Under the pieces are notes generated by a model that had not been told where the DNA came from, searched no databases, and saw only the letters and a program-made list of their open reading frames with translations. From NCBI RefSeq assembly GCF_900110685.1, contig NZ_FOES01000008.1:1-64000 (forward strand): a stretch of DNA of 64,000 bases, written 5' to 3'. Within the stretch, counting starts at the first letter, position 1. Each line of letters opens with the position of its first letter. Of this stretch, positions 1 through 64,000 are shown piece by piece. The position numbers and the translations under genes were made by a program. This DNA comes from Piscibacillus halophilus. Lineage in GTDB: Bacteria; Bacillota; Bacilli; Bacillales; Alkalibacillaceae.

Positions 1-219
1 AATCCCATAGAAATAACCTACAAACATCATCTTGAATAATACGAGTGGGTCGAGCGAAGGTCGACCATTATCTTCAGAGTAATATGAACGAACTTTTTCT
101 GGAATGAAAGAAAAGTCTATGTATCGATCTATTTTTCTTAATAAATGATCATCAGGGACAAGCTCATCAATTGTAACCATTTCTATTTCCATTTGACGCT
201 CTTTATTACTATTAAACAT
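1..219 (-). CDS. IS1182-type transposase, N-terminal part (cut by window edge)
   Basis: The first 73 codons of a reverse-strand gene start at ATG 219 and run open to the window edge. The peptide begins MFNSNKERQMEIEMV and contains VPDDHLLRKIDRYIDF followed by GRPSLDPLVLFKMMFVGY. That layout is typical of the N-terminal DUF772 region of IS1182/IS5-superfamily transposases. An AGGCGGTG ribosome site precedes the ATG. The DDE catalytic core would lie outside the window, so whether the element is intact cannot be judged. It lies downstream of rarD on the same strand, separated by a tandem hairpin. Confidence 0.8.
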   Translation of the reverse strand, partial: MFNSNKERQMEIEMVTIDELVPDDHLLRKIDRYIDFSFIPEKVRSYYSEDNGRPSLDPLVLFKMMFVGYFYGI

Positions 220-290
220 GGGAACACCGCCTTTTATTAATCTAACTATATTATAACAAATTAACGCGGTGAATTGTTAAAGTTTAGGCA

Positions 291-353
291 AAAAATATAG
301 GCTGTCGAGACTTTCTCGACAGCCTGCGGAGGCCTTTTCATTAAAGACCTCCG
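291..353 (-). terminator. Tandem hairpins downstream of rarD
   Basis: Read on the minus strand, rarD is followed by a CGGAGG/CCTCCG hairpin (327-353) and then by a perfect 12-bp stem AGGCTGTCGAGA with a 3-base loop (299-325) that runs into ATATTTTTT. The second hairpin is a good intrinsic terminator. The GGCTGTC stem also resembles sequences often found at ends of IS1182-type elements, so it could mark the boundary of the neighbouring insertion. Confidence 0.7.
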
Positions 354-359
354 TTTTTC

Positions 360-1259
360 TTATGCGGCTTTTGCTTTAGTTTTTCTTAAACTTTGTATGC
401 GTTCATAGGAATATAAGATTAATCCTAACCAAATCAGGGTAAACGTAATACCGTGAACGTATGTGAACGATTCATTAAATAAAAAGACACCAAGTAAAAG
501 CATAATAGTCGGAGCAAAGTATTGTAAAAAACCGACTAAAGATAATGGGATGCGCTTGGCTCCTTGGCCGAACAAGAGGAGAGGGAGCGCAGTGGCGAGT
601 CCTGTTCCAATTAAGATTAAGCCTTCGAATGAAATGCCCATTGCCCCTGTTCCATTAAAACCTAAATAAAGTATATAGATCGTTGCAATCGGTGTGACGA
701 TTAATGTTTCAATGGCTAGCCCGAAGATGGCATTCAAATCAACAGTTTTCTTTAGTAATCCATAAAACGCAAACGTAATCGCCATTCCTAAGGCAGCCCA
801 AGGGACTGAGCCGAAGTTATACGTCATAAAAAAGACACCTGAAAAGGCGAAGGCAATGGCAATCCATTGTATCTTTGAAAAACGTTCTTTTAAAAAGATG
901 AAGCCAAAAAATATGCTAATGAGTGGATTAATGTAATAGCCTAAGCTTGCATCTAACACGCGATCAGAATTGACGGCCCATATAAAAATGACCCAGTTTA
1001 GGCTAATAATGATTCCAGCAGCACTAATGCCAAATAATTTTTTCTTATTAAGCATGATTTGTTTACATTCGTCCATGAATAAATGCCAACGACGAATTAC
1101 AACAATGAGCACCATCATAAGGACAAAAGACCATAATATACGATGGGCTAAAATCTCCCAAGCTGATACGTGTTCAACAAGCTTCCAATAAAGGGGTAGA
1201 AATCCCCACAGTATGTAAGCACTAGAGGCATAGAGTGTTCCTAGGCGTTCTTCTGACAT
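360..1259 (-). CDS. rarD: EamA-family transporter RarD
   Basis: The product is an integral membrane protein of about 300 residues with ten predicted hydrophobic segments in two EamA repeats. It has the RarD-type opening SAYILWGFLPLYWKLVEHVS and the conserved HRILWS block near residue 43. RarD proteins are drug/metabolite-superfamily exporters; the name comes from a weak link to chloramphenicol resistance and the true substrate is unknown. I prefer ATG 1259 because AGAAAGAAG lies 9 bases upstream; ATG 1268, three codons earlier, would have no spacing to that site. It is monocistronic and ends in the tandem terminator at 291-353. Confidence 0.85.
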   Translation of the reverse strand: MSEERLGTLYASSAYILWGFLPLYWKLVEHVSAWEILAHRILWSFVLMMVLIVVIRRWHLFMDECKQIMLNKKKLFGISAAGIIISLNWVIFIWAVNSDRVLDASLGYYINPLISIFFGFIFLKERFSKIQWIAIAFAFSGVFFMTYNFGSVPWAALGMAITFAFYGLLKKTVDLNAIFGLAIETLIVTPIATIYILYLGFNGTGAMGISFEGLILIGTGLATALPLLLFGQGAKRIPLSLVGFLQYFAPTIMLLLGVFLFNESFTYVHGITFTLIWLGLILYSYERIQSLRKTKAKAA

Positions 1260-1396
1260 GTTATACATCTTCTTTCTATAAGATTATGATTTTTGAATTT
1301 TAGTACAGTATAGAAAAATTTGCAATTAAGATGCTTTAAGTTGAGGTTGATCCATCATTTAGATACACTAAAAGTAGAGTAGAAGGAGGATGCGCT

Positions 1397-1687
1397 TTGA
1401 AAATACACGTGAGTGACCAAATTGTTGATTGGTTTATGGATGAAATGGATTTAGTTGAAGGAGATGCCGTTCGTTTCTTTCCTAAGTACGGTGGGACGAG
1501 TGATTTCCAGGATGGCTTTTCAGTTGGGATTGAACCTGGAAGTGCCGAAGTAGTTGGAGTCGAAACGGAAAAGAAAAATATTTTGTTCCAGATTGATGAA
1601 AAAGACGAATGGTTTTTTAAAGACCAAGACCTATACATCGGTTTAAAAGATGGGGAAGTAGCCTTTTCAAACGAGCCAATCGAATAA
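1397..1687 (+). CDS. HesB/YneR-like protein
   Basis: This is a 96-residue acidic protein resembling the HesB/IscA-like YneR family of Bacillus, with the blocks VRFFPKYGG near residue 26 and GFSVGIEPG near residue 40. The conserved cysteines of iron-sulfur scaffold IscA are absent, as is common in this subgroup, so a cluster-assembly role should not be assumed. The start is TTG 1397, 7 bases after AGAAGGAGG; the ATG at 1390 is out of frame and stops quickly. It is followed after 15 bases by an unknown gene in the same direction, probably in one operon. Confidence 0.7.
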   Translation: MKIHVSDQIVDWFMDEMDLVEGDAVRFFPKYGGTSDFQDGFSVGIEPGSAEVVGVETEKKNILFQIDEKDEWFFKDQDLYIGLKDGEVAFSNEPIE

Positions 1688-1702
1688 CTAGGGGGATGTG
1701 TG

Positions 1703-2143
1703 ATGGCTTGGACAAGAGAGGAAGCATTTGATTATTTAAAAACGGTTTATACAGATGAAGTGATGCAGGATGAGAAACGTCGCGTCTTTAAAATGCTGAA
1801 TCGGCAACTTTATGAACGTTTAGACGATCTGGCGATTAACAATGCTTTATCTGACAAATCAGAAAAGCAGTTGAAATTTTTTAAAGAATTTACGTTTATG
1901 CCCGGAGATAATATTTTTCAGTCGATGCGTTATCTGTTTTTAATGGCGCGAGGTGAAAAAGAGCGTGACCGTCAAACGACTGAACAACATTTAAATCGAA
2001 TTTATAAATCTTTATTTCAGGCAGCTGGATGGAAGAACCCGGTGATCCCTGATTCATTTTGGGAGACGCCGCTTGGAATCGCCTGTACGATTGCAGAAAA
2101 AGGGGTCGAGGAAGTCTACCCGATCCTTGATGAGATGAAATAG
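1703..2143 (+). CDS. Uncharacterised helical protein
   Basis: I do not recognise this 146-residue protein. It looks soluble and mostly helical, is rich in charged residues (EKRRVFKML, GEKERDRQTTEQ) and has no signal peptide, membrane segment or cysteine motif. ATG 1703 lies 7 bases after GGGGG (1691-1695); GTG 1700 would be only 4 bases away. It follows the HesB-like gene by 15 bases and ends in a clear terminator, so the two form a small operon. Confidence 0.65.
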   Translation: MAWTREEAFDYLKTVYTDEVMQDEKRRVFKMLNRQLYERLDDLAINNALSDKSEKQLKFFKEFTFMPGDNIFQSMRYLFLMARGEKERDRQTTEQHLNRIYKSLFQAAGWKNPVIPDSFWETPLGIACTIAEKGVEEVYPILDEMK

Positions 2144-2152
2144 ATAATCACG

Positions 2153-2181
2153 TACCTACTCGGCAAGAGTGGGTATTTTTT
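2153..2181 (+). terminator. Intrinsic terminator
   Basis: A nine-pair stem TACCTACTC/GAGTGGGTA with a 5-base loop is followed by six T residues. It ends the HesB-like/unknown gene pair. Confidence 0.85.
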
Positions 2182-2222
2182 ATGCTTTCCGTCTATAGGC
2201 TGAAGAGCCTTTCTTGCTTCAG

Positions 2223-2788
2223 ACTGATTTTGTTAGAAACAAGCAAAATAACGTTTACATCAGGGTTTTATTAACATAGTATTTTTGAACTTATTTTTTT
2301 CTGGTCCTCTTCAAGTAGGATTGCCGATCTTTGCGAAAAATATCTTAAACGGTAATGAGTTCGTCTTTAGTACATTGAGTGCGGGATTAGCTGTTGGGAT
2401 GCTTTTAGGTACCATTTTAGTGGGGCTTATCAATATTAAAAAAAGAAGAGGAATCGTTGCTCTAGCTGCGTTAGGAGGAATGGGGGTTTTTTATACCGCA
2501 TTTAGCTTGGTTGAAATCTTTTGGATAAACGTCACTCTAGTTGTCCTAATCGGGGTGACGGTCGCTTTTACCAATGTACCGTTATCATCAGCAATTCAAC
2601 ATCATACAGAACAACAATATATCGGTCGTGTCATGAGCCTTGTTCAATTTTCGGCAATGGGATTGATTCCCGTTTCATATTTAATCACAACCCTTTTTAT
2701 TAGTATGGGTATATCCATTGATGTCATTATGTTGTTTGCAGCGTTAGCGCTTTGTTTATTATCGGTTATTGTCCTAATGAAAGCCTAA
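2223..2788 (+). pseudogene. MFS permease remnant (C-terminal half)
   Basis: From about 2270 to 2788 the sequence encodes the C-terminal half of a major facilitator permease: NLFFSGPLQVGLPIFAKNIL, then several membrane helices, QQYIGRVMSLVQF and a terminal helix. Full MFS proteins have about 400 residues; this ORF has only 167 and its TTG start at 2285 has no ribosome site. Upstream, another frame reads NNVYIRVLLT up to a TAG at 2277-2279 and then appears to continue in the current frame as FLNLFF, which suggests a frameshift. The N-terminal half is gone. It is a relic rather than a working transporter. Confidence 0.75.
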
Positions 2789-2789
2789 A

Positions 2790-2819
2790 TTAGGTATTTT
2801 GGTCACTTTTTGTTATAAT
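2790..2819 (+). promoter_or_regulatory. SigA-type extended -10 promoter of typA
   Basis: TGTTATAAT at 2811-2819 is an extended -10 element. A weak TTAGGT -35 lies at 2790-2795, 18 bases upstream. The typA ATG is about 40 bases downstream of the likely start. Confidence 0.55.
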
Positions 2820-2865
2820 ATAAAGGTTGAATAAGTCTAACTGATATGAGAATAGGAGAATAATA

Positions 2866-4701
2866 ATGCAAGAGAACAAAGACATTCGCAACATAGCGAT
2901 AATTGCCCACGTTGACCACGGGAAAACGACGTTGGTTGACCAAATGTTACATTACTCAGGAACGTTTCGTGAGAATGAACATGTAGATGAACGTGCCATG
3001 GATTCGAACGATTTAGAAAAAGAACGCGGTATTACGATTTTAGCCAAAAATACAGCGATTAATTATAACGATACAAGAATTAATATTTTGGATACACCAG
3101 GACACGCTGACTTCGGTGGAGAAGTAGAGCGTATCATGAAAATGGTCGATGGTGTTTTACTTGTTGTTGATGCGTACGAAGGCTGTATGCCACAGACTCG
3201 TTTTGTGTTGAAAAAAGCGTTAGAAGATGGCTTGAAACCGGTTGTTGTATTAAATAAAATTGACCGTCCGAATGCTCGACCTGAAGAGGTTGTTGATGAA
3301 GTATTAGACCTCTTCATTGAGCTTGGTGCAGACGATGATCAGCTTGAATTCCCAGTTGTTTATGCATCAGCATTAAATGGAACTTCTGGTGACGAGCCTG
3401 AAGAACAACAAGAAACGATGGATCCGGTATTTAAAGTTATTTTAGATTATGTTCCAAAGCCTAAGCGTGATGTGGAAGGACCACTTCAGTTCCAAATCAC
3501 GATGCTTGATTATAATGATTATGTAGGTCGTATTGGTGTTGGACGTGTATATCGCGGACGCATGAAAGTTGGCGAGCAGGTAGCGTTAATGAAAAAAGAC
3601 GGCAGCGTGAAAAAATACCGTGTCACGAAGCTGTTTGGTTTTATTGGGTTAAAACGTGTAGAAATTCAAGAAGCAGAAGCGGGTGACATTGTGGCAGTTG
3701 CCGGTATGGAAGACATCAACGTTGGTGAGACGGTTTGTAGTGATGTTGAAAACCCTGATGCACTACCAATTCCGCGTATTGATGAACCGACATTACAGAT
3801 GAAGTTTGTCACAAACAATAGTCCTTTTGCGGGTCGTGAGGGTAAATTTGTAACGGCTCGTCAGATTGAAGAACGTCTACTCACTCAACTTGAAACGGAC
3901 GTAAGTCTCCGCGTTGAGAAAACTGATTCCCCAGATGCCTGGATTGTATCTGGTCGTGGTGAGCTTCACTTATCGATTTTAATAGAAAACATGCGCCGTG
4001 AAGGTTTTGAACTACAAATTTCTAAGCCACAGGTCATTATAAAGGAAATTGATGGTGTGAAATGTGAACCTATGGAACGCGTTCAAGTGGACGTACCAGA
4101 AGAACACCAAGGTGCAGTGATGGAATCACTTGGTGAGCGTAAAGGTGAAATGCTGGATATGGTGAACCAAGGAAATGGTCAAGTCCGCTTAGAATTTAAA
4201 ATACCTTCACGAGGTTTAATTGGTTATACGACAGAATTTATGACCCAAACACGAGGGTTCGGGATCATTAACCACTCATTTGATTCTTATGAGCCAGTCG
4301 TTGGGGGCCGAGTAGGTGGCCGTCGCCAAGGTGTATTAGTATCTCAAGAAAAAGGTAAAGCGACAAACTACAGCATCCTTGCTCTTGAAGATCGTGGCGT
4401 CATTTTTGTTGAACCAAATACAGAAGTATATGAAGGTATGATTGTTGGGGAGCACAACCGTGAAAACGACTTAACAGTTAACATCACGAAGGAAAAGGCT
4501 CTAACTAACGTGCGTTCAGCAACAAAAGATAACACACAAACCATTAAATCTACACGTAAATTAACGCTTGAAGAAGCAATTGAGTATTTAGATGACGATG
4601 AATATTGTGAAGTGACGCCTGAATCTATTCGTTTACGTAAGAAAATCTTGAACAAGAGTGAACGTGAACGCGCTCAGAAAAAGGCAAAACTAAATAGCTA
4701 A
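2866..4701 (+). CDS. typA: Translational GTPase TypA/BipA
   Basis: The 611-residue product is full length for TypA/BipA, a ribosome-associated GTPase involved in 50S assembly and stress or cold adaptation. The GTPase motifs are present: AHVDHGKTT (residues 14-22), the switch region [17 protein letters not shown] and [11 protein letters not shown]-like domains III and V and the TypA-specific C-terminal domain follow. AGGAG precedes ATG 2866. The gene is monocistronic, with its own promoter and a strong terminator. Confidence 0.97.
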
Positions 4702-4710
4702 TATGTAAAA

Positions 4711-4742
4711 AATCCGCTGAACTTAGTGTCAGCGGATTTTTT
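4711..4742 (+). terminator. Intrinsic terminator of typA
   Basis: A stem AATCCGCTGA/TCAGCGGATT with a short loop is followed by a T run. The 21-bp repeat array begins within about 15 bases of its end. Confidence 0.9.
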
Positions 4743-4755
4743 GATACAATATTTT

Positions 4756-4874
4756 GAATTTATGAGATGTTTCTTGAAATTTATGAGGTGTTCTTTGAAT
4801 TTTATGAGATGTTTTTGGGATTTTTTGATGCGTTTTTCTTAATTTATGGTACATTTGACTACATTTATGAGACA
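4756..4874. repeat. 21-bp degenerate tandem array A
   Basis: Six units share a TTTATGAGATG-like core. The core recurs at 4761, 4782, 4803, 4824, 4845 and 4866, exactly 21 bases apart each time with no slippage, although the rest of each unit varies. The approximate unit is AATTTATGAGATGTTTYTTG. The array fills the space between the typA terminator and the 3' end of the convergent ferritin-like gene, and its last unit touches that gene's stop region. Confidence 0.85.
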
Positions 4875-5309
4875 TTATTGAAAATGCGGGTCCATAAGTA
4901 AACGATCGATTTCTTCCATATGACCTGTTTCATCAGCGATCATATCATCGAGTTTAACAGCCAGTTCAGTCAACCTAAGTTCTTCAGCTTGTTTTTTGCG
5001 TTTTTCATAACGGTCAATGGTTGCTTTTTCTGCATCACGTGCAGCTTCAAGCATTTTCTTAACATCTGTCTCTTGAGGAACTGGTGCTGGTTCTACAGTC
5101 GGTGTTCCGCCTAATGATTTAATTTTTTCGGCTAAATAGAGAGCGTGACTTTGTTCATCTGAAATTTCGCTTTCGAAAAATGGTTTTAATGTTGCTCGAT
5201 ATAAACCGGATACGACTGCAGCGTTATTCGTATACATAATCGAAGCTGTATACTCATTACTTAAGTCTTCATTTAATCCATCAATTAGTTCTTTCATTTT
5301 TTGATCCAT
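4875..5309 (-). CDS. Ferritin-like diiron protein (bacterioferritin-type)
   Basis: This 144-residue four-helix protein carries all six ligands of a bacterioferritin-type diiron site at nearly canonical positions: Glu19 (NEYTAS), Glu52 and His55 (DEQSH), Glu94, Glu127 and His130 (DETGH). A role in iron oxidation/storage or peroxide protection is likely. It is slightly shorter than the roughly 158-residue Bfr, and the usual haem-binding Met near residue 52 is not evident, so a haem-free variant is plausible. AAGGGTGG precedes ATG 5309. It is monocistronic and convergent with typA. Confidence 0.8.
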   Translation of the reverse strand: MDQKMKELIDGLNEDLSNEYTASIMYTNNAAVVSGLYRATLKPFFESEISDEQSHALYLAEKIKSLGGTPTVEPAPVPQETDVKKMLEAARDAEKATIDRYEKRKKQAEELRLTELAVKLDDMIADETGHMEEIDRLLMDPHFQ

Positions 5310-5443
5310 AACGATCCACCCTTTCTAATTGAGTTCTAATAATGGTTTTCCCTGAATGGCGAGGAATAAACATTGACGATGCCTCATAAATAAATCCGAA
5401 TGTCCCACATATACGATACTTAATTAATCATTAGGTGCAATTA

Positions 5444-5472
5444 AAAGAGCCTCCCATCAGGAGAGGCTCTTG
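5444..5472 (-). terminator. Intrinsic terminator of the nuclease gene
   Basis: A stem AAGAGCCTC/GAGGCTCTT with a 9-base loop is followed, on the minus strand, by TTAATT. It lies a few bases beyond the nuclease stop codon. Confidence 0.8.
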
Positions 5473-5476
5473 TTCA

Positions 5477-8080
5477 TTATGAAGCGTTACGCTCGAATAA
5501 TTTAGTCAATTCATGATCGATTTTCTTAAGGTGAGCATCTTTACCACTGTTTTGATATTTGATTAAGGCTTTTTCGACTGAATGCATCACGGATTTAATG
5601 TGTTGTTCAGTGTTTCCGTTCGTTTCCACGGATTCATAGAGCTCTGTTTCCAACTTGTTTAGTAAAAATTCATTGCCATGTTGCTTCGCAATGTCAACTA
5701 ACTCAGTAGCTGAGAAGTTTAAAAATTGTGCTTCTACTACATCTTCAGCGTTTCTTGGCATCACTTTGTATTCATCATAGTTATAAGTTAAAACGCCTGT
5801 AATAGATTCATAGTATTGATTGGTTTCAACTAGATGGGTATCTGAATCAATGACAAAATGTCCATTTGAGTCATATGCCTGATAATTGTTAAAGCCATCT
5901 TCATCTTCAATGTAAAAATCCTTAATCGTTACAAGCTGACCTTCATATTCTTCTCCAACTTCATCAGATGTGATAATTTGAGGTTCTGGGAGGCCAACAT
6001 CTTCTTCAACAATTGAAATGTTGGATTCATTCGGTAGAATTTGCAATAAACCGAAATATTCTTCAGTACGTGCCTTAGCACTAATTCGATCGCCAACTTC
6101 GGCACCAAAATCACTTGCCCGTACGACAATACCAGCTGTGTCATCTTGAACATAGTAATTGTACATGCCGCCTGCGTAGAATGCTGCAGTAATGATACCT
6201 TCAATATGAACTCGTGTATCCAGTTCGGCATCACGAGCAGATTGAATGGTTTGAACAGGGAGCTCTTCCTTAAGGTCGTCTTCATGACGAGGCATTAATT
6301 TAAACTCATCAAAATTGTAGTCAACAACGCCAACAATTTCATCATAAGTTTTTCCAACTTCTAAGAATCCAGCATCATTATCAATAACGAATTCACCATC
6401 AGCATCACGAGCTGTGTAGTCATTGTATTGATTAACAGATAAAATTTCAACATCTTCCATTTTGACTAGTTGAGCTTCAATCGATTCACCAAGGTCTTGA
6501 GATGTAACCAAAGTAGGATTAATGGGTTCATCATTTTCTTCAATGATTTCAGCATTGGCATTTACGATTTGAAGCATGCCATAGTATTCATCTGTTACAC
6601 CGGATGCCATAATTTTGTCTCCAACGTTAGCTTCTAAGTCACCAGTACGAACCACTATTCCTGCCGTATGGTCTTGAACATAATAATTAGTTTGTCCGCC
6701 GCTTTCTACTTTATGAGTGATCGTACCTTCAATCGTAACATTCGTACCAAGTGGGGCAGTTCTAGCATCTGCAATAATTGAATCGCGTTCGAATGCTGGC
6801 TCATAGCCTTCATTTAAAGCTGTTAATTCATCTTCAAAGAAAATTCGTGCATCAACTGGTACCTCAGCCCAGTCGTTTGGCATATAGTAGAGCCCTGTTT
6901 CTGAGTTCGCAACATATCGATATAAAGCACGATCATCGTAACGAGAGCGGAACACAAAAGGTAATTCCATTAATGGAGTATCTTCTGACCAAATACCTCT
7001 ATGGTGATCTTTCGCTTCACGTACTGCATCTTGGTATTCTTGGTAAGTTTCTTCAGGTCCAATAGGCCAGATAAAGTATGTTGAAGCATAGCCTTGTCGA
7101 ACTAATTCTAAGTTAGTGTTTAGGTTATCGTCCTTACGAACAACTTCTGCAAGCACCCGACCATACGTATCAAGTGGTTCCTCGCCAACTTTGATGATCA
7201 CTTCATCGCCAGGTTGAATAAGTTCACTTAAATATTCAGTTGCTTGGTCACCGTGGTATTTTTGTGAATGGTTTGGATCTTCTAAAATCAAGTCTTCGTC
7301 ATAATCATTTTGGTGGTAAGTTTCTGGGGTGTCCATGTTTAAAAAGCGGATTGTTGTTTCACCTAAAATAGGTTCGTTTACATGAATAGTATCACCATCA
7401 ACGATACGATCGACGGTTCTAATGTATTCATCTTGAATGTCATCTTCTGGGGGTTCAACTTCTTCATGACTACCAAGATAATCAAAAGTATCTCTAGGAA
7501 AAGCAATCCATTCAACTGTAGGGTCAAAATCATCAGTTGCGTTCGTATCACCAGCTGCCACAGAGTAATCTCTTAGGAGTGTCATATCCTGTGTTTTATG
7601 TTGGGGGGTTCCCCAATAGCTACCAGGATCTTCTCCAACTTTTCCGATGGAATCGATGATATCTCCACTACGTGTTTCTTCATCATAGTTTTTAAATATA
7701 ACAATAGCATCATTACCGTTAAAGTTGTAGGCATACGATGTACCGGATACGTCTGCAACATCTAAAATGGCTTGGTCAGCTTGCCCATGAGCCATAACAA
7801 ATGTTTCACCTGGTTCTATGGTACCTGTTAAGTCAAGCTCATTTGCAAAACCATCGTCAGGTTCGAATGAAGCACCATTTGTAAATGTAACAATAGAATA
7901 AGGGGATAAATCAATAGACTCGCTTGTCCCGTTGTAAATTTCAATCGCTTTGTTATAACTACTACCTTCAATATACTCTGAAATGATTAAATCTTCGTGA
8001 GTGTCAGCGATTAGAGGTGTTAGGAGAAAAATACTACCGATAAGCGTGAAAAACGATACTAAACTAATGAATTTTTTCAC
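5477..8080 (-). CDS. Secreted multidomain nuclease (lamin-tail, SNase, OB-fold repeats)
   Basis: The 867-residue exported protein has a signal peptide (about 1-26), a lamin-tail domain (28-145, with ISEYIEGSSYNKAIEIYNG) and a staphylococcal-nuclease domain (220-365). The SNase catalytic set is complete: VDGDT (227-231), Arg245, Asp250 and Glu253 in MDTPE, and Arg308 in TYGRVLA. Two OB-fold repeats (about 434-602 and 612-783) share YYVQD..AGIVVR, and a charged helical tail follows. The layout recalls Bacillus YhcR, a Ca2+-dependent sugar-nonspecific nuclease, but there is no sorting signal, so it is probably released. Use of extracellular DNA as a nutrient is a reasonable inference. The start is GTG 8080 with AGGGAGG 8 bases upstream. 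Monocistronic. Confidence 0.85.
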   Translation of the reverse strand: MKKFISLVSFFTLIGSIFLLTPLIADTHEDLIISEYIEGSSYNKAIEIYNGTSESIDLSPYSIVTFTNGASFEPDDGFANELDLTGTIEPGETFVMAHGQADQAILDVADVSGTSYAYNFNGNDAIVIFKNYDEETRSGDIIDSIGKVGEDPGSYWGTPQHKTQDMTLLRDYSVAAGDTNATDDFDPTVEWIAFPRDTFDYLGSHEEVEPPEDDIQDEYIRTVDRIVDGDTIHVNEPILGETTIRFLNMDTPETYHQNDYDEDLILEDPNHSQKYHGDQATEYLSELIQPGDEVIIKVGEEPLDTYGRVLAEVVRKDDNLNTNLELVRQGYASTYFIWPIGPEETYQEYQDAVREAKDHHRGIWSEDTPLMELPFVFRSRYDDRALYRYVANSETGLYYMPNDWAEVPVDARIFFEDELTALNEGYEPAFERDSIIADARTAPLGTNVTIEGTITHKVESGGQTNYYVQDHTAGIVVRTGDLEANVGDKIMASGVTDEYYGMLQIVNANAEIIEENDEPINPTLVTSQDLGESIEAQLVKMEDVEILSVNQYNDYTARDADGEFVIDNDAGFLEVGKTYDEIVGVVDYNFDEFKLMPRHEDDLKEELPVQTIQSARDAELDTRVHIEGIITAAFYAGGMYNYYVQDDTAGIVVRASDFGAEVGDRISAKARTEEYFGLLQILPNESNISIVEEDVGLPEPQIITSDEVGEEYEGQLVTIKDFYIEDEDGFNNYQAYDSNGHFVIDSDTHLVETNQYYESITGVLTYNYDEYKVMPRNAEDVVEAQFLNFSATELVDIAKQHGNEFLLNKLETELYESVETNGNTEQHIKSVMHSVEKALIKYQNSGKDAHLKKIDHELTKLFERNAS

Positions 8081-8197
8081 TAAAGAAACCTCCCTAAATT
8101 ATAAGTACAGGTCTATTATAAAAGAAGAATAAACATAGTTGTTGTTAATTTTCAGTAAATTCATCGAATTGAGTCAAAAGTCACAGGTTTTTGTCAT

Positions 8198-8232
8198 AAA
8201 AAAACTGAGTACCTGTTAAAGGCACTCAGTTT
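8198..8232 (-). terminator. Intrinsic terminator of the binding-protein gene
   Basis: On the minus strand the stem AAACTGAGTGCC/GGTACTCAGTTT is followed by a run of T. It terminates the solute-binding protein gene that ends at 8243. Confidence 0.9.
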
Positions 8233-8242
8233 ATAGTAAGTC

Positions 8243-9877
8243 TTACTCTTCAATGTAAGCTTGTTTGATTTGGTAAATACCTTGAGCATTAATATCAAAG
8301 TCTTTAACGCTATCGCTCACACCAAGTAGATACTCTTGGTGGTGAACATAAAGCATTGGAGCAAGTTCTACTAACATTTCTTGAGCTTGAGTGTATAACT
8401 CTTGACGTGCTTCAGGATCTGTTTCACGACGAGCCTCATCAAGAATTTCATCTAACTCTTCGTCTGTTAAGAATGAACGGTTACCAGGGTCACCATGTTG
8501 TGATGAATGGAATAATGGGTACATTCCGTAGTCAGCATCAGATGTTACTGTAGACCAACCAAGAATGAACATGTCGTGTTCACCATTAGCTGTACGCTCT
8601 AAGTAAGCACCCCATTCAACTTCTTCAATCTTAACTTCGATACCAATTTCTTTTAATTGGTCTTGAATGGCAACAGCTGTGTCAACACGCTGTTCGTTAT
8701 CGTTAGTCCAGATTGTCGTTGTAAAACCATCTTCGTATCCAGCTTCAGCTAATAAATCTTTAGCTTTGTCTAAGTCATACTCTAAACCACTTACAGAGTC
8801 ATCATAACCGAATACAGGTGGTGCTAATGGTCCAATTGCAGGAATACCTACACCATTGTAAACACCTTGGATAATTTCATCTTTATCAATTGCATGAGAA
8901 ATAGCTTGACGTACACGAACATCATCAAAAGGTTCTTGTTCAACGTTAAAGCCTACGTATGATAAAGAAACAGATGGTGCTTGTAGAACACTAGCATCTT
9001 GCATACCTTCTACACGTGATACATTGTTTGGACCGATTGCATCAGCAACATGAGAAGTACCAGATTCAAGTTCAGCTACACGAGAGCTTTGCTCAGATAC
9101 TACTTTGAAAGTAGCCGTGTCTAGCTTAGCTTTTTCACCCCAGTAATCATCATAACGAGATACAACTACTTTCTCGCCAGGTGTCCACTCCTCAAATTCG
9201 AAAGGACCAGTACCTACAGGGTTTTGGTTAATGTAAGCATCAGGGTCGCCGCCTTCTTCCATTTGAGCATAATCTTCTTCAATAATTGCAGGACTCATAA
9301 TACCAGTACCATTATGTGCAAGGTTAGCTAATAATGGAGCATACGGGTATTCTAAGTTAAATCTAACTGTGTATTCATCTTCAACTTCTACACTCTCAAC
9401 AGCTTCGAATAAGAAAGCACGAGGAGAAGCGATTTCTTCGTCTACAAGTCGATCGAAGTTAGCTTTTACAGCTTCTGCATTTAATTCTTCACCATCATGG
9501 AATGTTACGCCTTCGCGGATTTTGAAATCCCATGTAGTTTCATCAACCTCTTCCCAGCTTTCCGCTAGTCCAGGCTGTACTTCTTGGTTCTCATCTAAAA
9601 CTGTTAAAGTTTCATAGATGTTTTCAGCAACGTTACTAGAAGGAACGTCATTAGAACCTTGAGTTGATAAAGATACAACGTCAGAACCGATTGAGATTAC
9701 TAAATCTCCACCAGAACCTTCGTCGCCGCCTTCAGCGTTTTCATCCTCGTTCTCAGAACCAGTCTCTTCACCATCATCAGTTGGTTCTTCTGGTTCGCCA
9801 TCGCCAGCACAAGCCGCTAAGACTAGTGATAGCATTAGCAATAGAGAAACGAGCCATAAAGTTTTGTTAAACTTCAT
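8243..9877 (-). CDS. ABC-importer substrate-binding lipoprotein, peptide/nickel family (family 5)
   Basis: The 544-residue lipoprotein has the lipobox LAAC (Cys23), then an acidic Glu/Asp/Gly linker (24-57), then a full SBP_bac_5 domain with NVAENIYETLTVLDE and DDVRVRQAISHAIDKDEI. It would sit on the outer face of the membrane and feed the divergent dppC-B-D-F permease and ATPases. The family takes up di- and oligopeptides, nickel or other small molecules, and the substrate cannot be read from sequence. The long acidic linker suits a salt-adapted cell. ATG 9877 has AAGGGGG upstream, and the -10 region is overlapped by an inverted repeat. Confidence 0.88.
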   Translation of the reverse strand: MKFNKTLWLVSLLLMLSLVLAACAGDGEPEEPTDDGEETGSENEDENAEGGDEGSGGDLVISIGSDVVSLSTQGSNDVPSSNVAENIYETLTVLDENQEVQPGLAESWEEVDETTWDFKIREGVTFHDGEELNAEAVKANFDRLVDEEIASPRAFLFEAVESVEVEDEYTVRFNLEYPYAPLLANLAHNGTGIMSPAIIEEDYAQMEEGGDPDAYINQNPVGTGPFEFEEWTPGEKVVVSRYDDYWGEKAKLDTATFKVVSEQSSRVAELESGTSHVADAIGPNNVSRVEGMQDASVLQAPSVSLSYVGFNVEQEPFDDVRVRQAISHAIDKDEIIQGVYNGVGIPAIGPLAPPVFGYDDSVSGLEYDLDKAKDLLAEAGYEDGFTTTIWTNDNEQRVDTAVAIQDQLKEIGIEVKIEEVEWGAYLERTANGEHDMFILGWSTVTSDADYGMYPLFHSSQHGDPGNRSFLTDEELDEILDEARRETDPEARQELYTQAQEMLVELAPMLYVHHQEYLLGVSDSVKDFDINAQGIYQIKQAYIEE

Positions 9878-9906
9878 TGTAGATTAGCCCCCTTAAATTT
9901 TGTATC

Positions 9907-9931
9907 GATTACACAATTATAGTATGTAATC
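9907..9931. promoter_or_regulatory. Inverted repeat over the binding-protein promoter
   Basis: GATTACA (9907-9913) and TGTAATC (9925-9931) form a perfect 7-bp dyad with an 11-base spacer. The spacer contains ATTATAG, which reads CTATAAT on the minus strand and serves as a -10 element for the gene starting at 9877. A repressor bound here would block that promoter. The regulator is unknown. Confidence 0.5.
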
Positions 9932-10049
9932 AGTTCTTAATATATATGATTTAAGTAAAAATATCAAGAAAATTTGCAAGGCTAAAACTATTTAAATTAC
10001 TGAAATAATTACCAAACAATTTTCTATATAATGTAGAAAAAAATAAAGT

Positions 10050-10078
10050 GAATTTCTAGGGAGCGATTAAAGAAATTC
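10050..10078. repeat. Inverted repeat GAATTTCT/AGAAATTC
   Basis: Perfect 8-bp arms are separated by 13 bases, within the 600-base divergent space between the binding-protein gene and the permease operon. A TATAAT at 10027-10032 lies just upstream. It could be an operator or a leader hairpin. Confidence 0.4.
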
Positions 10079-10118
10079 TATTAATTTCATTTTTAGAATT
10101 GAAAGAATCCAAAATAGG

Positions 10119-10149
10119 AATAAATATTCACATTGATCGAATATTTATT
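10119..10149. repeat. 11-bp perfect inverted repeat
   Basis: AATAAATATTC (10119-10129) and GAATATTTATT (10139-10149) are exact complements separated by 9 bases. Arms this long in a divergent regulatory region suggest a dimeric operator, though AT-rich DNA makes some dyads expected by chance. Confidence 0.45.
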
Positions 10150-10219
10150 AGAAACTATAATTTTCAAATTCAAGAACTATTTTTTGAAAAATCGACATAA
10201 ACTGAAAATTTAAACTTAT

Positions 10220-10233
10220 TGAAAGCGTTTACA
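10220..10233. promoter_or_regulatory. cre box (CcpA site)
   Basis: TGAAAGCGTTTACA matches the catabolite-response consensus TGWAANCGNTNWCA at every position. It lies about 110 bases upstream of the likely dpp promoter and some 340 bases from the divergent gene start. A second partial half, ACGGTTACA, follows at once. It implies carbon-catabolite control of the importer by CcpA. Confidence 0.75.
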
Positions 10234-10342
10234 AGAAAACGGTTACATACAAATCTTTATCAAAATTGATGACATCGCTATTATAAGGGGGAGTAGGTTT
10301 GATAGAGTGTAAGATTTACCATCGACAAATTTCGTAACCTTG

Positions 10343-10371
10343 TTGTAAAAAAACTAGAATAATTGTATTAT
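10343..10371 (+). promoter_or_regulatory. Candidate SigA promoter for the dpp operon
   Basis: TTGTAA (10343-10348) and TATTAT (10366-10371) are 17 bases apart, about 100 bases upstream of the first permease gene. This is the best promoter match in the forward direction in this interval. Confidence 0.5.
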
Positions 10372-10477
10372 GAAATATGAGTCTTTTCTTGGAAGGTCAC
10401 CACATAAATAGCTTGAATTTTCCGATTTTTGTTAAAAAAACTACTATTAATAAACAAATAGGGGAGGTTATGACAAC

Positions 10478-11377
10478 ATGAATGCTGAACAAGCGAGCAG
10501 CGAAGTGACACAAGTGCCTAAAGTTGATAGTCCACTAAAGAGAGCAATGAAAGATTTTTATAATAAGTTAAAGAAAAATAAGACAGCCTTATTCGGTGGC
10601 TATTTAATTATCTTTTTAATTGTTGTTGCAATTGTTGGTCCTTATTTGACAAGCTTTAACCCAAGCGAAACGGACTACTCAGTTAAATTACAAGGACCAT
10701 CTGCTGAACATTGGTTCGGAACAGATCACCACGGGCGTGATATATTTACACGTATTATTCATGGGTTAGGAATTACAATGGGGATTGGATTTTTCTCTAC
10801 ATTAATCGGCAGTATTGTCGGAATTTTCTTAGGTATTGTTTCCGGTTATTACGGTGGAAAAATTGACAGCGTCATTATGAGATTAATGGATATTCTTTTG
10901 GCCTTTCCAGGAATCTTACTAGCTCTAGCATTAATTAGTATTTTAGGGGCTAGTTTACAGAACGTTGTTATTGCAATTGCTATTTTCGCAATACCTACTT
11001 TTGCTCGTATTGTGAGAGGTTCGACTCTGGCAACGAAAAACTTAGAATATATCGATGCGATGCGTGCGTTAGGTGCATCTGATATCCGTATTATTTTCAA
11101 ACACATTTTTCCCAATATTTTGTCTCCGATTATAGTCCAAGCAAGTTTATTTATCGCGACAGCTGTTCTATCAGCGAGTGGTTTATCATTCCTAGGACTT
11201 GGGGTGCAACCACCTTCGCCAGAATTAGGTGCGATTCTAAGTGATGGTAAAGACTTTATGTGGGACGCAGGTCATATTGCTTTATTCCCAGGATTAGGGA
11301 TTATGGTAATCGTTCTTGCGTTTAATGTGTTCGGTGATGGATTACGTGACGCTTTAGATCCAAAAATGAAAAATTAG
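10478..11377 (+). CDS. dppC: Dipeptide-type ABC transporter permease, DppC-like
   Basis: The 299-residue permease has the OppC_N segment (residues 25-80, AHWFGTDHHGRDIFTRIIHG nearby), five further membrane helices and the EAA loop ALGASDIRIIFKHIFPNI near residue 195. GGGGAGG precedes ATG 10478. It is the first gene of dppC-dppB-dppD-dppF; many relatives place the B-type permease first, so the order here is reversed. It pairs with the DppB-like protein and is energised by DppD/DppF. The dpp symbols denote family, not proven substrate. Confidence 0.85.
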   Translation: MNAEQASSEVTQVPKVDSPLKRAMKDFYNKLKKNKTALFGGYLIIFLIVVAIVGPYLTSFNPSETDYSVKLQGPSAEHWFGTDHHGRDIFTRIIHGLGITMGIGFFSTLIGSIVGIFLGIVSGYYGGKIDSVIMRLMDILLAFPGILLALALISILGASLQNVVIAIAIFAIPTFARIVRGSTLATKNLEYIDAMRALGASDIRIIFKHIFPNILSPIIVQASLFIATAVLSASGLSFLGLGVQPPSPELGAILSDGKDFMWDAGHIALFPGLGIMVIVLAFNVFGDGLRDALDPKMKN

Positions 11378-11392
11378 GAAGTAGGTGCAAAC

Positions 11393-12313
11393 ATGTTTCA
11401 GTTTATTGTTAGAAGGTTGTTTCAATTAATTCCCGTATTATTAGGGGTTACCATACTAGTATTCTCTTTAATGCACCTATCTCCGGGTAATCCAGCGCAT
11501 ATCATTGCCGGAGAAAGTGCACCAGAAAGCACAGTCCAGCAGATTGAAGAACGACTTGGATTGAACGATCCAATTCCTGTTCAATATGCTAATTTCTTAA
11601 AAGATGTCGTAACGCTAGATTTTGGTAACTCTTGGAGAACCAGTTTACCAGTTAGTACTGAACTGTGGCCAAAGTTTTGGGTTACATTTGAACTAGCAAT
11701 ATATAGTACCATTTTTAGTATTTTCTTAGGTTTAATCGCTGGTATTATTTCAGCCGTTAGACAATATTCCGTAGCAGACGTATCAATTATGTTGGTTGCA
11801 TTATTTGGTTTATCAATGCCGAACTTCTGGTTAGGACTTATGCTAATGCAATGGTTCTCGATCAATTTAGGTTGGTTACCACCAACAGGTTGGGGAACGC
11901 CAGAACAGATTATCATGCCTGTATTTACGTTAGGTACGATGGGTGCAGCCGTGATCGCTCGTATGACTCGTTCCAGTATGCTTGATGTTATTACTCAAGA
12001 CTATATTCGGACGGCTCGAGCGAAAGGTTTAAAAGAAAAAGTAGTTATTTATCGCCATGCACTTAAAAATGCATTAATCCCAGTTGTAACGGTAGTAGGT
12101 TTACAATTTGGTGGTTTACTAGCAGGTGCAGTACTGACGGAATCCGTATTTGCGATTAACGGTATGGGTAAATTAGTCGTTGACCGTATTTTAGCTAGAG
12201 ATTTCCCTGTCGTTCAGGCAGCAGTACTTGTTATGGCAGTAGTTTTCGTATTTGTAAACTTAATTGTTGATGTTTCGTATAAATTCTTAAACAAACGAAT
12301 CGATTTAGATTAG
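11393..12313 (+). CDS. dppB: Dipeptide-type ABC transporter permease, DppB-like
   Basis: The 306-residue integral membrane protein has the typical opening [21 protein letters not shown], the N-terminal block HLSPGNPA and the EAA-type loop [19 protein letters not shown] (about residue 206). It forms the translocation pore with the preceding DppC-like subunit. It starts 15 bases after dppC and ends one base before the upstream limit of the dppD reading frame, so the genes are cotranscribed. Confidence 0.87.
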
Positions 12314-12338
12314 TTTGCCAGTAGAGAGAGGTGAAATC

Positions 12339-13361
12339 ATGAGTGAGGAAATCATTCTAGATGTTAAGGACTTGAGAACTTCTTTCTTCGTCGATGACTT
12401 TGAGGTTAAAGCCGTAGATGGCGTTTCTTTCAAATTACCAAAAGGTAAAACGATTGGTATTGTTGGTGAGTCTGGTTCTGGTAAAAGTATCACGGCATTA
12501 TCAATTTTAAGATTGCTGGAAAAGCCGGGTAAAATCGTTGGCGGAGAAATTAATTTTAAAGGAAACGATTTAACGAAAGCATCTGAGCAAGAGATTCGTA
12601 GTATCCGAGGTAACGAGATCTCGATGATCTTCCAGGAACCAATGACTTCGTTAAATCCTGTATATACAGTAGGTCAACAAATCCGTGAAACATTAAAAGT
12701 ACACCAAGGCCTTGGCAAAGAACAAGGTATGGAAAAAGGTGTGGAATTACTAAAACTTGTAGGAATTCCATCTCCTCAAGAACGTATTAAACAATATCCG
12801 CACGAACTTTCAGGTGGTATGCGTCAACGTGTGATGATCGCGATGGCATTAGCCTGTAACCCTGAATTACTGATTGCGGATGAGCCTACAACAGCATTAG
12901 ACGTAACGATTCAAGCACAGATTCTAGAATTAATTAATGAATTACAAGAAGAATTAGGCATGTCAGTGATCATGATTACACACGATATGGGTGTAGTAGC
13001 TGAGACATGTGATTACGTTGCTGTTATGTACGGTGGTAAAGTTGTCGAATACGCAGATGTAAAAACGATTTTCAAAGATCCAAAACATCCTTATACAGTA
13101 GGTCTATTAAATTCCATTCCGCGTCATGATATCGATGTGGATGAGTTAGAGCCAATTAGAGGCAGTGTCCCAAGTCCGAAAAATATGCCTAACGGCTGCC
13201 GATTTGCTCCGAGATGTCCGTTCGCGACAGACCTATGCATGGAAGAACTTCCTGATTTAGGTGATGTTAGTGATGAAAACTTAGTTCGTTGTTGGATCTA
13301 TTCAGAACGTTGGGATGGCGATCCGGAGGTGAAAGAACATGGCCCAAAAAGAACTACTTAA
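12339..13361 (+). CDS. dppD: Dipeptide-type ABC transporter ATPase, DppD-like
   Basis: ATP-binding subunit of 340 residues with Walker [10 protein letters not shown]-loop, signature LSGGMRQR, Walker [10 protein letters not shown] and a C-terminal oligopeptide-family extension. The extension has four cysteines ([15 protein letters not shown] and a later RCW), a pattern that binds an Fe-S cluster in some DppD/DppF proteins. ATG 12339 with AGAGAGGTG upstream is preferred to TTG 12315. The gene overlaps dppF by 23 bases, indicating translational coupling. Confidence 0.88.
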
Positions 13362-14352
13362 AGTCAATAATTTAAAACAGTACTTTCCTATTAAAGGTGG
13401 TTTCTTAGGAAGAACTGTTAACCACGTTAAAGCAGTAGACGATGTGACTTTTAATATTTATGAAGGTGAAACAGTTAGCGTCGTTGGTGAATCAGGTTGT
13501 GGTAAGTCGACAACTGGGCGTGCGATTTTACGTTTAGATGATCCAACAGATGGAACGATTGAATTTAATGGTGAGGATTTACTTTCATTAAATAAGAAAG
13601 AAATGCGTAAAAGACGTAAAGATATCCAAGTCATTTTCCAGGATCCTTACGCATCGCTAAACCCACGTCAAACGGTATTCCAAATTTTAGCTGAAGCAAT
13701 GGAAATTCAAGACGTTGTTCCTAAAGATAAACGTCGTGAACGTGCTATTGAACTATTAGAAACTGTTGGATTAAATGCAGAACAAGTTGATCGTTTCCCA
13801 CACGAATTCTCTGGTGGTCAGCGTCAACGTATTGGGATTGCTCGTGCGTTAGCAGTAGAACCAAAACTAATAATCTGTGACGAAGCCGTTTCGGCACTGG
13901 ACGTGTCCGTTCAGGCGCAGGTATTAAACTTATTAAAGAAACTACAGCGCGAATTCAACTTAACGTTCTTATTCATCGCACACGATTTAGGTGTGGTTCG
14001 ACACATTTCAGACCGAGTAATTGTAATGTATCTGGGTAAAGTTGTAGAGATTGCCGATAAAAAGTCTTTATTCGATAATCCACAACACCCTTATACGAAG
14101 GCGTTACTATCTGCGATTCCAACACCTGATCCTGAAGCTAAAAAAGAACGAATCGTACTACAGGGAGATGTACCTTCTCCAATCAATCCACCAACCGGTT
14201 GCCGTTTCCATACAAGATGTCCATTTGCGACTGAAATGTGTAAAACGGATACACCTGAGTTGCGTAACTTAGATAATATGGCTGAAGGACATCAAGCTTC
14301 ATGTCACCATATTGAAAAAATCTTTTCAGGTGATTTGGTGTCGAAATATTAA
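13339..14352 (+). CDS. dppF: Dipeptide-type ABC transporter ATPase, DppF-like
   Basis: Second ATPase subunit of the importer, 337 residues, with GESGCGKST, FSGGQRQR and LIICDEAVSALD. Its C-terminal cysteine cluster GCRFHTRCPFATEMC mirrors that of DppD. The CCGGAGGTG ribosome site and start lie inside the end of dppD. It is the last gene of the operon, followed by a strong terminator. It acts as a heterodimer with the DppD-like protein on the cytoplasmic face. Confidence 0.88.
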   Translation: MAQKELLKVNNLKQYFPIKGGFLGRTVNHVKAVDDVTFNIYEGETVSVVGESGCGKSTTGRAILRLDDPTDGTIEFNGEDLLSLNKKEMRKRRKDIQVIFQDPYASLNPRQTVFQILAEAMEIQDVVPKDKRRERAIELLETVGLNAEQVDRFPHEFSGGQRQRIGIARALAVEPKLIICDEAVSALDVSVQAQVLNLLKKLQREFNLTFLFIAHDLGVVRHISDRVIVMYLGKVVEIADKKSLFDNPQHPYTKALLSAIPTPDPEAKKERIVLQGDVPSPINPPTGCRFHTRCPFATEMCKTDTPELRNLDNMAEGHQASCHHIEKIFSGDLVSKY

Positions 14353-14364
14353 AAGGAATTATTT

Positions 14365-14398
14365 AAACCTAGCCTTCAAGTTGAGGGCTAGGTTTTTA
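14365..14398 (+). terminator. Intrinsic terminator of the dpp operon
   Basis: The stem AAACCTAGCC/GGCTAGGTTT with a loop of about 10 bases is followed by TTTAAT, just after dppF. Confidence 0.9.
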
Positions 14399-14507
14399 AT
14401 GTTTTGAATCCTTTTAGGCATTTTTGATATATTTTTTCTTATTAACGTAAAAAATGTTATTATAGAATGGGTTTTAAACATTTAACGTAATTTTAGGAGG
14501 TAACGTA

Positions 14508-15698
14508 ATGCCAAGTGAAACGTTAAATCAATTTTTGGATGAAAACTTACAGGAATTAAAAGATCAAGGACTCTATAATGAAATCAATGTGGTAGAAGGA
14601 GCCAATGGGCCAAAAATCATAATTGATGGAAAAGAGCTCATTAATCTTTCATCTAACAACTACTTAGGTTTAGCAACTGACGAACGCCTAAAAGACGTCG
14701 CAAAAAATGCGGTTGATTCTCATGGTGTTGGAGCAGGTGCTGTACGTACAATCAATGGAACACTTGATGTACACGTGAAATTAGAGGAGAAAATTGCTGA
14801 ATTTAAAGGAACCGAAGCTGCTATTGCTTATCAGTCTGGTTTTAATTGTAATATGGCAGCGATTTCAGCCGTGATGGATAAAAACGATGCGATTTTATCG
14901 GACGAGCTAAACCACGCTTCAATCATTGATGGTTGCCGTCTGTCGAAGGCGAAAATTATTCGTTTTAATCATTCGGATATGGATGATTTACGCCAAAAAG
15001 CTAAAGAAGCAAAAGAATCAGGTCAATACAATAAAATTATGGTCATTACAGATGGCGTTTTCTCAATGGATGGAGATGTAGCTAAACTTCCTGAGATTGT
15101 AGAGATCGCAAAAGAATTTGACCTCATCACATATGTTGATGACGCGCACGGATCAGGTGTGTTAGGAAAAGGAGCTGGAACGGTTAAACACTTCGAGCTG
15201 CAAAAGGATATCGATTTCCAAATGGGTACACTTTCGAAAGCCATTGGTGTTGTCGGTGGTTATGTTGCTGGTAAACAGAATTTAATCGACTGGCTAAAAG
15301 TTCGTTCTCGTCCGTTCCTATTCTCAACATCTTTATCTCCAGCAGATGTTACAGCTTGTACAAAAGCAATTGATTTATTAATGGAATCAACTGAACTACA
15401 TGATCGCATGTGGGAAAACGGTGATTATTTGAAAAAAGGTCTTAAAGAATTAGGCTTTGACATTGGGGATAGTGAAACACCAATTACACCGTGTGTGATC
15501 GGTGAGGAAAAAGCGACGCAAGAATTTAGTAAACGATTATACGAAGAAGGTGTCTATGCGAAGTCAATCGTATTCCCAACGGTACCTAGAGGAACAGGTC
15601 GCGTACGTAATATGCCGACAGCTGCCCATACTAAAGAAATGCTTGATGAAGCAATAGCCGTATATGAAAAAGTCGGAAAAGAAATGGGCTTAATTTAA
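14508..15698 (+). CDS. kbl: Glycine C-acetyltransferase (2-amino-3-ketobutyrate CoA ligase)
   Basis: PLP enzyme of 396 residues, the usual length for Kbl. It cleaves 2-amino-3-oxobutyrate with CoA to glycine and acetyl-CoA. The sequence shows [11 protein letters not shown], the [12 protein letters not shown] aspartate/histidine block and the PLP-lysine region [19 protein letters not shown] precedes ATG 14508, and TGTTATTAT (14456-14463) is a candidate extended -10 upstream. It is followed at once by a threonine dehydrogenase, so together they convert threonine to glycine. Confidence 0.93.
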
Positions 15699-15726
15699 GC
15701 TTTTTGGGGAATTGGAGGATACATCA

Positions 15727-16674
15727 ATGAAGAGGATTTTGATTACGGGAGCGCTTGGCCAAATAGGTTCTGAACTAACGATGGCTTTACGTCAAAAATA
15801 CGGCTCTGACAATGTCATTGCAACGGATATCCGAGAAGAAGATCTTCCTGTTGTAACAGGCGGTCCTTTTGAAATTTTGGATGTGACTGATTATGACAGA
15901 ATGTTAGAGTTAGCTAAAAAATATCAAGTTGATACGATTATGCACTTAGCTGCGCTTTTATCTGCTAAAGCTGAGAATAATCCGAAGTTTGCTTGGGATT
16001 TAAACATGGGGGGACTCGTGAACGCGCTTGAAGTCGCACGTGAGTTAGACCTGCAGTTTTTCACACCAAGCTCAATCGGTGCATTTGGTCCAACAACGCC
16101 AAAAGAGAAAACACCTCAAGATACAATTCAACGCCCGACTACGATGTATGGCGTGAACAAAGTATCAGGTGAATTGTTATGTGATTATTATTACCATCGA
16201 TTTGGTGTTGATACACGAGGCGTTCGCTTCCCTGGATTGATTTCTTATGTCACAGAGCCAGGTGGAGGCACAACAGATTACGCTGTTGAAATTTATTACG
16301 AAGCGCTAAAAAATAAAAAATACTCGTCTTATATTGCTCAAGGCACATACATGGATATGATGTACATGCCAGATGCAATTAATGCGATCATTCAATTAAT
16401 GGAAGCTGATGGGGACAAACTAGAGCATCGCAATGCGTTTAATGTGACAGCGATAAGTGCAGCTCCTGAAGATTTTGAAAAAGCAATTCAAAAACATATT
16501 CCGGATTTTGAACTAAGCTATGATGTGGATCCGGTTCGTCAAAAAATTGCTGACAGCTGGCCTGATTCCATCGATGCAGAATGTGCTTCGAATGAATGGG
16601 GCTTTAAGCCAGAGTATGATATCGATAAAATGACAGAAGATATGTTAGAGAAGTTAAAAGAAAAGTTGGGCTAA
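15727..16674 (+). CDS. tdh: L-threonine 3-dehydrogenase, NAD-dependent epimerase type
   Basis: 315-residue extended-SDR protein with the NAD motif [11 protein letters not shown] (residues 4-14), [10 protein letters not shown] and the catalytic YGVNK. This matches the epimerase-like threonine dehydrogenases, unrelated to the zinc enzyme of E. coli. It makes 2-amino-3-oxobutyrate for Kbl. ATG 15727 follows TTGGAGGAT; an upstream TTG at 15712 overlaps that ribosome site and is rejected. The stop codon lies in the loop of the shared terminator. Confidence 0.9.
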
Positions 16675-16690
16675 TCGCCCAACTTTTTCT
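16661..16690. terminator. Bidirectional terminator
   Basis: AAAAGTTGGGC/GCCCAACTTTT with loop TAATC, T-rich on both sides. It includes the tdh stop codon and serves both tdh and the convergent TPR gene. Confidence 0.9.
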
Positions 16691-16692
16691 TA

Positions 16693-17172
16693 TTAATTAA
16701 AAACTTCATCTAAACGGCTCGCATAAAATTCAAGTGCACGCTGATAGGCTTTGATTGATTGATCATCCGTTGTCTCTAAAAGCTTGGTCATTAAAATTTC
16801 AACGGCTAAATCCGTATCACCTAAGTTATATAGCGTCATCGCGAAGAAAATATAAAACGCATTATAGTCAGGATATTCGCTCATTCCAATTTCTAGTGTC
16901 TCGCGAGCTTGTTCGTATAAACCAACAGCACGATAACTGCTTCCAAGACTCAATAACGCATCTCGTCTTTGATTACCTTCTAATCCAACATCTAACGCTT
17001 GTTTATAAAATGTAATGGCCTGTGGCTCCATGTCACTTTGGTCATGAATAAAAGCTGTTTCTAATAATAATTCTGCATTTTGATTATCTTCTTTTAATAA
17101 TTCCATCGCCATTTCTCGTGCTTCAATTAATTGACCTTCTTGTCTAAGTTCTTTCACTTTATGTAAATCCAA
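16693..17172 (-). CDS. Small tetratricopeptide-repeat protein
   Basis: 159-residue soluble protein made of about four TPR-like helix pairs (REMAMELLKEDNQNAELLLE, AITFYKQALDVGL, GLYEQARETLEIGMSEYP, GDTDLAVEILMTKLLE). TPR proteins mediate protein contacts; the partner is unknown. The start is TTG 17172 with AAAGGGGG 9 bases upstream. It is monocistronic and convergent with tdh. Confidence 0.75.
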   Translation of the reverse strand: MDLHKVKELRQEGQLIEAREMAMELLKEDNQNAELLLETAFIHDQSDMEPQAITFYKQALDVGLEGNQRRDALLSLGSSYRAVGLYEQARETLEIGMSEYPDYNAFYIFFAMTLYNLGDTDLAVEILMTKLLETTDDQSIKAYQRALEFYASRLDEVFN

Positions 17173-17349
17173 GTTTTATAACCCCCTTTAAATCCAATTG
17201 TATAGGTCGAGCTAATCCTAGGCAAACTAAAACCAGCTTCACCTGTTATATGAACTCATTTTTACTTAAATTTATTTAAATTATATGTCTTAACCAATAA
17301 AAATCTATAAGTACGTAACAAATCCTTAGACATAGTTCAAAATGCTATT

Positions 17350-17378
17350 TTGACTATTTTCGGACAATTAACTACAAT
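17350..17378 (+). promoter_or_regulatory. SigA promoter of the BCCT gene
   Basis: TTGACT (17350-17355) and TACAAT (17373-17378) with an exact 17-base spacer, about 60 bases before the start codon. The rest of the 270-base gap on the TPR-gene side shows nothing I can name. Confidence 0.7.
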
Positions 17379-17441
17379 TTTCTTTGTGTAAAAAATTCGA
17401 AGGGCGAAATGTCTTCGTTTTTGAAAATTAGGAGGAACAGA

Positions 17442-19016
17442 ATGAAAACTAAGAAAAAGTACCATACCGATGACTATCTGGGAACAGGTGTCCAAAAAAC
17501 TGCTTTGTTTATAAGTGGTGGATTTTTAATCTTATTCTTTCTTATGGCGTTTTTAGCGCCTGATGTTACAGAAGAAGTAGTTGGCGCATCATTTGACTGG
17601 TCAGCTAAATATTTTGGTCTCTTCTGGCAGTTACTAATGTTAGCAACATTAATTGTAGGATTATTATTAATGTTTACGAGATATGGACGTGTTAAATTAG
17701 GAAAACAAGAAACACCTGAGTTTACGAACTTTCGCTGGATCGCGATGGTATTAACAACTTTACTAGCAAGTGGTGGTGTGTTCTGGGCAGCTAGTGAACC
17801 CATGTCACACTTTATTACGACCCCACCTTTATTTAGCGCGGAAAACCTAAGTGATTGGGATCGTGCTGTGCCTGGAGTAGCACAAGCCTTTTTCCACTGG
17901 GGCTTTTCAGCATGGGCAGTCTTAGGTACTGTAGCGACGATTGTCTTGATGTACTGCCATTACCATAAAGGTATGCCTCTAAAGCCGAGAACTATTTTAT
18001 ACCCACTAATCGGAGATAAAGTTTTCAAACGTTATAATTTCTTTGGATTAACTGCTGACGTCACCTCGATTATTGCCGTTGCTGCTGGTACGATTGGAGC
18101 GATTGGCTTCTTGGGACTACAAGCTGCTTACGCATTCGAACAAGTAACCGGAATCGAAAGTAACTTGTTCATGCAAATTTTATTTATTGTTCTGTTAATC
18201 GGAATTGCAACAATCTCTGCTGTGACAGGTGTTGATAAAGGGATTCAGATTTTAAGTCGATTTAATGTTGCCTTTGCGGTTATCTTAATGATCTTAATTT
18301 TAATTGTTGGTCCGACGATGTTTATTTTAGATGTTTTCGTTTCAGCAGAAGCTTTTCAGTTACAAAATTACTTAATGATGAGCTTAACCCGCGGTGATGA
18401 AGCATGGTTAGCTTGGTGGACCGTTTTCTTCTGGGGTTGGTTCATTGGTTTCGGTCCGATGATGTCAATCTTTATTGCACGTATTTCTCGTGGTCGTACG
18501 ATTCGTGAACTAATTGTTGCTGTTGCACTAATTTCGCCTCTTGTCAGTAACTTCTGGTTCGCAACATTAGGTGGAACAGGTGTATTTTTTGAAATTGAAT
18601 CGTCTGGAATTATATCTGGTCCATTAAATGATGTTGGTCAGGAAGCTGCCGTTATGGCAATCTTGAATGAGCTACCGATGAGCGGACTATTTGCGATTGG
18701 CTTTTTAATCATTACGATAATATTCGTAGCAACAACAGCTGACTCAATGTCTTATGCATCAGCAGTTGCTGTAACGGGTAATGATGATCCTAGCAAGTAC
18801 ATCCGTGTATTCTGGGCATTAATCTTTGGTGCCGTAGCCGTCGCACTATTGACACTAGGTGAAGGTAGTATCAGTATGCTGCAAAACTTTATCGTAGTCT
18901 CTGCTGTGCCAGTGTCACTCTTATTACTTCCGCCCGTTTGGGATTCAGTTAAAATTGCGAACAAAATGGCAATCGAACAAGGAATTAAGGATAAAGAAGA
19001 TCGTAGTAAATTATAA
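17442..19016 (+). CDS. BCCT-family betaine/choline/carnitine transporter
   Basis: 524-residue carrier with twelve hydrophobic segments. It shows FFHWGFSAWAVLG (TM4 region) and the BCCT signature around WLAWWTVFFWGWFIGFGPMMS with the following RISRGRTIRELI. BCCT proteins use Na+ or H+ gradients to import glycine betaine, choline or carnitine, mainly for osmotic protection. OpuD-type betaine uptake is the likeliest role, but substrate choice is not certain. ATG 17442 with AGGAGG 6 bases upstream is preferred to ATG 17409. Monocistronic. Confidence 0.88.
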   Translation: MKTKKKYHTDDYLGTGVQKTALFISGGFLILFFLMAFLAPDVTEEVVGASFDWSAKYFGLFWQLLMLATLIVGLLLMFTRYGRVKLGKQETPEFTNFRWIAMVLTTLLASGGVFWAASEPMSHFITTPPLFSAENLSDWDRAVPGVAQAFFHWGFSAWAVLGTVATIVLMYCHYHKGMPLKPRTILYPLIGDKVFKRYNFFGLTADVTSIIAVAAGTIGAIGFLGLQAAYAFEQVTGIESNLFMQILFIVLLIGIATISAVTGVDKGIQILSRFNVAFAVILMILILIVGPTMFILDVFVSAEAFQLQNYLMMSLTRGDEAWLAWWTVFFWGWFIGFGPMMSIFIARISRGRTIRELIVAVALISPLVSNFWFATLGGTGVFFEIESSGIISGPLNDVGQEAAVMAILNELPMSGLFAIGFLIITIIFVATTADSMSYASAVAVTGNDDPSKYIRVFWALIFGAVAVALLTLGEGSISMLQNFIVVSAVPVSLLLLPPVWDSVKIANKMAIEQGIKDKEDRSKL

Positions 19017-19027
19017 AAATTGAGAAG

Positions 19028-19063
19028 AAGCTTTTGCGCGTTGGTCGCGCAAAAGCTTTTTTT
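19028..19063 (+). terminator. Intrinsic terminator of the BCCT gene
   Basis: A 13-bp perfect stem AAGCTTTTGCGCG/CGCGCAAAAGCTT is followed by TTTTT. Array B starts about 10 bases later. Confidence 0.93.
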
Positions 19064-19072
19064 CACAATCTG

Positions 19073-19207
19073 TTTCGCCGAAAATAAATGCTGTTTCGCT
19101 AAAAATTCAGATAGTGTCGCCAAAATAAAGCTCAATTTCGCTATAACGGAACGACATCTCGCTAAAAAGACATATACTTTCGCCAAAAACAGCCCAGCTC
19201 TCGCGAA
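19073..19207. repeat. 21-bp degenerate tandem array B (TTTCGCTAAAA core)
   Basis: The TCGC core occurs at 19075, 19096, 19117, 19138, 19159, 19180 and 19201: seven copies, each exactly 21 bases apart. The core reads TTTCGCTAAAA or TTTCGCCAAAA in the clearest copies and the remaining 10 bases are not conserved. It lies between the BCCT terminator and the thioesterase gene, both on the plus strand. Confidence 0.88.
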
Positions 19208-19274
19208 TCATGTGTAAGGATACACAAGCGTGGTATACTATGAAGTAGAAAAAATTGAAAAAGAAGGTGAAGCC

Positions 19275-19808
19275 ATGGAAGCAAAACCTTGCGTAAATTC
19301 TTTAACCGTTAAAAACTCACATGTTTTGCCGCCAGATACCAATAGTCATGGAACGTTGTTTGGTGGACAACTCATGGCCTATATTGATGACGTGGCAGCC
19401 ATTGCAGCTACTCGACATGCAAGAATGCCTGTAGTAACAGCGTCGACAGATTCAGTTGACTTTTTGAATCCAGTCAAAGAAGGAAACACAATTTGTTTAG
19501 AAGGGTATGTTACATATACCCATCGTACATCTATGGAGGTTTTTGTAAAAGCCGTTACAGAAAATTTACTGACAGGAGAACGTCAAGTGTGTACGACGGC
19601 CTTTTTAACGATGGTTGCATTAGACGAAAATGGGAAACCTGCTGAAGTCCCACCTGTTTATCCAGAGTCAGAAGAGGAAAAATGGTTGCATAATGGGGCA
19701 GCTGAACGTGCGGAGTATCGTCGTAAAAGACGTGAGGATTCGAAGGAATTGGCCGAACGTTTTGGTGCGGATTTCCCATGGGATCCGACAACGAACCGAA
19801 AGGCCTAA
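19275..19808 (+). CDS. Acyl-CoA thioesterase, hotdog fold (YkhA-like)
   Basis: 177-residue protein with the hotdog block PPDTNSHGTLFGGQLMAYID and the conserved Asp in TASTDSVDFLNPV, as in acyl-CoA hydrolases of the YkhA/YciA type. It would hydrolyse acyl-CoA thioesters in the cytoplasm. A charged C-terminal tail (EYRRKRREDSKELAERF) extends past the core. ATG 19275 follows AAGGTGAAG; a longer frame from 19230 lacks a good ribosome site. Confidence 0.85.
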   Translation: MEAKPCVNSLTVKNSHVLPPDTNSHGTLFGGQLMAYIDDVAAIAATRHARMPVVTASTDSVDFLNPVKEGNTICLEGYVTYTHRTSMEVFVKAVTENLLTGERQVCTTAFLTMVALDENGKPAEVPPVYPESEEEKWLHNGAAERAEYRRKRREDSKELAERFGADFPWDPTTNRKA

Positions 19809-19837
19809 TTGACTTTAAACTTAGCACCATATAAAAT
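19809..19837 (+). promoter_or_regulatory. SigA promoter of the hut operon
   Basis: TTGACT (19809-19814) and TAAAAT (19832-19837) with a 17-base spacer. The likely start is about 25 bases upstream of hutP. The -35 begins right after the thioesterase stop codon. Confidence 0.6.
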
Positions 19838-19867
19838 GAAATTATAAAGAGGATTGTTGGTGTTAAG

Positions 19868-20317
19868 ATGAAAAAGTCATTAGAAGCGGGAATCGGAAAG
19901 TCAGCTCTTCAGTTAGTGTTAGCCAATAGTCATGAGTTAGAAGAGACCAAATCTCGTGTATCAGAAGCAGGATTTACTTATTGTATAGGTAAAACAGGTT
20001 CAATGGATATGCAAAAAGTTGTCTCCGCAATTGAGACGGCTGCAAAACGCCAGCATATTATTGATGAAAAGCTTTACCGTGAGATGCACGCATTATACCA
20101 CGCCATTTTAGAAGCGTTAGAAGGTGTCACAAGAGGTCAAGTTTTACTTGGTGATGTGTTGCGAACCGTTGGATTAAGGTTTAGTGTTGTACGCGGAATG
20201 CCTTATGAGAACGAAGCTGAAGGCGAATGGATTGCGGTAGCATTATACGGAACAATTGGAGCTCCGATTCGTGGATTGGAGCATGAAACAACTGGACTTG
20301 GTATTAATCATATTTAA
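19868..20317 (+). CDS. hutP: HutP, histidine-responsive antiterminator
   Basis: 149 residues, the expected length for HutP. Conserved features include the opening [39 protein letters not shown] and the tail [19 protein letters not shown]. HutP binds L-histidine and Mg2+, then wraps nascent hut RNA and prevents terminator formation ahead of hutH. Its RNA target is visible directly downstream at 20331-20347. It is the first gene of the operon. Confidence 0.95.
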
Positions 20318-20330
20318 ATCATAATGCCCA

Positions 20331-20347
20331 GAGTGATGAGTTAATAG
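20331..20347 (+). promoter_or_regulatory. HutP RNA-binding site (three NAG triplets)
   Basis: The RNA reads GAG-TGAT-GAG-TTAA-TAG, i.e. three NAG triplets separated by exactly four bases. HutP is known to recognise NAG triplets spaced this way. The last triplet ends about two bases before the terminator stem begins. Confidence 0.8.
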
Positions 20348-20349
20348 GG

Positions 20350-20393
20350 GGCTAACCTTCAAGGATGACCTTGAGGGTTAGCCTCATTTTGTT
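20350..20393 (+). terminator. HutP-controlled terminator between hutP and hutH
   Basis: A 15-bp stem, GGCTAACCTTCAAGG paired with CCTTGAGGGTTAGCC around an ATGA loop, followed by TCATTTTGTTT. Without histidine it should stop transcription before hutH; with HutP bound upstream it should be read through. Confidence 0.88.
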
Positions 20394-20411
20394 TAAAAAG
20401 GGAGTGAAGTT

Positions 20412-21887
20412 ATGGAGTTAACCGGATCTAACCTTGATTTAGAAAAAGTAAAGCATATCGTATATGATTTTGAAACCGTTACCATATCACAGGATTGCCT
20501 TGAACAAGTGAAAAAAAGTCGTGCTACTGTTCAAGAATACTTAGATCAGCACCAAATCATTTATGGGATTAATACAGGTTTTGGGAAGTTTAGTGATGTT
20601 GAAATCGAAGCGGATGATTTGGATGAACTGCAGCTTAACTTAATTCATTCACATGCATGTGGGGTTGGAGAGCCTTTTTCAGAATACGTTAGTCGGGCGA
20701 TGATTTTGCTTCGTGCGAATGCCTTGTTAAAAGGGTTTTCTGGAGTAAGACCAGTTATAATCGAAAGATTAATCGATTTATTAAATCACCGAATTCACCC
20801 AGTTATTCCACAACAAGGGTCACTGGGTGCCAGTGGAGATTTAGCTCCACTGGCTCATCTTGCATTAGTTTTACTCGGTGAAGGGGAGGTGTTTTATAAA
20901 GGAGAGCATGTGCCAACAGCGATTGCCTTTAACCAAGAAAAACTAGATCCCATTCAGCTTAAAGCGAAAGAAGGTCTGGCTCTTATTAATGGAACGCAAG
21001 CGATGACCGCAGTGGGAGTGCTGGCTTATCTCGATGCCAAGCAGGTTTTAACCTATTCTGAAAAGATTGCAGCTATGACGATGGAAGGGTTGCAAAGTAT
21101 AACTTGTGCGTTTGATGACTTAATTCATGCAGCTCGGGGGCATGTCGAACAACGAGAGGTAGCAGAACGGATTCGAGAATATCTCATTGGTAGCAAGCTT
21201 ACAACCAAACAAGGGGAGAAGAGAGTTCAAGATGCGTACTCAATTCGTTGTATTCCGCAAGTGCTAGGTGCTTCATGGCAGACTTTAAAATATGTCGAGG
21301 AAAAACTTGAAACAGAGATCAATGCTGCAACCGATAATCCGCTTATTTTTTCTGATGAAGGAAAAGTGTTATCTGGAGGAAATTTTCATGGGCAATCGAT
21401 TGCGATTGCCATGGATTTATTAAAAATTGGCATGGCCGAAGTCGCGAATATGTCAGAGCGTCGAATTGAACGACTAGTGAACCCGCAACTTAATGATTTA
21501 CCCCCGTTTTTAAGTCCAGAACCAGGGTTGCAATCGGGAGCCATGATTATGCAGTACACGGCTGCATCACTCGTATCGGAAAATAAAACACTTGCTCATC
21601 CAGCGAGCGTGGACTCGATTCCGTCATCTGCAAACCAAGAGGATCACGTCAGTATGGGGACGATTGGAGCGCGTCATGCTGCTCACATTATTGAGAATGT
21701 CAGGCGTGTAATCGCGATTGAACTCATATGCGCGATGCAAGCTGTAGAACTAAGAGGTGGACCTTCGCACATGGCTGAAACAACGAGTAACCTTTATCAA
21801 ACAGCAAGAGAAATCGTTCCGAGTATTAAACGAGATCGAGTGTTTTCAAAAGACATTGAAAGATTACAAGAGTGGCTACAAGATTAG
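20412..21887 (+). CDS. hutH: Histidine ammonia-lyase
   Basis: 491-residue enzyme that converts histidine to urocanate and ammonia. The MIO prosthetic group forms from the Ala-Ser-Gly in [17 protein letters not shown] (about residue 140). The active-site motifs [20 protein letters not shown] and [18 protein letters not shown] are present. GGGAGTG precedes ATG 20412. It is slightly shorter than the roughly 508-residue B. subtilis enzyme but shows no break. Confidence 0.96.
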
Positions 21888-21937
21888 CAGAAAGAATTTG
21901 TCCTTAGTCTCATAGATTGTACTAAGGAGGGATTCAT

Positions 21938-23218
21938 ATGACATCGATTTTAAGATTAATTGTATTTAGCCTAATTGGTTTATTTACATTTTTTATTCCA
22001 ATCACCATCAACGGTAAGTCGAGTATTCCGCTCGATCATATGGTGACATGGGTTCAAACGACGTTTCCAACGCTCGTCCCTTATTATGCGTTAATGGTAA
22101 TTTTACTCGGAGCGATTTACCCGTTTTATAACAAAACTTGGAACAAGGACACCGTTACTAAGGTCTTTTCGTTATTAAAAGTTGTTGGATTGATTGTTGC
22201 CGTGATGTTAATGACGGACGTCGGACCAGCTGTTTTATTTGACCCTAACATTGGACCATTTTTGTATGAAAAGTTAGTTATTCCAGTTGGCGTGCTCGTT
22301 CCAATTGGGGCTGTGTTTCTAGCCTTTATCGTCGGTTATGGTCTATTAGAATTTATAGGCACATTGCTTCAACCGATTATGCGTCCTTTGTTTAAAACAC
22401 CAGGACGTTCCGCGATTGATGCTGTGGCTTCATTTGCCGGAAGCTATTCGATAGCTTTACTTATTACCAACCGGGTTTATAAAGAGGGTAAATATTCTTT
22501 GAAAGAAGCCATGGTGATTGCGACTGGGTTCTCGACAGTTTCGGCTACTTTTATGATTGTCGTCGCTTCGACTTTAGGGTTCATGGATATTTGGAACACC
22601 TTTTTCTGGACCACGCTACTTATTACGTTTATTGTGACCGCAATCTCGGTTCGAATATGGCCGTTACGAAATGAGGAAGAAGTCTATTATACAGGGACCC
22701 CGATTCAAGAGGAAAAAGTCGAGGGAAATATTTTTAAAGCTGCTTGGAATTCAGGTGTTCAAGCGGCAAGTCATGCTCCATCGTTAGGTAAGAATATTTT
22801 AACCAATTTAAAAGATGGGTTTGTCATGGTCATGAGTATTTTGCCATCGATTTTATCTGTTGGGTTAATCGGTCTATTATTAGCTGAACAAACCCCCGTG
22901 TTCGACTGGTTAGGATATGTGTTTTATCCGATTACAGCCTTGCTTCAAATTCCTGATGCCTTATTAGCTGGAAAAGCGGCGGCGATTGGGATTGCTGAAA
23001 TGTTCTTACCAGCGTTATTAGTGGCTGAGGCAGCGTTTGTTACGAAATTCGTCGTTGGCGTCACGTCGATTTCGTCAATCTTATTTTTCTCAGCTTCGAT
23101 CCCGTGTATTTTAGCGACCGAGATTCCAGTTAAAATTTCTAGATTAGTAGTCATATATATTGAGCGCGTCATATTAACGATCATCATCGCGACGCCGATT
23201 GCATTTTTACTAGCTTAA
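21938..23218 (+). CDS. YjiH-family membrane protein, possible histidine/urocanate carrier
   Basis: 426-residue membrane protein with about ten hydrophobic segments and two Gate (nucleoside-recognition) type blocks, VGYGLLEFIGTLLQPIMRPLF and PDALLAGKAAAIGIAEMFLPALL. It belongs to the YjiH-type family of unknown function. Its position between hutH and hutU, with tight spacing and a strong AAGGAGG site, makes uptake of histidine or urocanate the natural guess, replacing the HutM permease of B. subtilis. That role is inference from context. Confidence 0.75.
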   Translation: MTSILRLIVFSLIGLFTFFIPITINGKSSIPLDHMVTWVQTTFPTLVPYYALMVILLGAIYPFYNKTWNKDTVTKVFSLLKVVGLIVAVMLMTDVGPAVLFDPNIGPFLYEKLVIPVGVLVPIGAVFLAFIVGYGLLEFIGTLLQPIMRPLFKTPGRSAIDAVASFAGSYSIALLITNRVYKEGKYSLKEAMVIATGFSTVSATFMIVVASTLGFMDIWNTFFWTTLLITFIVTAISVRIWPLRNEEEVYYTGTPIQEEKVEGNIFKAAWNSGVQAASHAPSLGKNILTNLKDGFVMVMSILPSILSVGLIGLLLAEQTPVFDWLGYVFYPITALLQIPDALLAGKAAAIGIAEMFLPALLVAEAAFVTKFVVGVTSISSILFFSASIPCILATEIPVKISRLVVIYIERVILTIIIATPIAFLLA

Positions 23219-23239
23219 TAGTTTAAGGAGGAGTATCAA

Positions 23240-24904
23240 ATGTCAAATCCAGTTAAAACAATTCGTGCACCACGAGGGACTGAACTGAATACAAAAGGTT
23301 GGGTTCAAGAAGCAGCGTTACGTATGCTGATGAACAATTTGGATCCTGAAGTGGCAGAAAATCCAGATGAATTGGTGGTTTACGGAGGAATAGGAAAAGC
23401 TGCTCGCAATTGGGAGAGCTTTGAAGCAATCGTGAGCACACTTAAAAAGTTAGAAGAAGACGAAACATTACTCGTCCAATCGGGTAAGCCAGTAGCCGTC
23501 TTTAAGTCGCACAAGGATGCACCGCGTGTATTACTGGCAAACTCTAACCTCGTTCCAGCTTGGGCGAATTGGGATCATTTCCGTGAGCTTGAGAAAAAAG
23601 GTCTTATGATGTACGGGCAAATGACAGCAGGAAGCTGGATTTACATTGGAACTCAAGGGATTTTACAAGGTACTTATGAGACATTTGCGGAAGCCGCACG
23701 TCAGCATTTTGGAGGCTCACTTCGTGGAACACTGACGGTAACAGCAGGCCTCGGTGGCATGGGTGGGGCTCAACCACTTGCCGTTACGATGAATGATGGC
23801 GTTGTCATTACGGTTGAAGTGGATGAGTCTCGCATCAAGCGCAGGATTGAACACCGTTATTTAGATCAAATGGCGACGTCGTTAGATGAAGCACTTGAGA
23901 TGGCGAAACAAGCTAAAGCTGATGGTCAGCCATTATCAATCGGACTTCTTGGAAATGCAGCAGATATTTTACCAGAACTAGTAGAGCGCGGTGAGATTCC
24001 TGATCTAGTGACCGACCAAACGTCAGCTCACGACCCATTAAACGGGTATTTGCCATCAGGTTACTCCATGGAACAAGGCGCTGATCTCCGTCAATCAGAT
24101 CCAGACCGATATCTTGCGGATTCTCGTGCAAGTATTAAACAGCATGTCCAAGCGATGCTAGATTTGCAGAAAGCAGGAGCCGTGACGTTTGATTACGGAA
24201 ATAACATTCGTCAGGAAGCTTATAACGAGGGCTTAGAAAACGCCTTTGATTTTCCAGGTTTCGTCCCAGCGTTTATTCGCCCTCAGTTCTGTGAAGGCAA
24301 AGGTCCTTTCCGCTGGGCAGCTCTATCGGGGAATCCTGAAGATATTTTTAAAATTGATGAAGTGCTGCTTGAAGAGTTTTCTTATAATGAGCATTTATGC
24401 AAGTGGATCCGTATGGCACGTGAAAAAGTGGCATTCCAAGGACTGCCATCACGCATTTGCTGGCTAGGATACGGAGAACGGGCCCGCTTTGGAAAAATCA
24501 TCAATGACATGGTAGCACGTGGTGAGATTTCGGCTCCTATTGTGATCGGACGCGACCATTTAGATGCCGGGTCCGTAGCTTCACCAAACCGTGAGACAGA
24601 AAGTATGAAAGACGGAAGTGATGCTGTTGCAGACTGGCCAATTTTGAACGCGCTCATCAATTCCGTCAATGGTGCAAGCTGGGTATCCGTCCATCACGGA
24701 GGCGGTGTCGGCATGGGGTACTCGCTCCACGCAGGAATGGTCATCGTAGCCGATGGAACTGAAGAAGCAGCCGCACGCCTCGAGCGCGTATTAACGTCCG
24801 ACCCAGGAATGGGAGTGGCGCGCCACGTGGATGCAGGATACGAAATAGCTGAAAAAACCGCTCGAGAAAAAGGCGTGCACATCCCGATGTTGGATGAAAA
24901 CTAA
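23240..24904 (+). CDS. hutU: Urocanate hydratase
   Basis: 554 residues, full length. The enzyme adds water to urocanate to give imidazolonepropionate using tightly bound NAD+. Conserved features include [15 protein letters not shown], the NAD-binding [20 protein letters not shown] and the C-terminal [10 protein letters not shown]...[20 protein letters not shown] precedes ATG 23240. It follows the YjiH gene by 21 bases. Confidence 0.97.
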
Positions 24905-24942
24905 AATCGCGCATAAATGTAGACCTCGGATGGCTTATAAAA

Positions 24943-27278
<2,336 letters not shown>

Positions 27279-27347
27279 AGGATTAATTACTTACTGCGTC
27301 GAATAGAATAATGAAAACCGTATATAAAACTATTGGAGTGAACCGAC

Positions 27348-27872
27348 GTGAAAAAGATAAAAAGATGGTGTCTAGGTTTGATTGTAGCCGTGATCGGGTT
27401 AGTCGGGTACTTTGTAGTAGAAGCGGCAAGCGAGGATGTTGAGTTCACGAGTGTCAGTCACGCTGGCGTTCAGCACAGTTTGTTGGTTGAGAATGAATAT
27501 GTCTACATCGGAAAAAATTTAAAGTGGCCAGGAGAAGATTTACCTGTTATTCATAATGTAAGTATTTTGACTAAAGAAGGTGAAGAACTCGATTCTCAAA
27601 ATGATCATATTCAAATTGAGCTGCTAGTAGATGAGTCTCAACAAACTCAAATCTTGTATGGAGAATTAAGTGACGAACAGACAGAAATCGTTGCTAATTA
27701 TGAAAAACTACAAGATTATCAAATGACAGAACCTCAAATGACAATGGTCATGCAAGTGAAACTGAAAAATCCACAATATCAGTATCATCTAGACTCGTTG
27801 AACATTGAGTACACAATTGACGGAAAGACACGTACGCAACAACTACCACTTAAAAACTTTATATTCCTTTAA
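27348..27872 (+). CDS. Uncharacterised exported or membrane-anchored protein
   Basis: 174 residues with one hydrophobic N-terminal segment (residues 8-26) followed by an extracellular domain of mixed strands. No family recognised. The end of the signal, VVEAASEDVEF, offers a possible peptidase site. GTG 27348 has TTGGAGTG upstream. It is 69 bases after hutG but is probably separate. Confidence 0.6.
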   Translation: MKKIKRWCLGLIVAVIGLVGYFVVEAASEDVEFTSVSHAGVQHSLLVENEYVYIGKNLKWPGEDLPVIHNVSILTKEGEELDSQNDHIQIELLVDESQQTQILYGELSDEQTEIVANYEKLQDYQMTEPQMTMVMQVKLKNPQYQYHLDSLNIEYTIDGKTRTQQLPLKNFIFL

Positions 27873-27900
27873 GGTTAGGTCATCCATGCCTAACCTTTTT
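27871..27900 (+). terminator. Intrinsic terminator
   Basis: AAGGTTAGG/CCTAACCTT stem with a 9-base loop, then TTTTA, directly after the stop codon of the preceding exported-protein gene. Confidence 0.88.
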
Positions 27901-27951
27901 ATTTGGAAAAACTTCATATTTTTCTTACAATAAGGAATGAGGTGATGAAGA

Positions 27952-28134
27952 ATGAAAAAAGCAGATATTCAAGCACGAATCGATGAACTAAAAATGGATT
28001 ATATTCGCATTCAAGGCGATCTCGATAAATTAGAATCAACTGGTGGTAACGTCACGATGTTAGAAAAAACTCTTTCAAGAATGGAAGATGAATTGAACGA
28101 TTTAAGAAAACAACTTGATAAAGCTAGTGAATAG
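27952..28134 (+). CDS. Small coiled-coil protein (SE1832-like)
   Basis: 60 residues and almost entirely helical with heptad-like hydrophobics (IQARIDELKMDYIRIQGDLD, LEKTLSRMEDELNDLRKQL). The opening resembles the SE1832 family of small Firmicutes proteins of unknown function. GAGGTGATG precedes ATG 27952. A terminator follows, so it is a single-gene unit. Confidence 0.65.
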   Translation: MKKADIQARIDELKMDYIRIQGDLDKLESTGGNVTMLEKTLSRMEDELNDLRKQLDKASE

Positions 28135-28148
28135 GTATGAATAACTAG

Positions 28149-28183
28149 GCCTTGTCTCATAAATTGAGGCAGGGTTTTTATTT
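28149..28183 (+). terminator. Intrinsic terminator
   Basis: CCTTGTCTCA/TGAGGCAGGG stem (with G-U pairs), loop TAAAT, then TTTTTA. It ends the small coiled-coil gene and isolates the SinR-operator region that follows. Confidence 0.8.
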
Positions 28184-28192
28184 TGCTTTGTT

Positions 28193-28208
28193 GTTCTTTA
28201 TAAAGAAC
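28193..28208. promoter_or_regulatory. SinR-type operator O1
   Basis: GTTCTTTATAAAGAAC is a perfect 16-bp palindrome of two GTTCTTT half-sites, matching the published SinR recognition element GTTCTYT. It is about 63 bp (six turns) upstream of O2. Confidence 0.75.
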
Positions 28209-28255
28209 AGAGTAAATTGAAGAAAAAGTTAGTAATTTTAAGGAAAAAGTGTTTA

Positions 28256-28271
28256 GTTCTTTAAAAAGAAC
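28256..28271. promoter_or_regulatory. SinR-type operator O2
   Basis: GTTCTTTAAAAAGAAC, two inverted GTTCTTT-type half-sites with a single mismatch in symmetry. It lies about 80 bases upstream of the predicted transcription start. Confidence 0.75.
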
Positions 28272-28314
28272 ATAATACGTTCATTATTTAGAATATTTGA
28301 ACCTATTTCGGGTT

Positions 28315-28342
28315 TTGCAAATAGGAAATAAGCCTCTATAAT
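28315..28342 (+). promoter_or_regulatory. Predicted SigA promoter of the matrix operon
   Basis: TTGCAA (28315-28320) and TATAAT (28337-28342), spacer 16. The start would fall near 28349-28350, at the edge of operator O3. The leader to the first gene is about 170 bases and contains a 7-bp hairpin GATTGAT/ATCAATC at 28443-28461. Confidence 0.65.
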
Positions 28343-28349
28343 TTAAATT

Positions 28350-28365
28350 GTTCTTAATTAAGAAC
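28350..28365. promoter_or_regulatory. SinR-type operator O3 at the transcription start
   Basis: GTTCTTAATTAAGAAC is a perfect palindrome. It begins at the predicted +1, an ideal place for repression, and is centred 94 bp (about nine turns) downstream of O2. Confidence 0.72.
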
Positions 28366-28518
28366 ATATAAGTTATTTTATTTGCCGGTAAGTTCTCATT
28401 AACGAATTCAGCTATCATGAAATACTTATTTGATTTTAGCAGGATTGATGAAAGATCAATCGTGTTGAAATAAAAAATGTTTAAACCTCATGTTGGGGAA
28501 AAAAGAGGAGGAATTATT

Positions 28519-29151
28519 TTGAGTATTAAAAAGAAATTAGGAATGGGCGTATTATCAGCAGCACTTGGCATTTCACTAATTGGTGGAGGAACGTTTGCGT
28601 ATTTTAGTGACACAGAAGAAACAAACAACACTTTTGCAGCAGGTACTTTAGATCTAAGCGTTGATCCAACAACTGTAATTGATGTTGACAATATCAAACC
28701 AGGTGACGTAATGGTAAGAGAATTTGAATTAATTAATGGTGGTACATTAGATATTTCTTCAATTGATTTATCAACTGCTTACGAAGTGATTGATGCTGAA
28801 GGTAACAACACGGATGATTTTGGTAAACATATTAAAGTATTATTCCTTGAAAACGCAGATAAAACCGGTGATGGCTGGATAATTGGTGACTATAATGATG
28901 TAATTGCTGAAACTACCTTATATGATTTACAAAACCAAACTCCGGACGCAGTGGAAAACGTACAAGGTTTCTTTACTCATCTTCTAGGTTTAAATGGTGA
29001 AGGTGATGGTTTAGAAGCCGGTACATCAGATCAAATGTATGTTGGATTCGAATTTGTTGACAACGGTGAAGATCAAAACGAATTCCAAGGTGACGCTTTA
29101 GAACTTACTTGGACTTTTGAAGCCCACCAAACTGAAGGTGAACTTAGATAA
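28519..29151 (+). CDS. TasA/CalY-like matrix fibre protein 1
   Basis: 210-residue TasA/camelysin-family protein. It opens with SIKKKLGMGVLSAALGISLI and then GGGTFAYFSDTEETNNTFAA, the typical SipW-dependent signal with its AYFSDTE motif. The mature part has the family block NIKPGDVMVREFELINGG. TasA proteins form extracellular amyloid-like fibres that hold biofilms together. I choose TTG 28519, which has AGAGGAGG 8 bases upstream and matches the start of the next paralogue; an ATG-initiated frame from 28477 has no such support. First gene under three SinR-type operators. The first 45 residues are nearly identical to the next protein. Confidence 0.88.
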   Translation: MSIKKKLGMGVLSAALGISLIGGGTFAYFSDTEETNNTFAAGTLDLSVDPTTVIDVDNIKPGDVMVREFELINGGTLDISSIDLSTAYEVIDAEGNNTDDFGKHIKVLFLENADKTGDGWIIGDYNDVIAETTLYDLQNQTPDAVENVQGFFTHLLGLNGEGDGLEAGTSDQMYVGFEFVDNGEDQNEFQGDALELTWTFEAHQTEGELR

Positions 29152-29156
29152 CTTTT

Positions 29157-29186
29157 ATAAGGGAGGGGGGTCAACTCCTTCCTTAT
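29157..29186 (+). other. Hairpin between the two tasA-like genes
   Basis: ATAAGGGAGG (29157-29166) pairs with CCTTCCTTAT (29177-29186), with one wobble pair. There is no T run, so it is more likely an mRNA-stabilising or processing element than a terminator. It may raise the level of the first fibre transcript. Confidence 0.5.
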
Positions 29187-29250
29187 ACATATAGTAAATA
29201 ACTAATACGACTATATTTACAACATTATTTATAGCTATGGAGGTATGATT

Positions 29251-29814
29251 ATGTCTATTAAAAAGAAGCTGGGAATGGGTGTGTTATCAGCGACACTAGG
29301 TATTTCATTAATTGGCGGAGGAACATTTGCTTACTTTAGTGACACAGAAGAAACAAATAACACATTTGCAGCAGGTACTTTAGATCTAAATTTAAAATCT
29401 ACTGATGATAGTGAAGAAGTGAACGTAAATATTGACAATATGAAACCAGGCGATTGGAAAGTTCATCAAATTCGTTTATACAATGATGGATCTTTAAACT
29501 TCAAGGATGTGGTGATGTCATCTTCATATGAAGTAACAGATGATAAAGGTGATAACGATGGAGAAGACTTTGCAGATCATCTCCATGTCAACATTTTGGA
29601 TACAGCTACAAATACAAATATTGTAAGTTGGACTCCTTTAAGTGAAATTGATGATACTGTTTTAACAGAAAATTTAGAGGCTGGTGCCAGACAAATTCTT
29701 AGATTTGACTTCAAATTTATCGATAATGGCGAGGATCAAAACAAATTCCAGGGTGACGCAATTGATCTTAACTTAACATTTGAAGCAAGCCAAGAAGATG
29801 GCAGTCTTAGATAA
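29251..29814 (+). CDS. TasA/CalY-like matrix fibre protein 2
   Basis: 187 residues with the same SipW-type signal (GGGTFAYFSDTEETNN) as protein 1 and a diverged mature domain containing NIDNMKPGDWKVHQIRLYND. Conservation of the signal and divergence of the mature part suggest a duplication with specialised fibre subunits. ATG 29251 is 6 bases from GGAGGT; ATG 29245 touches that site and is rejected. A long hairpin follows. Confidence 0.88.
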   Translation: MSIKKKLGMGVLSATLGISLIGGGTFAYFSDTEETNNTFAAGTLDLNLKSTDDSEEVNVNIDNMKPGDWKVHQIRLYNDGSLNFKDVVMSSSYEVTDDKGDNDGEDFADHLHVNILDTATNTNIVSWTPLSEIDDTVLTENLEAGARQILRFDFKFIDNGEDQNKFQGDAIDLNLTFEASQEDGSLR

Positions 29815-29821
29815 TTAATTA

Positions 29822-29856
29822 GGAAAGGTGAGAAATCTCACCTTTCCAGTGTTTGT
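29822..29856 (+). terminator. Partial terminator after the second tasA-like gene
   Basis: GGAAAGGTGAGA/TCTCACCTTTCC, a strong stem with a tiny loop, followed after a few bases by a T-rich stretch. The next gene has no clear promoter of its own, so some read-through is likely; this would make the fibre genes more abundant than tapA-sipW. Confidence 0.7.
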
Positions 29857-29939
29857 TTTTTATCATAAGTCTATTATTTATTAATAGATTTACGATAAGG
29901 AATAAGCGTAATACTGATTCCTTAGATAGGGGGAAAATA

Positions 29940-30821
29940 ATGCGAAGATATACGAGGGTCGTAAAGTATCGTAAGAAACATCAGAAGCTGATATTACTGA
30001 TTAAAATAATTGCAATTTGGTATTTTAGTGTGTTTTTTGTTTCTATGTTAACCTCTGGTACCCAAGCTTACTTTAACAGCCAACCACATTCTAGTGTATC
30101 AATTAATGCTGCTGATTCGTGGTGGGACGGAAGCGAACTGATTTTTACTGGTAAAAATACTCAAAATGTAAAAGCTTGTGCACCAGAAGAAATAAGTGTT
30201 GAAATTAAGAATATTGGAAAAGACATGTATGATTCTGCAACTTTTGAAGTGTATTTCACAACAACAGGTAAACCACAAAATCCTCATGGAGAAAAGGTTG
30301 GAGAAGGAGTTATAGAACCTTTAAATAAAGATGAGGTTAAGGATATAGTCTATTTAGCCGAAGAGAATGGCTTCTATGAATTTAAAGCTTATCAGCATAA
30401 AGACTATGAAGGTGAAAATGTAGAAATTTGGAGCGAAAAAGTACATGTGAACTGCAATGCAGCAAATGAGGAAAAAGATAAAGGTGATGAGAAAGAGCAG
30501 AATGAAGTAGAAAGTGCACCAGTGAACGAAGATAGTAAAGAAGAAGTTAATAAATCAGTAGAAGATCATCAAGAGAAAGAACAAGACGAGGAAGGTTCAA
30601 AGCAGGAAGAAAAGCAACAAGAGGAAGAGACAGGTAAAGAAGATGAGGTTCAATCTGTAAATGAAGAGCAAGACCAGAGTGAAGATAACGTAGAGAAAGA
30701 AAACTCAAACGCCGATAGTGAAAAAGGTTTAGAAAATAAAGATTCTAAAGGTGACCTTAAAGGTTCAGAAAAAGATTCCTCTAAAGAAGAGAATGATGAA
30801 ACAGCTGATTCAGAGGAATAA
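29940..30821 (+). CDS. tapA: TapA-like fibre anchoring/assembly protein
   Basis: 293 residues. The N-terminal basic stretch and hydrophobic segment (residues 17-38) end in TSGTQAYFNS, a SipW-like signal. The domain shows VKACAPEEISVEIKNIGK, FYEFKAYQHKDYEG and IWSEKVHVNC, which line up with the conserved two-cysteine domain of B. subtilis TapA. A long Glu/Lys-rich tail (residues 180-293) follows, as in TapA but longer. TapA nucleates TasA fibres and helps fix them to the cell wall. ATG 29940 follows AGGGGG. Assignment rests on my recall of TapA, not on an alignment. Confidence 0.75.
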   Translation: MRRYTRVVKYRKKHQKLILLIKIIAIWYFSVFFVSMLTSGTQAYFNSQPHSSVSINAADSWWDGSELIFTGKNTQNVKACAPEEISVEIKNIGKDMYDSATFEVYFTTTGKPQNPHGEKVGEGVIEPLNKDEVKDIVYLAEENGFYEFKAYQHKDYEGENVEIWSEKVHVNCNAANEEKDKGDEKEQNEVESAPVNEDSKEEVNKSVEDHQEKEQDEEGSKQEEKQQEEETGKEDEVQSVNEEQDQSEDNVEKENSNADSEKGLENKDSKGDLKGSEKDSSKEENDETADSEE

Positions 30822-30834
30822 AGGTGGAGTAACG

Positions 30835-31443
30835 ATGAAAAGACTTAATAAATATTTAAACCTAAAAACAGCAAAAAAAGTATTCAGTGGAGTAGTTAGT
30901 GTAATCCTCGCCATAACTTTAATCATCATGTTATTTACGGTAATTACAGTTAAAGCCTCAGGTGGGGAACCTGAAGTGTTTGGATATCAAATAAAGACAG
31001 TTTTATCTGGATCAATGGAACCAGAATTTAAAACGGGATCGATTATTGCTGTAAAACCTGGAGGGGATATGACTCGCTTTAAGGATGGTGATGTCATTAC
31101 GTTCATGGAAGAGGATAGGTTAATTACTCACCGTGTTATTGAAGTTGTTCATAGTGGTGAGAACGTAATGTATAGAACTAAAGGGGACAACAACGATGCC
31201 CCTGATCGTAACTTAGTTTTATCAGATAATGTGGTAGCTGAATATAAAGGTTTTACGATTCCATATGTAGGATATATAGCGAGTTTTGCTCAATCTAAAG
31301 AGGGTGGGGCGCTGTTGTTAATCTTACCTGGGTTACTTTTATTGGGTTATGCAGGTTATTCCATATGGCAAGGTTTGAGTCAATTAGAAAATCGTAAAGA
31401 AAAAAGTAACAAAACTGAGAAGGTAAAAGAAGACCCAGTATAA
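30835..31443 (+). CDS. sipW: ER-type signal peptidase I, SipW
   Basis: 202 residues with an N-terminal membrane helix, the catalytic serine in VLSGSMEPEF (about residue 60) and, instead of lysine, the histidine in LITHRVIE. This Ser-His pair is diagnostic of the archaeal/ER-type peptidase SipW. The box TKGDNNDAPD follows, and there is a C-terminal membrane helix. SipW processes TasA and TapA in B. subtilis. The start is ATG 30835 after AAGGTGGAG, 14 bases after tapA. Confidence 0.93.
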   Translation: MKRLNKYLNLKTAKKVFSGVVSVILAITLIIMLFTVITVKASGGEPEVFGYQIKTVLSGSMEPEFKTGSIIAVKPGGDMTRFKDGDVITFMEEDRLITHRVIEVVHSGENVMYRTKGDNNDAPDRNLVLSDNVVAEYKGFTIPYVGYIASFAQSKEGGALLLILPGLLLLGYAGYSIWQGLSQLENRKEKSNKTEKVKEDPV

Positions 31444-31488
31444 ATATTTTAAAAGCTCCCAGTAGGGGTGTGAAAAGAAGGTGAAATG

Positions 31489-32217
31489 ATGAAAAAGCAC
31501 TTGAGACATATCTTTTTAATCTCAAAAGCTTTGGTAATCATGGTTATGATGATTTCTAGTATTCAATATCATGATAAAGTTTTTGCAGATAGTGATAATT
31601 TATCAATTTCAACTACTCCTGATCAAGTTATATTCGACGTTAACAATATCAAGCCAGGAGATTGGTTTGAAAGAGAATTTACAGTTGAAAACGATGGAGA
31701 TTTAGACATAGTTTATTATATTGATAGTCGGATGATTAATGGGTCTGAAAAGTTATATAATCATATGAATCTGACTATTAAAGATTCAAGTGGTGACGTT
31801 TTATATAATGGAAAATTAGGAGATTATAAGGGTTTGGAGTACCGCGAATTAGCAATAGGTGAAAAAGATGAGTTGATGTTAATTGCCGAATTTCCTCCAG
31901 AGTCTGGGAATGAATATCAAGGTTTAAAGACAAATTTTGTTATTAGGGTGAATGCACGTGAAGAACCAATAGATGTACCTGAAGACATTGAAAAACCAGA
32001 TGAACAAGACCGTGAACAAGATGATCTTGCTAGTGGAGTGGGAGATTCAGGAGGAGACAAAGATTCAACTGACGGTGAACAAGTGAAAGGAAACAGCGCC
32101 CTTCCTCAAACCGGTGAACAAATACCCTACTTATTTTATATTATTGGGGGAATCTTCTTATTAAGTGGAGTGACTCTATATCTAATTACTCGTAGGTTGG
32201 CACGTGATCATAAGTGA
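31489..32217 (+). CDS. LPQTG cell-wall-anchored protein with a TasA-like domain
   Basis: About 242 residues. A conventional signal peptide ends at VFA-DS. A TasA/camelysin-like domain (about 45-165) has NNIKPGDWFEREFTVENDGDLD, the same block as in the fibre proteins. An acidic linker (about 165-205) leads to LPQTG, a hydrophobic helix and RRLARDHK, a complete sorting signal. It is thus predicted to be covalently attached to peptidoglycan. The stop codon overlaps the sortase start by 4 bases. It could be the wall-side base of the fibre, which is an inference. ATG 31489 is preferred to 31486 because of spacing from AAGAAGG. Confidence 0.85.
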   Translation: MKKHLRHIFLISKALVIMVMMISSIQYHDKVFADSDNLSISTTPDQVIFDVNNIKPGDWFEREFTVENDGDLDIVYYIDSRMINGSEKLYNHMNLTIKDSSGDVLYNGKLGDYKGLEYRELAIGEKDELMLIAEFPPESGNEYQGLKTNFVIRVNAREEPIDVPEDIEKPDEQDREQDDLASGVGDSGGDKDSTDGEQVKGNSALPQTGEQIPYLFYIIGGIFLLSGVTLYLITRRLARDHK

Positions 32218-32837
32218 AAAAACTGGTTGCGGTTCTTTTCATTATAATGGGTATAGGAATAATCGCATTTCCACATGTTCAAAATCAACTCTATGCATCA
32301 AAAGAAGATGAGCTAGTTCGAGAGTTTCAAAACTTAAATCAGGTTTTTAATCAAAACCAAGAACGCTCAGAAATCGAATTGGAGGACGATGACCATGATG
32401 TAAGTGAGACTCAAAATAGCTCTCTAGATTCTCGTGTAATTGGTTTATTGCATATTGAAAAAATTGATCTAACTGTTCCGATGTTACAAGGGGCTTCGGA
32501 GGAAAACTTGGACATAGGTGTGGGGATCATGGATGGAACCGATCCTCTAGGCAATGTTGGAAATACAGGTATTGCAGGCCACAGAAGTTATACAGAAGGA
32601 CGCTTGTTTAATCGTTTAGATGAAATATCTAAAGGCGATGAGATCATCATTGAAACATTAGACGGTGAGTGGCTGTATGAAGTCTTTGATACTAAAATTG
32701 TCACCCCTGATGATGTTTCTGTGTTAGAGCCAATGGCTGAAGAATCTATTATAACTTTAATAACGTGTGAACCAATGTATGATCCTACCCACCGCATCAT
32801 TGTTCACGCAAAAAAAATTGATGATGATGCCTCATAA
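32214..32837 (+). CDS. Class D sortase
   Basis: 207-residue transpeptidase with an N-terminal membrane anchor, the catalytic His in GIAGHRSY, Cys in TLITCEPM and Arg in DPTHRIIVHA. The LITCEP sequence and the short length point to class D. The start is GTG 32214, overlapping the TGA of the LPQTG gene, so the two are translationally coupled and this enzyme is very probably dedicated to that substrate. A short linker (EDDDHDVSETQNSS) lies between anchor and fold. Confidence 0.88.
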   Translation: MKKLVAVLFIIMGIGIIAFPHVQNQLYASKEDELVREFQNLNQVFNQNQERSEIELEDDDHDVSETQNSSLDSRVIGLLHIEKIDLTVPMLQGASEENLDIGVGIMDGTDPLGNVGNTGIAGHRSYTEGRLFNRLDEISKGDEIIIETLDGEWLYEVFDTKIVTPDDVSVLEPMAEESIITLITCEPMYDPTHRIIVHAKKIDDDAS

Positions 32838-32849
32838 CGGGGCATCTTT
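32823..32849 (+). terminator. Intrinsic terminator of the matrix operon
   Basis: GATGCC/GGCATC stem then TTTTT, just at the sortase stop codon. Confidence 0.8.
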
Positions 32850-32856
32850 TTGTACA

Positions 32857-32886
32857 TAAAAAAATCGCCAAATTAGGCGATTTTAA
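32857..32886 (-). terminator. Intrinsic terminator of sinR
   Basis: AAAATCGCC/GGCGATTTT stem with a 6-base loop, followed by T on the minus strand. It overlaps the end of sinR. Confidence 0.8.
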
Positions 32887-33215
32887 TCATCTTCTTTTTT
32901 CATTTTCCATTTATTAAATTCAAGGAAGTTTTTGAATTCTTCTTTTGATATGCCTGAACTCATCGCTTCTTTGACTAAATTCTCCCACTCTGAATCAAGT
33001 CCAGATTCTCCTTCTTCAACAGTATCTTTGATTAAGTGGTCAATCGTAATATTTAATTCATTGGCAACTTTTTCTAAAAATTGGACGGATGGGTTTTGTT
33101 GTATATTTCGTTCAAGGGCGCTTAAATACGATTTAGCAACTCCTGCTCGTTCAGCTAACTCTGTTAATGACATACCTTTTTCCTGCCTATATTTTTTGAC
33201 GCGCTCACCGATCAT
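32883..33215 (-). CDS. sinR: SinR-type master biofilm repressor
   Basis: 110 residues. The helix-turn-helix (residues 4-60) MIGERVKKYRQEKGMSLTEL, then GVAKSYLSALERNIQ and NPSVQFLEKVANELN, is very close to B. subtilis SinR. The C-terminal dimerisation domain DSEWENLVKEAMSSGISKEE also matches. SinR represses matrix genes by binding GTTCTYT elements, three paired copies of which lie in front of the convergent operon. No SinI antirepressor gene is adjacent. AAGGAG precedes ATG 33215. Confidence 0.93.
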   Translation of the reverse strand: MIGERVKKYRQEKGMSLTELAERAGVAKSYLSALERNIQQNPSVQFLEKVANELNITIDHLIKDTVEEGESGLDSEWENLVKEAMSSGISKEEFKNFLEFNKWKMKKEDD

Positions 33216-33395
33216 TTATGAAAACTCCTTAACGTTTACAGTATTAATTATAATCTTATCAATAATATAGCACAATTTCACAGAAAAAAGTTAGGTCAAT
33301 TCTTGAAATTCGGTCTAATTCGTTTTATTTTTTTGAGTAGACTTGTTAAGATGTTAGTGTTAGAAAAATTTTCTGTCCAAAGTGAGTGTTACAAC

Positions 33396-34235
33396 ATGAC
33401 AAAAGAGCAGTGGTATTTTATTAATACAGGAACGAATGATGCCGCTTATAATATGGCGTTTGATGAGTGTTTATTAAGGTGGCATAGCGAAGGGAAAATT
33501 CCACCTGTGCTGCGTTTTTATACTTGGACGCCAGCAGCGATGTCGGTTGGATATTTTCAGAAGGTTGAAGGAAAGATACATACGGAGAATATTAAACATC
33601 ACGGGTTTGATTTCGTTCGACGCCTAACTGGTGGTCGTGCAGTACTACATGATCACGAATTAACATATAGTGTTGTCGTTTCTGAAGATCATCCAGAAAT
33701 GCCGAAAACAGTCACGGAAGCTTATCGTGTTATTACGAAAGGGCTGTTAGAAGGTTATCGTAATTTAGGCATTGATGCCGATATGGCGGTGCCTGAAGGG
33801 AAACTGCAACAAACAGGTTCAGCAGTTTGTTTTGATGAACCTTCGTGGTATGAACTAGTGATTGGCGGAAAGAAAGCGGCAGGTAGTGCTCAAACTCGTA
33901 AGCAAGGTGTCATCTTACAGCACGGGTCTGTGCCAATTAGTATGGATGATGATGTGTTGTTTGACTTGTTTGCATTTCCTAATGAGAAGGTTAGAGATCG
34001 TTCAAAGGAAAAGTTTAAGGAAAAAGCAACCTCGATGGAAGAATATTTAGGTCGTGAGTTGTCGCTAGAAGAAGTTGAGGACGCCTTTTATCAAGGTTTT
34101 GAAAAAGGTTTAGATATAGAGTTAGTCCCTTTTGAGTTAACAGATGAGCAAAAGCAGGAAGTTAAGATGTTAGCAAAAGAGAAATACGAGTCAGATGAGT
34201 GGAATTTTTCACTTAGTAAAAAGGGAGTCAAGTAA
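33396..34235 (+). CDS. lipM: Octanoyl-[carrier protein] transferase LipM
   Basis: 279 residues, BPL/LPL fold. It has RRLTGGRAVLHDHELTYSVV and the acyl-carrying cysteine in GSAVCFDEPSWYEL, followed by KKAAGSAQTRKQGVILQHGS. LipM moves octanoate from acyl-carrier protein to GcvH, the first step of lipoate synthesis in Bacilli. ATG 33396 matches the start of family members. lipA follows 15 bases downstream, completing a lipoate-synthesis pair. Confidence 0.9.
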   Translation: MTKEQWYFINTGTNDAAYNMAFDECLLRWHSEGKIPPVLRFYTWTPAAMSVGYFQKVEGKIHTENIKHHGFDFVRRLTGGRAVLHDHELTYSVVVSEDHPEMPKTVTEAYRVITKGLLEGYRNLGIDADMAVPEGKLQQTGSAVCFDEPSWYELVIGGKKAAGSAQTRKQGVILQHGSVPISMDDDVLFDLFAFPNEKVRDRSKEKFKEKATSMEEYLGRELSLEEVEDAFYQGFEKGLDIELVPFELTDEQKQEVKMLAKEKYESDEWNFSLSKKGVK

Positions 34236-34259
34236 ATAAAATTCGAAGGGGTGGCATGG

Positions 34260-35183
34260 ATGACGAACAAGAATGAATACGTTAGAAAGCCAGAATGGTT
34301 AAAAATTAAGTTAAACACGAACAAGAACTACACTGGTCTAAAGAAAATGATGCGTGAGAAAAACTTACATACTGTATGTGAGGAAGCGCGTTGCCCGAAT
34401 ATTCACGAGTGTTGGGCAGTTCGTAAAACGGCTACATTTATGATTTTAGGTAAAGTATGTACGCGTGGTTGCCGTTTCTGTGCGGTTCAAACAGGTCTTC
34501 CAACTGAAATTGATTGGCAAGAGCCGGAGCGTGTAGCGGAGTCAGTTGAAATTATGGGGCTTCGCCATGCAGTCATCACAGCTGTTGCACGTGATGACTT
34601 AAAAGATGGCGGTGCGGGTGTTTTCGCAGAGACTGTAAAAGCTGTCCGCGAACGTAATCCCGGTACGACGGTTGAAGTTCTACCTTCTGATATGAAAGGT
34701 GACTATGATAGCTTACGCACATTAATGGACGCGAAGCCAGATATTTTCAATCACAATATTGAAACGGTTCGTCGATTAACACCGACTGTTCGTTCTAAGG
34801 CAACGTACGATCGTTCATTAACGTTATTAAAACGTGTTAAAGAAGTAGCTCCTGACGTACCGACAAAATCAAGTATCATGGTAGGTTTAGGTGAAACAAA
34901 AGAAGAAATCATCGAAGCAATGGATGACTTATTAGCACATGACGTTGATATTCTTACGATTGGTCAATATTTACAACCAACTCGTAATCACTTAAATGTC
35001 GTTCGTTATTATGAGCCACAAGAATTTGCAGAATTACGTAAAATCGCCTTCCAAAAAGGCTTTAAACATTGTCAAGCTGGCCCATTAGTTCGTTCATCTT
35101 ACCACGCGGATGAGCAGGTAAGTGAAGCAGCAAAACGTCGACGCGAACAATATGAAGAACATTACATGAAAAACCCATCGTAA
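34260..35183 (+). CDS. lipA: Lipoyl synthase
   Basis: 307-residue radical-SAM enzyme that inserts two sulfurs into octanoyl groups. Both Fe-S clusters are visible: the auxiliary one in [12 protein letters not shown] and the SAM cluster in CTRGCRFC. The C-terminal [13 protein letters not shown] serine is also present. ATG 34260 is 5 bases after GAAGGGGTGG. It is cotranscribed with lipM, and a strong terminator follows. Confidence 0.97.
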
Positions 35184-35189
35184 TGAAGA

Positions 35190-35227
35190 AAAATCCCCTT
35201 AGCCTTGGATATGGCTAAGAGGATTTT
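35190..35227 (+). terminator. Intrinsic terminator of lipM-lipA
   Basis: AAAATCCCCTTAGCC/GGCTAAGAGGATTTT, a long stem with one mismatch. Array D begins about 12 bases beyond it. Confidence 0.88.
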
Positions 35228-35239
35228 GTGTGATTAAGT

Positions 35240-35618
35240 AAAACGTGTCTATAGAAATTGAAAACGTGTCGATAGAATCGGAAAACATGACCATAGAAAT
35301 TGAAAACGTGTCGATAGAATCGGAAAACATGACCATAGAAATTGAAAACGTGCCTATAGAGTCGGAAAACATGCCGATAGAATTTGCAAACGTGTCGATA
35401 GAATTCGAAAACATGCCGATAAAATAGAAAAACATGTCCATAGATTCCTAAAACATGACTTTGAATACTTATATGATTGAAAAATACACCCATAGAATTT
35501 AGAAAAGCCCCTATAGATTTAAGAAATGCGCTTATAGATTTTAAAAACCCACCTATAGATTCTAGAAATACTCTTATAGAATTCAAATAAGCACCCATAG
35601 AAATAATAAATACATTTA
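35240..35618. repeat. 21-bp degenerate tandem array D (ATAGAATT core), about 18 units
   Basis: ATAGA or a one- to three-base variant occurs at 35251, 35272, 35293, 35314, 35335, 35356, 35377, 35398, 35419, 35440 and 35461, then at 35492, 35513, 35534, 35555, 35576, 35597 and 35618. Every step is 21 bases except one of 31, i.e. 21 plus about one helical turn. The first part also shows a 42-base super-period of alternating units (GTGTCGATAGAATCGG and ATGACCATAGAAATTG). The second part is more diverged. The array fills the convergent space between the lipA and amtB terminators. Open frames across it arise because 21 is a multiple of three and have no ribosome sites. Confidence 0.9.
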
Positions 35619-35656
35619 TAAAAAAAGTAACACAGACCACAAAAGTCTGTGTTACT
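35619..35656 (-). terminator. Intrinsic terminator of glnK-amtB
   Basis: AGTAACACAGAC/GTCTGTGTTACT stem with a 7-base loop and a run of T on the minus strand. The last unit of array D touches its T run. Confidence 0.92.
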
Positions 35657-35664
35657 AATCTTAA

Positions 35665-37053
35665 TTACAGCGGCTGTTCCCTGGAATCGGGTGCTTTTTG
35701 ATCTAAACTATCTAGACGTTTAAGTAAGCCGACTCCGAATTCACCTCGTATGTCTAAGTTTTCATTATAGATACTGTTAGTTGATTCATATGCAGATGAT
35801 CCGTGCTCTGAAAAGTCGAGTCCAGCAATTTCGTCTTCGCGAGATACTCTGATTGAACCTGCACGAGTGACAATGAATAACGCAAGGCCTGTTGCTAAAG
35901 ATGTCCAGAGAACGACGCTTAAGACACCCAAAGCTTGAATACCTAAAAGCTCAACACTTCCTGTATAGAAAAGCCCGCCTTCAACAGCGAATAATCCAAC
36001 GGCGATGGTCCCCCAAATACCACAAATACCGTGAACTGTAATCGCGCCAACAGGGTCATCAATTTTTAGCACGCGATCTAACAACTGAACGGCTTCGACT
36101 AAGATAACTCCTGCAATTAAACCGATGATGATGGCGCCAAATGGTGTGACATCAGCTGTACCGGCTGTGATACCAACCAGGCCGGCTAAAGCACCGTTTA
36201 ATGTTAACGTAGCATCAATACGTTTAAACTTAACATAAGAATAAAGGCCTGATGCCACGATTCCAGCTGAAGCAGCCAATAAAGTGGTCGCGATTACGGA
36301 TGGAATTAATGTCGGGTCTGCTGCTAGCGTGCTCCCCCCGTTAAACCCAAACCATCCAAACCATAATATGAAGACACCTAATGCGCCAATTGGTATGTTG
36401 TGTCCTGGAATGACATTCACTTTATTGTTTTTGCCGTATTTACCAATCCGTGGTCCTAATACTAATACCGTTATTAATCCCCCAACAGCTCCAGTCAAGT
36501 GAACGACTGATGACCCGGCAAAATCAACAAATCCTAAACTTGCCAGCCAACCGTCCCCCCAGATCCAGTGACCAACAATTGGATAAATAAGTCCTGTCAT
36601 AAATATCGTTAGTAACAAGTATGAGCTTAGTTTGATTCGTTCAGCGACAGCCCCTGAAATAATGGTGGCACATGTAGCGGCGAACATGGCCTGGAATACA
36701 AAAAATCCGATTTGGTCGACTTGACCTTGTAAAAAGAAACCTGATGTTCCAACGAATCCCCCTAAAGTGTTACCGAACATAAGGCCAAACCCAATTAAAA
36801 AGTAAAGAACTGATGCGATTGCAATTGTCATCATGTTTTTCATCAAAATGTTTAATGCGTTTTTAGAACGTGTAAAACCTGTTTCGACCATGGCGAAACC
36901 TGCGTGCATGAAGAACACGAGGAAAGCCCCTAGCATCATCCAAACCATATCAATCGAATCAATTAGTGGTGCCACTTCTTGTGACGTTGCGGCAAACGAT
37001 ACGGTTGGAATAAAGAATAATCCAATCATGATCGTTAATACTCTTTTAATCAT
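35665..37053 (-). CDS. amtB: Ammonium transporter
   Basis: 462-residue Amt protein with a cleavable signal (to about residue 21, VSFAAT), eleven membrane helices, the signature VDFAGSSVVHLTGAVGGL and the second pore-histidine region VHGICGIWGT. The 60-residue C-terminal tail (from EDEIAGLDFSEHGSSAYE) is the PII-docking segment and is followed by extra residues. It imports ammonium and is gated by the PII protein encoded upstream. AGGGGGAG precedes ATG 37053, 12 bases after glnK. Confidence 0.95.
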   Translation of the reverse strand: MIKRVLTIMIGLFFIPTVSFAATSQEVAPLIDSIDMVWMMLGAFLVFFMHAGFAMVETGFTRSKNALNILMKNMMTIAIASVLYFLIGFGLMFGNTLGGFVGTSGFFLQGQVDQIGFFVFQAMFAATCATIISGAVAERIKLSSYLLLTIFMTGLIYPIVGHWIWGDGWLASLGFVDFAGSSVVHLTGAVGGLITVLVLGPRIGKYGKNNKVNVIPGHNIPIGALGVFILWFGWFGFNGGSTLAADPTLIPSVIATTLLAASAGIVASGLYSYVKFKRIDATLTLNGALAGLVGITAGTADVTPFGAIIIGLIAGVILVEAVQLLDRVLKIDDPVGAITVHGICGIWGTIAVGLFAVEGGLFYTGSVELLGIQALGVLSVVLWTSLATGLALFIVTRAGSIRVSREDEIAGLDFSEHGSSAYESTNSIYNENLDIRGEFGVGLLKRLDSLDQKAPDSREQPL

Positions 37054-37065
37054 TATTTACTCCCC

Positions 37066-37407
37066 CTAAATTAATGCTTCTTTTCCAAGTTCACCAGTTC
37101 GAATTCGATATACATTCTCGACTGGAGAGACAAAAATTTTCCCATCACCGACCTGACCTGTTGAGCAAGTGTCTAAAATGGTATTAACCAGCCCATTGAC
37201 TTCATGGTCATCTACGACTAGCTCTACTTTAACTTTTGGATAAAGCTTTACTTCATATTTTGTACCTCTAAACATGCCTTCTTGACCTTTTTGTTGGCCA
37301 CATCCAGCAACTTCAGAAATCGTCATTCCTTTCACACCTTTTTGATCAAGTGTTTCCCTAAGTTCTTGAAACATCTCTGGGCGAATAATCGCTTCAATCT
37401 TTTTCAT
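37066..37407 (-). CDS. glnK: PII nitrogen regulatory protein GlnK
   Basis: 113 residues, standard PII length. The T-loop RGTKYEVKLYPKVK keeps the Tyr51 position; the B-loop TGQVGDGKIFV and C-loop YRIRTGE are present. PII trimers sense ATP/ADP and 2-oxoglutarate, and GlnK blocks AmtB when nitrogen is ample; in Bacillus it also contacts TnrA. First gene of glnK-amtB. Two GlnR/TnrA boxes flank its promoter. Confidence 0.95.
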   Translation of the reverse strand: MKKIEAIIRPEMFQELRETLDQKGVKGMTISEVAGCGQQKGQEGMFRGTKYEVKLYPKVKVELVVDDHEVNGLVNTILDTCSTGQVGDGKIFVSPVENVYRIRTGELGKEALI

Positions 37408-37429
37408 AAATAATCACCCCTATATATTT

Positions 37430-37446
37430 TGTTAACTTTCTTAACA
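37430..37446. promoter_or_regulatory. GlnR/TnrA box, downstream site
   Basis: TGTTAACTTTCTTAACA fits TGTNAN7TNACA exactly. It is centred about 20 bases downstream of the predicted glnK start, a position suited to repression. Confidence 0.8.
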
Positions 37447-37465
37447 TCTTATGTTATTAATATTT

Positions 37466-37494
37466 ATAATACGCATATTATTCAGAAAAATCAA
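37466..37494 (-). promoter_or_regulatory. Predicted glnK promoter
   Basis: On the minus strand, TTGATT (37494-37489) and TATTAT (37471-37466) are 17 bases apart; the start would be near 37459. Confidence 0.55.
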
Positions 37495-37511
37495 CCGTTA
37501 TTTTTAATTTA

Positions 37512-37528
37512 TGTAAGGAAAGTTAACA
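37512..37528. promoter_or_regulatory. GlnR/TnrA box, upstream site
   Basis: TGTAAGGAAAGTTAACA fits TGTNAN7TNACA exactly. It is centred about 60 bases upstream of the predicted start, a plausible activating position for TnrA. Confidence 0.8.
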
Positions 37529-37533
37529 TAAAT

Positions 37534-37560
37534 AAAAAAACGCCCGAAAATTGGGCGCCT
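37534..37560 (-). terminator. Intrinsic terminator of the GltB-like gene
   Basis: GCGCCC/GGGCGT stem with an AT-rich loop and seven T residues on the minus strand, directly upstream of the glnK regulatory region. Confidence 0.85.
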
Positions 37561-37575
37561 TAAACTGGAATCATT

Positions 37576-39147
37576 TTATTGTTTATTAGTCATTAAGTGA
37601 TTTTCATAAATGACATCATAAAGATCTTTATAAGAAACATGTTCATCTTTTAATTCGGTAGGTGATTCGAGGCCAGCAGCGGCAGCAATATTAAATAATC
37701 CTTCTCGAATCGAAATGACATAATTGGTCACACGATATGACTTCTCTTCGATATCTAGAGCTTGCTGTAATTTTTTATCTGTGGTTGCAACACCAACTGG
37801 GCAGTGGTTAGTGTGACAAACTTGTGCCATAATACAACCAACTGTCACCATGAAGGCTCTAGCCACTTGTACTAAGTCTGCACCTAGAGCTAAGGCAATA
37901 GCGATCCGATCAGGTGTAAACAATTTACCTGAGGCAATGATTTTAACACGGTCCCGTACATCTTGATCTACTAGCGCTTGGTGTAAAATTGGGATAGCTG
38001 ACTTGATAGGTAGACCGACACTATCGGCAAGCTCTTGGTAAGTTGCTCCAGTGCCGCCTTCACTACCATCAACCGAAATGAAGTCTGGAGATTGGCCAGT
38101 TTCCTTCATTATTTTAGCTAAATTGTCAATGTCGCTTTGTTGTCCAACGACTATTTTAATTCCTACTGGTTTTCCTGTGACGTCTCGTATTCGATCTATA
38201 AAATCCAACATTTCATAAACGTTATTAAACTCTTTGAATCGATTAGGACTGTCGACTGTTTGATAAGGTTTAATGTTTCGAATCTCAGCGATTTCTTCAG
38301 TTACTTTCTCGGCTTCAACATGTCCTCCACGAGTTTTGGCTCCTTGTGCAAGCTTTAATTCGAAGGCTTTAATTTGTTTGATCTCTGACTTCTTCTTTAG
38401 TTCTTCCCAGGACATTTCTCCCTCTTGAGTTCGAACTCCGAATAGACCTGGTCCGATTTGCATGATTAAGTCGACGTTTCCTTTTAAATGATATTCGGAT
38501 ACTCCTCCTTCGCCTGTATTCATCCATGTGCCGCCTGCTCGACCGAGTCCAAGGGATAAAGCTGTAATGGCTCTGTCTCCCAAAGCCCCATAGCTCATCC
38601 CGGACATTCCGATCAGTCCTTTTGCGACGAAGGGATGTGTACATTGCTCGCCTATGGTAACGGCGTATTGGTCATCTAAAAAGTAAGGTCCGCTTTCTTT
38701 TTGAATACGATATTCTCTGCGCGAGAAAAGATGTTCTTTTTCAATATAGTAAGCGTAAGTTTGAATTTTTTCTTTTTGATCAATCGCTAATTCTTCTGTT
38801 AACTTGGGAAACATCGTATTTTTTATGTAATAACCTGGTTGATCAAAATCTCGCTGCGATCCAAATCCGACCATGCGTTTTTTGTATTTTGCCGGTAAGA
38901 CAATATTTTGATAATCTTTTCTAGAAAAAGGTTTCCCGTCATTATCCCCAGTAAAAAGGTACTGTCGTAATTCAGGTCCAATACTTTCGAAAAAGTAGCG
39001 CACCCTACCTATTAATGGATAGTTTTTTAATACAGAATGGCGTTTTTGATTGCGGTCTACAAAATAACTGTAAATCATGAAAACGCTAGGAACCAATAAA
39101 AAAGAAAGAATAATAATTAATAAAATTAATGATGCGATTTCTATCAT
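37576..39147 (-). CDS. GltB-like FMN glutamate-synthase-domain protein (YerD-like)
   Basis: 523 residues: an N-terminal membrane helix (about 5-27), then a stand-alone FMN/synthase domain of glutamate synthase. It shows GMSYGALGDRAI, FISVDGSEGGTGATYQEL (FMN phosphate site) and the Fe-S cysteines CIMAQVCHTNHCPVG. The glutaminase and C-terminal glxGXG domains of true GOGAT are missing. Such proteins (B. subtilis YerD) have no proven function; an ammonia-linked oxidoreductase role is possible, and its place next to glnK-amtB fits nitrogen metabolism. ATG 39147 follows GGGGGCGAG; the frame extends further upstream without a ribosome site. Confidence 0.8.
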   Translation of the reverse strand: MIEIASLILLIIILSFLLVPSVFMIYSYFVDRNQKRHSVLKNYPLIGRVRYFFESIGPELRQYLFTGDNDGKPFSRKDYQNIVLPAKYKKRMVGFGSQRDFDQPGYYIKNTMFPKLTEELAIDQKEKIQTYAYYIEKEHLFSRREYRIQKESGPYFLDDQYAVTIGEQCTHPFVAKGLIGMSGMSYGALGDRAITALSLGLGRAGGTWMNTGEGGVSEYHLKGNVDLIMQIGPGLFGVRTQEGEMSWEELKKKSEIKQIKAFELKLAQGAKTRGGHVEAEKVTEEIAEIRNIKPYQTVDSPNRFKEFNNVYEMLDFIDRIRDVTGKPVGIKIVVGQQSDIDNLAKIMKETGQSPDFISVDGSEGGTGATYQELADSVGLPIKSAIPILHQALVDQDVRDRVKIIASGKLFTPDRIAIALALGADLVQVARAFMVTVGCIMAQVCHTNHCPVGVATTDKKLQQALDIEEKSYRVTNYVISIREGLFNIAAAAGLESPTELKDEHVSYKDLYDVIYENHLMTNKQ

Positions 39148-39280
39148 TGACTCGCCCCCTAAATATATATATAATTCAAGCGTGAAAATAAAATAGAATG
39201 ACTCTATAGTCTTTAGGTACCAATATATCACAATAGAATACATGAATCATACATGAATATAGAGTGAGAGAGGTATAGCA

Positions 39281-41077
39281 ATGGATAGTTTATTATTTAT
39301 ATTAATGTTAATTGGTGCTCTCGGAGTTTCCTCTCAATGGATTGCGTGGCGTTTTCGTATGCCGGCTATCGTTGTGATGTCAGTGATGGGTTTGTTAGCA
39401 GGTCCAATCCTAGGTATTATAAGCCCGCAAGAAGATTTAGGTAGTATGTACAGCCCTCTAATTTCAATTGCGGTAGGGATTATATTATTCGAAGGAAGTC
39501 TAAATTTAGATTTCCGTGAAATTAAAGGACTCGGAAAACCAATATTTCGTATTACAACGCTAGGGGCTTTCCTAGCGTGGATTATAGGTTCATTAGCTGC
39601 ACACTATATTGCTGATTTATCCTGGGCGGTCGCTTTTGTTATCGGTGGTATTTTCATCGTTACGGGACCAACTGTTATTTTACCATTATTACGACAAGCA
39701 AAACTAAAGCCCAGGCCAGCTGCGATCTTAAAATGGGAAGGGATTATTGTCGACCCATTTGGTGCTTTAGTCGCTGTTTTCGCTTTTGAGTTTGTAAAGT
39801 TTGTCACGATGGATACTGTAACATTTGCTACGATTCTAGCCTTCTTGGCCGGTTCATTACTCGGGGCTGCAATTGGTGCGTTCTTTGGTTATGGAATCGG
39901 TTGGATGTTCGAAAACGGTTATGTACCTGAATTTCTAAAGTCACCAGTTGTTCTTGCCAGCGTTGTCATGGCGTTTGCGTTAAGTGACACCGTTATGCAT
40001 GAGACAGGATTATTGGCTGTGACAGTCATGGGGATGACAATCGCCAATATGCATATTTCGTCTATTGGGGATATGCGTCACTTTAAGGAAAACATATCCA
40101 TATTACTTATATCGGTTATCTTTATTATGTTAACTGCATCGTTAAATCGAGAAACGTTATTGTCGATTTTTGACTGGCATATTATTTTATTCATTTTAAT
40201 TATGCTATTTGTGACTCGTCCATTAAGTATATTCTTATCAACGATTAATACTGATTTACAATTTAAAGAAAAATTACTTGTTGGTTGGATTGCACCTCGC
40301 GGAATTGTGGCATTAACCGTTTCAGGTTATTTTGCGGGAGTATTACTTGAAGCTGGATTTGATGATGCAGAGATCTTAACATCCTTAACATTTGGCCTAG
40401 TGTTTGCGACGGTTGTTGCTCACGGATTCTCATTAGGTTGGGTGGCCCGTCGATTGGGCTTATCAACAGAAAGTAAGCCAGGAGTACTCATTGTGGGCTC
40501 GAGTAAATTCTCTGTTAACTTAGCGAAAGTATTAGAAGATTTAAATATTCCAGTGTTAATTAGTGATTCCTCTTGGAGCCGTCTCTCTCACGCGAGAAGA
40601 CTAGGTGTTCCTTATGAACATGGTGAAATCCTATCTGAGCAGACAGACTATCAGATCGATCTAACTCCTTATGAATATATGATTGGTCTGACGGAGTATG
40701 ATTCATACAACACACTTGTGAGCTCAACTTTTATGCCGGCATTTGGCCGCGAACATTTATTCCAGTTGCCTTTACAAGTGAATCAAGGGGATCATTTGGA
40801 AGACGTTAGCAAGCACATCAGTGGACGCTTATTATTTGAAGAAGGAGCTAACTGGAGTGCCTTAAATGAAAAAATCAATAAAGGATTCTTGTTCAAGAAA
40901 ACGACGATTACACAGAAATATACGTACAATCAATTCTTGAAAGATCTTGATTCAGAAAGCGTATTGCTCTTTATTCTAAGGAAGTCAGGTAATATTGACT
41001 TCTTTACTCCGAAAAGCGAAATTCGTCCTGAAGCAGGCGACACTGTTGTATCTTTGCAAAAACCTGTCCAAAATTAA
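39281..41077 (+). CDS. CPA1/NhaP-type cation:proton antiporter with TrkA-N domain
   Basis: 598 residues. Twelve or so membrane helices (1-390) include IVTGPTVILPLLRQ and WEGIIVDPFGALVAV, where the aspartate is the expected ion-binding residue. A cytoplasmic Rossmann-like domain starts at GVLIVGSSKFSVNLAKVLE (about residue 401), and a TrkA-C-like tail follows. It would exchange Na+ or K+ for H+ in pH and salt homeostasis, which suits a halophile. GAGAGAGG precedes ATG 39281. Monocistronic. Confidence 0.85.
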   Translation: MDSLLFILMLIGALGVSSQWIAWRFRMPAIVVMSVMGLLAGPILGIISPQEDLGSMYSPLISIAVGIILFEGSLNLDFREIKGLGKPIFRITTLGAFLAWIIGSLAAHYIADLSWAVAFVIGGIFIVTGPTVILPLLRQAKLKPRPAAILKWEGIIVDPFGALVAVFAFEFVKFVTMDTVTFATILAFLAGSLLGAAIGAFFGYGIGWMFENGYVPEFLKSPVVLASVVMAFALSDTVMHETGLLAVTVMGMTIANMHISSIGDMRHFKENISILLISVIFIMLTASLNRETLLSIFDWHIILFILIMLFVTRPLSIFLSTINTDLQFKEKLLVGWIAPRGIVALTVSGYFAGVLLEAGFDDAEILTSLTFGLVFATVVAHGFSLGWVARRLGLSTESKPGVLIVGSSKFSVNLAKVLEDLNIPVLISDSSWSRLSHARRLGVPYEHGEILSEQTDYQIDLTPYEYMIGLTEYDSYNTLVSSTFMPAFGREHLFQLPLQVNQGDHLEDVSKHISGRLLFEEGANWSALNEKINKGFLFKKTTITQKYTYNQFLKDLDSESVLLFILRKSGNIDFFTPKSEIRPEAGDTVVSLQKPVQN

Positions 41078-41082
41078 TAATG

Positions 41083-41114
41083 ACCTAGCCGTTTATTAAC
41101 GGCTAGGTTTTTTT
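41083..41114 (+). terminator. Intrinsic terminator of the antiporter gene
   Basis: ACCTAGCCGTT/AACGGCTAGGT, loop TATT, then seven T residues. Confidence 0.93.
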
Positions 41115-41522
41115 GGTATTCTGGACGAAATGGATTAATGATTTATGAGGCTTTTTTCATGAAGACTAAATTCTCATTATTACGAAAATATGTTTTGCAG
41201 GATTTGGTAAAGGGTATATAGAAGTAGAGGTTATGCGAAGAAATTTTCATAATATAATAATTGATGTTATATTTTGGGGGTTTTATGAACTTTTCCGACA
41301 TATTGTGAGGATTTGTAACTATTACGAAGGATATAAGAAGTAAATAGAGGATAATAATTTTATAGTTCAAGACATAAGTTTATAGAAAAGATAATTCTAT
41401 TATATCCGATTATACCGAGTTTGTGTGATAGTTGTTTTTTTAGATATCATTAAATAGACAAGTCATGGAATTTTCAAAAAATGATGGATAGATGTGTACC
41501 TGACCTGGAGGGGAGGACAAAA
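41115..41522. other. 408-base gap before the TRAP operon
   Basis: AT-rich and with no array. A possible 36-codon ORF (ATG 41233 to 41343) has only a weak GAGG and I do not call it. The TRAP promoter must lie in the last 150 bases, but no good -35/-10 pair stands out. Confidence 0.4.
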
Positions 41523-42107
41523 GTGAATATAGTAAAAGTAATCTTTCAAAAAGTCGATCGGGCTTTTATGAAGTTGGAAGAATTTATCTTAAGTTTTTCC
41601 ATTATTTTAATTGCAATTATGATTGTGGGGAATGTTATTGCTCGTGAAGTATTTAATTCTGGAGCGTTTTACTTTGCATATGAAGTAAGTAAATTTGCGA
41701 TTGTGATTGCTACTTTTATGGGAATTGGCTATGCTGCGCGAAAAGGTCGTCATATTAGTATGTCAGCATTTTATGACTTTGCGCCGTTTAAAGTACGAAA
41801 AGTTATGATGATTATCATTAATTTTGTAACAGCCATCATCATGTTTGTAATGGCTTATTATACATATCAATACGTAATGTTTGAATATAACACTGGAGCT
41901 ATTACGACTTCATTACAATTACCAAGGTATTTAATGGCTGTTTTTCTACCAATTGGATTTCTCGTGGCAGGAATTCAGTTTTTACGTAATACCTTTGTAA
42001 ACTTTACGAAGAAAGCGTCAGATAAGGTTTATTTAGGTACGGATGCGGTCGATTATAACGATGACAAAGATAAGGACGTTAAATTAGAAGATATTTCTTC
42101 TATATAA
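41523..42107 (+). CDS. TRAP transporter small permease (DctQ)
   Basis: 194-residue protein with four membrane helices and the DctQ-typical EEFILSFSIILIAIMIVGNV and YEVSKFAIVIATFMGIGYAAR. It joins the large subunit DctM in a Na+-driven TRAP importer. GTG 41523 is 6 bases after GGAGGGGAGG; upstream ATGs lack ribosome sites. First gene of dctQ-dctM-dctP. Confidence 0.88.
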   Translation: MNIVKVIFQKVDRAFMKLEEFILSFSIILIAIMIVGNVIAREVFNSGAFYFAYEVSKFAIVIATFMGIGYAARKGRHISMSAFYDFAPFKVRKVMMIIINFVTAIIMFVMAYYTYQYVMFEYNTGAITTSLQLPRYLMAVFLPIGFLVAGIQFLRNTFVNFTKKASDKVYLGTDAVDYNDDKDKDVKLEDISSI

Positions 42108-42134
42108 CAAAGAAAAAGTGGAGAGGACAATAGT

Positions 42135-43409
42135 ATGTTAACTACTTTAATTACCATTATGGCCATATTCTTACTGTTGAACTTCCCGATGATGATCCCT
42201 TTAATTTTAGGGCCATTAATCGTCATGTTAGTTTATAATTCAACAGTAACAATGGACTTACTGATGGGGCAATTATTAACCGGCATTGAATCTCCAGTGC
42301 TATTATGTGTACCGCTATTTATTTTTGCGGCAGACATAATGACGGCTGGTAAAACGTCTGAACGTTTACTTGATTTCGTCGGTGCTTTCGTTGGTCATAT
42401 TCGTGGTGGTTACGCCGTCACAACAGCAGCTTCTTGTACAATGTTTGGTGCCATTTCTGGGTCAACGCAAGCAACGGTTGTTGCAGTTGGTCGACCGATG
42501 AGAGAACGTTTATTAAAAGTTGGTTATAAGGACTCGAGTGCCATGGCTTTAATTATTAACTCGAGTGATGTTGCTTTGTTGATCCCACCTAGTATTGGGA
42601 TGATTATTTACGCATTAGCAGCTGGATCTGGAGTATCTGTTGGTGATTTATTTATTGCAGGGATTATTCCAGGTATTATCGTCTTTTTAGCATTTGCTAC
42701 ATATAGTATCGTTTATGCAAAAGTAAAAGACATTCCATTGGCTCCGAAAGCCAATTGGTCCGAAAGATTTAAATACTTTAGAAAAGCATTATTACCATTA
42801 GGTTTTCCCATACTAATTGTTGGTGGGATTTATAAAGGTTGGTTTACACCTGTTGAAGCATCAGGGATATCAGTGCTTTATGCATTAATTTTAGAGGTGT
42901 TAATTTATAGAACAATTCCGTTTAAGAAAATTCCTAGTATTGCATTATCAACAGGCTTAGTCACATCAGCTGTATTTATTCTAGTTGCTGGTGGACAGTT
43001 ATTTACTTGGGTGTTAGGTTATGCTCAAATTCCACAGCAGATTACTGAAGCTGTATTAGGATCTGATCCAAGTGCTTTATATGTATTAATTATCGTAAGT
43101 ATATTCTTCTTTATTGGGTGTATGTTTGTTGACCCGATTGTGGTTATACTAATCTTAACTCCAATCTTTGTGCCGGCAGCTACAGCAGCAGACGTTAACT
43201 TGATACATTTAGGAATCATTGTTACGTTCCAGGCAGCATTAGGGTCAGCCACACCACCTTTTGGCGTGGATATCTTTACAGCCAGTGCGGTGTTTAAAAA
43301 ACCTTATTGGGAAGTTATTAAGAGTACACCGCCATACATCATTATGTTATTAGCGATTGGAGCATTGTTAATTCTCTTCCCAGAACTATCATTAGTTCTA
43401 ATTGATTAA
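42135..43409 (+). CDS. TRAP transporter large permease (DctM)
   Basis: 424 residues, about twelve hydrophobic segments. It has the DctM blocks GIESPVLLCVPLFIFAADIM, TMFGAISGSTQATVVAVGRP and DVALLIPPSIGMIIYALAAG. It forms the elevator-type transport core. It starts 27 bases after dctQ, with GGAGAGG upstream. Confidence 0.92.
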   Translation: MLTTLITIMAIFLLLNFPMMIPLILGPLIVMLVYNSTVTMDLLMGQLLTGIESPVLLCVPLFIFAADIMTAGKTSERLLDFVGAFVGHIRGGYAVTTAASCTMFGAISGSTQATVVAVGRPMRERLLKVGYKDSSAMALIINSSDVALLIPPSIGMIIYALAAGSGVSVGDLFIAGIIPGIIVFLAFATYSIVYAKVKDIPLAPKANWSERFKYFRKALLPLGFPILIVGGIYKGWFTPVEASGISVLYALILEVLIYRTIPFKKIPSIALSTGLVTSAVFILVAGGQLFTWVLGYAQIPQQITEAVLGSDPSALYVLIIVSIFFFIGCMFVDPIVVILILTPIFVPAATAADVNLIHLGIIVTFQAALGSATPPFGVDIFTASAVFKKPYWEVIKSTPPYIIMLLAIGALLILFPELSLVLID

Positions 43410-43415
43410 AGTTAT

Positions 43416-43439
43416 AAAGTGTGTTTCAAAAGCACTTTA
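43416..43439 (+). other. Hairpin between dctM and dctP
   Basis: AAAGTG (43416-43421) pairs with CACTTT (43433-43438), with no T run. It could protect the downstream dctP message and raise the amount of binding protein over permease. Weak evidence. Confidence 0.35.
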
Positions 43440-43470
43440 AATAAAATTATTACAAAATTATTAGGGGGTA

Positions 43471-44619
43471 ATGGTTATTTTTAACAAGAAGCTTTTAGTA
43501 ATGTTAATTGCAATCCTTTCACTAGGCTTATTCTTAGCCGCTTGTGGTGGTGGAGATAGTGAAGAAAGTACTGGTGGCGAAGAAGCTAACGGTGGAGAAG
43601 AAGCTAACGGTGGAGAAGAATCAAACGAAGAGTCTGAAGGTGAGTCAAGCGAAGGCTCTGGCGATGGTGAATTTGAAGAACAAGAATGGCAAATCGTAAC
43701 TGAGGAGCTTCAAGGTGAAGTTCAGTACGAATATGCGGCAGAATTTGCTAGCCGTATTGAAGAAAAAACAGATGGAGCAATCACTGTTGAGCCTTTAGAA
43801 TATGGGGCATTAGGTAGTGAGGTTAACCAAGCACAGCTTTTACAACAAGGCGGTGTTGAAATGGCCGTTATGTCACCGGGTTTCACAGGAGGACAGGTGC
43901 CTGATGGACAAATTTTCTCTCTACACTATTTCTTCCCGGCAGACCCTGAATTAACTCAGGAAGTATTAACAAATAGTGAAGCTTTAAATACAGATTTAAG
44001 AGCAAAATATGAAGAGCATAATATTTCACCTTTATCTTTCTGGACGGAAGGATCCATGGCTTGGACTAGTAATGTAGGTATTGAGTCACCTTCTGATTGG
44101 GAAGGTCTAAACATGCGTGTTCAAGAGTCGCCACTAATGCGTGAGACTTATGACGCGTATGGTGCAACTGTACAGTCGTTAAGCTGGGGTGAGCTATACA
44201 CAGCTTTAGACCGTGAAACAGTTGACGCACAGGAAAACCCACTATTCTTTATTGAATCAGCAAGTTTCCACGAAGTACAAGATACGGTTACCATTTCGAA
44301 CCATAATAACTATATTGCCATGACGACTGTTAATACGGATTGGTATAATGGCCTTTCAGATGCCGAAAAAGATTTAATTGATGAAACAGTCGCAGAAATG
44401 CAAGAATGGGTATTCGATGAGCAGAAGCAACAAAACGAAGCAGGTCTTCAAGCAATTGAAGAAGACACTGAAATTATCCGTCTAACAGATGAGCAGATTG
44501 CTGAGTTTAAAGAAGCAGCTGAACCTGTTCACGAATTCTACCGAAATGAAGTAGAAGGAATCGATCCAGACTTATATGACAAGTTAAAAGAAGAAATTGC
44601 TGAAATTACAGGTGAATAA
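43471..44619 (+). CDS. TRAP transporter solute-binding lipoprotein (DctP)
   Basis: 382 residues with lipobox LAAC (Cys25), an acidic linker containing 18-base in-frame repeats (GGEEAN, GGEEAN, GGEESN), then a DctP domain with EVNQAQLLQQGGVEMAVMSP, MRVQESPLMRETYDAYGA and LYTALDRETVDAQENP. The arginine in NMRVQ normally contacts a carboxylate of the ligand, so an organic acid is likely; its identity is unknown. In Gram-positive cells it must be membrane-tethered, as the lipobox shows. A strong terminator follows. Confidence 0.9.
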   Translation: MVIFNKKLLVMLIAILSLGLFLAACGGGDSEESTGGEEANGGEEANGGEESNEESEGESSEGSGDGEFEEQEWQIVTEELQGEVQYEYAAEFASRIEEKTDGAITVEPLEYGALGSEVNQAQLLQQGGVEMAVMSPGFTGGQVPDGQIFSLHYFFPADPELTQEVLTNSEALNTDLRAKYEEHNISPLSFWTEGSMAWTSNVGIESPSDWEGLNMRVQESPLMRETYDAYGATVQSLSWGELYTALDRETVDAQENPLFFIESASFHEVQDTVTISNHNNYIAMTTVNTDWYNGLSDAEKDLIDETVAEMQEWVFDEQKQQNEAGLQAIEEDTEIIRLTDEQIAEFKEAAEPVHEFYRNEVEGIDPDLYDKLKEEIAEITGE

Positions 44620-44625
44620 TAATGT

Positions 44626-44660
44626 GGCCAGGTTTTCACAACCTGGCCTATTTATTTTTA
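44626..44660 (+). terminator. Intrinsic terminator of the TRAP operon
   Basis: GGCCAGGTT/AACCTGGCC stem, 5-base loop, followed by TATTTATTTTT. Confidence 0.9.
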
Positions 44661-44717
44661 AAGGATTGACACTTAAGGATGATCAACTTATAATTAATAA
44701 TACAAACATATACTTCT

Positions 44718-44813
44718 CCAAAGGGGAGTAGCTTAATACGTTATAGTCGTCATGACGAGGGAAATTCTCCGGCTGTAACGGCAACGTTATAAATGTTGTA
44801 AGCGAGACCTTTA
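44718..44813 (+). ncRNA. yybP-ykoY Mn2+ riboswitch aptamer
   Basis: The leader contains AAAGGGGAGTAGC (44720-44732), GTCGTCATGACGAGG and GTAAGCGAGACCTTT, the hallmark conserved segments of the yybP-ykoY motif. P1 pairs AAAGG (44720-44724) with CCTTT (44808-44812). The same CCTTT is the 5' arm of the next terminator, so aptamer and terminator exclude each other, and Mn2+ binding should switch expression on. The gene controlled is a TerC/YkoY homologue, the usual partner of this class. Confidence 0.93.
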
Positions 44814-44842
44814 CGCGAACGGTGATTGCGTAAAGGTTTTTT
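44807..44842 (+). terminator. Riboswitch expression-platform terminator
   Basis: ACCTTTACGC/GCGTAAAGGT stem and six T residues; the 5' arm overlaps aptamer P1. Confidence 0.9.
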
Positions 44843-44851
44843 ATATTTTAT

Positions 44852-44888
44852 AAGCCTTGATCGCAATTTCGCGGTAAAGGCTTTTTTA
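44852..44888 (+). terminator. Second terminator-like hairpin before terC
   Basis: GCCTT/AAGGC with an inner CGC/GCG pair, followed by TTTTTTATTTT. It lies a few bases beyond the riboswitch terminator and is not obviously coupled to the aptamer. Confidence 0.65.
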
Positions 44889-44995
44889 TTTTGGGTAAAC
44901 ATATTAAAACATCTAGTGTAGCTAACAAATAAAATTTTCCGTATAAAAAGCCTATGTTTGTATTCAAACTACAAAGGTAAGGGAGCGATTGTGAA

Positions 44996-45793
44996 ATGGA
45001 TGCAGGATTATTACTTGAATATGGATGGGTACTACTCGTATTAATAGCTTTAGAAGGAGTTTTAGCAGCAGATAACGCACTAGTATTAGCTATTATGGTC
45101 AAACACCTGCCAGAAAAAGAACGTAAAAAAGCGTTATTTTATGGTTTATTTGGAGCATTTGTATTACGTGTCGGGTCTTTATTTATCATTTCGTTCTTAG
45201 TTGATGTATGGCAGGTTCAGGCTTTAGGTTCAGCGTACTTATTATACATTGCGATTAATCATTTGATTAAGAAACGGCTTAAAAAGAGGGAAAAGGATAC
45301 CCCTGAAGAAGCGGACGCCAAGAAGGATACTAAAGGTACAGGTTTTTGGATGACCGTTGCAAAAGTGGAATTCGCGGATATTGCTTTTGCTGTCGACTCT
45401 ATTTTAGCAGCCGTCGCTTTAGCAATGGCGTTACCATCAACCCCATTACCTCAAATTGGTGGCATGGATGGTGGTAAATTCTTAGTCGTTTTAATGGGTG
45501 GTTTAATCGGGGTTATTATTATGAGGTTTGCGGCAACATACTTTGTTAAGTTATTGAAGAAACGACCTGGATTGGAAACAGCAGCCTTTCTCATCGTTGG
45601 TTGGGTAGGGATTAAATTGGCAGTTATTACCTTATCGCATGAAGATATCGGCTTAATACCATATGATTTTGCTCATTCGACTTGGTGGAAATTAGCGTTC
45701 TATATCGTACTAGTCACGATCGCTGTTATTGGATGGTTCTCTTCTGGAAAACAAGAAATTGATGAGGAGGAAATCGAACAGATCAAAGAATAA
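44996..45793 (+). CDS. TerC/YkoY-family metal exporter
   Basis: 265-residue membrane protein with the TerC motifs ALEGVLAADNALVLA (helix 1-2, metal-binding acidic residues) and VEFADIAFAVDSILAA. About seven helices and a charged cytoplasmic loop (KKREKDTPEEADAKKD). TerC-family proteins such as YkoY export Mn2+, possibly to metallate secreted enzymes, and the upstream Mn2+ riboswitch agrees. GGGAGCG precedes ATG 44996. Monocistronic. Confidence 0.92.
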   Translation: MDAGLLLEYGWVLLVLIALEGVLAADNALVLAIMVKHLPEKERKKALFYGLFGAFVLRVGSLFIISFLVDVWQVQALGSAYLLYIAINHLIKKRLKKREKDTPEEADAKKDTKGTGFWMTVAKVEFADIAFAVDSILAAVALAMALPSTPLPQIGGMDGGKFLVVLMGGLIGVIIMRFAATYFVKLLKKRPGLETAAFLIVGWVGIKLAVITLSHEDIGLIPYDFAHSTWWKLAFYIVLVTIAVIGWFSSGKQEIDEEEIEQIKE

Positions 45794-45798
45794 GTAGA

Positions 45799-45832
45799 AA
45801 AAAGAGCTAACCTTTTGGGTTAGTTCTTTTTA
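45799..45832 (+). terminator. Intrinsic terminator of terC
   Basis: AAGAGCTAACC/GGTTAGTTCTT with a short loop and trailing T residues. Confidence 0.88.
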
Positions 45833-45884
45833 TGTCGTACCCCTCATATAATAATACAACGACTAATGCTACGGGGGGCCATTT

Positions 45885-46955
45885 ATGATAAGAAAGTATT
45901 TTCTCGGTGGAACGACAGCAAAAGGGTATTACCGCTTCTATGATGAGCTAATCAATAATCTCGATCGAGTTATGTACGTTGAAGGTGGATTCACATCGAT
46001 TGTTCACCTAACATTAGAAAAAATAGCAAATGAATATGAGAAACAAGGTGAAGTAGGGTGTGTCTATAACCATATTGAACCAACTATGTTAGAAGCAATT
46101 GTTATACCAGATAAACGTCTTGCGGTGATAGATCGTTCGAAGGCGAATGTAAAACGTCTAAGCTTTCCTAAGCTCTTTGAGAATGTCATCTATATAGGTG
46201 AGGGGTTTGATTATGAATATTTAAAGAAGAATCAAGATCGATTAACACAATCTAGAAAAGACATTCAAGATCTTTACCAACAAGCTTTTGAAAACTTCAA
46301 AAAAGCGCATGATGCTCATGAGGAAGTCGAAAAGATCTATATTCAACATTTAAATTTCGATAAAGCAAATTCGGAAACGGAAAAATTAAAACAATCTATA
46401 TTTAGAGCGACAAAGCTTAATAAAGAATCTTCAGTAGATCATCGTTATTTAGGTGCAGCGACACCAGAGGGTCCAATGGATTTTGTGTTAGATTTAACAT
46501 CAGATGTCGAAAAGAGAATTTTCATTAAAGGAAGGTCAGGAACAGGTAAATCAACGATGTTGAAAAAATTAGTGGATGAATCCATTGATCGAGGCATTGA
46601 CGTCGAAGTGTACCATTGTGGCTTTAATCCAGAAAGCCTTGATATGGCCATATTTAGAGAATTAGGTATTGCAGTTTTTGACGCTACGTCTCCCCACGAA
46701 CATGAACCACAAAGATCTAATGATGAAATATTTGATGTGTATGAGTTATTTGTAGAAGGGTCACCTGATGATGAACATGCTGAAAAAATTATAGAACTGA
46801 AAAATAATTATAAAATGCTGACTCAACAAGCAACAGAGTGTCTGAGACAAATTCAGGATCGTCAACGTTCATTTGAATCAATTTATCAAGAGGCGTTAGA
46901 TGATGAGTTTATGAAAGGTGTAGCCGCACGAATTTATAATTGGATTGAACATTAA
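45885..46955 (+). CDS. Tandem P-loop ATPase-like protein (PRK06851 type) with degenerate N-terminal site
   Basis: 356 residues formed of two related halves. The second half (from YLGAATPEGPMDFV, about residue 186) has an intact Walker A, IKGRSGTGKSTMLKKLV. The first half begins FLGGTTAKGYYRFYDELINN and at the equivalent point reads VEGGFTSIVHLTLEKIA, so the GKS/T is lost. A coiled-coil-like segment (115-180) links them. Related Bacillus proteins are called PRK06851 and have no known function. GGGGGG precedes ATG 45885. Monocistronic. Confidence 0.7.
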   Translation: MIRKYFLGGTTAKGYYRFYDELINNLDRVMYVEGGFTSIVHLTLEKIANEYEKQGEVGCVYNHIEPTMLEAIVIPDKRLAVIDRSKANVKRLSFPKLFENVIYIGEGFDYEYLKKNQDRLTQSRKDIQDLYQQAFENFKKAHDAHEEVEKIYIQHLNFDKANSETEKLKQSIFRATKLNKESSVDHRYLGAATPEGPMDFVLDLTSDVEKRIFIKGRSGTGKSTMLKKLVDESIDRGIDVEVYHCGFNPESLDMAIFRELGIAVFDATSPHEHEPQRSNDEIFDVYELFVEGSPDDEHAEKIIELKNNYKMLTQQATECLRQIQDRQRSFESIYQEALDDEFMKGVAARIYNWIEH

Positions 46956-46964
46956 TATTCAGAG

Positions 46965-46988
46965 AACCAGTCTTTGGGCTGGTTTTTT
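46965..46988 (+). terminator. Intrinsic terminator
   Basis: ACCAGTC/GGCTGGT stem, loop TTTG, then TTTTT. Confidence 0.82.
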
Positions 46989-47016
46989 ATTTTGTTCTAA
47001 AAATTAAGCGATCTAT

Positions 47017-47045
47017 TTGACTTTAAGAAAAAATGACTTTAATGT
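47017..47045 (+). promoter_or_regulatory. Candidate tcyP promoter
   Basis: TTGACT (47017-47022) and TAATGT (47040-47045), spacer 17, about 60 bases before tcyP. Confidence 0.5.
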
Positions 47046-47107
47046 ATTAATGTCTAGTAAACTTATAGGAATTATATAATATATATGTAAAAGAGGGAGG
47101 AGTTAAA

Positions 47108-48499
47108 ATGTTAACTATAGTCAATATTGCGATCATGCTGGTTTTAATTACAGTTCTATATCAATTACAAAAGAAGCATGTATCGTTTAGTAAGCGTGTT
47201 TTTACTGGACTAGGCTTTGGTGTTCTATTAGGGATCTTTTTACAGGTTGCCTACGGAAGTGACAGTAGTGTTGTATCAAGTACAACCGACTGGTATTCGC
47301 TGGTTGGTTCTGGATATATACGATTACTCATGATGATTGTTATTCCGTTAGTTATGGTGTCGATTATTAAAGCCATTACAAATTTAGAGAAAACATCACA
47401 GCTTGGCAAAATGTCCGGTTGGATCATTGGTATACTTGTAGGGACAGCGATGATTGCAGCAGTGATAGGTGTTGGTACTTCTGTTGCCTTTGATTTAAAT
47501 GCTGATCAAATTGAAGCTGGTCAATCTGAAGAAGAACGTGGAGCGTTTCTAGAAGAGCGTTTAGGTGATGTAAAAGATATGTCAACGCCTCAACGTATAT
47601 TAGAATTTATTCCAAGTAATCCATTCCAAGATATGACTGGTGATCGAGCAACATCGACAATTGCTGTTGTTATTTTCTCAGCCTTTATTGGTATAGCAGT
47701 ATTGGGATTAAGACGTAAGAAACCAGAACAAGCAGAAATGTTTACCAAGATGATCGATGCTGTGTATGGTGTTGTTATGCGAATCGTTACATTAATTTTA
47801 CGCCTGACTCCATACGGTATCTTAGGTTTAATGGCTAATACAGTCGCGAGAACAGATGTAGGCGGAATTATTGAACTATCCAAATTCGTTGCAGCGTCAT
47901 ACGTTGCCTTAATCATTATGTTTGTCATTCACTTATTGTTCATTAGTTTTGCTGGTTTAAATCCGGTTACTTACCTTAAGAAAGTTCTACCTGTACTCGG
48001 ATTTGCTTTCACATCACGTTCTAGTGCTGGTACGATTCCATTAAACATTCAAACACAAAAGAATAACCTTGGAGTACCGGATGGAGTAGCAGATATGTCG
48101 GCATCATTTGGTGCGACGATTGGTCAAAATGGATGTGCTGGTATTTATCCCGCAATGCTTGCTGTAATGATTGCGCCAACTGTTGGCATTAACCCGTTAG
48201 ATCCTAGTTTCTTAATCATGTTAGTCATCATTATTGGAATCAGTTCTTTTGGTGTAGCAGGAGTGGGTGGTGGCGCCACATTTGCTGCTCTGATTGTTCT
48301 ATCAGCTATGGATTTACCAGTTTATTTAGCTGGGTTATTAATATCTATTGAACCGTTAATAGATATGGGACGCACTGCCCTGAATGTTAACGGTGCAATG
48401 ACGTCAGGAACGATCACATCTAAAATATTAGGGAATTTAGATAAAGAACGATTTAATGACAAAGATGCGAATGAAATCGATCTATCTGAAGTATCATAA
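47108..48499 (+). CDS. tcyP: L-cystine symporter TcyP
   Basis: 463 residues, dicarboxylate/amino acid:cation symporter family. The hairpin block FTSRSSAGTIPLNIQTQKNNLGV and MSASFGATIGQNGCAGIYPAML, with GRTALNVNGAMTSG near the end, are as in TcyP of B. subtilis, a high-capacity cystine importer. GAGGGAGGAG precedes ATG 47108. Single gene with its own terminator. Confidence 0.9.
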   Translation: MLTIVNIAIMLVLITVLYQLQKKHVSFSKRVFTGLGFGVLLGIFLQVAYGSDSSVVSSTTDWYSLVGSGYIRLLMMIVIPLVMVSIIKAITNLEKTSQLGKMSGWIIGILVGTAMIAAVIGVGTSVAFDLNADQIEAGQSEEERGAFLEERLGDVKDMSTPQRILEFIPSNPFQDMTGDRATSTIAVVIFSAFIGIAVLGLRRKKPEQAEMFTKMIDAVYGVVMRIVTLILRLTPYGILGLMANTVARTDVGGIIELSKFVAASYVALIIMFVIHLLFISFAGLNPVTYLKKVLPVLGFAFTSRSSAGTIPLNIQTQKNNLGVPDGVADMSASFGATIGQNGCAGIYPAMLAVMIAPTVGINPLDPSFLIMLVIIIGISSFGVAGVGGGATFAALIVLSAMDLPVYLAGLLISIEPLIDMGRTALNVNGAMTSGTITSKILGNLDKERFNDKDANEIDLSEVS

Positions 48500-48504
48500 T
48501 ATAA

Positions 48505-48539
48505 TAGGTAACCTTTTTTAGGAAGGTTACCTATTTTTA
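48505..48539 (+). terminator. Intrinsic terminator of tcyP
   Basis: AGGTAACCTT/AAGGTTACCT stem and ATTTTTAAT. Confidence 0.9.
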
Positions 48540-48617
48540 ATCGTTTTATTTAAAAAACTTTTTTTAAATTCCAAAATATGAAATAATAAAAGAAAAATGT
48601 GATCGAGGAGTGACAAA

Positions 48618-49853
48618 ATGGTTCCGACGAAAGAACAGCTTACTAAATACGCAAAATTAGCGGTAGAAAAAGGCGTCAATATTCAAAAAGGACAAGCATT
48701 ATTTATCAATGCTCCAATTGAAGCACGTGAATTTGTACATTATGTTGTGGATGTAGCTTATGATGCGGGAGCAGAAGGTGTTACAGTTAACTGGTCAGAT
48801 GAAGTGTTAATTAGAAAGGGATATGAACGTGAACCTTTACATATTTTAGAGGACGTTCCAGAGTGGTTTGTTGAGAAACAGCTGAGCCATGTTAAAAAAG
48901 GTGGAGCGCTATTAACGATTTATGCACCTAATCCTGATTTATTAGAAGGCATTGACGCAGAACGCGTTGCTAAAGCAACGAAGGCGAAAAGCCAGGCTTT
49001 AAGTGAATATAAAACGTATATTATGAACGATCGAGTCCAGTGGTCCATTGTATCTGTACCAACAGATAAATGGGCGAAGAAAATCTTTCCGGATAAAGGT
49101 CTTGATGAAGCGGTAACCTCACTTTGGGAGCAGATTTTCTCGATTGTAAGAGTCGATCAAGAAAATCCTATTCAAGCTTGGAAAGATCATAATGAAACGT
49201 TATACAAAATTCGTGACTATTTGAACGATAAGCAGTACCATTCCTTAGAATATCAATCAGAAGGGACCAATATGACGGTAGAACTTCCTGAAAATCATGT
49301 TTGGGCCGGTGGCGGTGCTGTGGCAGAAAACGGTGCCGAATTTAATCCTAATATGCCGACAGAAGAAGTTTATACTGCACCACACCGTGAAGGTATTAAC
49401 GGTACAGTTACTAACACTAAACCATTAAATTATAATGGTAATTTAATTGATGGTTTTACCCTAACATTTGAGAATGGTAAAGTCGTGGATTATAAAGCAG
49501 AAACAGGTGAAGAAACATTAAAACATTTATTAGACACGGATGAAGGTGCAACTCGTATCGGGGAGATTGCGCTTGTCCCACATTCATCCCCAATTTCACA
49601 GTCAGAGTTAATTTTTTATAACACTCTATACGATGAAAATGCTTCTTGTCACTTGGCATTAGGGGAAGCTTATCCGACAAATGTTAGAGATGGGGAAAAA
49701 ATGTCACAAGAAGAGTTAAAAGAAAAAGGAATTAATACAAGTCTTGTCCATGAAGACTTCATGATTGGATCAGCAGATTTAACAGTCTACGGTGTAACGA
49801 AAGATGGCAAAAAAGAACCTATTATCGAAAATGGTGATTGGGCCATAGTGTAA
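48618..49853 (+). CDS. Aminopeptidase, M29 family (AmpS-like)
   Basis: 411 residues, full length for the M29 metallo-aminopeptidases. Metal and active-site motifs are visible in the second half: FNPNMPTEEVYTAPH, GEIALVPHSSPI, FYNTLYDENASCHLALG and HEDFMIGSADL. It cleaves N-terminal residues from peptides in the cytoplasm using two Co2+ or Zn2+ ions. CGAGGAGTG precedes ATG 48618. Single gene. Confidence 0.92.
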   Translation: MVPTKEQLTKYAKLAVEKGVNIQKGQALFINAPIEAREFVHYVVDVAYDAGAEGVTVNWSDEVLIRKGYEREPLHILEDVPEWFVEKQLSHVKKGGALLTIYAPNPDLLEGIDAERVAKATKAKSQALSEYKTYIMNDRVQWSIVSVPTDKWAKKIFPDKGLDEAVTSLWEQIFSIVRVDQENPIQAWKDHNETLYKIRDYLNDKQYHSLEYQSEGTNMTVELPENHVWAGGGAVAENGAEFNPNMPTEEVYTAPHREGINGTVTNTKPLNYNGNLIDGFTLTFENGKVVDYKAETGEETLKHLLDTDEGATRIGEIALVPHSSPISQSELIFYNTLYDENASCHLALGEAYPTNVRDGEKMSQEELKEKGINTSLVHEDFMIGSADLTVYGVTKDGKKEPIIENGDWAIV

Positions 49854-49862
49854 AGGCTAAAA

Positions 49863-49894
49863 AGAAGGATGGGACACGGCTCTCATCCTTTTTA
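49863..49894 (+). terminator. Intrinsic terminator
   Basis: AAGGATGGGA/TCTCATCCTT stem and TTTTT, directly after the M29 aminopeptidase gene. Confidence 0.88.
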
Positions 49895-49946
49895 AGAGGG
49901 CTAACGCCAAACAGGTTAATTTTAGAAATAGAAAGATGGTATAGTT

Positions 49947-51194
49947 ATGAAATTAGATGGGAAATTGATTAAGTGGCATCGAAATAAAAATCGTTTAACA
50001 CAAGAACAGCTAGCAGAAAATATTTGTTCGGTTACACAGTTAAGTAAAATTGAAAACAATCAAATAAAAGCCAATGATGAAATACTAGTTGCTATTGCCC
50101 AACGATTAAAAATCCCGGAAATGAAACTAACCAATTCTATTGAACCTAATCATGAAGAAATGGTTCATCAATTTTTAACAGCTATTCATGAACATGATAT
50201 ACCTAATGCTAAAAAATTAAATAAGAAAATATCCGAACTCAATTGTGACGAACTTCACTATGATATAGAATTCTTGTGTATATTAGCCCAGTTTGGCTAT
50301 TTGTTGATGATGAAAGAGTTACGACAAGCAGATGAGTTACATGAACTAGTTGCAGAGTATGATGAGATTTTTGAAGAAGTTGATCCTTATAGTTTTCATA
50401 AATTTATAGGTGATTATTTAATCAATAAAGGGTTTTTTATTGACGCTAGAAGTCATTTGTTGCAAGCCAAGTCACTAATACCAGATCATGAGGACCCGGA
50501 ATTATACATTCTATTAGCAGTTGTAAATAGTCATTTAGAAAATATATTAACGTCAAATGGATATGCTCGGCGTGCTTTAAGAATTTTACAAGAAAAACTC
50601 TATTATTCTAGAATTATTGAGTGTGAGATTATTTTAAGTTCCAATCACACATTTGTAAATGAATACAACGTAGCAAAAGAGCAATTAGATCGGTTAGTTT
50701 CGCTGATTGATCAAAAGTTTGACCCGAATTCAACCGTTAAAATATATTTTCATTTAAGTTTGATTCATGTTGTATCAAGGAATTTCGAAGAAGCAATTAG
50801 ACTCTTAAATAAGAATCTTGAACTTAATGTGAACCAGACTGAACTCATGCATTCTCGTTATTTATTAGCTCATGCCTATTATTTAATGCGAGAAGAACGT
50901 AAAGCTTTTGACTTAATAGAAAAAGGTGAATCCATTGCGAAGGAGCATGAGTTAAACTATTACCTTGTTAAATTTAAAGTTTTAAAACTCATTATAGAAG
51001 AGAAAGAAAAAGAATTAGTAGAGTATTTAACAAAAAGAGCCATTCCATTTTTTAGACTTACTGGTCAGGCATTTGATCTAAGGTATTACTATCAATTATT
51101 AGGTCATACTCTTTATAAAATGAAAAAGTATAAGAAAGCAGCTGAAATTTTTATGGCAGCAGATGAACAGCGAAAACGTTTTTTTGGAGTATAA
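49947..51194 (+). CDS. RRNPP-type regulator: HTH plus TPR domain
   Basis: 415 residues. An N-terminal XRE-type helix-turn-helix (residues 5-62, LIKWHRNKNRLTQEQLAENI and VTQLSKIENNQ) is followed by about eight TPR-like helix pairs (from 70 to the end, e.g. RNFEEAIRLLNKNLELN). This is the plan of PlcR/PrgX/AimR-type receptors, which are controlled by short peptides, although many such proteins have no known ligand. The ribosome site is weak. A 43-codon ORF with its own promoter and a dyad lies directly downstream and may be its target or partner. Confidence 0.8.
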   Translation: MKLDGKLIKWHRNKNRLTQEQLAENICSVTQLSKIENNQIKANDEILVAIAQRLKIPEMKLTNSIEPNHEEMVHQFLTAIHEHDIPNAKKLNKKISELNCDELHYDIEFLCILAQFGYLLMMKELRQADELHELVAEYDEIFEEVDPYSFHKFIGDYLINKGFFIDARSHLLQAKSLIPDHEDPELYILLAVVNSHLENILTSNGYARRALRILQEKLYYSRIIECEIILSSNHTFVNEYNVAKEQLDRLVSLIDQKFDPNSTVKIYFHLSLIHVVSRNFEEAIRLLNKNLELNVNQTELMHSRYLLAHAYYLMREERKAFDLIEKGESIAKEHELNYYLVKFKVLKLIIEEKEKELVEYLTKRAIPFFRLTGQAFDLRYYYQLLGHTLYKMKKYKKAAEIFMAADEQRKRFFGV

Positions 51195-51249
51195 TTTAAC
51201 CGAATCATAATCAAAACCTAACAAAAATTTAAATTTTCAAAAAATACAC

Positions 51250-51279
51250 TTCACAAAATGATTTTTTTATGTTTATAAT
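51250..51279 (+). promoter_or_regulatory. Promoter upstream of the 43-residue ORF
   Basis: TTCACA (51250-51255) and TATAAT (51274-51279), spacer 18, in an otherwise AT-rich gap. Confidence 0.55.
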
Positions 51280-51304
51280 GAAGATGGTTGTAATTCTTCA
51301 GCAG

Positions 51305-51322
51305 TGACATACATATATGTCA
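51305..51322. promoter_or_regulatory. Dyad TGACATA/TATGTCA in the leader
   Basis: Seven-bp perfect arms around CATA, located some 20 bases after the expected transcription start. It could be the operator of the neighbouring RRNPP-type regulator. Confidence 0.45.
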
Positions 51323-51392
51323 TATTTTATTGGCTTTAAAATATATTAGTGGTGGGTATCTATTTTTGTAGATGTGGGGAGGAGCTAGTCGA

Positions 51393-51524
51393 ATGCTGAA
51401 GTATGATGGTTTTGTCAATAATTTCGAATCTAAATTAGGAAGAAATTTATGTCCTAAAGAGAAAGACTTTGTGATTTGGGTTTGGCAAAAGCATAAAGTT
51501 GAAGACCGCATAAAAAAATCTTAA
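51393..51524 (+). CDS. Small 43-residue protein
   Basis: The ORF starts MLKYDGFVNNFESKLG and ends VEDRIKKS. GGAGGAG lies 8 bases before ATG 51393, there is a promoter and a leader dyad upstream, and a terminator follows at 51528, so this is very likely a real gene missed by length cut-offs. It is basic, has no signal peptide and contains LCPKEKDFVIWVWQKHK. I do not recognise a family. Lack of an export signal argues against a classical RRNPP pheromone. Confidence 0.65.
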   Translation: MLKYDGFVNNFESKLGRNLCPKEKDFVIWVWQKHKVEDRIKKS

Positions 51525-51527
51525 TTT

Positions 51528-51558
51528 GGCACTGCTATACTTATAGCAGTGTTTTTTA
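51528..51558 (+). terminator. Intrinsic terminator of the small ORF
   Basis: CACTGCTATA/TATAGCAGTG, followed by six T residues. A second hairpin ACTCGCC/GGCGAGT with seven T lies at 51575-51600. Confidence 0.9.
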
Positions 51559-51651
51559 TCACAGAGAACCTTGACTCGCCATTCTCGGCGAGTTTTTTTA
51601 ATCAAACCTTTTTTTGATTAAAAACTTTAATGTGCTAAATTTTTACTTTGT

Positions 51652-51665
51652 TGATAGCGTTATCA
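51652..51665. promoter_or_regulatory. cre-like box in the NSS promoter region
   Basis: TGATAGCGTTATCA differs from the cre consensus TGWAANCGNTNWCA at one position and is itself nearly palindromic. It overlaps TTGATA (51651-51656), a plausible -35, so CcpA binding would repress the gene. Confidence 0.5.
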
Positions 51666-51707
51666 TATGCTATATTAATAAAAGTTGTCTTAAGCGAGGT
51701 GAAACAG

Positions 51708-53054
51708 TTGAATCAAAATCAAGATCAATGGAAAACAAGGCTAGGATTTATGTTAGCTGCCATGGGGTCAGCTGTGGGGTTAGGGAATATTTGGCGTTTC
51801 CCTTATGTTACAGGTGAGCTTGGTGGAGCAACATTTTTAATAGTATATTTAGCGTTTGTATTTTTAATTGGTATTCCGTTGTTATTAAATGAATTTAGTA
51901 TTGGTAAGGCTGGACAAAAGGATGCAGTTGGCTCCTTTCAAAATTTAGCACCTAATACTAAATGGCACTGGACAGGCTTTATGGGAGTAATAGGTGGTAT
52001 TTTAATCTTAAGCTTTTACAGTGTGGTAGCAGGTTGGTCTTTATTTTATTTATATAAATATTTAACAGGTGCTTATTGGTCTGAACCAGATGGTGGATAT
52101 GGAATGGTCTTTGATGAATGGATTTCCAATCCTATTTTACCTTTATTATGGCAAGCATTATTCTTAGGAGTAACGTTATTTATTGTTATTCGAGGAGTTA
52201 AAGGCGGTATTGAAAAAGCGAACGCCTTTTTAATGCCCGTTCTGGCAGTATTAATGATTTTTATGGCAGGTTATGTTTTAACTTTAGATGGAGCATTAGA
52301 AGGGGTCACCTTTTTATTCCAACCAGACTGGTCACAGTTATCTAATCCTAAGCTTTATTTAACGGCTTTAGGGCAATCCTTCTTCTCACTCAGTATTGGG
52401 GTTTCAGGAATGTTGACCTATGCTAGTTATTTAAAAGCGAAGGATCGTTTACCTGGAGCAGCTATCGGTGTCGGTGTTATGGATACCGTTTTTGCAGTTA
52501 TCGCGGGTATTATGATATTCCCTGCGGTGTTTAGCTTTGGTTTAGAGGTTAATGAAGGGCCACCATTAGTATTTATTACCCTTCCGAGTATTTTTGCTAG
52601 CATGCCGCTAGGAAATGTTGTCGGAATCATATTCTTTGTTCTATTAACCATGGCCGCATTATCGTCGGCTATTTCGTTACTTGAATTGCCAGTGGCATTT
52701 TTCAAGCGTACAATTGGAATGTCTAGAAAAGCAGCAACATACCTATGTACGTCTATTATTTTTGTATTAGGTATTGCTTCTTCATTAGGTTTCGGTATTT
52801 GGAGTGGCGTGACAATAGGTGGACAGAATATTCTTGGTATGATTGATTACCTAACCGCAAACTTTGTTTTACCATTTGGAGCTCTATTAATGGCTCTCTT
52901 TGTCGGTTGGTACCTGAACCGTGAGCAGGCACAGAAAAATAGTGAAATTGAAAATCCACTAATGTTTAATATTTGGTACATTAGTATTAAAATTATCGTT
53001 CCAGTCGTTATGATTATCATTGTGATTGCGAACATATTTGGATACACTGCGTAA
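51708..53054 (+). CDS. Sodium:neurotransmitter-symporter (NSS) family transporter
   Basis: 448 residues with about eleven or twelve helices, LeuT fold. The TM1 signature GFMLAAMGSAVGLGNIWRFP carries the Na+ and substrate site, and YVTGELGGATFLIVYLAF follows. It imports an amino acid with Na+; several bacterial members take tryptophan, leucine or methionine, and the substrate here is unknown. TTG 51708 is 7 bases after GAGGTG; a longer frame from 51648 has no ribosome site. A cre-like box overlaps the promoter. Confidence 0.9.
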   Translation: MNQNQDQWKTRLGFMLAAMGSAVGLGNIWRFPYVTGELGGATFLIVYLAFVFLIGIPLLLNEFSIGKAGQKDAVGSFQNLAPNTKWHWTGFMGVIGGILILSFYSVVAGWSLFYLYKYLTGAYWSEPDGGYGMVFDEWISNPILPLLWQALFLGVTLFIVIRGVKGGIEKANAFLMPVLAVLMIFMAGYVLTLDGALEGVTFLFQPDWSQLSNPKLYLTALGQSFFSLSIGVSGMLTYASYLKAKDRLPGAAIGVGVMDTVFAVIAGIMIFPAVFSFGLEVNEGPPLVFITLPSIFASMPLGNVVGIIFFVLLTMAALSSAISLLELPVAFFKRTIGMSRKAATYLCTSIIFVLGIASSLGFGIWSGVTIGGQNILGMIDYLTANFVLPFGALLMALFVGWYLNREQAQKNSEIENPLMFNIWYISIKIIVPVVMIIIVIANIFGYTA

Positions 53055-53106
53055 ACCTTATGTCCGTGTTATACTAGTTATGAGTAAAATCTAGGAGGAT
53101 TTTTTG

Positions 53107-53409
53107 ATGACCGTTTCTTATCATGCGATTATCCGCCAGATGAAGAAAGAATTAGAACAACTTAATGAGAATACTGATCATCAACAAGTTTTAGCTAAGA
53201 TGCATGTGGTTAAGTCTTTGGCTGATGTTGTCATCAATTCTTATGAAGATATAGGAGAGAAGCCTCAAACGGCAGTGATCTCATCTTCAAAGAAAGTAGA
53301 TATGACAGATGCAGAAGCTAAAATGATGGGTATTCGAAAGAAAGATTCTGATCAAGGTCGCCTTTTAGAGGATGATGATGCAAACGGTGATTCGATCTTT
53401 GACTTTTAA
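53107..53409 (+). CDS. YwdI-like small protein (DUF5327)
   Basis: 100 residues: a helical N-terminus (SYHAIIRQMKKELEQLNENT) and an acidic tail (RLLEDDDANGDSIFDF). It resembles B. subtilis YwdI, of unknown role. ATG 53107 is 6 bases after AGGAGGAT, and TATACT at 53070-53075 is a likely -10. The DUF423 gene follows 17 bases later, as ywdK accompanies ywdI in B. subtilis. Confidence 0.75.
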   Translation: MTVSYHAIIRQMKKELEQLNENTDHQQVLAKMHVVKSLADVVINSYEDIGEKPQTAVISSSKKVDMTDAEAKMMGIRKKDSDQGRLLEDDDANGDSIFDF

Positions 53410-53426
53410 CAAAGAGGGGATAGAAT

Positions 53427-53798
53427 ATGAAAGCACTATTACTCATCGGAGTATTAAATGGATTCCTCGCAGTTGCTTTAGGTGCATTTGGAGCACACGG
53501 ACTTGAAGGAAAAATTAGCGAAAAAATGTTAAACACTTGGGAAAAGGCCGTTCAATATCAAATGTTCCATACGATCGCAATTTTTGTTGCTGGTATGATG
53601 TTATTACGTTTCGATCACTCAATGTTAGTATCAGCTGGATGGACATTTCTAATTGGGATTATACTTTTCTCAGGAAGCCTTTATATCTATTCGTTAAGTG
53701 GCATCAAAACATTTGCCATGATCACACCAATTGGTGGTGTAGCGTTTTTAGTAGGATGGGTTCTATTAGGGCTTAGTATTATGAAAATAGTAGGGTAA
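53427..53798 (+). CDS. DUF423 membrane protein (YwdK-like)
   Basis: 123 residues with four hydrophobic helices and the family block LGAFGAHGLEGKISEKMLNTW plus YQMFHTIAIF and FSGSLYIYSLSG. Function unknown; widespread in bacteria. AGAGGGG precedes ATG 53427. It probably shares a transcript with the YwdI-like gene. Confidence 0.88.
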   Translation: MKALLLIGVLNGFLAVALGAFGAHGLEGKISEKMLNTWEKAVQYQMFHTIAIFVAGMMLLRFDHSMLVSAGWTFLIGIILFSGSLYIYSLSGIKTFAMITPIGGVAFLVGWVLLGLSIMKIVG

Positions 53799-53860
53799 GA
53801 GGGGCTGGACGAACATAGTTGGTTTCTTTAACCTATCAAAAACATTAAAAATGTAACTTT

Positions 53861-53902
53861 AAATGACTACTAAATTATAACTTAATTTAGTAGTCATTTT
53901 TT
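53861..53902 (+). terminator. Intrinsic terminator of the ywdI-DUF423 unit
   Basis: A long stem AATGACTACTAAATTA with its complement TAATTTAGTAGTCATT, followed by TTTTTT. Confidence 0.85.
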
Positions 53903-53955
53903 GTTGGAAATAAGCCATTTATGCATATCAAATTTCGGTTGTTTAAAATAAAAAA

Positions 53956-54117
53956 ATGGATAATTATGTTAATGTGAATGTGGATGGAAGTTATTATATA
54001 GAAGATATAAAGGAAATGTTCCCTAATCATATATAGGATAAAATCTTAGATTATAGTTCAGCACATATTGATGAATTAATTAAAGAAATTGAGCAAAAAA
54101 CTAAAGATTATTCTTAA
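53956..54117 (+). pseudogene. Small ORF interrupted by an in-frame TAG
   Basis: ATG 53956 opens MDNYVNVNVDGSYYIEDIKE, meets TAG at 54034-54036 after 26 codons and continues in frame with DKILDYSSAHIDELIKEIEQ to TAA 54117. Both halves look like one coding sequence. No ribosome site and no family recognised. It lies in a region bounded by IS-like inverted ends. Confidence 0.45.
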
Positions 54118-54178
54118 GGAAACCTTTTTTGGATAACAAATAAAAGCACTCACCAATTAATGTTTATCAAAATGAAAA

Positions 54179-54222
54179 AGGGGGTCCCGTCAGTCATTTT
54201 TCATGACTTTTGGGACAGCCCC
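54179..54222 (-). terminator. Terminator-like hairpin downstream of the chemoreceptor gene
   Basis: On the minus strand, GGGGCTGTCCC ... GGGACCCCC with an inner AGTCAT/ATGACT stem, followed by TTTTTC. It would end the BMP-MCP transcript. Confidence 0.7.
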
Positions 54223-54229
54223 AGTAATA

Positions 54230-55888
54230 TTATTCCTTCATCTTAAAATGCGCTAAGTGTTTGTTAAGCTCGTTTACCATGTTTTCTAGTTGTTTGGCTT
54301 CTTGTTTTAATTGATCAAAGGCGTGCTGTTGTTCTTCTGCTGACGCTGAAATTTCTTCAGTGCCTGCAGCAGTCTCTTCGGTAATTGCGCTTACGTTCTG
54401 AATGGACGATGTGACTTGTGAGCTTTGATCTTTAGATATATTCATTTCTTCTACTAGTGCATTTAGACGTTCATAGATGGTGTTAACATGTTCATGAATG
54501 TATTTAAACGATTCTTCTGATGAATTAAGCGATTCATGTTGTTGGTTAGTTAATTGTACGGTCTCATGCATTTCTTGTTCAATCGTTGTGACGCCTGATT
54601 TAATTTGATCGACCATGTTTGAAATTTCACTCGTCGCGTTCGTCGATTGCTCAGCTAGTTTTCTTACCTCATCTGCGACAACTGCAAATCCTTTCCCATG
54701 TTCTCCAGCGCGAGCAGCTTCAATCGCAGCATTTAATGCTAATAGATTCGTCTGTTCTGAAAGATCATTTACAAGATTAATGGTTTTTTCAATTTCGTCG
54801 GTATATTGTATAAATTGATTAACTGACTTCTCAACCTTCTGAATCGATTGATTGTGTTGTTCCATGACAGTTCTTTGATCTTGAATAGCTGATTGCCCAT
54901 CTTTAACAGAAGAGAGGGCCTGTGTACTTTTTTCAGATGCATTTTGGCTTTCTGCCATATTCTTCTCAAAGTTAGTATTCATTTTCTCCATTAATTCCGC
55001 TACATCTTGAATATCATTTGAAATGGATTGGCTTCCCTCTGCTAGCTCATCTGTTGAACTAGATACTTGCTGGGAGGCCTCTGATAATCCTTCCATCTCA
55101 TCGTTCAACTTTGTACTAAATTCATTGACATTGCTTCCGATTTTTTGAACCGATTGAAGTGTGGAAGTTAAGTTATCAATCATAATTTTAAATGCCTGTT
55201 TTAATTGATCTATTTCGTCTTTAGCAACCTCAGGAGCACTGATATTTGTTGTTAAATCCCCATCTGCTACTTGAGTTGCTTGGTTTGACAGCTCTCTCAT
55301 TGGTTTTGCAATACGGGCCGTCAGTCGAGATGTAGCTAGAATAGATAATGCCACTAGAACGATCGCTGCAATAACGGCAAACGTAATCAGATTTTGAATT
55401 GCATTTTCTTGAGAGGCAACCTTTCCATCGTACCACGCTTGTGCCTCTCGCTGAAGCATATAAATATCATTTAACATACCTGCCGTTCTAGAAGCTTGCC
55501 TTTGGACTTCGTTTAAATCTTCCGTTTCTAATGCGCTGTTAGTGGTTTGCTCCCAGCTATTAAACTTATTTAAAGCTTGATCGAACCACTTTTGTTGTTC
55601 TTCCGTACGAATCATTGATTCGACGTTTTTGATGGTTTCATTTGTCGTTTCAACTTGTGTTAAAGCCTTTTGTCGAGATGCTTCTGAAGGGTTGAAGCCA
55701 TATGTATCTAATGTCTGTTCAACCGTGATAAGTTCACTGTTTAACTCTTTTACCTCAAGTAAATACTCGACATCCTCGTTTGAAGAACTCTCAAGACTAA
55801 TCATCTGAAATACAATATATGAAATTAAGACTAGACTTAATAACAGTGGGATTAGTGTCATCGTGTATAATCGTTTACTAATACTCAT
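54230..55888 (-). CDS. Methyl-accepting chemotaxis protein
   Basis: 552 residues: TM1 (about 11-31), an extracellular helical domain of about 135 residues, TM2 (about 169-188), HAMP (about 190-245) and a full cytoplasmic signalling domain with the hairpin tip [26 protein letters not shown]. The small four-helix sensor is too small to contain a dCache fold, so it may sense through a partner. The start overlaps the stop of the BMP-lipoprotein gene by 4 bases (ATGA), strongly suggesting that the lipoprotein is that partner. Confidence 0.92.
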
Positions 55889-56826
55889 TGTTCCACCACC
55901 TCATCAATACGACTTTGCTCAGATTCTGTCAGCTGTATGAGTCGAATTGGAGCTAGGCCGACACCTTCTTCTTCAATCCCTAATTCAATATGGCTTCCGT
56001 CTAATTTTTCACCATTTGCAAGCTTTTCCATGATATCGTACAAAGCAATGTTCACATTTTTCATCATCGAAGACACCACTGCATCTTCTGCAACAAAATA
56101 CTGATCCGTATCTACACCAAAAGCATAGATTCCTTGTTTTTCAGCTTCTTTCAGTGTTCCGACTCCTGTAAAGCCAGCCGCATGAAAAATGTAATCGGCA
56201 CCTTGTTCGACCATATCTTGCGTGATTTGAGCACCTAATCCGTCATCGTCAAAGGTTTCAGCATACTCAACTAATACGTCTGCTTCACTATTGACCTCTT
56301 TAACACCTTTTGTAAATCCTTCTTCAAATTTCTCTACAACTTCAATGCGCTCTCCACCAATAAATCCAACAACATCGGATTCTGTTTTCATGCCCGCAAT
56401 GAGCCCGATTAAGTAACTACCTTCATCCTCTTTAAACGTAATCGAGGTTACATTGTCCTTCTCAGAAACCGCGTCGATTAATACGAATTGCTGTTCAGGA
56501 TATTTTTCCGCTAATTGGTCCATGGCTGCCAAAGCATTATAGCTTAAACCTATAATGACATCATGGTCTTGTTCTATAAGATTCTCCATTTGGGCTACAA
56601 AATCACTTTCAAAAGGTTCGCGGTAATCGAAGGTAATGCCTAACTCATCTCGTGCTTGTTCTAAACCATGAAAGGCAGAGTCGCTAAATGAATCATCACC
56701 TAAACCACTTTCGGTAACTAATAGACCAGCACTGATTCCATCATCTGCTGTATGATTGTTGTCGTCATTACACCCAGTAAGTATAATGGTTATGACTATA
56801 AGTGCGATAAATAGCACCCGTTTCAT
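55885..56826 (-). CDS. BMP-family (Med-like) ligand-binding lipoprotein
   Basis: 313 residues with lipobox LTGC (Cys19), then a BMP/Med-type periplasmic-binding fold: [73 protein letters not shown] and GVDTDQYF. Relatives bind purine nucleosides or act as positive regulators (Med). No ABC permease or ATPase lies nearby; instead it is coupled by a 4-base overlap to a chemoreceptor. ATG 56826 follows AGGAGTGATG. Confidence 0.88.
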
Positions 56827-57017
56827 ATCATCACTCCTAACTACTATTCTTAGATCGTATCGAACTATAATATCGGCATAGTATTCCACCTTTTAACACT
56901 TTAGGAAATAGACTGAATTGGAGTTATTTTCGATCAATTTGAGAAGTCGCCTTTACTTTATAATCAAGCCGCTTTATGGCAAAATAGATTTAGACTAGTA
57001 TTGAGGGAGGTTTCGCG

Positions 57018-57539
57018 ATGAAGTCGTTTGACGATAAAGACAATAAGAAAAGTAATCAATTTACGATTATGAAAGATGATCCCATTGATGGTCACCCAGG
57101 TTATACCGGTGGAGGAGCCATCAGTTTAGAAAATATGTCTCCATTAATTGTTGACCCAAATGAGGACCGTGTATGGGTGGATATGGGTGCGATGCATGCT
57201 CGAAGTGAAGTGGAGAAAAGAATAAAATTTGTAACCGAAAAAGAAGAAGTTCCAAATGGAAAACCTTATTGGATTGTTTGGGTGACGGTCGAACGCAAAG
57301 AAGAGGGACCTTATTATCACGGTGTGGCAGCAAGTTATTTAGAAGTAGACCGTGAGGCACGTCGTGGGTTTAAAATTTTAGCTGAACACGTCAACCGAAT
57401 GGACAAATCGCTTAAAGGTCGTGTCGTTGTGGATCAAATGGATGATCATTCGAAGAAATTATTAGGAGATTTCCTTAAAGATTTCAATGAGACTTACTGG
57501 GAAAATTCAACAGATGAATTGAAACAAGCGTTCGCATAA
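57018..57539 (+). CDS. ywhD: YwhD family protein
   Basis: 173 residues with conserved blocks DDPIDGHPGYTGGGAISLEN, VWVDMGAMHARSEVEKRIKF and PYYHGVAASYLEVD, as in B. subtilis YwhD, a soluble protein of unknown function. GGGAGG precedes ATG 57018. It is convergent with pbpG, its usual neighbour. Confidence 0.88.
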   Translation: MKSFDDKDNKKSNQFTIMKDDPIDGHPGYTGGGAISLENMSPLIVDPNEDRVWVDMGAMHARSEVEKRIKFVTEKEEVPNGKPYWIVWVTVERKEEGPYYHGVAASYLEVDREARRGFKILAEHVNRMDKSLKGRVVVDQMDDHSKKLLGDFLKDFNETYWENSTDELKQAFA

Positions 57540-57645
57540 TTATGAATGAATTGTGAACATTAATCTTTTACATTGTAAGATTAGAAAATCATTTGTAAAA
57601 TAAAACTAAACATGGGTTTTTACGCACATGTTTATTAGGACAAAT

Positions 57646-57690
57646 AAAAGGGGCTAGCCATTTGTGGCCAGCCCCTTTTATTTTTATAAC
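57646..57690. terminator. Bidirectional terminator between ywhD and pbpG
   Basis: AAAAGGGGCTAGCC/GGCCAGCCCCTTTT stem with T-rich flanks on both sides. A smaller ACATG/CATGT hairpin for ywhD lies at 57606-57633. Confidence 0.88.
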
Positions 57691-57694
57691 TATA

Positions 57695-59638
57695 TCACCT
57701 ACTACACGCTTCTTTTGGTTGAGTCCCTTTAATAAAATACATTAATCGAGTTTCACCTTCGCATGCAGGACCCTCTAGTTTTCCTGTGATCGGATCAACC
57801 TGTACACCTACGACTCCGGAAGGCGCTTCAAACGTTTCAAGTGGTAGGTCCTCATGTATTTGCTCCATATACTTAGCCCAAACTTGTTTAGCTACACGTG
57901 TATCTTGAATTTTTTCTATTTCTCTATTGTCATCGTAACCAGTCCAAATAGCGGTCGTATATTGTGGACTATAACCAATCATCCAGCTGTCATTGGGTGT
58001 TGTACCTGACTTACCTGCGTATTGATGGGTCAGCTGGTCTGCGATATTCCCACCTGTTACACTCATATAATCGCTTAATCGGTTATCAAACATCCCTGTA
58101 AGCATATGGGTCAGCACAAACGCATGATTTTCCTCTAACATTCGTTCAGGTTTTTCAGATTGGTGTTGATATACGACATTCCCATCTCGGTCAACAATTT
58201 TGTCAATGACATAAGGGTCTACTGACCACCCCTCATTAGCTAAAACACTGTAAGCTTCAGCCATCTCAAGTGGAGAAACAGTCGCAGTACCTAATGCCAA
58301 AGAAAGAACCGGTTGAAGCTCTTGATCAATCCCAAAAGCGTGAGCAGCTTCTACCAAGTTTTCAGGATCTATATATTGGTTTGTTTTTAGTGCAAAAATA
58401 TTATCCGATACCGCTACTGCTTGAGCAAGTGTAACAGGGCGGTCTGCATAATGATCGCCAAAGTTAGCAGGGCTGTATGTTTTGCCGTTTTCAAGTGTAA
58501 AGGTTGTTTGGCGACTTTCAAGTGTGGTGGATGGTGTAAAACCATAAACTAAGGCTGCATAGTAGAGAAACGGTTTAAATGTAGAGCCTGTCATCCGTTT
58601 AGCTTGAGTTACCCGGTTAAAAGGTGTCTGATCAAAGTTTCTTCCACCTTGCATGGCGACAATTTTTCCGCTCTTAGGATCAATCGTGACAGCTCCAATT
58701 TGCAGCTCTTCTGAATCCTCGGGTAATTCTTCTTGAATGGTTTGTTCAAGTTTTTGCTGTGCTTCTTGATTAATCGTGGTGTACACTTGATAGCCTTGTC
58801 CATCTAATGATTGACGGTCAATTCCTAAAATCTTTGAGGCTTCTTTCATGGCATATTCAGTTAAATATTTACCAACCTCCGTTTCTTGTTCTGAAGCGGT
58901 TACGGAGACACTTAATTCTTTTTGCTTAGCTCGGTTCATCGCTGTTTCAGTGATTTTCCCTGTTTCATGCATACGTTCTAAAATCCATTTCTGACGATCA
59001 ATCGCATTTTCATATGAGACAAGGGGTGAATAGACAGATGGACCTTTCGGAATTCCAGATAATAAAGCAGCTTCTTCTAGCGTTAAATCATCGGCATTTT
59101 TATCGAAATAAAATTGACTTGCAGCTTGAATACCATATTGTCCATGTCCGAAATAAATCGTATTTAAATAGCCTTCTAAAATCTCATTTTTGTCTTGAAA
59201 AATTTCTAAACGTAAGGCAATTAGAGCTTCTTGGATTTTTCGTTTCCAAGTCTTTTGGTTCGTTAAAAATACATTTCGCGCGTACTGTTGAGTAATGGTA
59301 CTAGCTCCTTGCAGTTTATCCATGGAGAGAATGTTATAATAGGTGGCACCTAAAATCCGTTTTACGTCGAAACCAAAATGTTGATAAAAATGCTCATCCT
59401 CAGCGGCAAGAAAAGCATCTAATACATGTGGAGAGATATCATCTAATTCTACCCAAAATCTATTTTGAACCCCCTGTTCTACTGCTAGGACTTCACCATC
59501 TTGATCATATACAATGGTATTTTCATCAAGGTTGATCTCAGGTGGTCCTTGAAGAACAGAGTACACAAGTATGACAACTCCAGCTGAGATGGTAAAGACT
59601 AATAGAGCAATAATAGGTGTTAATATTTTTTTAATCAT
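57695..59638 (-). CDS. pbpG: Class A penicillin-binding protein, PBP2d-like
   Basis: 647-residue bifunctional cell-wall synthase: N-terminal membrane anchor (7-30), GT51 transglycosylase domain with the catalytic Glu in AAEDEHFYQHFGFD and QGASTITQQYARN, then a transpeptidase domain with GSTFKP (Ser-x-x-Lys), SDN and KSGTT. In B. subtilis PbpG acts in the germ-cell wall of spores, alongside ywhD in the map as here. AGGAGAGGTG precedes ATG 59638. Monocistronic. Confidence 0.92.
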   Translation of the reverse strand: MIKKILTPIIALLVFTISAGVVILVYSVLQGPPEINLDENTIVYDQDGEVLAVEQGVQNRFWVELDDISPHVLDAFLAAEDEHFYQHFGFDVKRILGATYYNILSMDKLQGASTITQQYARNVFLTNQKTWKRKIQEALIALRLEIFQDKNEILEGYLNTIYFGHGQYGIQAASQFYFDKNADDLTLEEAALLSGIPKGPSVYSPLVSYENAIDRQKWILERMHETGKITETAMNRAKQKELSVSVTASEQETEVGKYLTEYAMKEASKILGIDRQSLDGQGYQVYTTINQEAQQKLEQTIQEELPEDSEELQIGAVTIDPKSGKIVAMQGGRNFDQTPFNRVTQAKRMTGSTFKPFLYYAALVYGFTPSTTLESRQTTFTLENGKTYSPANFGDHYADRPVTLAQAVAVSDNIFALKTNQYIDPENLVEAAHAFGIDQELQPVLSLALGTATVSPLEMAEAYSVLANEGWSVDPYVIDKIVDRDGNVVYQHQSEKPERMLEENHAFVLTHMLTGMFDNRLSDYMSVTGGNIADQLTHQYAGKSGTTPNDSWMIGYSPQYTTAIWTGYDDNREIEKIQDTRVAKQVWAKYMEQIHEDLPLETFEAPSGVVGVQVDPITGKLEGPACEGETRLMYFIKGTQPKEACSR

Positions 59639-59848
59639 GGGGCACCTCTCCTGTATTTCGACATTAATTGCTCTTATTAGTATGTAAAAATTGGCATTAA
59701 TTTAAACATTGAAGACTTCTATTTAACCGTATTGTTCGATATAATCAGTTTGAAGAATTTCATTCAGACTCGTTTTATGGCAAAATATATAGGTATCTAA
59801 AAATATTTGAATTACGGTTGATTGGTTAAGATAGAAAGGAAGATTGGT

Positions 59849-60289
59849 TTGTCGAATGAAACAATCCCCGTTCATATAAAGATAGAAACTGAAATTGTGG
59901 ATGATCAAAATGGTAATGAGAATATATCCAGAACAGAAAATGGTTCATATGTTCATAGAGGAAAGGTTCATATGATTAAATATAAAGAGGAAATGGAAGA
60001 CCTAGGCCTCGTCCATACAACGATTGTCATTCAAGACGATCGCGTATCTATTAAACGTGAAGGTTCATTGCAAATGCACCAAGTATTCCGCATTGGATCG
60101 AGTACGGAATGTGTATACCATCATCCGTACGGAAAATTCCGCATGGAAACTACTACACATCATATGCAATTTGTAAAAGGAATTGGAAACCGTTCCGGCC
60201 GGATCTATTTAAATTATGATGTGGCATTGAATGATCAAGAGCCGAGACGCCATACATTTGAGTTACACTTTCAAGAGGAGGTTGCCTAA
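59849..60289 (+). CDS. ywiB: YwiB/DUF1934 beta-barrel protein
   Basis: 146 residues, strand-rich, with the DUF1934 blocks VHIKIETEIVDD, YKEEMEDLGLVHTTIVI and GKFRMETTTHHMQ. A calycin-like barrel of unknown ligand. TTG 59849 is 6 bases after AGGAAG and gives the family length; TTG 59822 is less likely. argS follows with no gap, and its ribosome site lies inside ywiB. Confidence 0.87.
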   Translation: MSNETIPVHIKIETEIVDDQNGNENISRTENGSYVHRGKVHMIKYKEEMEDLGLVHTTIVIQDDRVSIKREGSLQMHQVFRIGSSTECVYHHPYGKFRMETTTHHMQFVKGIGNRSGRIYLNYDVALNDQEPRRHTFELHFQEEVA

Positions 60290-61960
60290 ATGAACATAGT
60301 AGGTCAAATCGAACAAACATTAAAACAAGAAATTGAATCCGCTGTTCTGAAAGCGGGTCTCGCAACTCAGGAAGAAATGCCTGATGTTGTTTTAGAAACA
60401 CCAAAAGATAAAGCACATGGTGATTATGCAACAAATATGGCCATGCAGTTAGCTCGCATTGCAAAAAAGGCACCACGTCAAATAGCTGAAGATCTCGTGG
60501 AGCATTTAGATACGGAAAAAGCGTCAGTTAAACAAGTTGATATTGCTGGTCCCGGTTTTATTAACTTTTTTATTGATCAGTCATCTTTAACACAAGTAGT
60601 CGATACCATTTTAAATCAAGGTGAAGCATACGGGACATCGAATGCAGGTAATGGAAAACGCGTACAAATCGAGTTTGTGTCAGCTAACCCGACTGGAACC
60701 CTTCATTTAGGACATGCTCGTGGGGCGGCGTTTGGTGATGCATTAGCGAACGTGATGGAAAAAGCGGGTTTCGATATTGAACGTGAATATTACATTAATG
60801 ATGCAGGTAATCAAATTGATAATCTTGCGCAATCCATTAATGCTCGTTATTTCCAAGCGTTAGGTCAAGAGATGGCCATGCCAGAAGATGGTTACCAAGG
60901 GCAAGATATTATTGATTTAGCTAACGATTTAGTCGCAGAGCATGCGGACCGTTTTACAAAAATGGATGAGAGTGATCGTTTATTAGAATTTCGTCACTAT
61001 GGTTTAAAACATTTACTACATCGAATTGAGAAAGACCTTGCAAATTATCGCGTGACATTTGATTCTTGGTTCTCTGAAACGTCATTATACGAACAAAACT
61101 TAGTGGCTAATGCTGTTGAGCAGTTACGTGAAAAAGGTTACGTCTATGAGGCAGATGGCGCAACATGGTTTAAATCTACAGATTTTGGTGATGACAAGGA
61201 CCGTGTATTGGTCAAACAAGACGGTTCTTACACTTATTTAACACCCGATATTGCTTATCACTTAAATAAAATTCAGCGTGGCTTTGATGAGTTAATAAAT
61301 GTTTGGGGAGCGGACCACCACGGTTATGTAGCACGTATGCATGCGGCAATCCAAGCATTAGGCTATTCTAAAGACGTTTTAGATATTAAAATTACCCAGA
61401 TGGTCAACCTGTTTGAAAACGGAGAAAAAGTGAAAATGAGTAAGCGTACAGGTAAGGCTGTCACGATGAAAGAACTGATTGAAGAGGTCGGTTTAGATGC
61501 GACTCGTTATTTCTTTATCATGCGCTCGAATGACGCTCATTTAGATTTTGATTTAGACTTAGCTAAAACTCAATCTAATGAAAACCCAGTTTATTACGTA
61601 CAATATGCACATGCTCGTATTTGCAGTATGTTACGCCAAGCTGAGGAAAAAGGCGTTGATATTAATGCTGAGGTAGACACATCTTTACTTCAGGCAGAAA
61701 AAGAAGTTGCGTTATTGAAGCGGTTAGGGGATTATCCTCAAGTTGTTGCAGATGCAGCTGAAAAACGTACGCCTCACCGTATACCTCAGTATGTTTTTGA
61801 CTTAGCATCTGATCTTCATAGTTTTTACAATGCAGAAAAGGTTATTGATTTAGACAATATGGAATTAACGCAAGCTAGAATTACTTTAATGAAGGCTGTA
61901 CGTGTCGTGATCCAAGATGCCTTAAAATTAATTGGTGTTGAAGCACCAGAAAAAATGTAA
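60290..61960 (+). CDS. argS: Arginyl-tRNA synthetase
   Basis: 556 residues, the Bacillus-type length. The N-terminal Add-1 domain, class I signature [28 protein letters not shown] and the C-terminal anticodon-binding domain ([13 protein letters not shown] onward) are all intact. It charges tRNA-Arg. No T-box leader is visible; translation is probably coupled to ywiB. Confidence 0.97.
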
Positions 61961-61968
61961 CCATAAAG

Positions 61969-62005
61969 AAAGCAGGCAATCCTTATAGGGATGCCTGCTT
62001 TTTCT
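61969..62005. terminator. Terminator between argS and gerQ
   Basis: AAGCAGGCAATCC/GGGATGCCTGCTT stem followed by TTTCTT; probably used from both sides. Confidence 0.85.
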
Positions 62006-62796
62006 TATCCGAATGGGTATTGATATTCAATTTCTTCGTCAAACACGATGTAGTCAAGGTAAATCATTAATAGTAGGTACCAACGATTATTCTCAGTATC
62101 AGATACGACGATATGATCTTTTCCAGCTTCTTCTATGATACCTCTAAAAACTCTAGCGTTCCATTCGTCATTATTTTCAAATGTAAAGTAAAGTGTAGCA
62201 GGCTTGCCACGGTTCAAACGAAGAATGTTCTCGATATAAGAAAGTTCGCGTGGAAGCTGCTGTCCTCCTGGAAAAGCTCCTTGACCCATCATAGTTCCGG
62301 GAGGCATTGGTTGCCCTTGTTGCTGTCCTTGTTGTTGTCCTTGTTGTTGTCCCCCCTGTTGACCGTTTTGTGGGCCGTTTTGCATCATACCAGGCATGCC
62401 TTGCATCTGTCCTTGTGGCCCACCTTGCATCATACCAGGCATCATTTGCCCTTGTTGCCCCGTGCCCAGCATTTGCCCTTGCTGGACACCTTGCACCATA
62501 CCTGGCATTTGCTGTCCTTGTGGACCACCCATACCTTGCATAGAACCTTGCTGGTTACCCATGTAAGGCATCGTTCCTTGTGGCCCACCGTTATTAGGTG
62601 AACCTCCATACATTCCTTGCACTTTTCCACCCATTTGTCCTTTTCCTGGAAGGGTCATTTTCTTTCCGCTACCTCCTGGCCATTTTTTATCTCCGCCTGG
62701 CCACTTACCAGATGAACCTTTCAGATTGCTAGGGTTGTTGAAAGATTTTTTATCTGGTAGCTTTCCACCTTGATATTTACCTTTTGACTGATCCAA
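62005..62796 (-). CDS. gerQ: Spore coat protein GerQ
   Basis: 263 residues. The C-terminal 85 residues (LPRELSYIENILRLNRGKPA to the end) are the conserved GerQ domain, with FRGIIEEAGKDHIVVSD and YLLLMIYLDYIVFDEEIEY. The N-terminal 175 residues are Gly/Gln/Met/Pro-rich and repetitive (GQMMPGM, QGQMQGM, QQQGQQQGQ). B. subtilis GerQ is near 180 residues, so this region is expanded. GerQ is cross-linked into the coat by transglutaminase and is needed for CwlJ activity in germination. The start is TTG 62796 with GGAGGT 9 bases upstream. cwlJ lies just upstream on the same strand. Confidence 0.92.
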   Translation of the reverse strand: MDQSKGKYQGGKLPDKKSFNNPSNLKGSSGKWPGGDKKWPGGSGKKMTLPGKGQMGGKVQGMYGGSPNNGGPQGTMPYMGNQQGSMQGMGGPQGQQMPGMVQGVQQGQMLGTGQQGQMMPGMMQGGPQGQMQGMPGMMQNGPQNGQQGGQQQGQQQGQQQGQPMPPGTMMGQGAFPGGQQLPRELSYIENILRLNRGKPATLYFTFENNDEWNARVFRGIIEEAGKDHIVVSDTENNRWYLLLMIYLDYIVFDEEIEYQYPFG

Positions 62797-62828
62797 TGAT
62801 CATCTACCTCCTATATTAAAATAAAAAT

Positions 62829-63260
62829 TTATTGATCACCAAACAAGTTAGGACATTCACCTGGTTGAGGAGTATAAAAACAATGAGATTTGAAGCGGCC
62901 AACATTCCATTGTCCGAACCATTGGGGTGGACATTCTCCACCAGGCATGAAAAACCATAGTGAGTCATCTCCTGGATCGAACTCTTCTCCTCCAACCACT
63001 CTCCTGGCTAAACGTATTTCTTGTTCACGTGCTCTTTGATAAAAATATGAGTCTTGAATAGCTTCAAATCCACCTGGAGATTGATAGATCATATCTAGTA
63101 GTGAATTGATATTCTCAAAATCTAAACAATCGGCTCGTACGCGGTTAACACCAACGTTACCGACTAAGAGCATACCTAACTGACCATCTCCCTCAGCTTC
63201 AGCACGCATAAGTCTTGCTAATTCTTTGAGCTCTGCTTCGTTATAAGCTATGACTGCCAA
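62829..63260 (-). CDS. cwlJ: Spore cortex-lytic enzyme CwlJ
   Basis: 143 residues, typical CwlJ with the Hydrolase_2 fold: LARLMRAEAEGDGQLGMLLV (catalytic Glu) and GNVGVNRVRADCLDF, then SHCFYTP near the end. It has no signal peptide, as expected for a coat-located enzyme that hydrolyses cortex peptidoglycan during Ca-DPA germination and needs GerQ. The start is TTG 63260 with AGAGGTGG 6 bases upstream. Forms an operon with gerQ, 32 bases downstream. Confidence 0.94.
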   Translation of the reverse strand: MAVIAYNEAELKELARLMRAEAEGDGQLGMLLVGNVGVNRVRADCLDFENINSLLDMIYQSPGGFEAIQDSYFYQRAREQEIRLARRVVGGEEFDPGDDSLWFFMPGGECPPQWFGQWNVGRFKSHCFYTPQPGECPNLFGDQ

Positions 63261-63399
63261 CTAATACCACCTCTTTAATCCCCATCACTAGTTCATTTAT
63301 ATGATTAAATGGGTAAATGTTGATATGACTCGCTTGTACTTTTTAATTAACTTGGTAAAAAGGGGGAAGAGAGAAATCACGATTGATACGAATTTGTTA

Positions 63400-63565
63400 G
63401 AAGGAAGTATTTGCAGGTATTAAGAATTTACTTGTGGTTCTTGGAGATTTACTTGCAAGAAACTCGAGTTCATTTGCAATCTTTAAACTTCTATTTGCAA
63501 AAACGTTAAGTTTACTTGCGGTTATAGAAGAATTAATTGCGAAAATTGGAAGGGTATTTGCATTC
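63400..63565. repeat. 21-bp degenerate tandem array E (TTACTTGC core)
   Basis: TTGC or TTGT occurs at 63411, 63432, 63453, 63474, 63495, 63516, 63537 and 63558, eight units with an exact 21-base step. The preceding bases are mostly ATT or TTAC. The array abuts the hemQ terminator on one side; the other 140 bases toward cwlJ are free and should hold its sporulation promoter. No ORF crossing the array has a ribosome site. Confidence 0.88.
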
Positions 63566-63575
63566 TTTTTAATAT

Positions 63576-63607
63576 AAAAAAACTGGGCCACATTTGTGAC
63601 CCAGTTA
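63576..63607 (-). terminator. Intrinsic terminator of hemQ
   Basis: AACTGGGTCAC/GTGGCCCAGTT stem, with seven T residues on the minus strand; it begins in the hemQ stop codon. Confidence 0.92.
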
Positions 63608-64000
63608 TACTCCCATAATTTCGTTTAAATCGTCTTTTGTTTTACGATGTCCAATGAAAAATTCACCGAAAATAGCAAAACGTGCACTCACTTCATCAAA
63701 ACGCATTTCATAAATAAGTTTCTTAAATTGAAGCATATCATGAGCGTATAATGTGACGCCCCATTCCCAATCATCAAATCCGATACTTCCTGTAATGATT
63801 TGACGGACTTTACCTGCATATTTACGGCCTGTCATACCATGCTCGTACATTAAGCGGCCACGCTCATCTTTTTCTTCCATGAACCAGTTATTGTCACCTT
63901 CACGCTTACGGTCCATTGGGTAGAAGCAGACATGTTCCCATTTTGGAAGCATGGGCTTAAGACGTGCCTGTAATTCAGGGTCTGTCTCAGGATCTTTACC
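63605..64000 (-). CDS. hemQ: Coproheme decarboxylase HemQ, C-terminal part (cut by window edge)
   Basis: The last 131 codons of a reverse-strand gene, open to the window end. The sequence [19 protein letters not shown], then [18 protein letters not shown] with the likely proximal His, [15 protein letters not shown] and [14 protein letters not shown] matches HemQ (chlorite-dismutase family, B. subtilis YwfI). HemQ performs the last step of haem synthesis by the coproporphyrin route of Gram-positives. The N-terminal half lies outside the window. Confidence 0.93.

What the first reader, a model, noticed from the sequence alone, without database searches (positions are those of the whole stretch)
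4756..63565. A family of five intergenic arrays with exact 21-bp (or 20-bp) periodicity
Arrays at 4756-4874, 19073-19207, 24943-25058, 35240-35618 and 63400-63565 consist of 6, 7, 6, about 18 and 8 units. Within each, a short core recurs at a fixed step (21, 21, 20, 21, 21 bases) while the other bases drift. Conserved spacing with poor sequence identity points to selection on register: two helical turns on DNA or seven codons or 21 nt on RNA. Four of the five directly abut an intrinsic terminator and all lie behind at least one gene 3' end; none lies between divergent promoters. Each locus has its own core, as if units amplify locally. I know of no named element class that fits.
Basis: partly seen in the sequence, partly recalled or inferred. 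Interest (0 to 1): 0.9.

Follow-up and report, generated by a model that had tools for sequence, protein, structure and literature searches.

The report
Fork-polar 21-bp phased intergenic arrays
Between the genes of this Bacillus relative lie dozens of arrays in which a short DNA word recurs every 20 or 21 bases, about two turns of the helix, while the bases in between have drifted freely; arrays sharing a word tend to face one way relative to DNA copying, and they likely serve as docking rows for a still unidentified DNA-binding protein.

Summary
The arrays are real: all five show the stated 21- or 20-bp pitch, and periods 20/21/42 dominate intergenic arrays in this Piscibacillus-like genome and in relatives. 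They are not locus-specific: six core families recur at 2-10 loci each in the half genome examined, and related cores recur across the order. In family B, 35 units keep TCGC in 35 of 35 while neighbouring spacers match at chance (31.0% vs 29.4%), yet all 27 measured core distances are 21 or 42. At an orthologous Fictibacillus array, cores differ 2.4-fold less than spacers. So core and register are constrained. Orientation follows replication rather than transcription: family A is 10/10 leading; in seven other genomes CGATAAA arrays are 18/24 leading and TCGCTCAA arrays 20/25 lagging (p=1.7e-4; not a blind test). Arrays are enriched between convergent genes but not beside terminators. Orthologous sites are empty or hold other cores. 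Best explanation: same-face docking arrays for an unidentified DNA-binding factor; factor and role are unproven. Closest published class seen: staphylococcal STAR elements.

The parts
4740..4886 (-). array 1, seven 21-bp units (first degenerate), core AAACATCTCATAAAATTCAA on the minus strand, between convergent genes (TypA and a Dps-like gene)
   Evidence: genes; resembles family A but was not counted in it (it would be a lagging-strand exception)
4707..4742 (+). intrinsic-terminator-like hairpin next to array 1
   Evidence: read
19067..19207 (+). array 2, seven 21-bp units, family B core TTTCGCYAA
   Evidence: empty at the orthologous site of P. salipiscarius
19028..19063 (+). intrinsic-terminator-like hairpin just before array 2
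   Evidence: read
24942..25061 (+). array 3, six 20-bp units, family C core TCGCTCAA, between hutU and the ribosome-binding site of hutI; no terminator
   Evidence: genes
35240..35618 (+). array 4, about 18 units of 21 bp (42-bp higher order), family A core CNATAGAA, between convergent lipA and amt
   Evidence: genes
35190..35227 (.). terminator-like hairpin left of array 4
35626..35656 (.). terminator-like hairpin right of array 4
63402..63569 (.). array 5, eight 21-bp units, core ATTTGCAA / TTGC (weakest of the five)
   Evidence: score 14.4
63576..63606 (-). intrinsic-terminator-like hairpin next to array 5
   Evidence: read

Best explanation
These are arrays of an 8-10-base core repeated at an exact 20- or 21-base pitch with freely drifting spacers, and they likely serve as same-face docking rows for a DNA-binding protein that has not been identified. 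Shown by the calls: the pitch, the constraint on core and register, recurrence of cores at many loci and in several genera, gain and loss between species, orientation tied to replication, and enrichment between convergent genes. Inferred: one protein, or a small family whose recognition drifts between lineages, binds the cores; because they sit about two helical turns apart, bound copies line up on one face of the DNA and support one another; the row likely acts as a passive, polar block or boundary where opposed transcription units and replication forks meet. The consistent but lineage-dependent direction suggests that arrays are copied between loci by a fork-coupled, strand-keeping process.
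For: Core distances without a period filter: B 27 of 27 at 21/42, C 23 of 23 at 20, F 13 of 14, A 59 of 72. B spacers saturated (31.0% vs 29.4% by chance, 29 neighbouring pairs) while TCGC is kept in 35 of 35 units; with 5.0-7.8 substitutions per indel in Fictibacillus intergenic DNA the chance of keeping length is put at 0.6% per B pair and 15% per C pair. Orthologous Fictibacillus units: core 59/560, spacer 159/618, flank 206/1129 differences; Alkalibacillus strains 0/30 vs 7/80. Polarity: own 27 of 30 arrays agree with their family majority, p=2.4e-4; other genomes 18:6 vs 5:20 leading:lagging, p=1.7e-4, and 9:1 vs 1:6 in convergent gaps, p=0.004. CGATAAA triplets 24 of 120 genomes of the order vs 6 of 149 of the phylum, fitting an order-restricted factor.
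Against: No binding protein was found or sought beyond a few families. At least seven unrelated-looking cores in one genome need several factors or a loose one. Direction is not universal: TCGCTCAA is mostly leading in the own genome (4 of 5) and mostly lagging in Fictibacillus (20 of 25), G067 goes against its group (1:2), and array 1 would break family A. One orthologous pair shows little core constraint (L079/L093, 9/46 vs 12/34). Arrays come and go at orthologous sites, so no single one looks essential. A array distances include 13 of 72 off the pitch. Predicted curvature adds little.
Confidence: 0.45

Rival explanations
1. Selfish minisatellites: non-functional repeats that arise by slippage and spread between loci at replication forks in a strand-keeping way, giving shared cores, unit gain and loss and lineage-bound polarity.
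For: Presence/absence and different cores at orthologous gaps; loss of exactly one unit; polarity direction differs between lineages; no array is conserved in all relatives seen.
Against: Neutral drift should hit core and spacer alike and shift the spacing; B and C show neither, and orthologous cores change less than spacers and flanks. The one single-strand transposase family tested (Y1_Tnp) is absent from the own genome.
Confidence: 0.3
2. RNA-level elements: the repeats work in transcripts (protein or small-RNA binding, RNase sites).
For: Arrays sit at gene ends or between co-transcribed genes (array 3); in the own genome A and D are mostly sense in co-directional gaps (4:1, 3:0).
Against: F is antisense (0:2) and B mixed (1:2); in other genomes sense/antisense is 6:3 and 6:8 and does not separate the cores (p=0.40) while replication does. 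No Rfam match in the window.
Confidence: 0.1
3. Binding sites of LytTR-type regulators, whose direct repeats are (recalled) 9 bp with about 12 bp between.
For: Same geometry as family B (9+12); four LytTR genes in the own genome.
Against: The recalled LytTR doublet motif has 33 matches with up to 2 mismatches in the window (21 expected) and none of them lies in an array; four genes are few for seven cores; arrays are not at promoters.
Confidence: 0.05
4. Miniature CRISPR-like arrays: a 9-bp repeat into which 11-12-bp spacers are newly inserted.
For: B spacers are unrelated to one another at fixed length.
Against: A units are duplicated with their spacers (42-bp order); orthologous units change by point substitutions; spacers are too short to trace and no nuclease neighbour was looked for.
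Confidence: 0.04
5. Traces of a type IIL (MmeI-like) enzyme that cuts about 20/21 bases from its site (recalled).
For: The reach equals the pitch, with its 20/21 wobble.
Against: No MmeI methyltransferase domain in the own genome.
Confidence: 0.01

Closest known systems
STAR elements of staphylococci (PMC3532100: abstract, Background and Discussion read)
   Same: Short conserved core repeated in intergenic DNA with variable spacers, many loci per genome, different locations in different species, change in repeat number, function unknown.
   Different: STAR has one GC-rich 14-bp core spaced by at least 40 bp; here there are many cores at a fixed 20-21-bp pitch, and no STAR core lies in the arrays.
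Iterons of plasmid origins (recalled)
   Same: Tandem direct repeats with about two helical turns per unit, bound by a protein.
   Different: Chromosomal, many loci, beside housekeeping genes; array 4 has no plasmid match.
LytTR regulator sites (recalled)
   Same: Direct repeats of about 9 bp with a 21-bp pitch.
   Different: Two copies at promoters, other sequence; here up to about 18 units, mostly at gene ends.
Polar fork-barrier or terminator arrays such as Tus/Ter, Fob1 or TTF-I sites (recalled)
   Same: Protein-bound sites, polar to replication, often at gene ends.
   Different: Here direction is bound to family and lineage rather than universal; no factor or fork pausing known.

Membership tests
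STAR element | core T(G/A/T)TGTTG(G/T)GGCCC(C/A) | tested here: not met
   two chance-level matches (2 mismatches) in the window, none in an array
STAR element | cores separated by at least 40 bp | tested here: not met
   pitch 20-21 bp
STAR element | intergenic, many loci, species-specific locations | tested here: met
LytTR binding site | recalled LytTR 9-mer doublet | tested here: not met
   no match inside the five arrays with up to 2 mismatches
Plasmid iteron | related sequence on plasmids | tested here: not met
   array 4 only: no match in 72,556 plasmid records; other arrays not searched
REP/RAYT or IS200-type element | Y1 transposase in the genome | tested here: not met
   PF01797 absent from the own genome, present in 12 of 22 genomes searched
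Known structured RNA | Rfam match | tested here: not met
   no match at gathering score in the window
Protein-docking array | a protein binds the core in vivo | not testable with these tools
   needs pull-down or footprinting

The most novel reading that the evidence does not exclude
A Bacillales-wide class of helically phased, replication-polar DNA arrays: rows of swappable cores, read on one face of the helix by a fast re-specifying DNA-binding family, that mark borders between opposed transcription units and are copied between loci at the fork. It would be a bacterial counterpart of eukaryotic barrier arrays.
Probability: 0.3. Interest if true: 0.9.

Novelty: new variant of a known kind. 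Interest (0 to 1): 0.74.

Why it matters
Short intergenic repeats are usually set aside as minisatellites. Here register and core hold while the bases between are randomised, and orientation follows the replication fork, so a physical, DNA-level function becomes testable in harmless bacilli. If a binding factor is found, it would be a widespread chromosome-organising or boundary system overlooked so far; if none is, the arrays would be a satellite with an unexplained hold on helical register.

Tried and rejected
Rejected or weakened: special terminator association; translation, because family C has a 20-bp pitch; MmeI-like enzyme; Y1 transposase; plasmid or phage kin of array 4; known RNA families. 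A shortage of arrays on C29, C42 and C48 (1 in 477 kb vs 29 in 869 kb) is not claimed, because most other contigs were picked for array-4 hits. In contigs not picked for that (C35, C42, C48, C24, C63, C49, C58; 520 kb) five intergenic arrays pass. Mapping contigs to the chromosome with marker genes gave no pattern (gyrB lies on C38, which has four arrays). A viral-contig scan for CGATAAA triplets listed 51 stretches, not followed up. Literature: ten searches of open-access papers; four returned nothing, five listed only papers that look unrelated from the listing, and one led to the STAR paper (parts read). Absence from print is therefore not established.

Full report
What was checked. The window lies in a 2.99-Mb draft genome of 83 contigs whose hutI protein is 93% identical to that of Piscibacillus salipiscarius. 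Tandem Repeats Finder reports three of them, autocorrelation four, a column-profile score all five. In 400 intergenic regions of an 826-kb sample, 20/21/42 is the best period of 23 of 30 arrays at score >=10, with 1 hit in three rounds of shuffles. In 80 loci of named relatives (10 kb either side of hutI), 30 of 54 intergenic arrays have period 20, 21 or 42, in 21 loci, and none of 19 or 22.

Families. In 1.46 Mb (49%) of the own genome the cores fall into A (CNATAGAA, 10 arrays), B (TTTCGCYAA, 6), C (TCGCTCAA, 20-bp pitch, 5), D (TGCAAATA, 3), F (GATAATAAA, 4, one overlapping a called gene by 62%) and G (CTAGACAA, 2), plus one E array (TATGAA). Array 1 was not counted. TCGCTCAA triplets, with gaps of 5-35 allowed, occur in 13 of 397 genomes of the order (7 of 136 genera), and within the family in the own genome but none of 21 others; all 13 matches in the own genome have steps of 20 or 40. 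In the fetched TCGCTCAA loci of other genomes 91 of 96 core distances up to 70 are 20, 21 or 40-42 (some loci overlap, so arrays are counted more than once, and two of the 13 genomes show 40-42-bp repeats only). CGATAAA triplets occur in 24 of 120 genomes of the order and in 6 of 149 of the phylum, none of the latter with two successive steps of 20, 21 or 40-42. Not all 24 are arrays of this kind: in their fetched loci 89 of 131 distances are 20, 21 or 40-42, the rest being other repeats or chance.

Constraint. Without a period filter, distances between exact cores in clusters are 21/42 in 27 of 27 for B, 20 in 23 of 23 for C, 21/42 in 13 of 14 for F and in 59 of 72 for A. Neighbouring B spacers agree at 31.0% against 29.4% expected by composition (29 pairs), C spacers at 46.3% (20 pairs). 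Intergenic DNA of four Fictibacillus pairs shows 5.0-7.8 substitutions per indel, so a saturated spacer should rarely keep its length: the estimate is 0.6% per B pair and 15% per C pair (a ratio borrowed from another genus). At an orthologous array of five Fictibacillus genomes, core sites differ in 59 of 560 comparisons, spacer sites in 159 of 618, flanks in 206 of 1129 (pairs are not independent). One genome lacks exactly one 21-bp unit, another keeps about three. Two Alkalibacillus haloalkaliphilus genomes differ at 0 of 30 core and 7 of 80 spacer sites; against A. filiformis 1/18 vs 18/52 and 1/18 vs 14/52. One pair, L079/L093, shows little contrast (9/46 vs 12/34).

Turnover. At the array-2 site P. 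salipiscarius has 63 bp without an array, Aquisalibacillus has another core, three other loci are empty. At hutU-hutI, Filobacillus and three Alkalibacillus loci carry other cores and five loci none. Upstream of window 20412 the own genome and P. salipiscarius have no array, while Aquisalibacillus, Filobacillus and Tenuibacillus each have one with a different core. At the lipA 3' end the own genome, P. salipiscarius and an Alkalibacillus carry arrays with related GATA(G)A cores, the last at 20 bp (read by eye).

Polarity. The leading strand was read from local GC skew. Own genome, leading:lagging: A 10:0, B 1:5, C 4:1, D 2:1, F 0:4, G 0:2; 27 of 30 agree with their family majority (p=2.4e-4; heterogeneity p=8e-5). 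Families were defined from the same data. Seven other genomes were then examined with 9-19-kb stretches: CGATAAA arrays 18:6 (G127 14:3, G045 3:1, G067 1:2), TCGCTCAA arrays 5:20 (G066 2:5, G208 2:9, G373 1:5, G103 0:1), p=1.7e-4; without weak skews 15:5 vs 4:17, p=5e-4. This was not blind: 3-kb flanks of some of the same loci had shown the trend; other genomes with matches were not fetched; and a few gaps hold two counted clusters. In convergent gaps, where either gene could set the sense, the split is 9:1 vs 1:6 (p=0.004). Sense/antisense in co-directional gaps (6:3 vs 6:8) does not separate the cores (p=0.40). The direction is lineage-bound: TCGCTCAA is mostly leading in the own genome and lagging in Fictibacillus-type genomes.

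Place. Of 29 gene pairs with an array, 10 are convergent, 17 co-directional, 2 divergent, against 123, 1014 and 130 of pairs without (convergent p=3.4e-4, divergent p=0.76, crude gene caller). Terminators near gene ends are about as frequent without arrays.

Reading. Constrained core and pitch with free spacers, a pitch of two turns, and indifference to transcription point to a protein bound along one face of the DNA; lineage-bound polarity points to copying between loci that keeps the strand relative to the fork. Both steps, and the boundary role, are inference. A neutral satellite explains turnover and polarity but not the constraint.

Compared with the known. STAR elements (PMC3532100, abstract and two sections read) are the nearest published class seen, but core and spacing fail. 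LytTR sites share geometry only. No Rfam, plasmid or phage kin was found in the searches made (the last two with array 4 only).

Noticed in passing
window 43573-43620: 18-bp repeat (GGTGGAGAAGAAGCTAAC, 2.7 copies) inside a long open frame (43471-44619).
   Followed up: no
window 62310-62361: 12/24-bp repeat (GTTGTCCTTGTT) inside an open frame on the minus strand (62005-62796).
   Followed up: no
genome G261 (unnamed, same order): The reversed control pattern (core AACTCGCT) has 34 and 56 matches there, so it may be rich in arrays with yet another core.
   Followed up: no
genome G127 (unnamed, same order), L312-L325: Very rich in CGATAAA arrays (9 and 38 triplet matches); 8 of its 17 counted clusters lie between convergent genes, all 8 on the leading strand.
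   Followed up: partly
L042:5983-6178: A different intergenic repeat in a Rossellomorea genome, 39-bp period, with GAGAACCGTCCC.
   Followed up: no
L079:128-342: A nearly uniform 20-bp array (ATTTATGCTCGTTC core) in Fictibacillus barbaricus, five almost identical units, perhaps a young array.
   Followed up: no
viral contigs L251-L301: 51 viral stretches hold CGATAAA triplets with gaps of 11-16.
   Followed up: no
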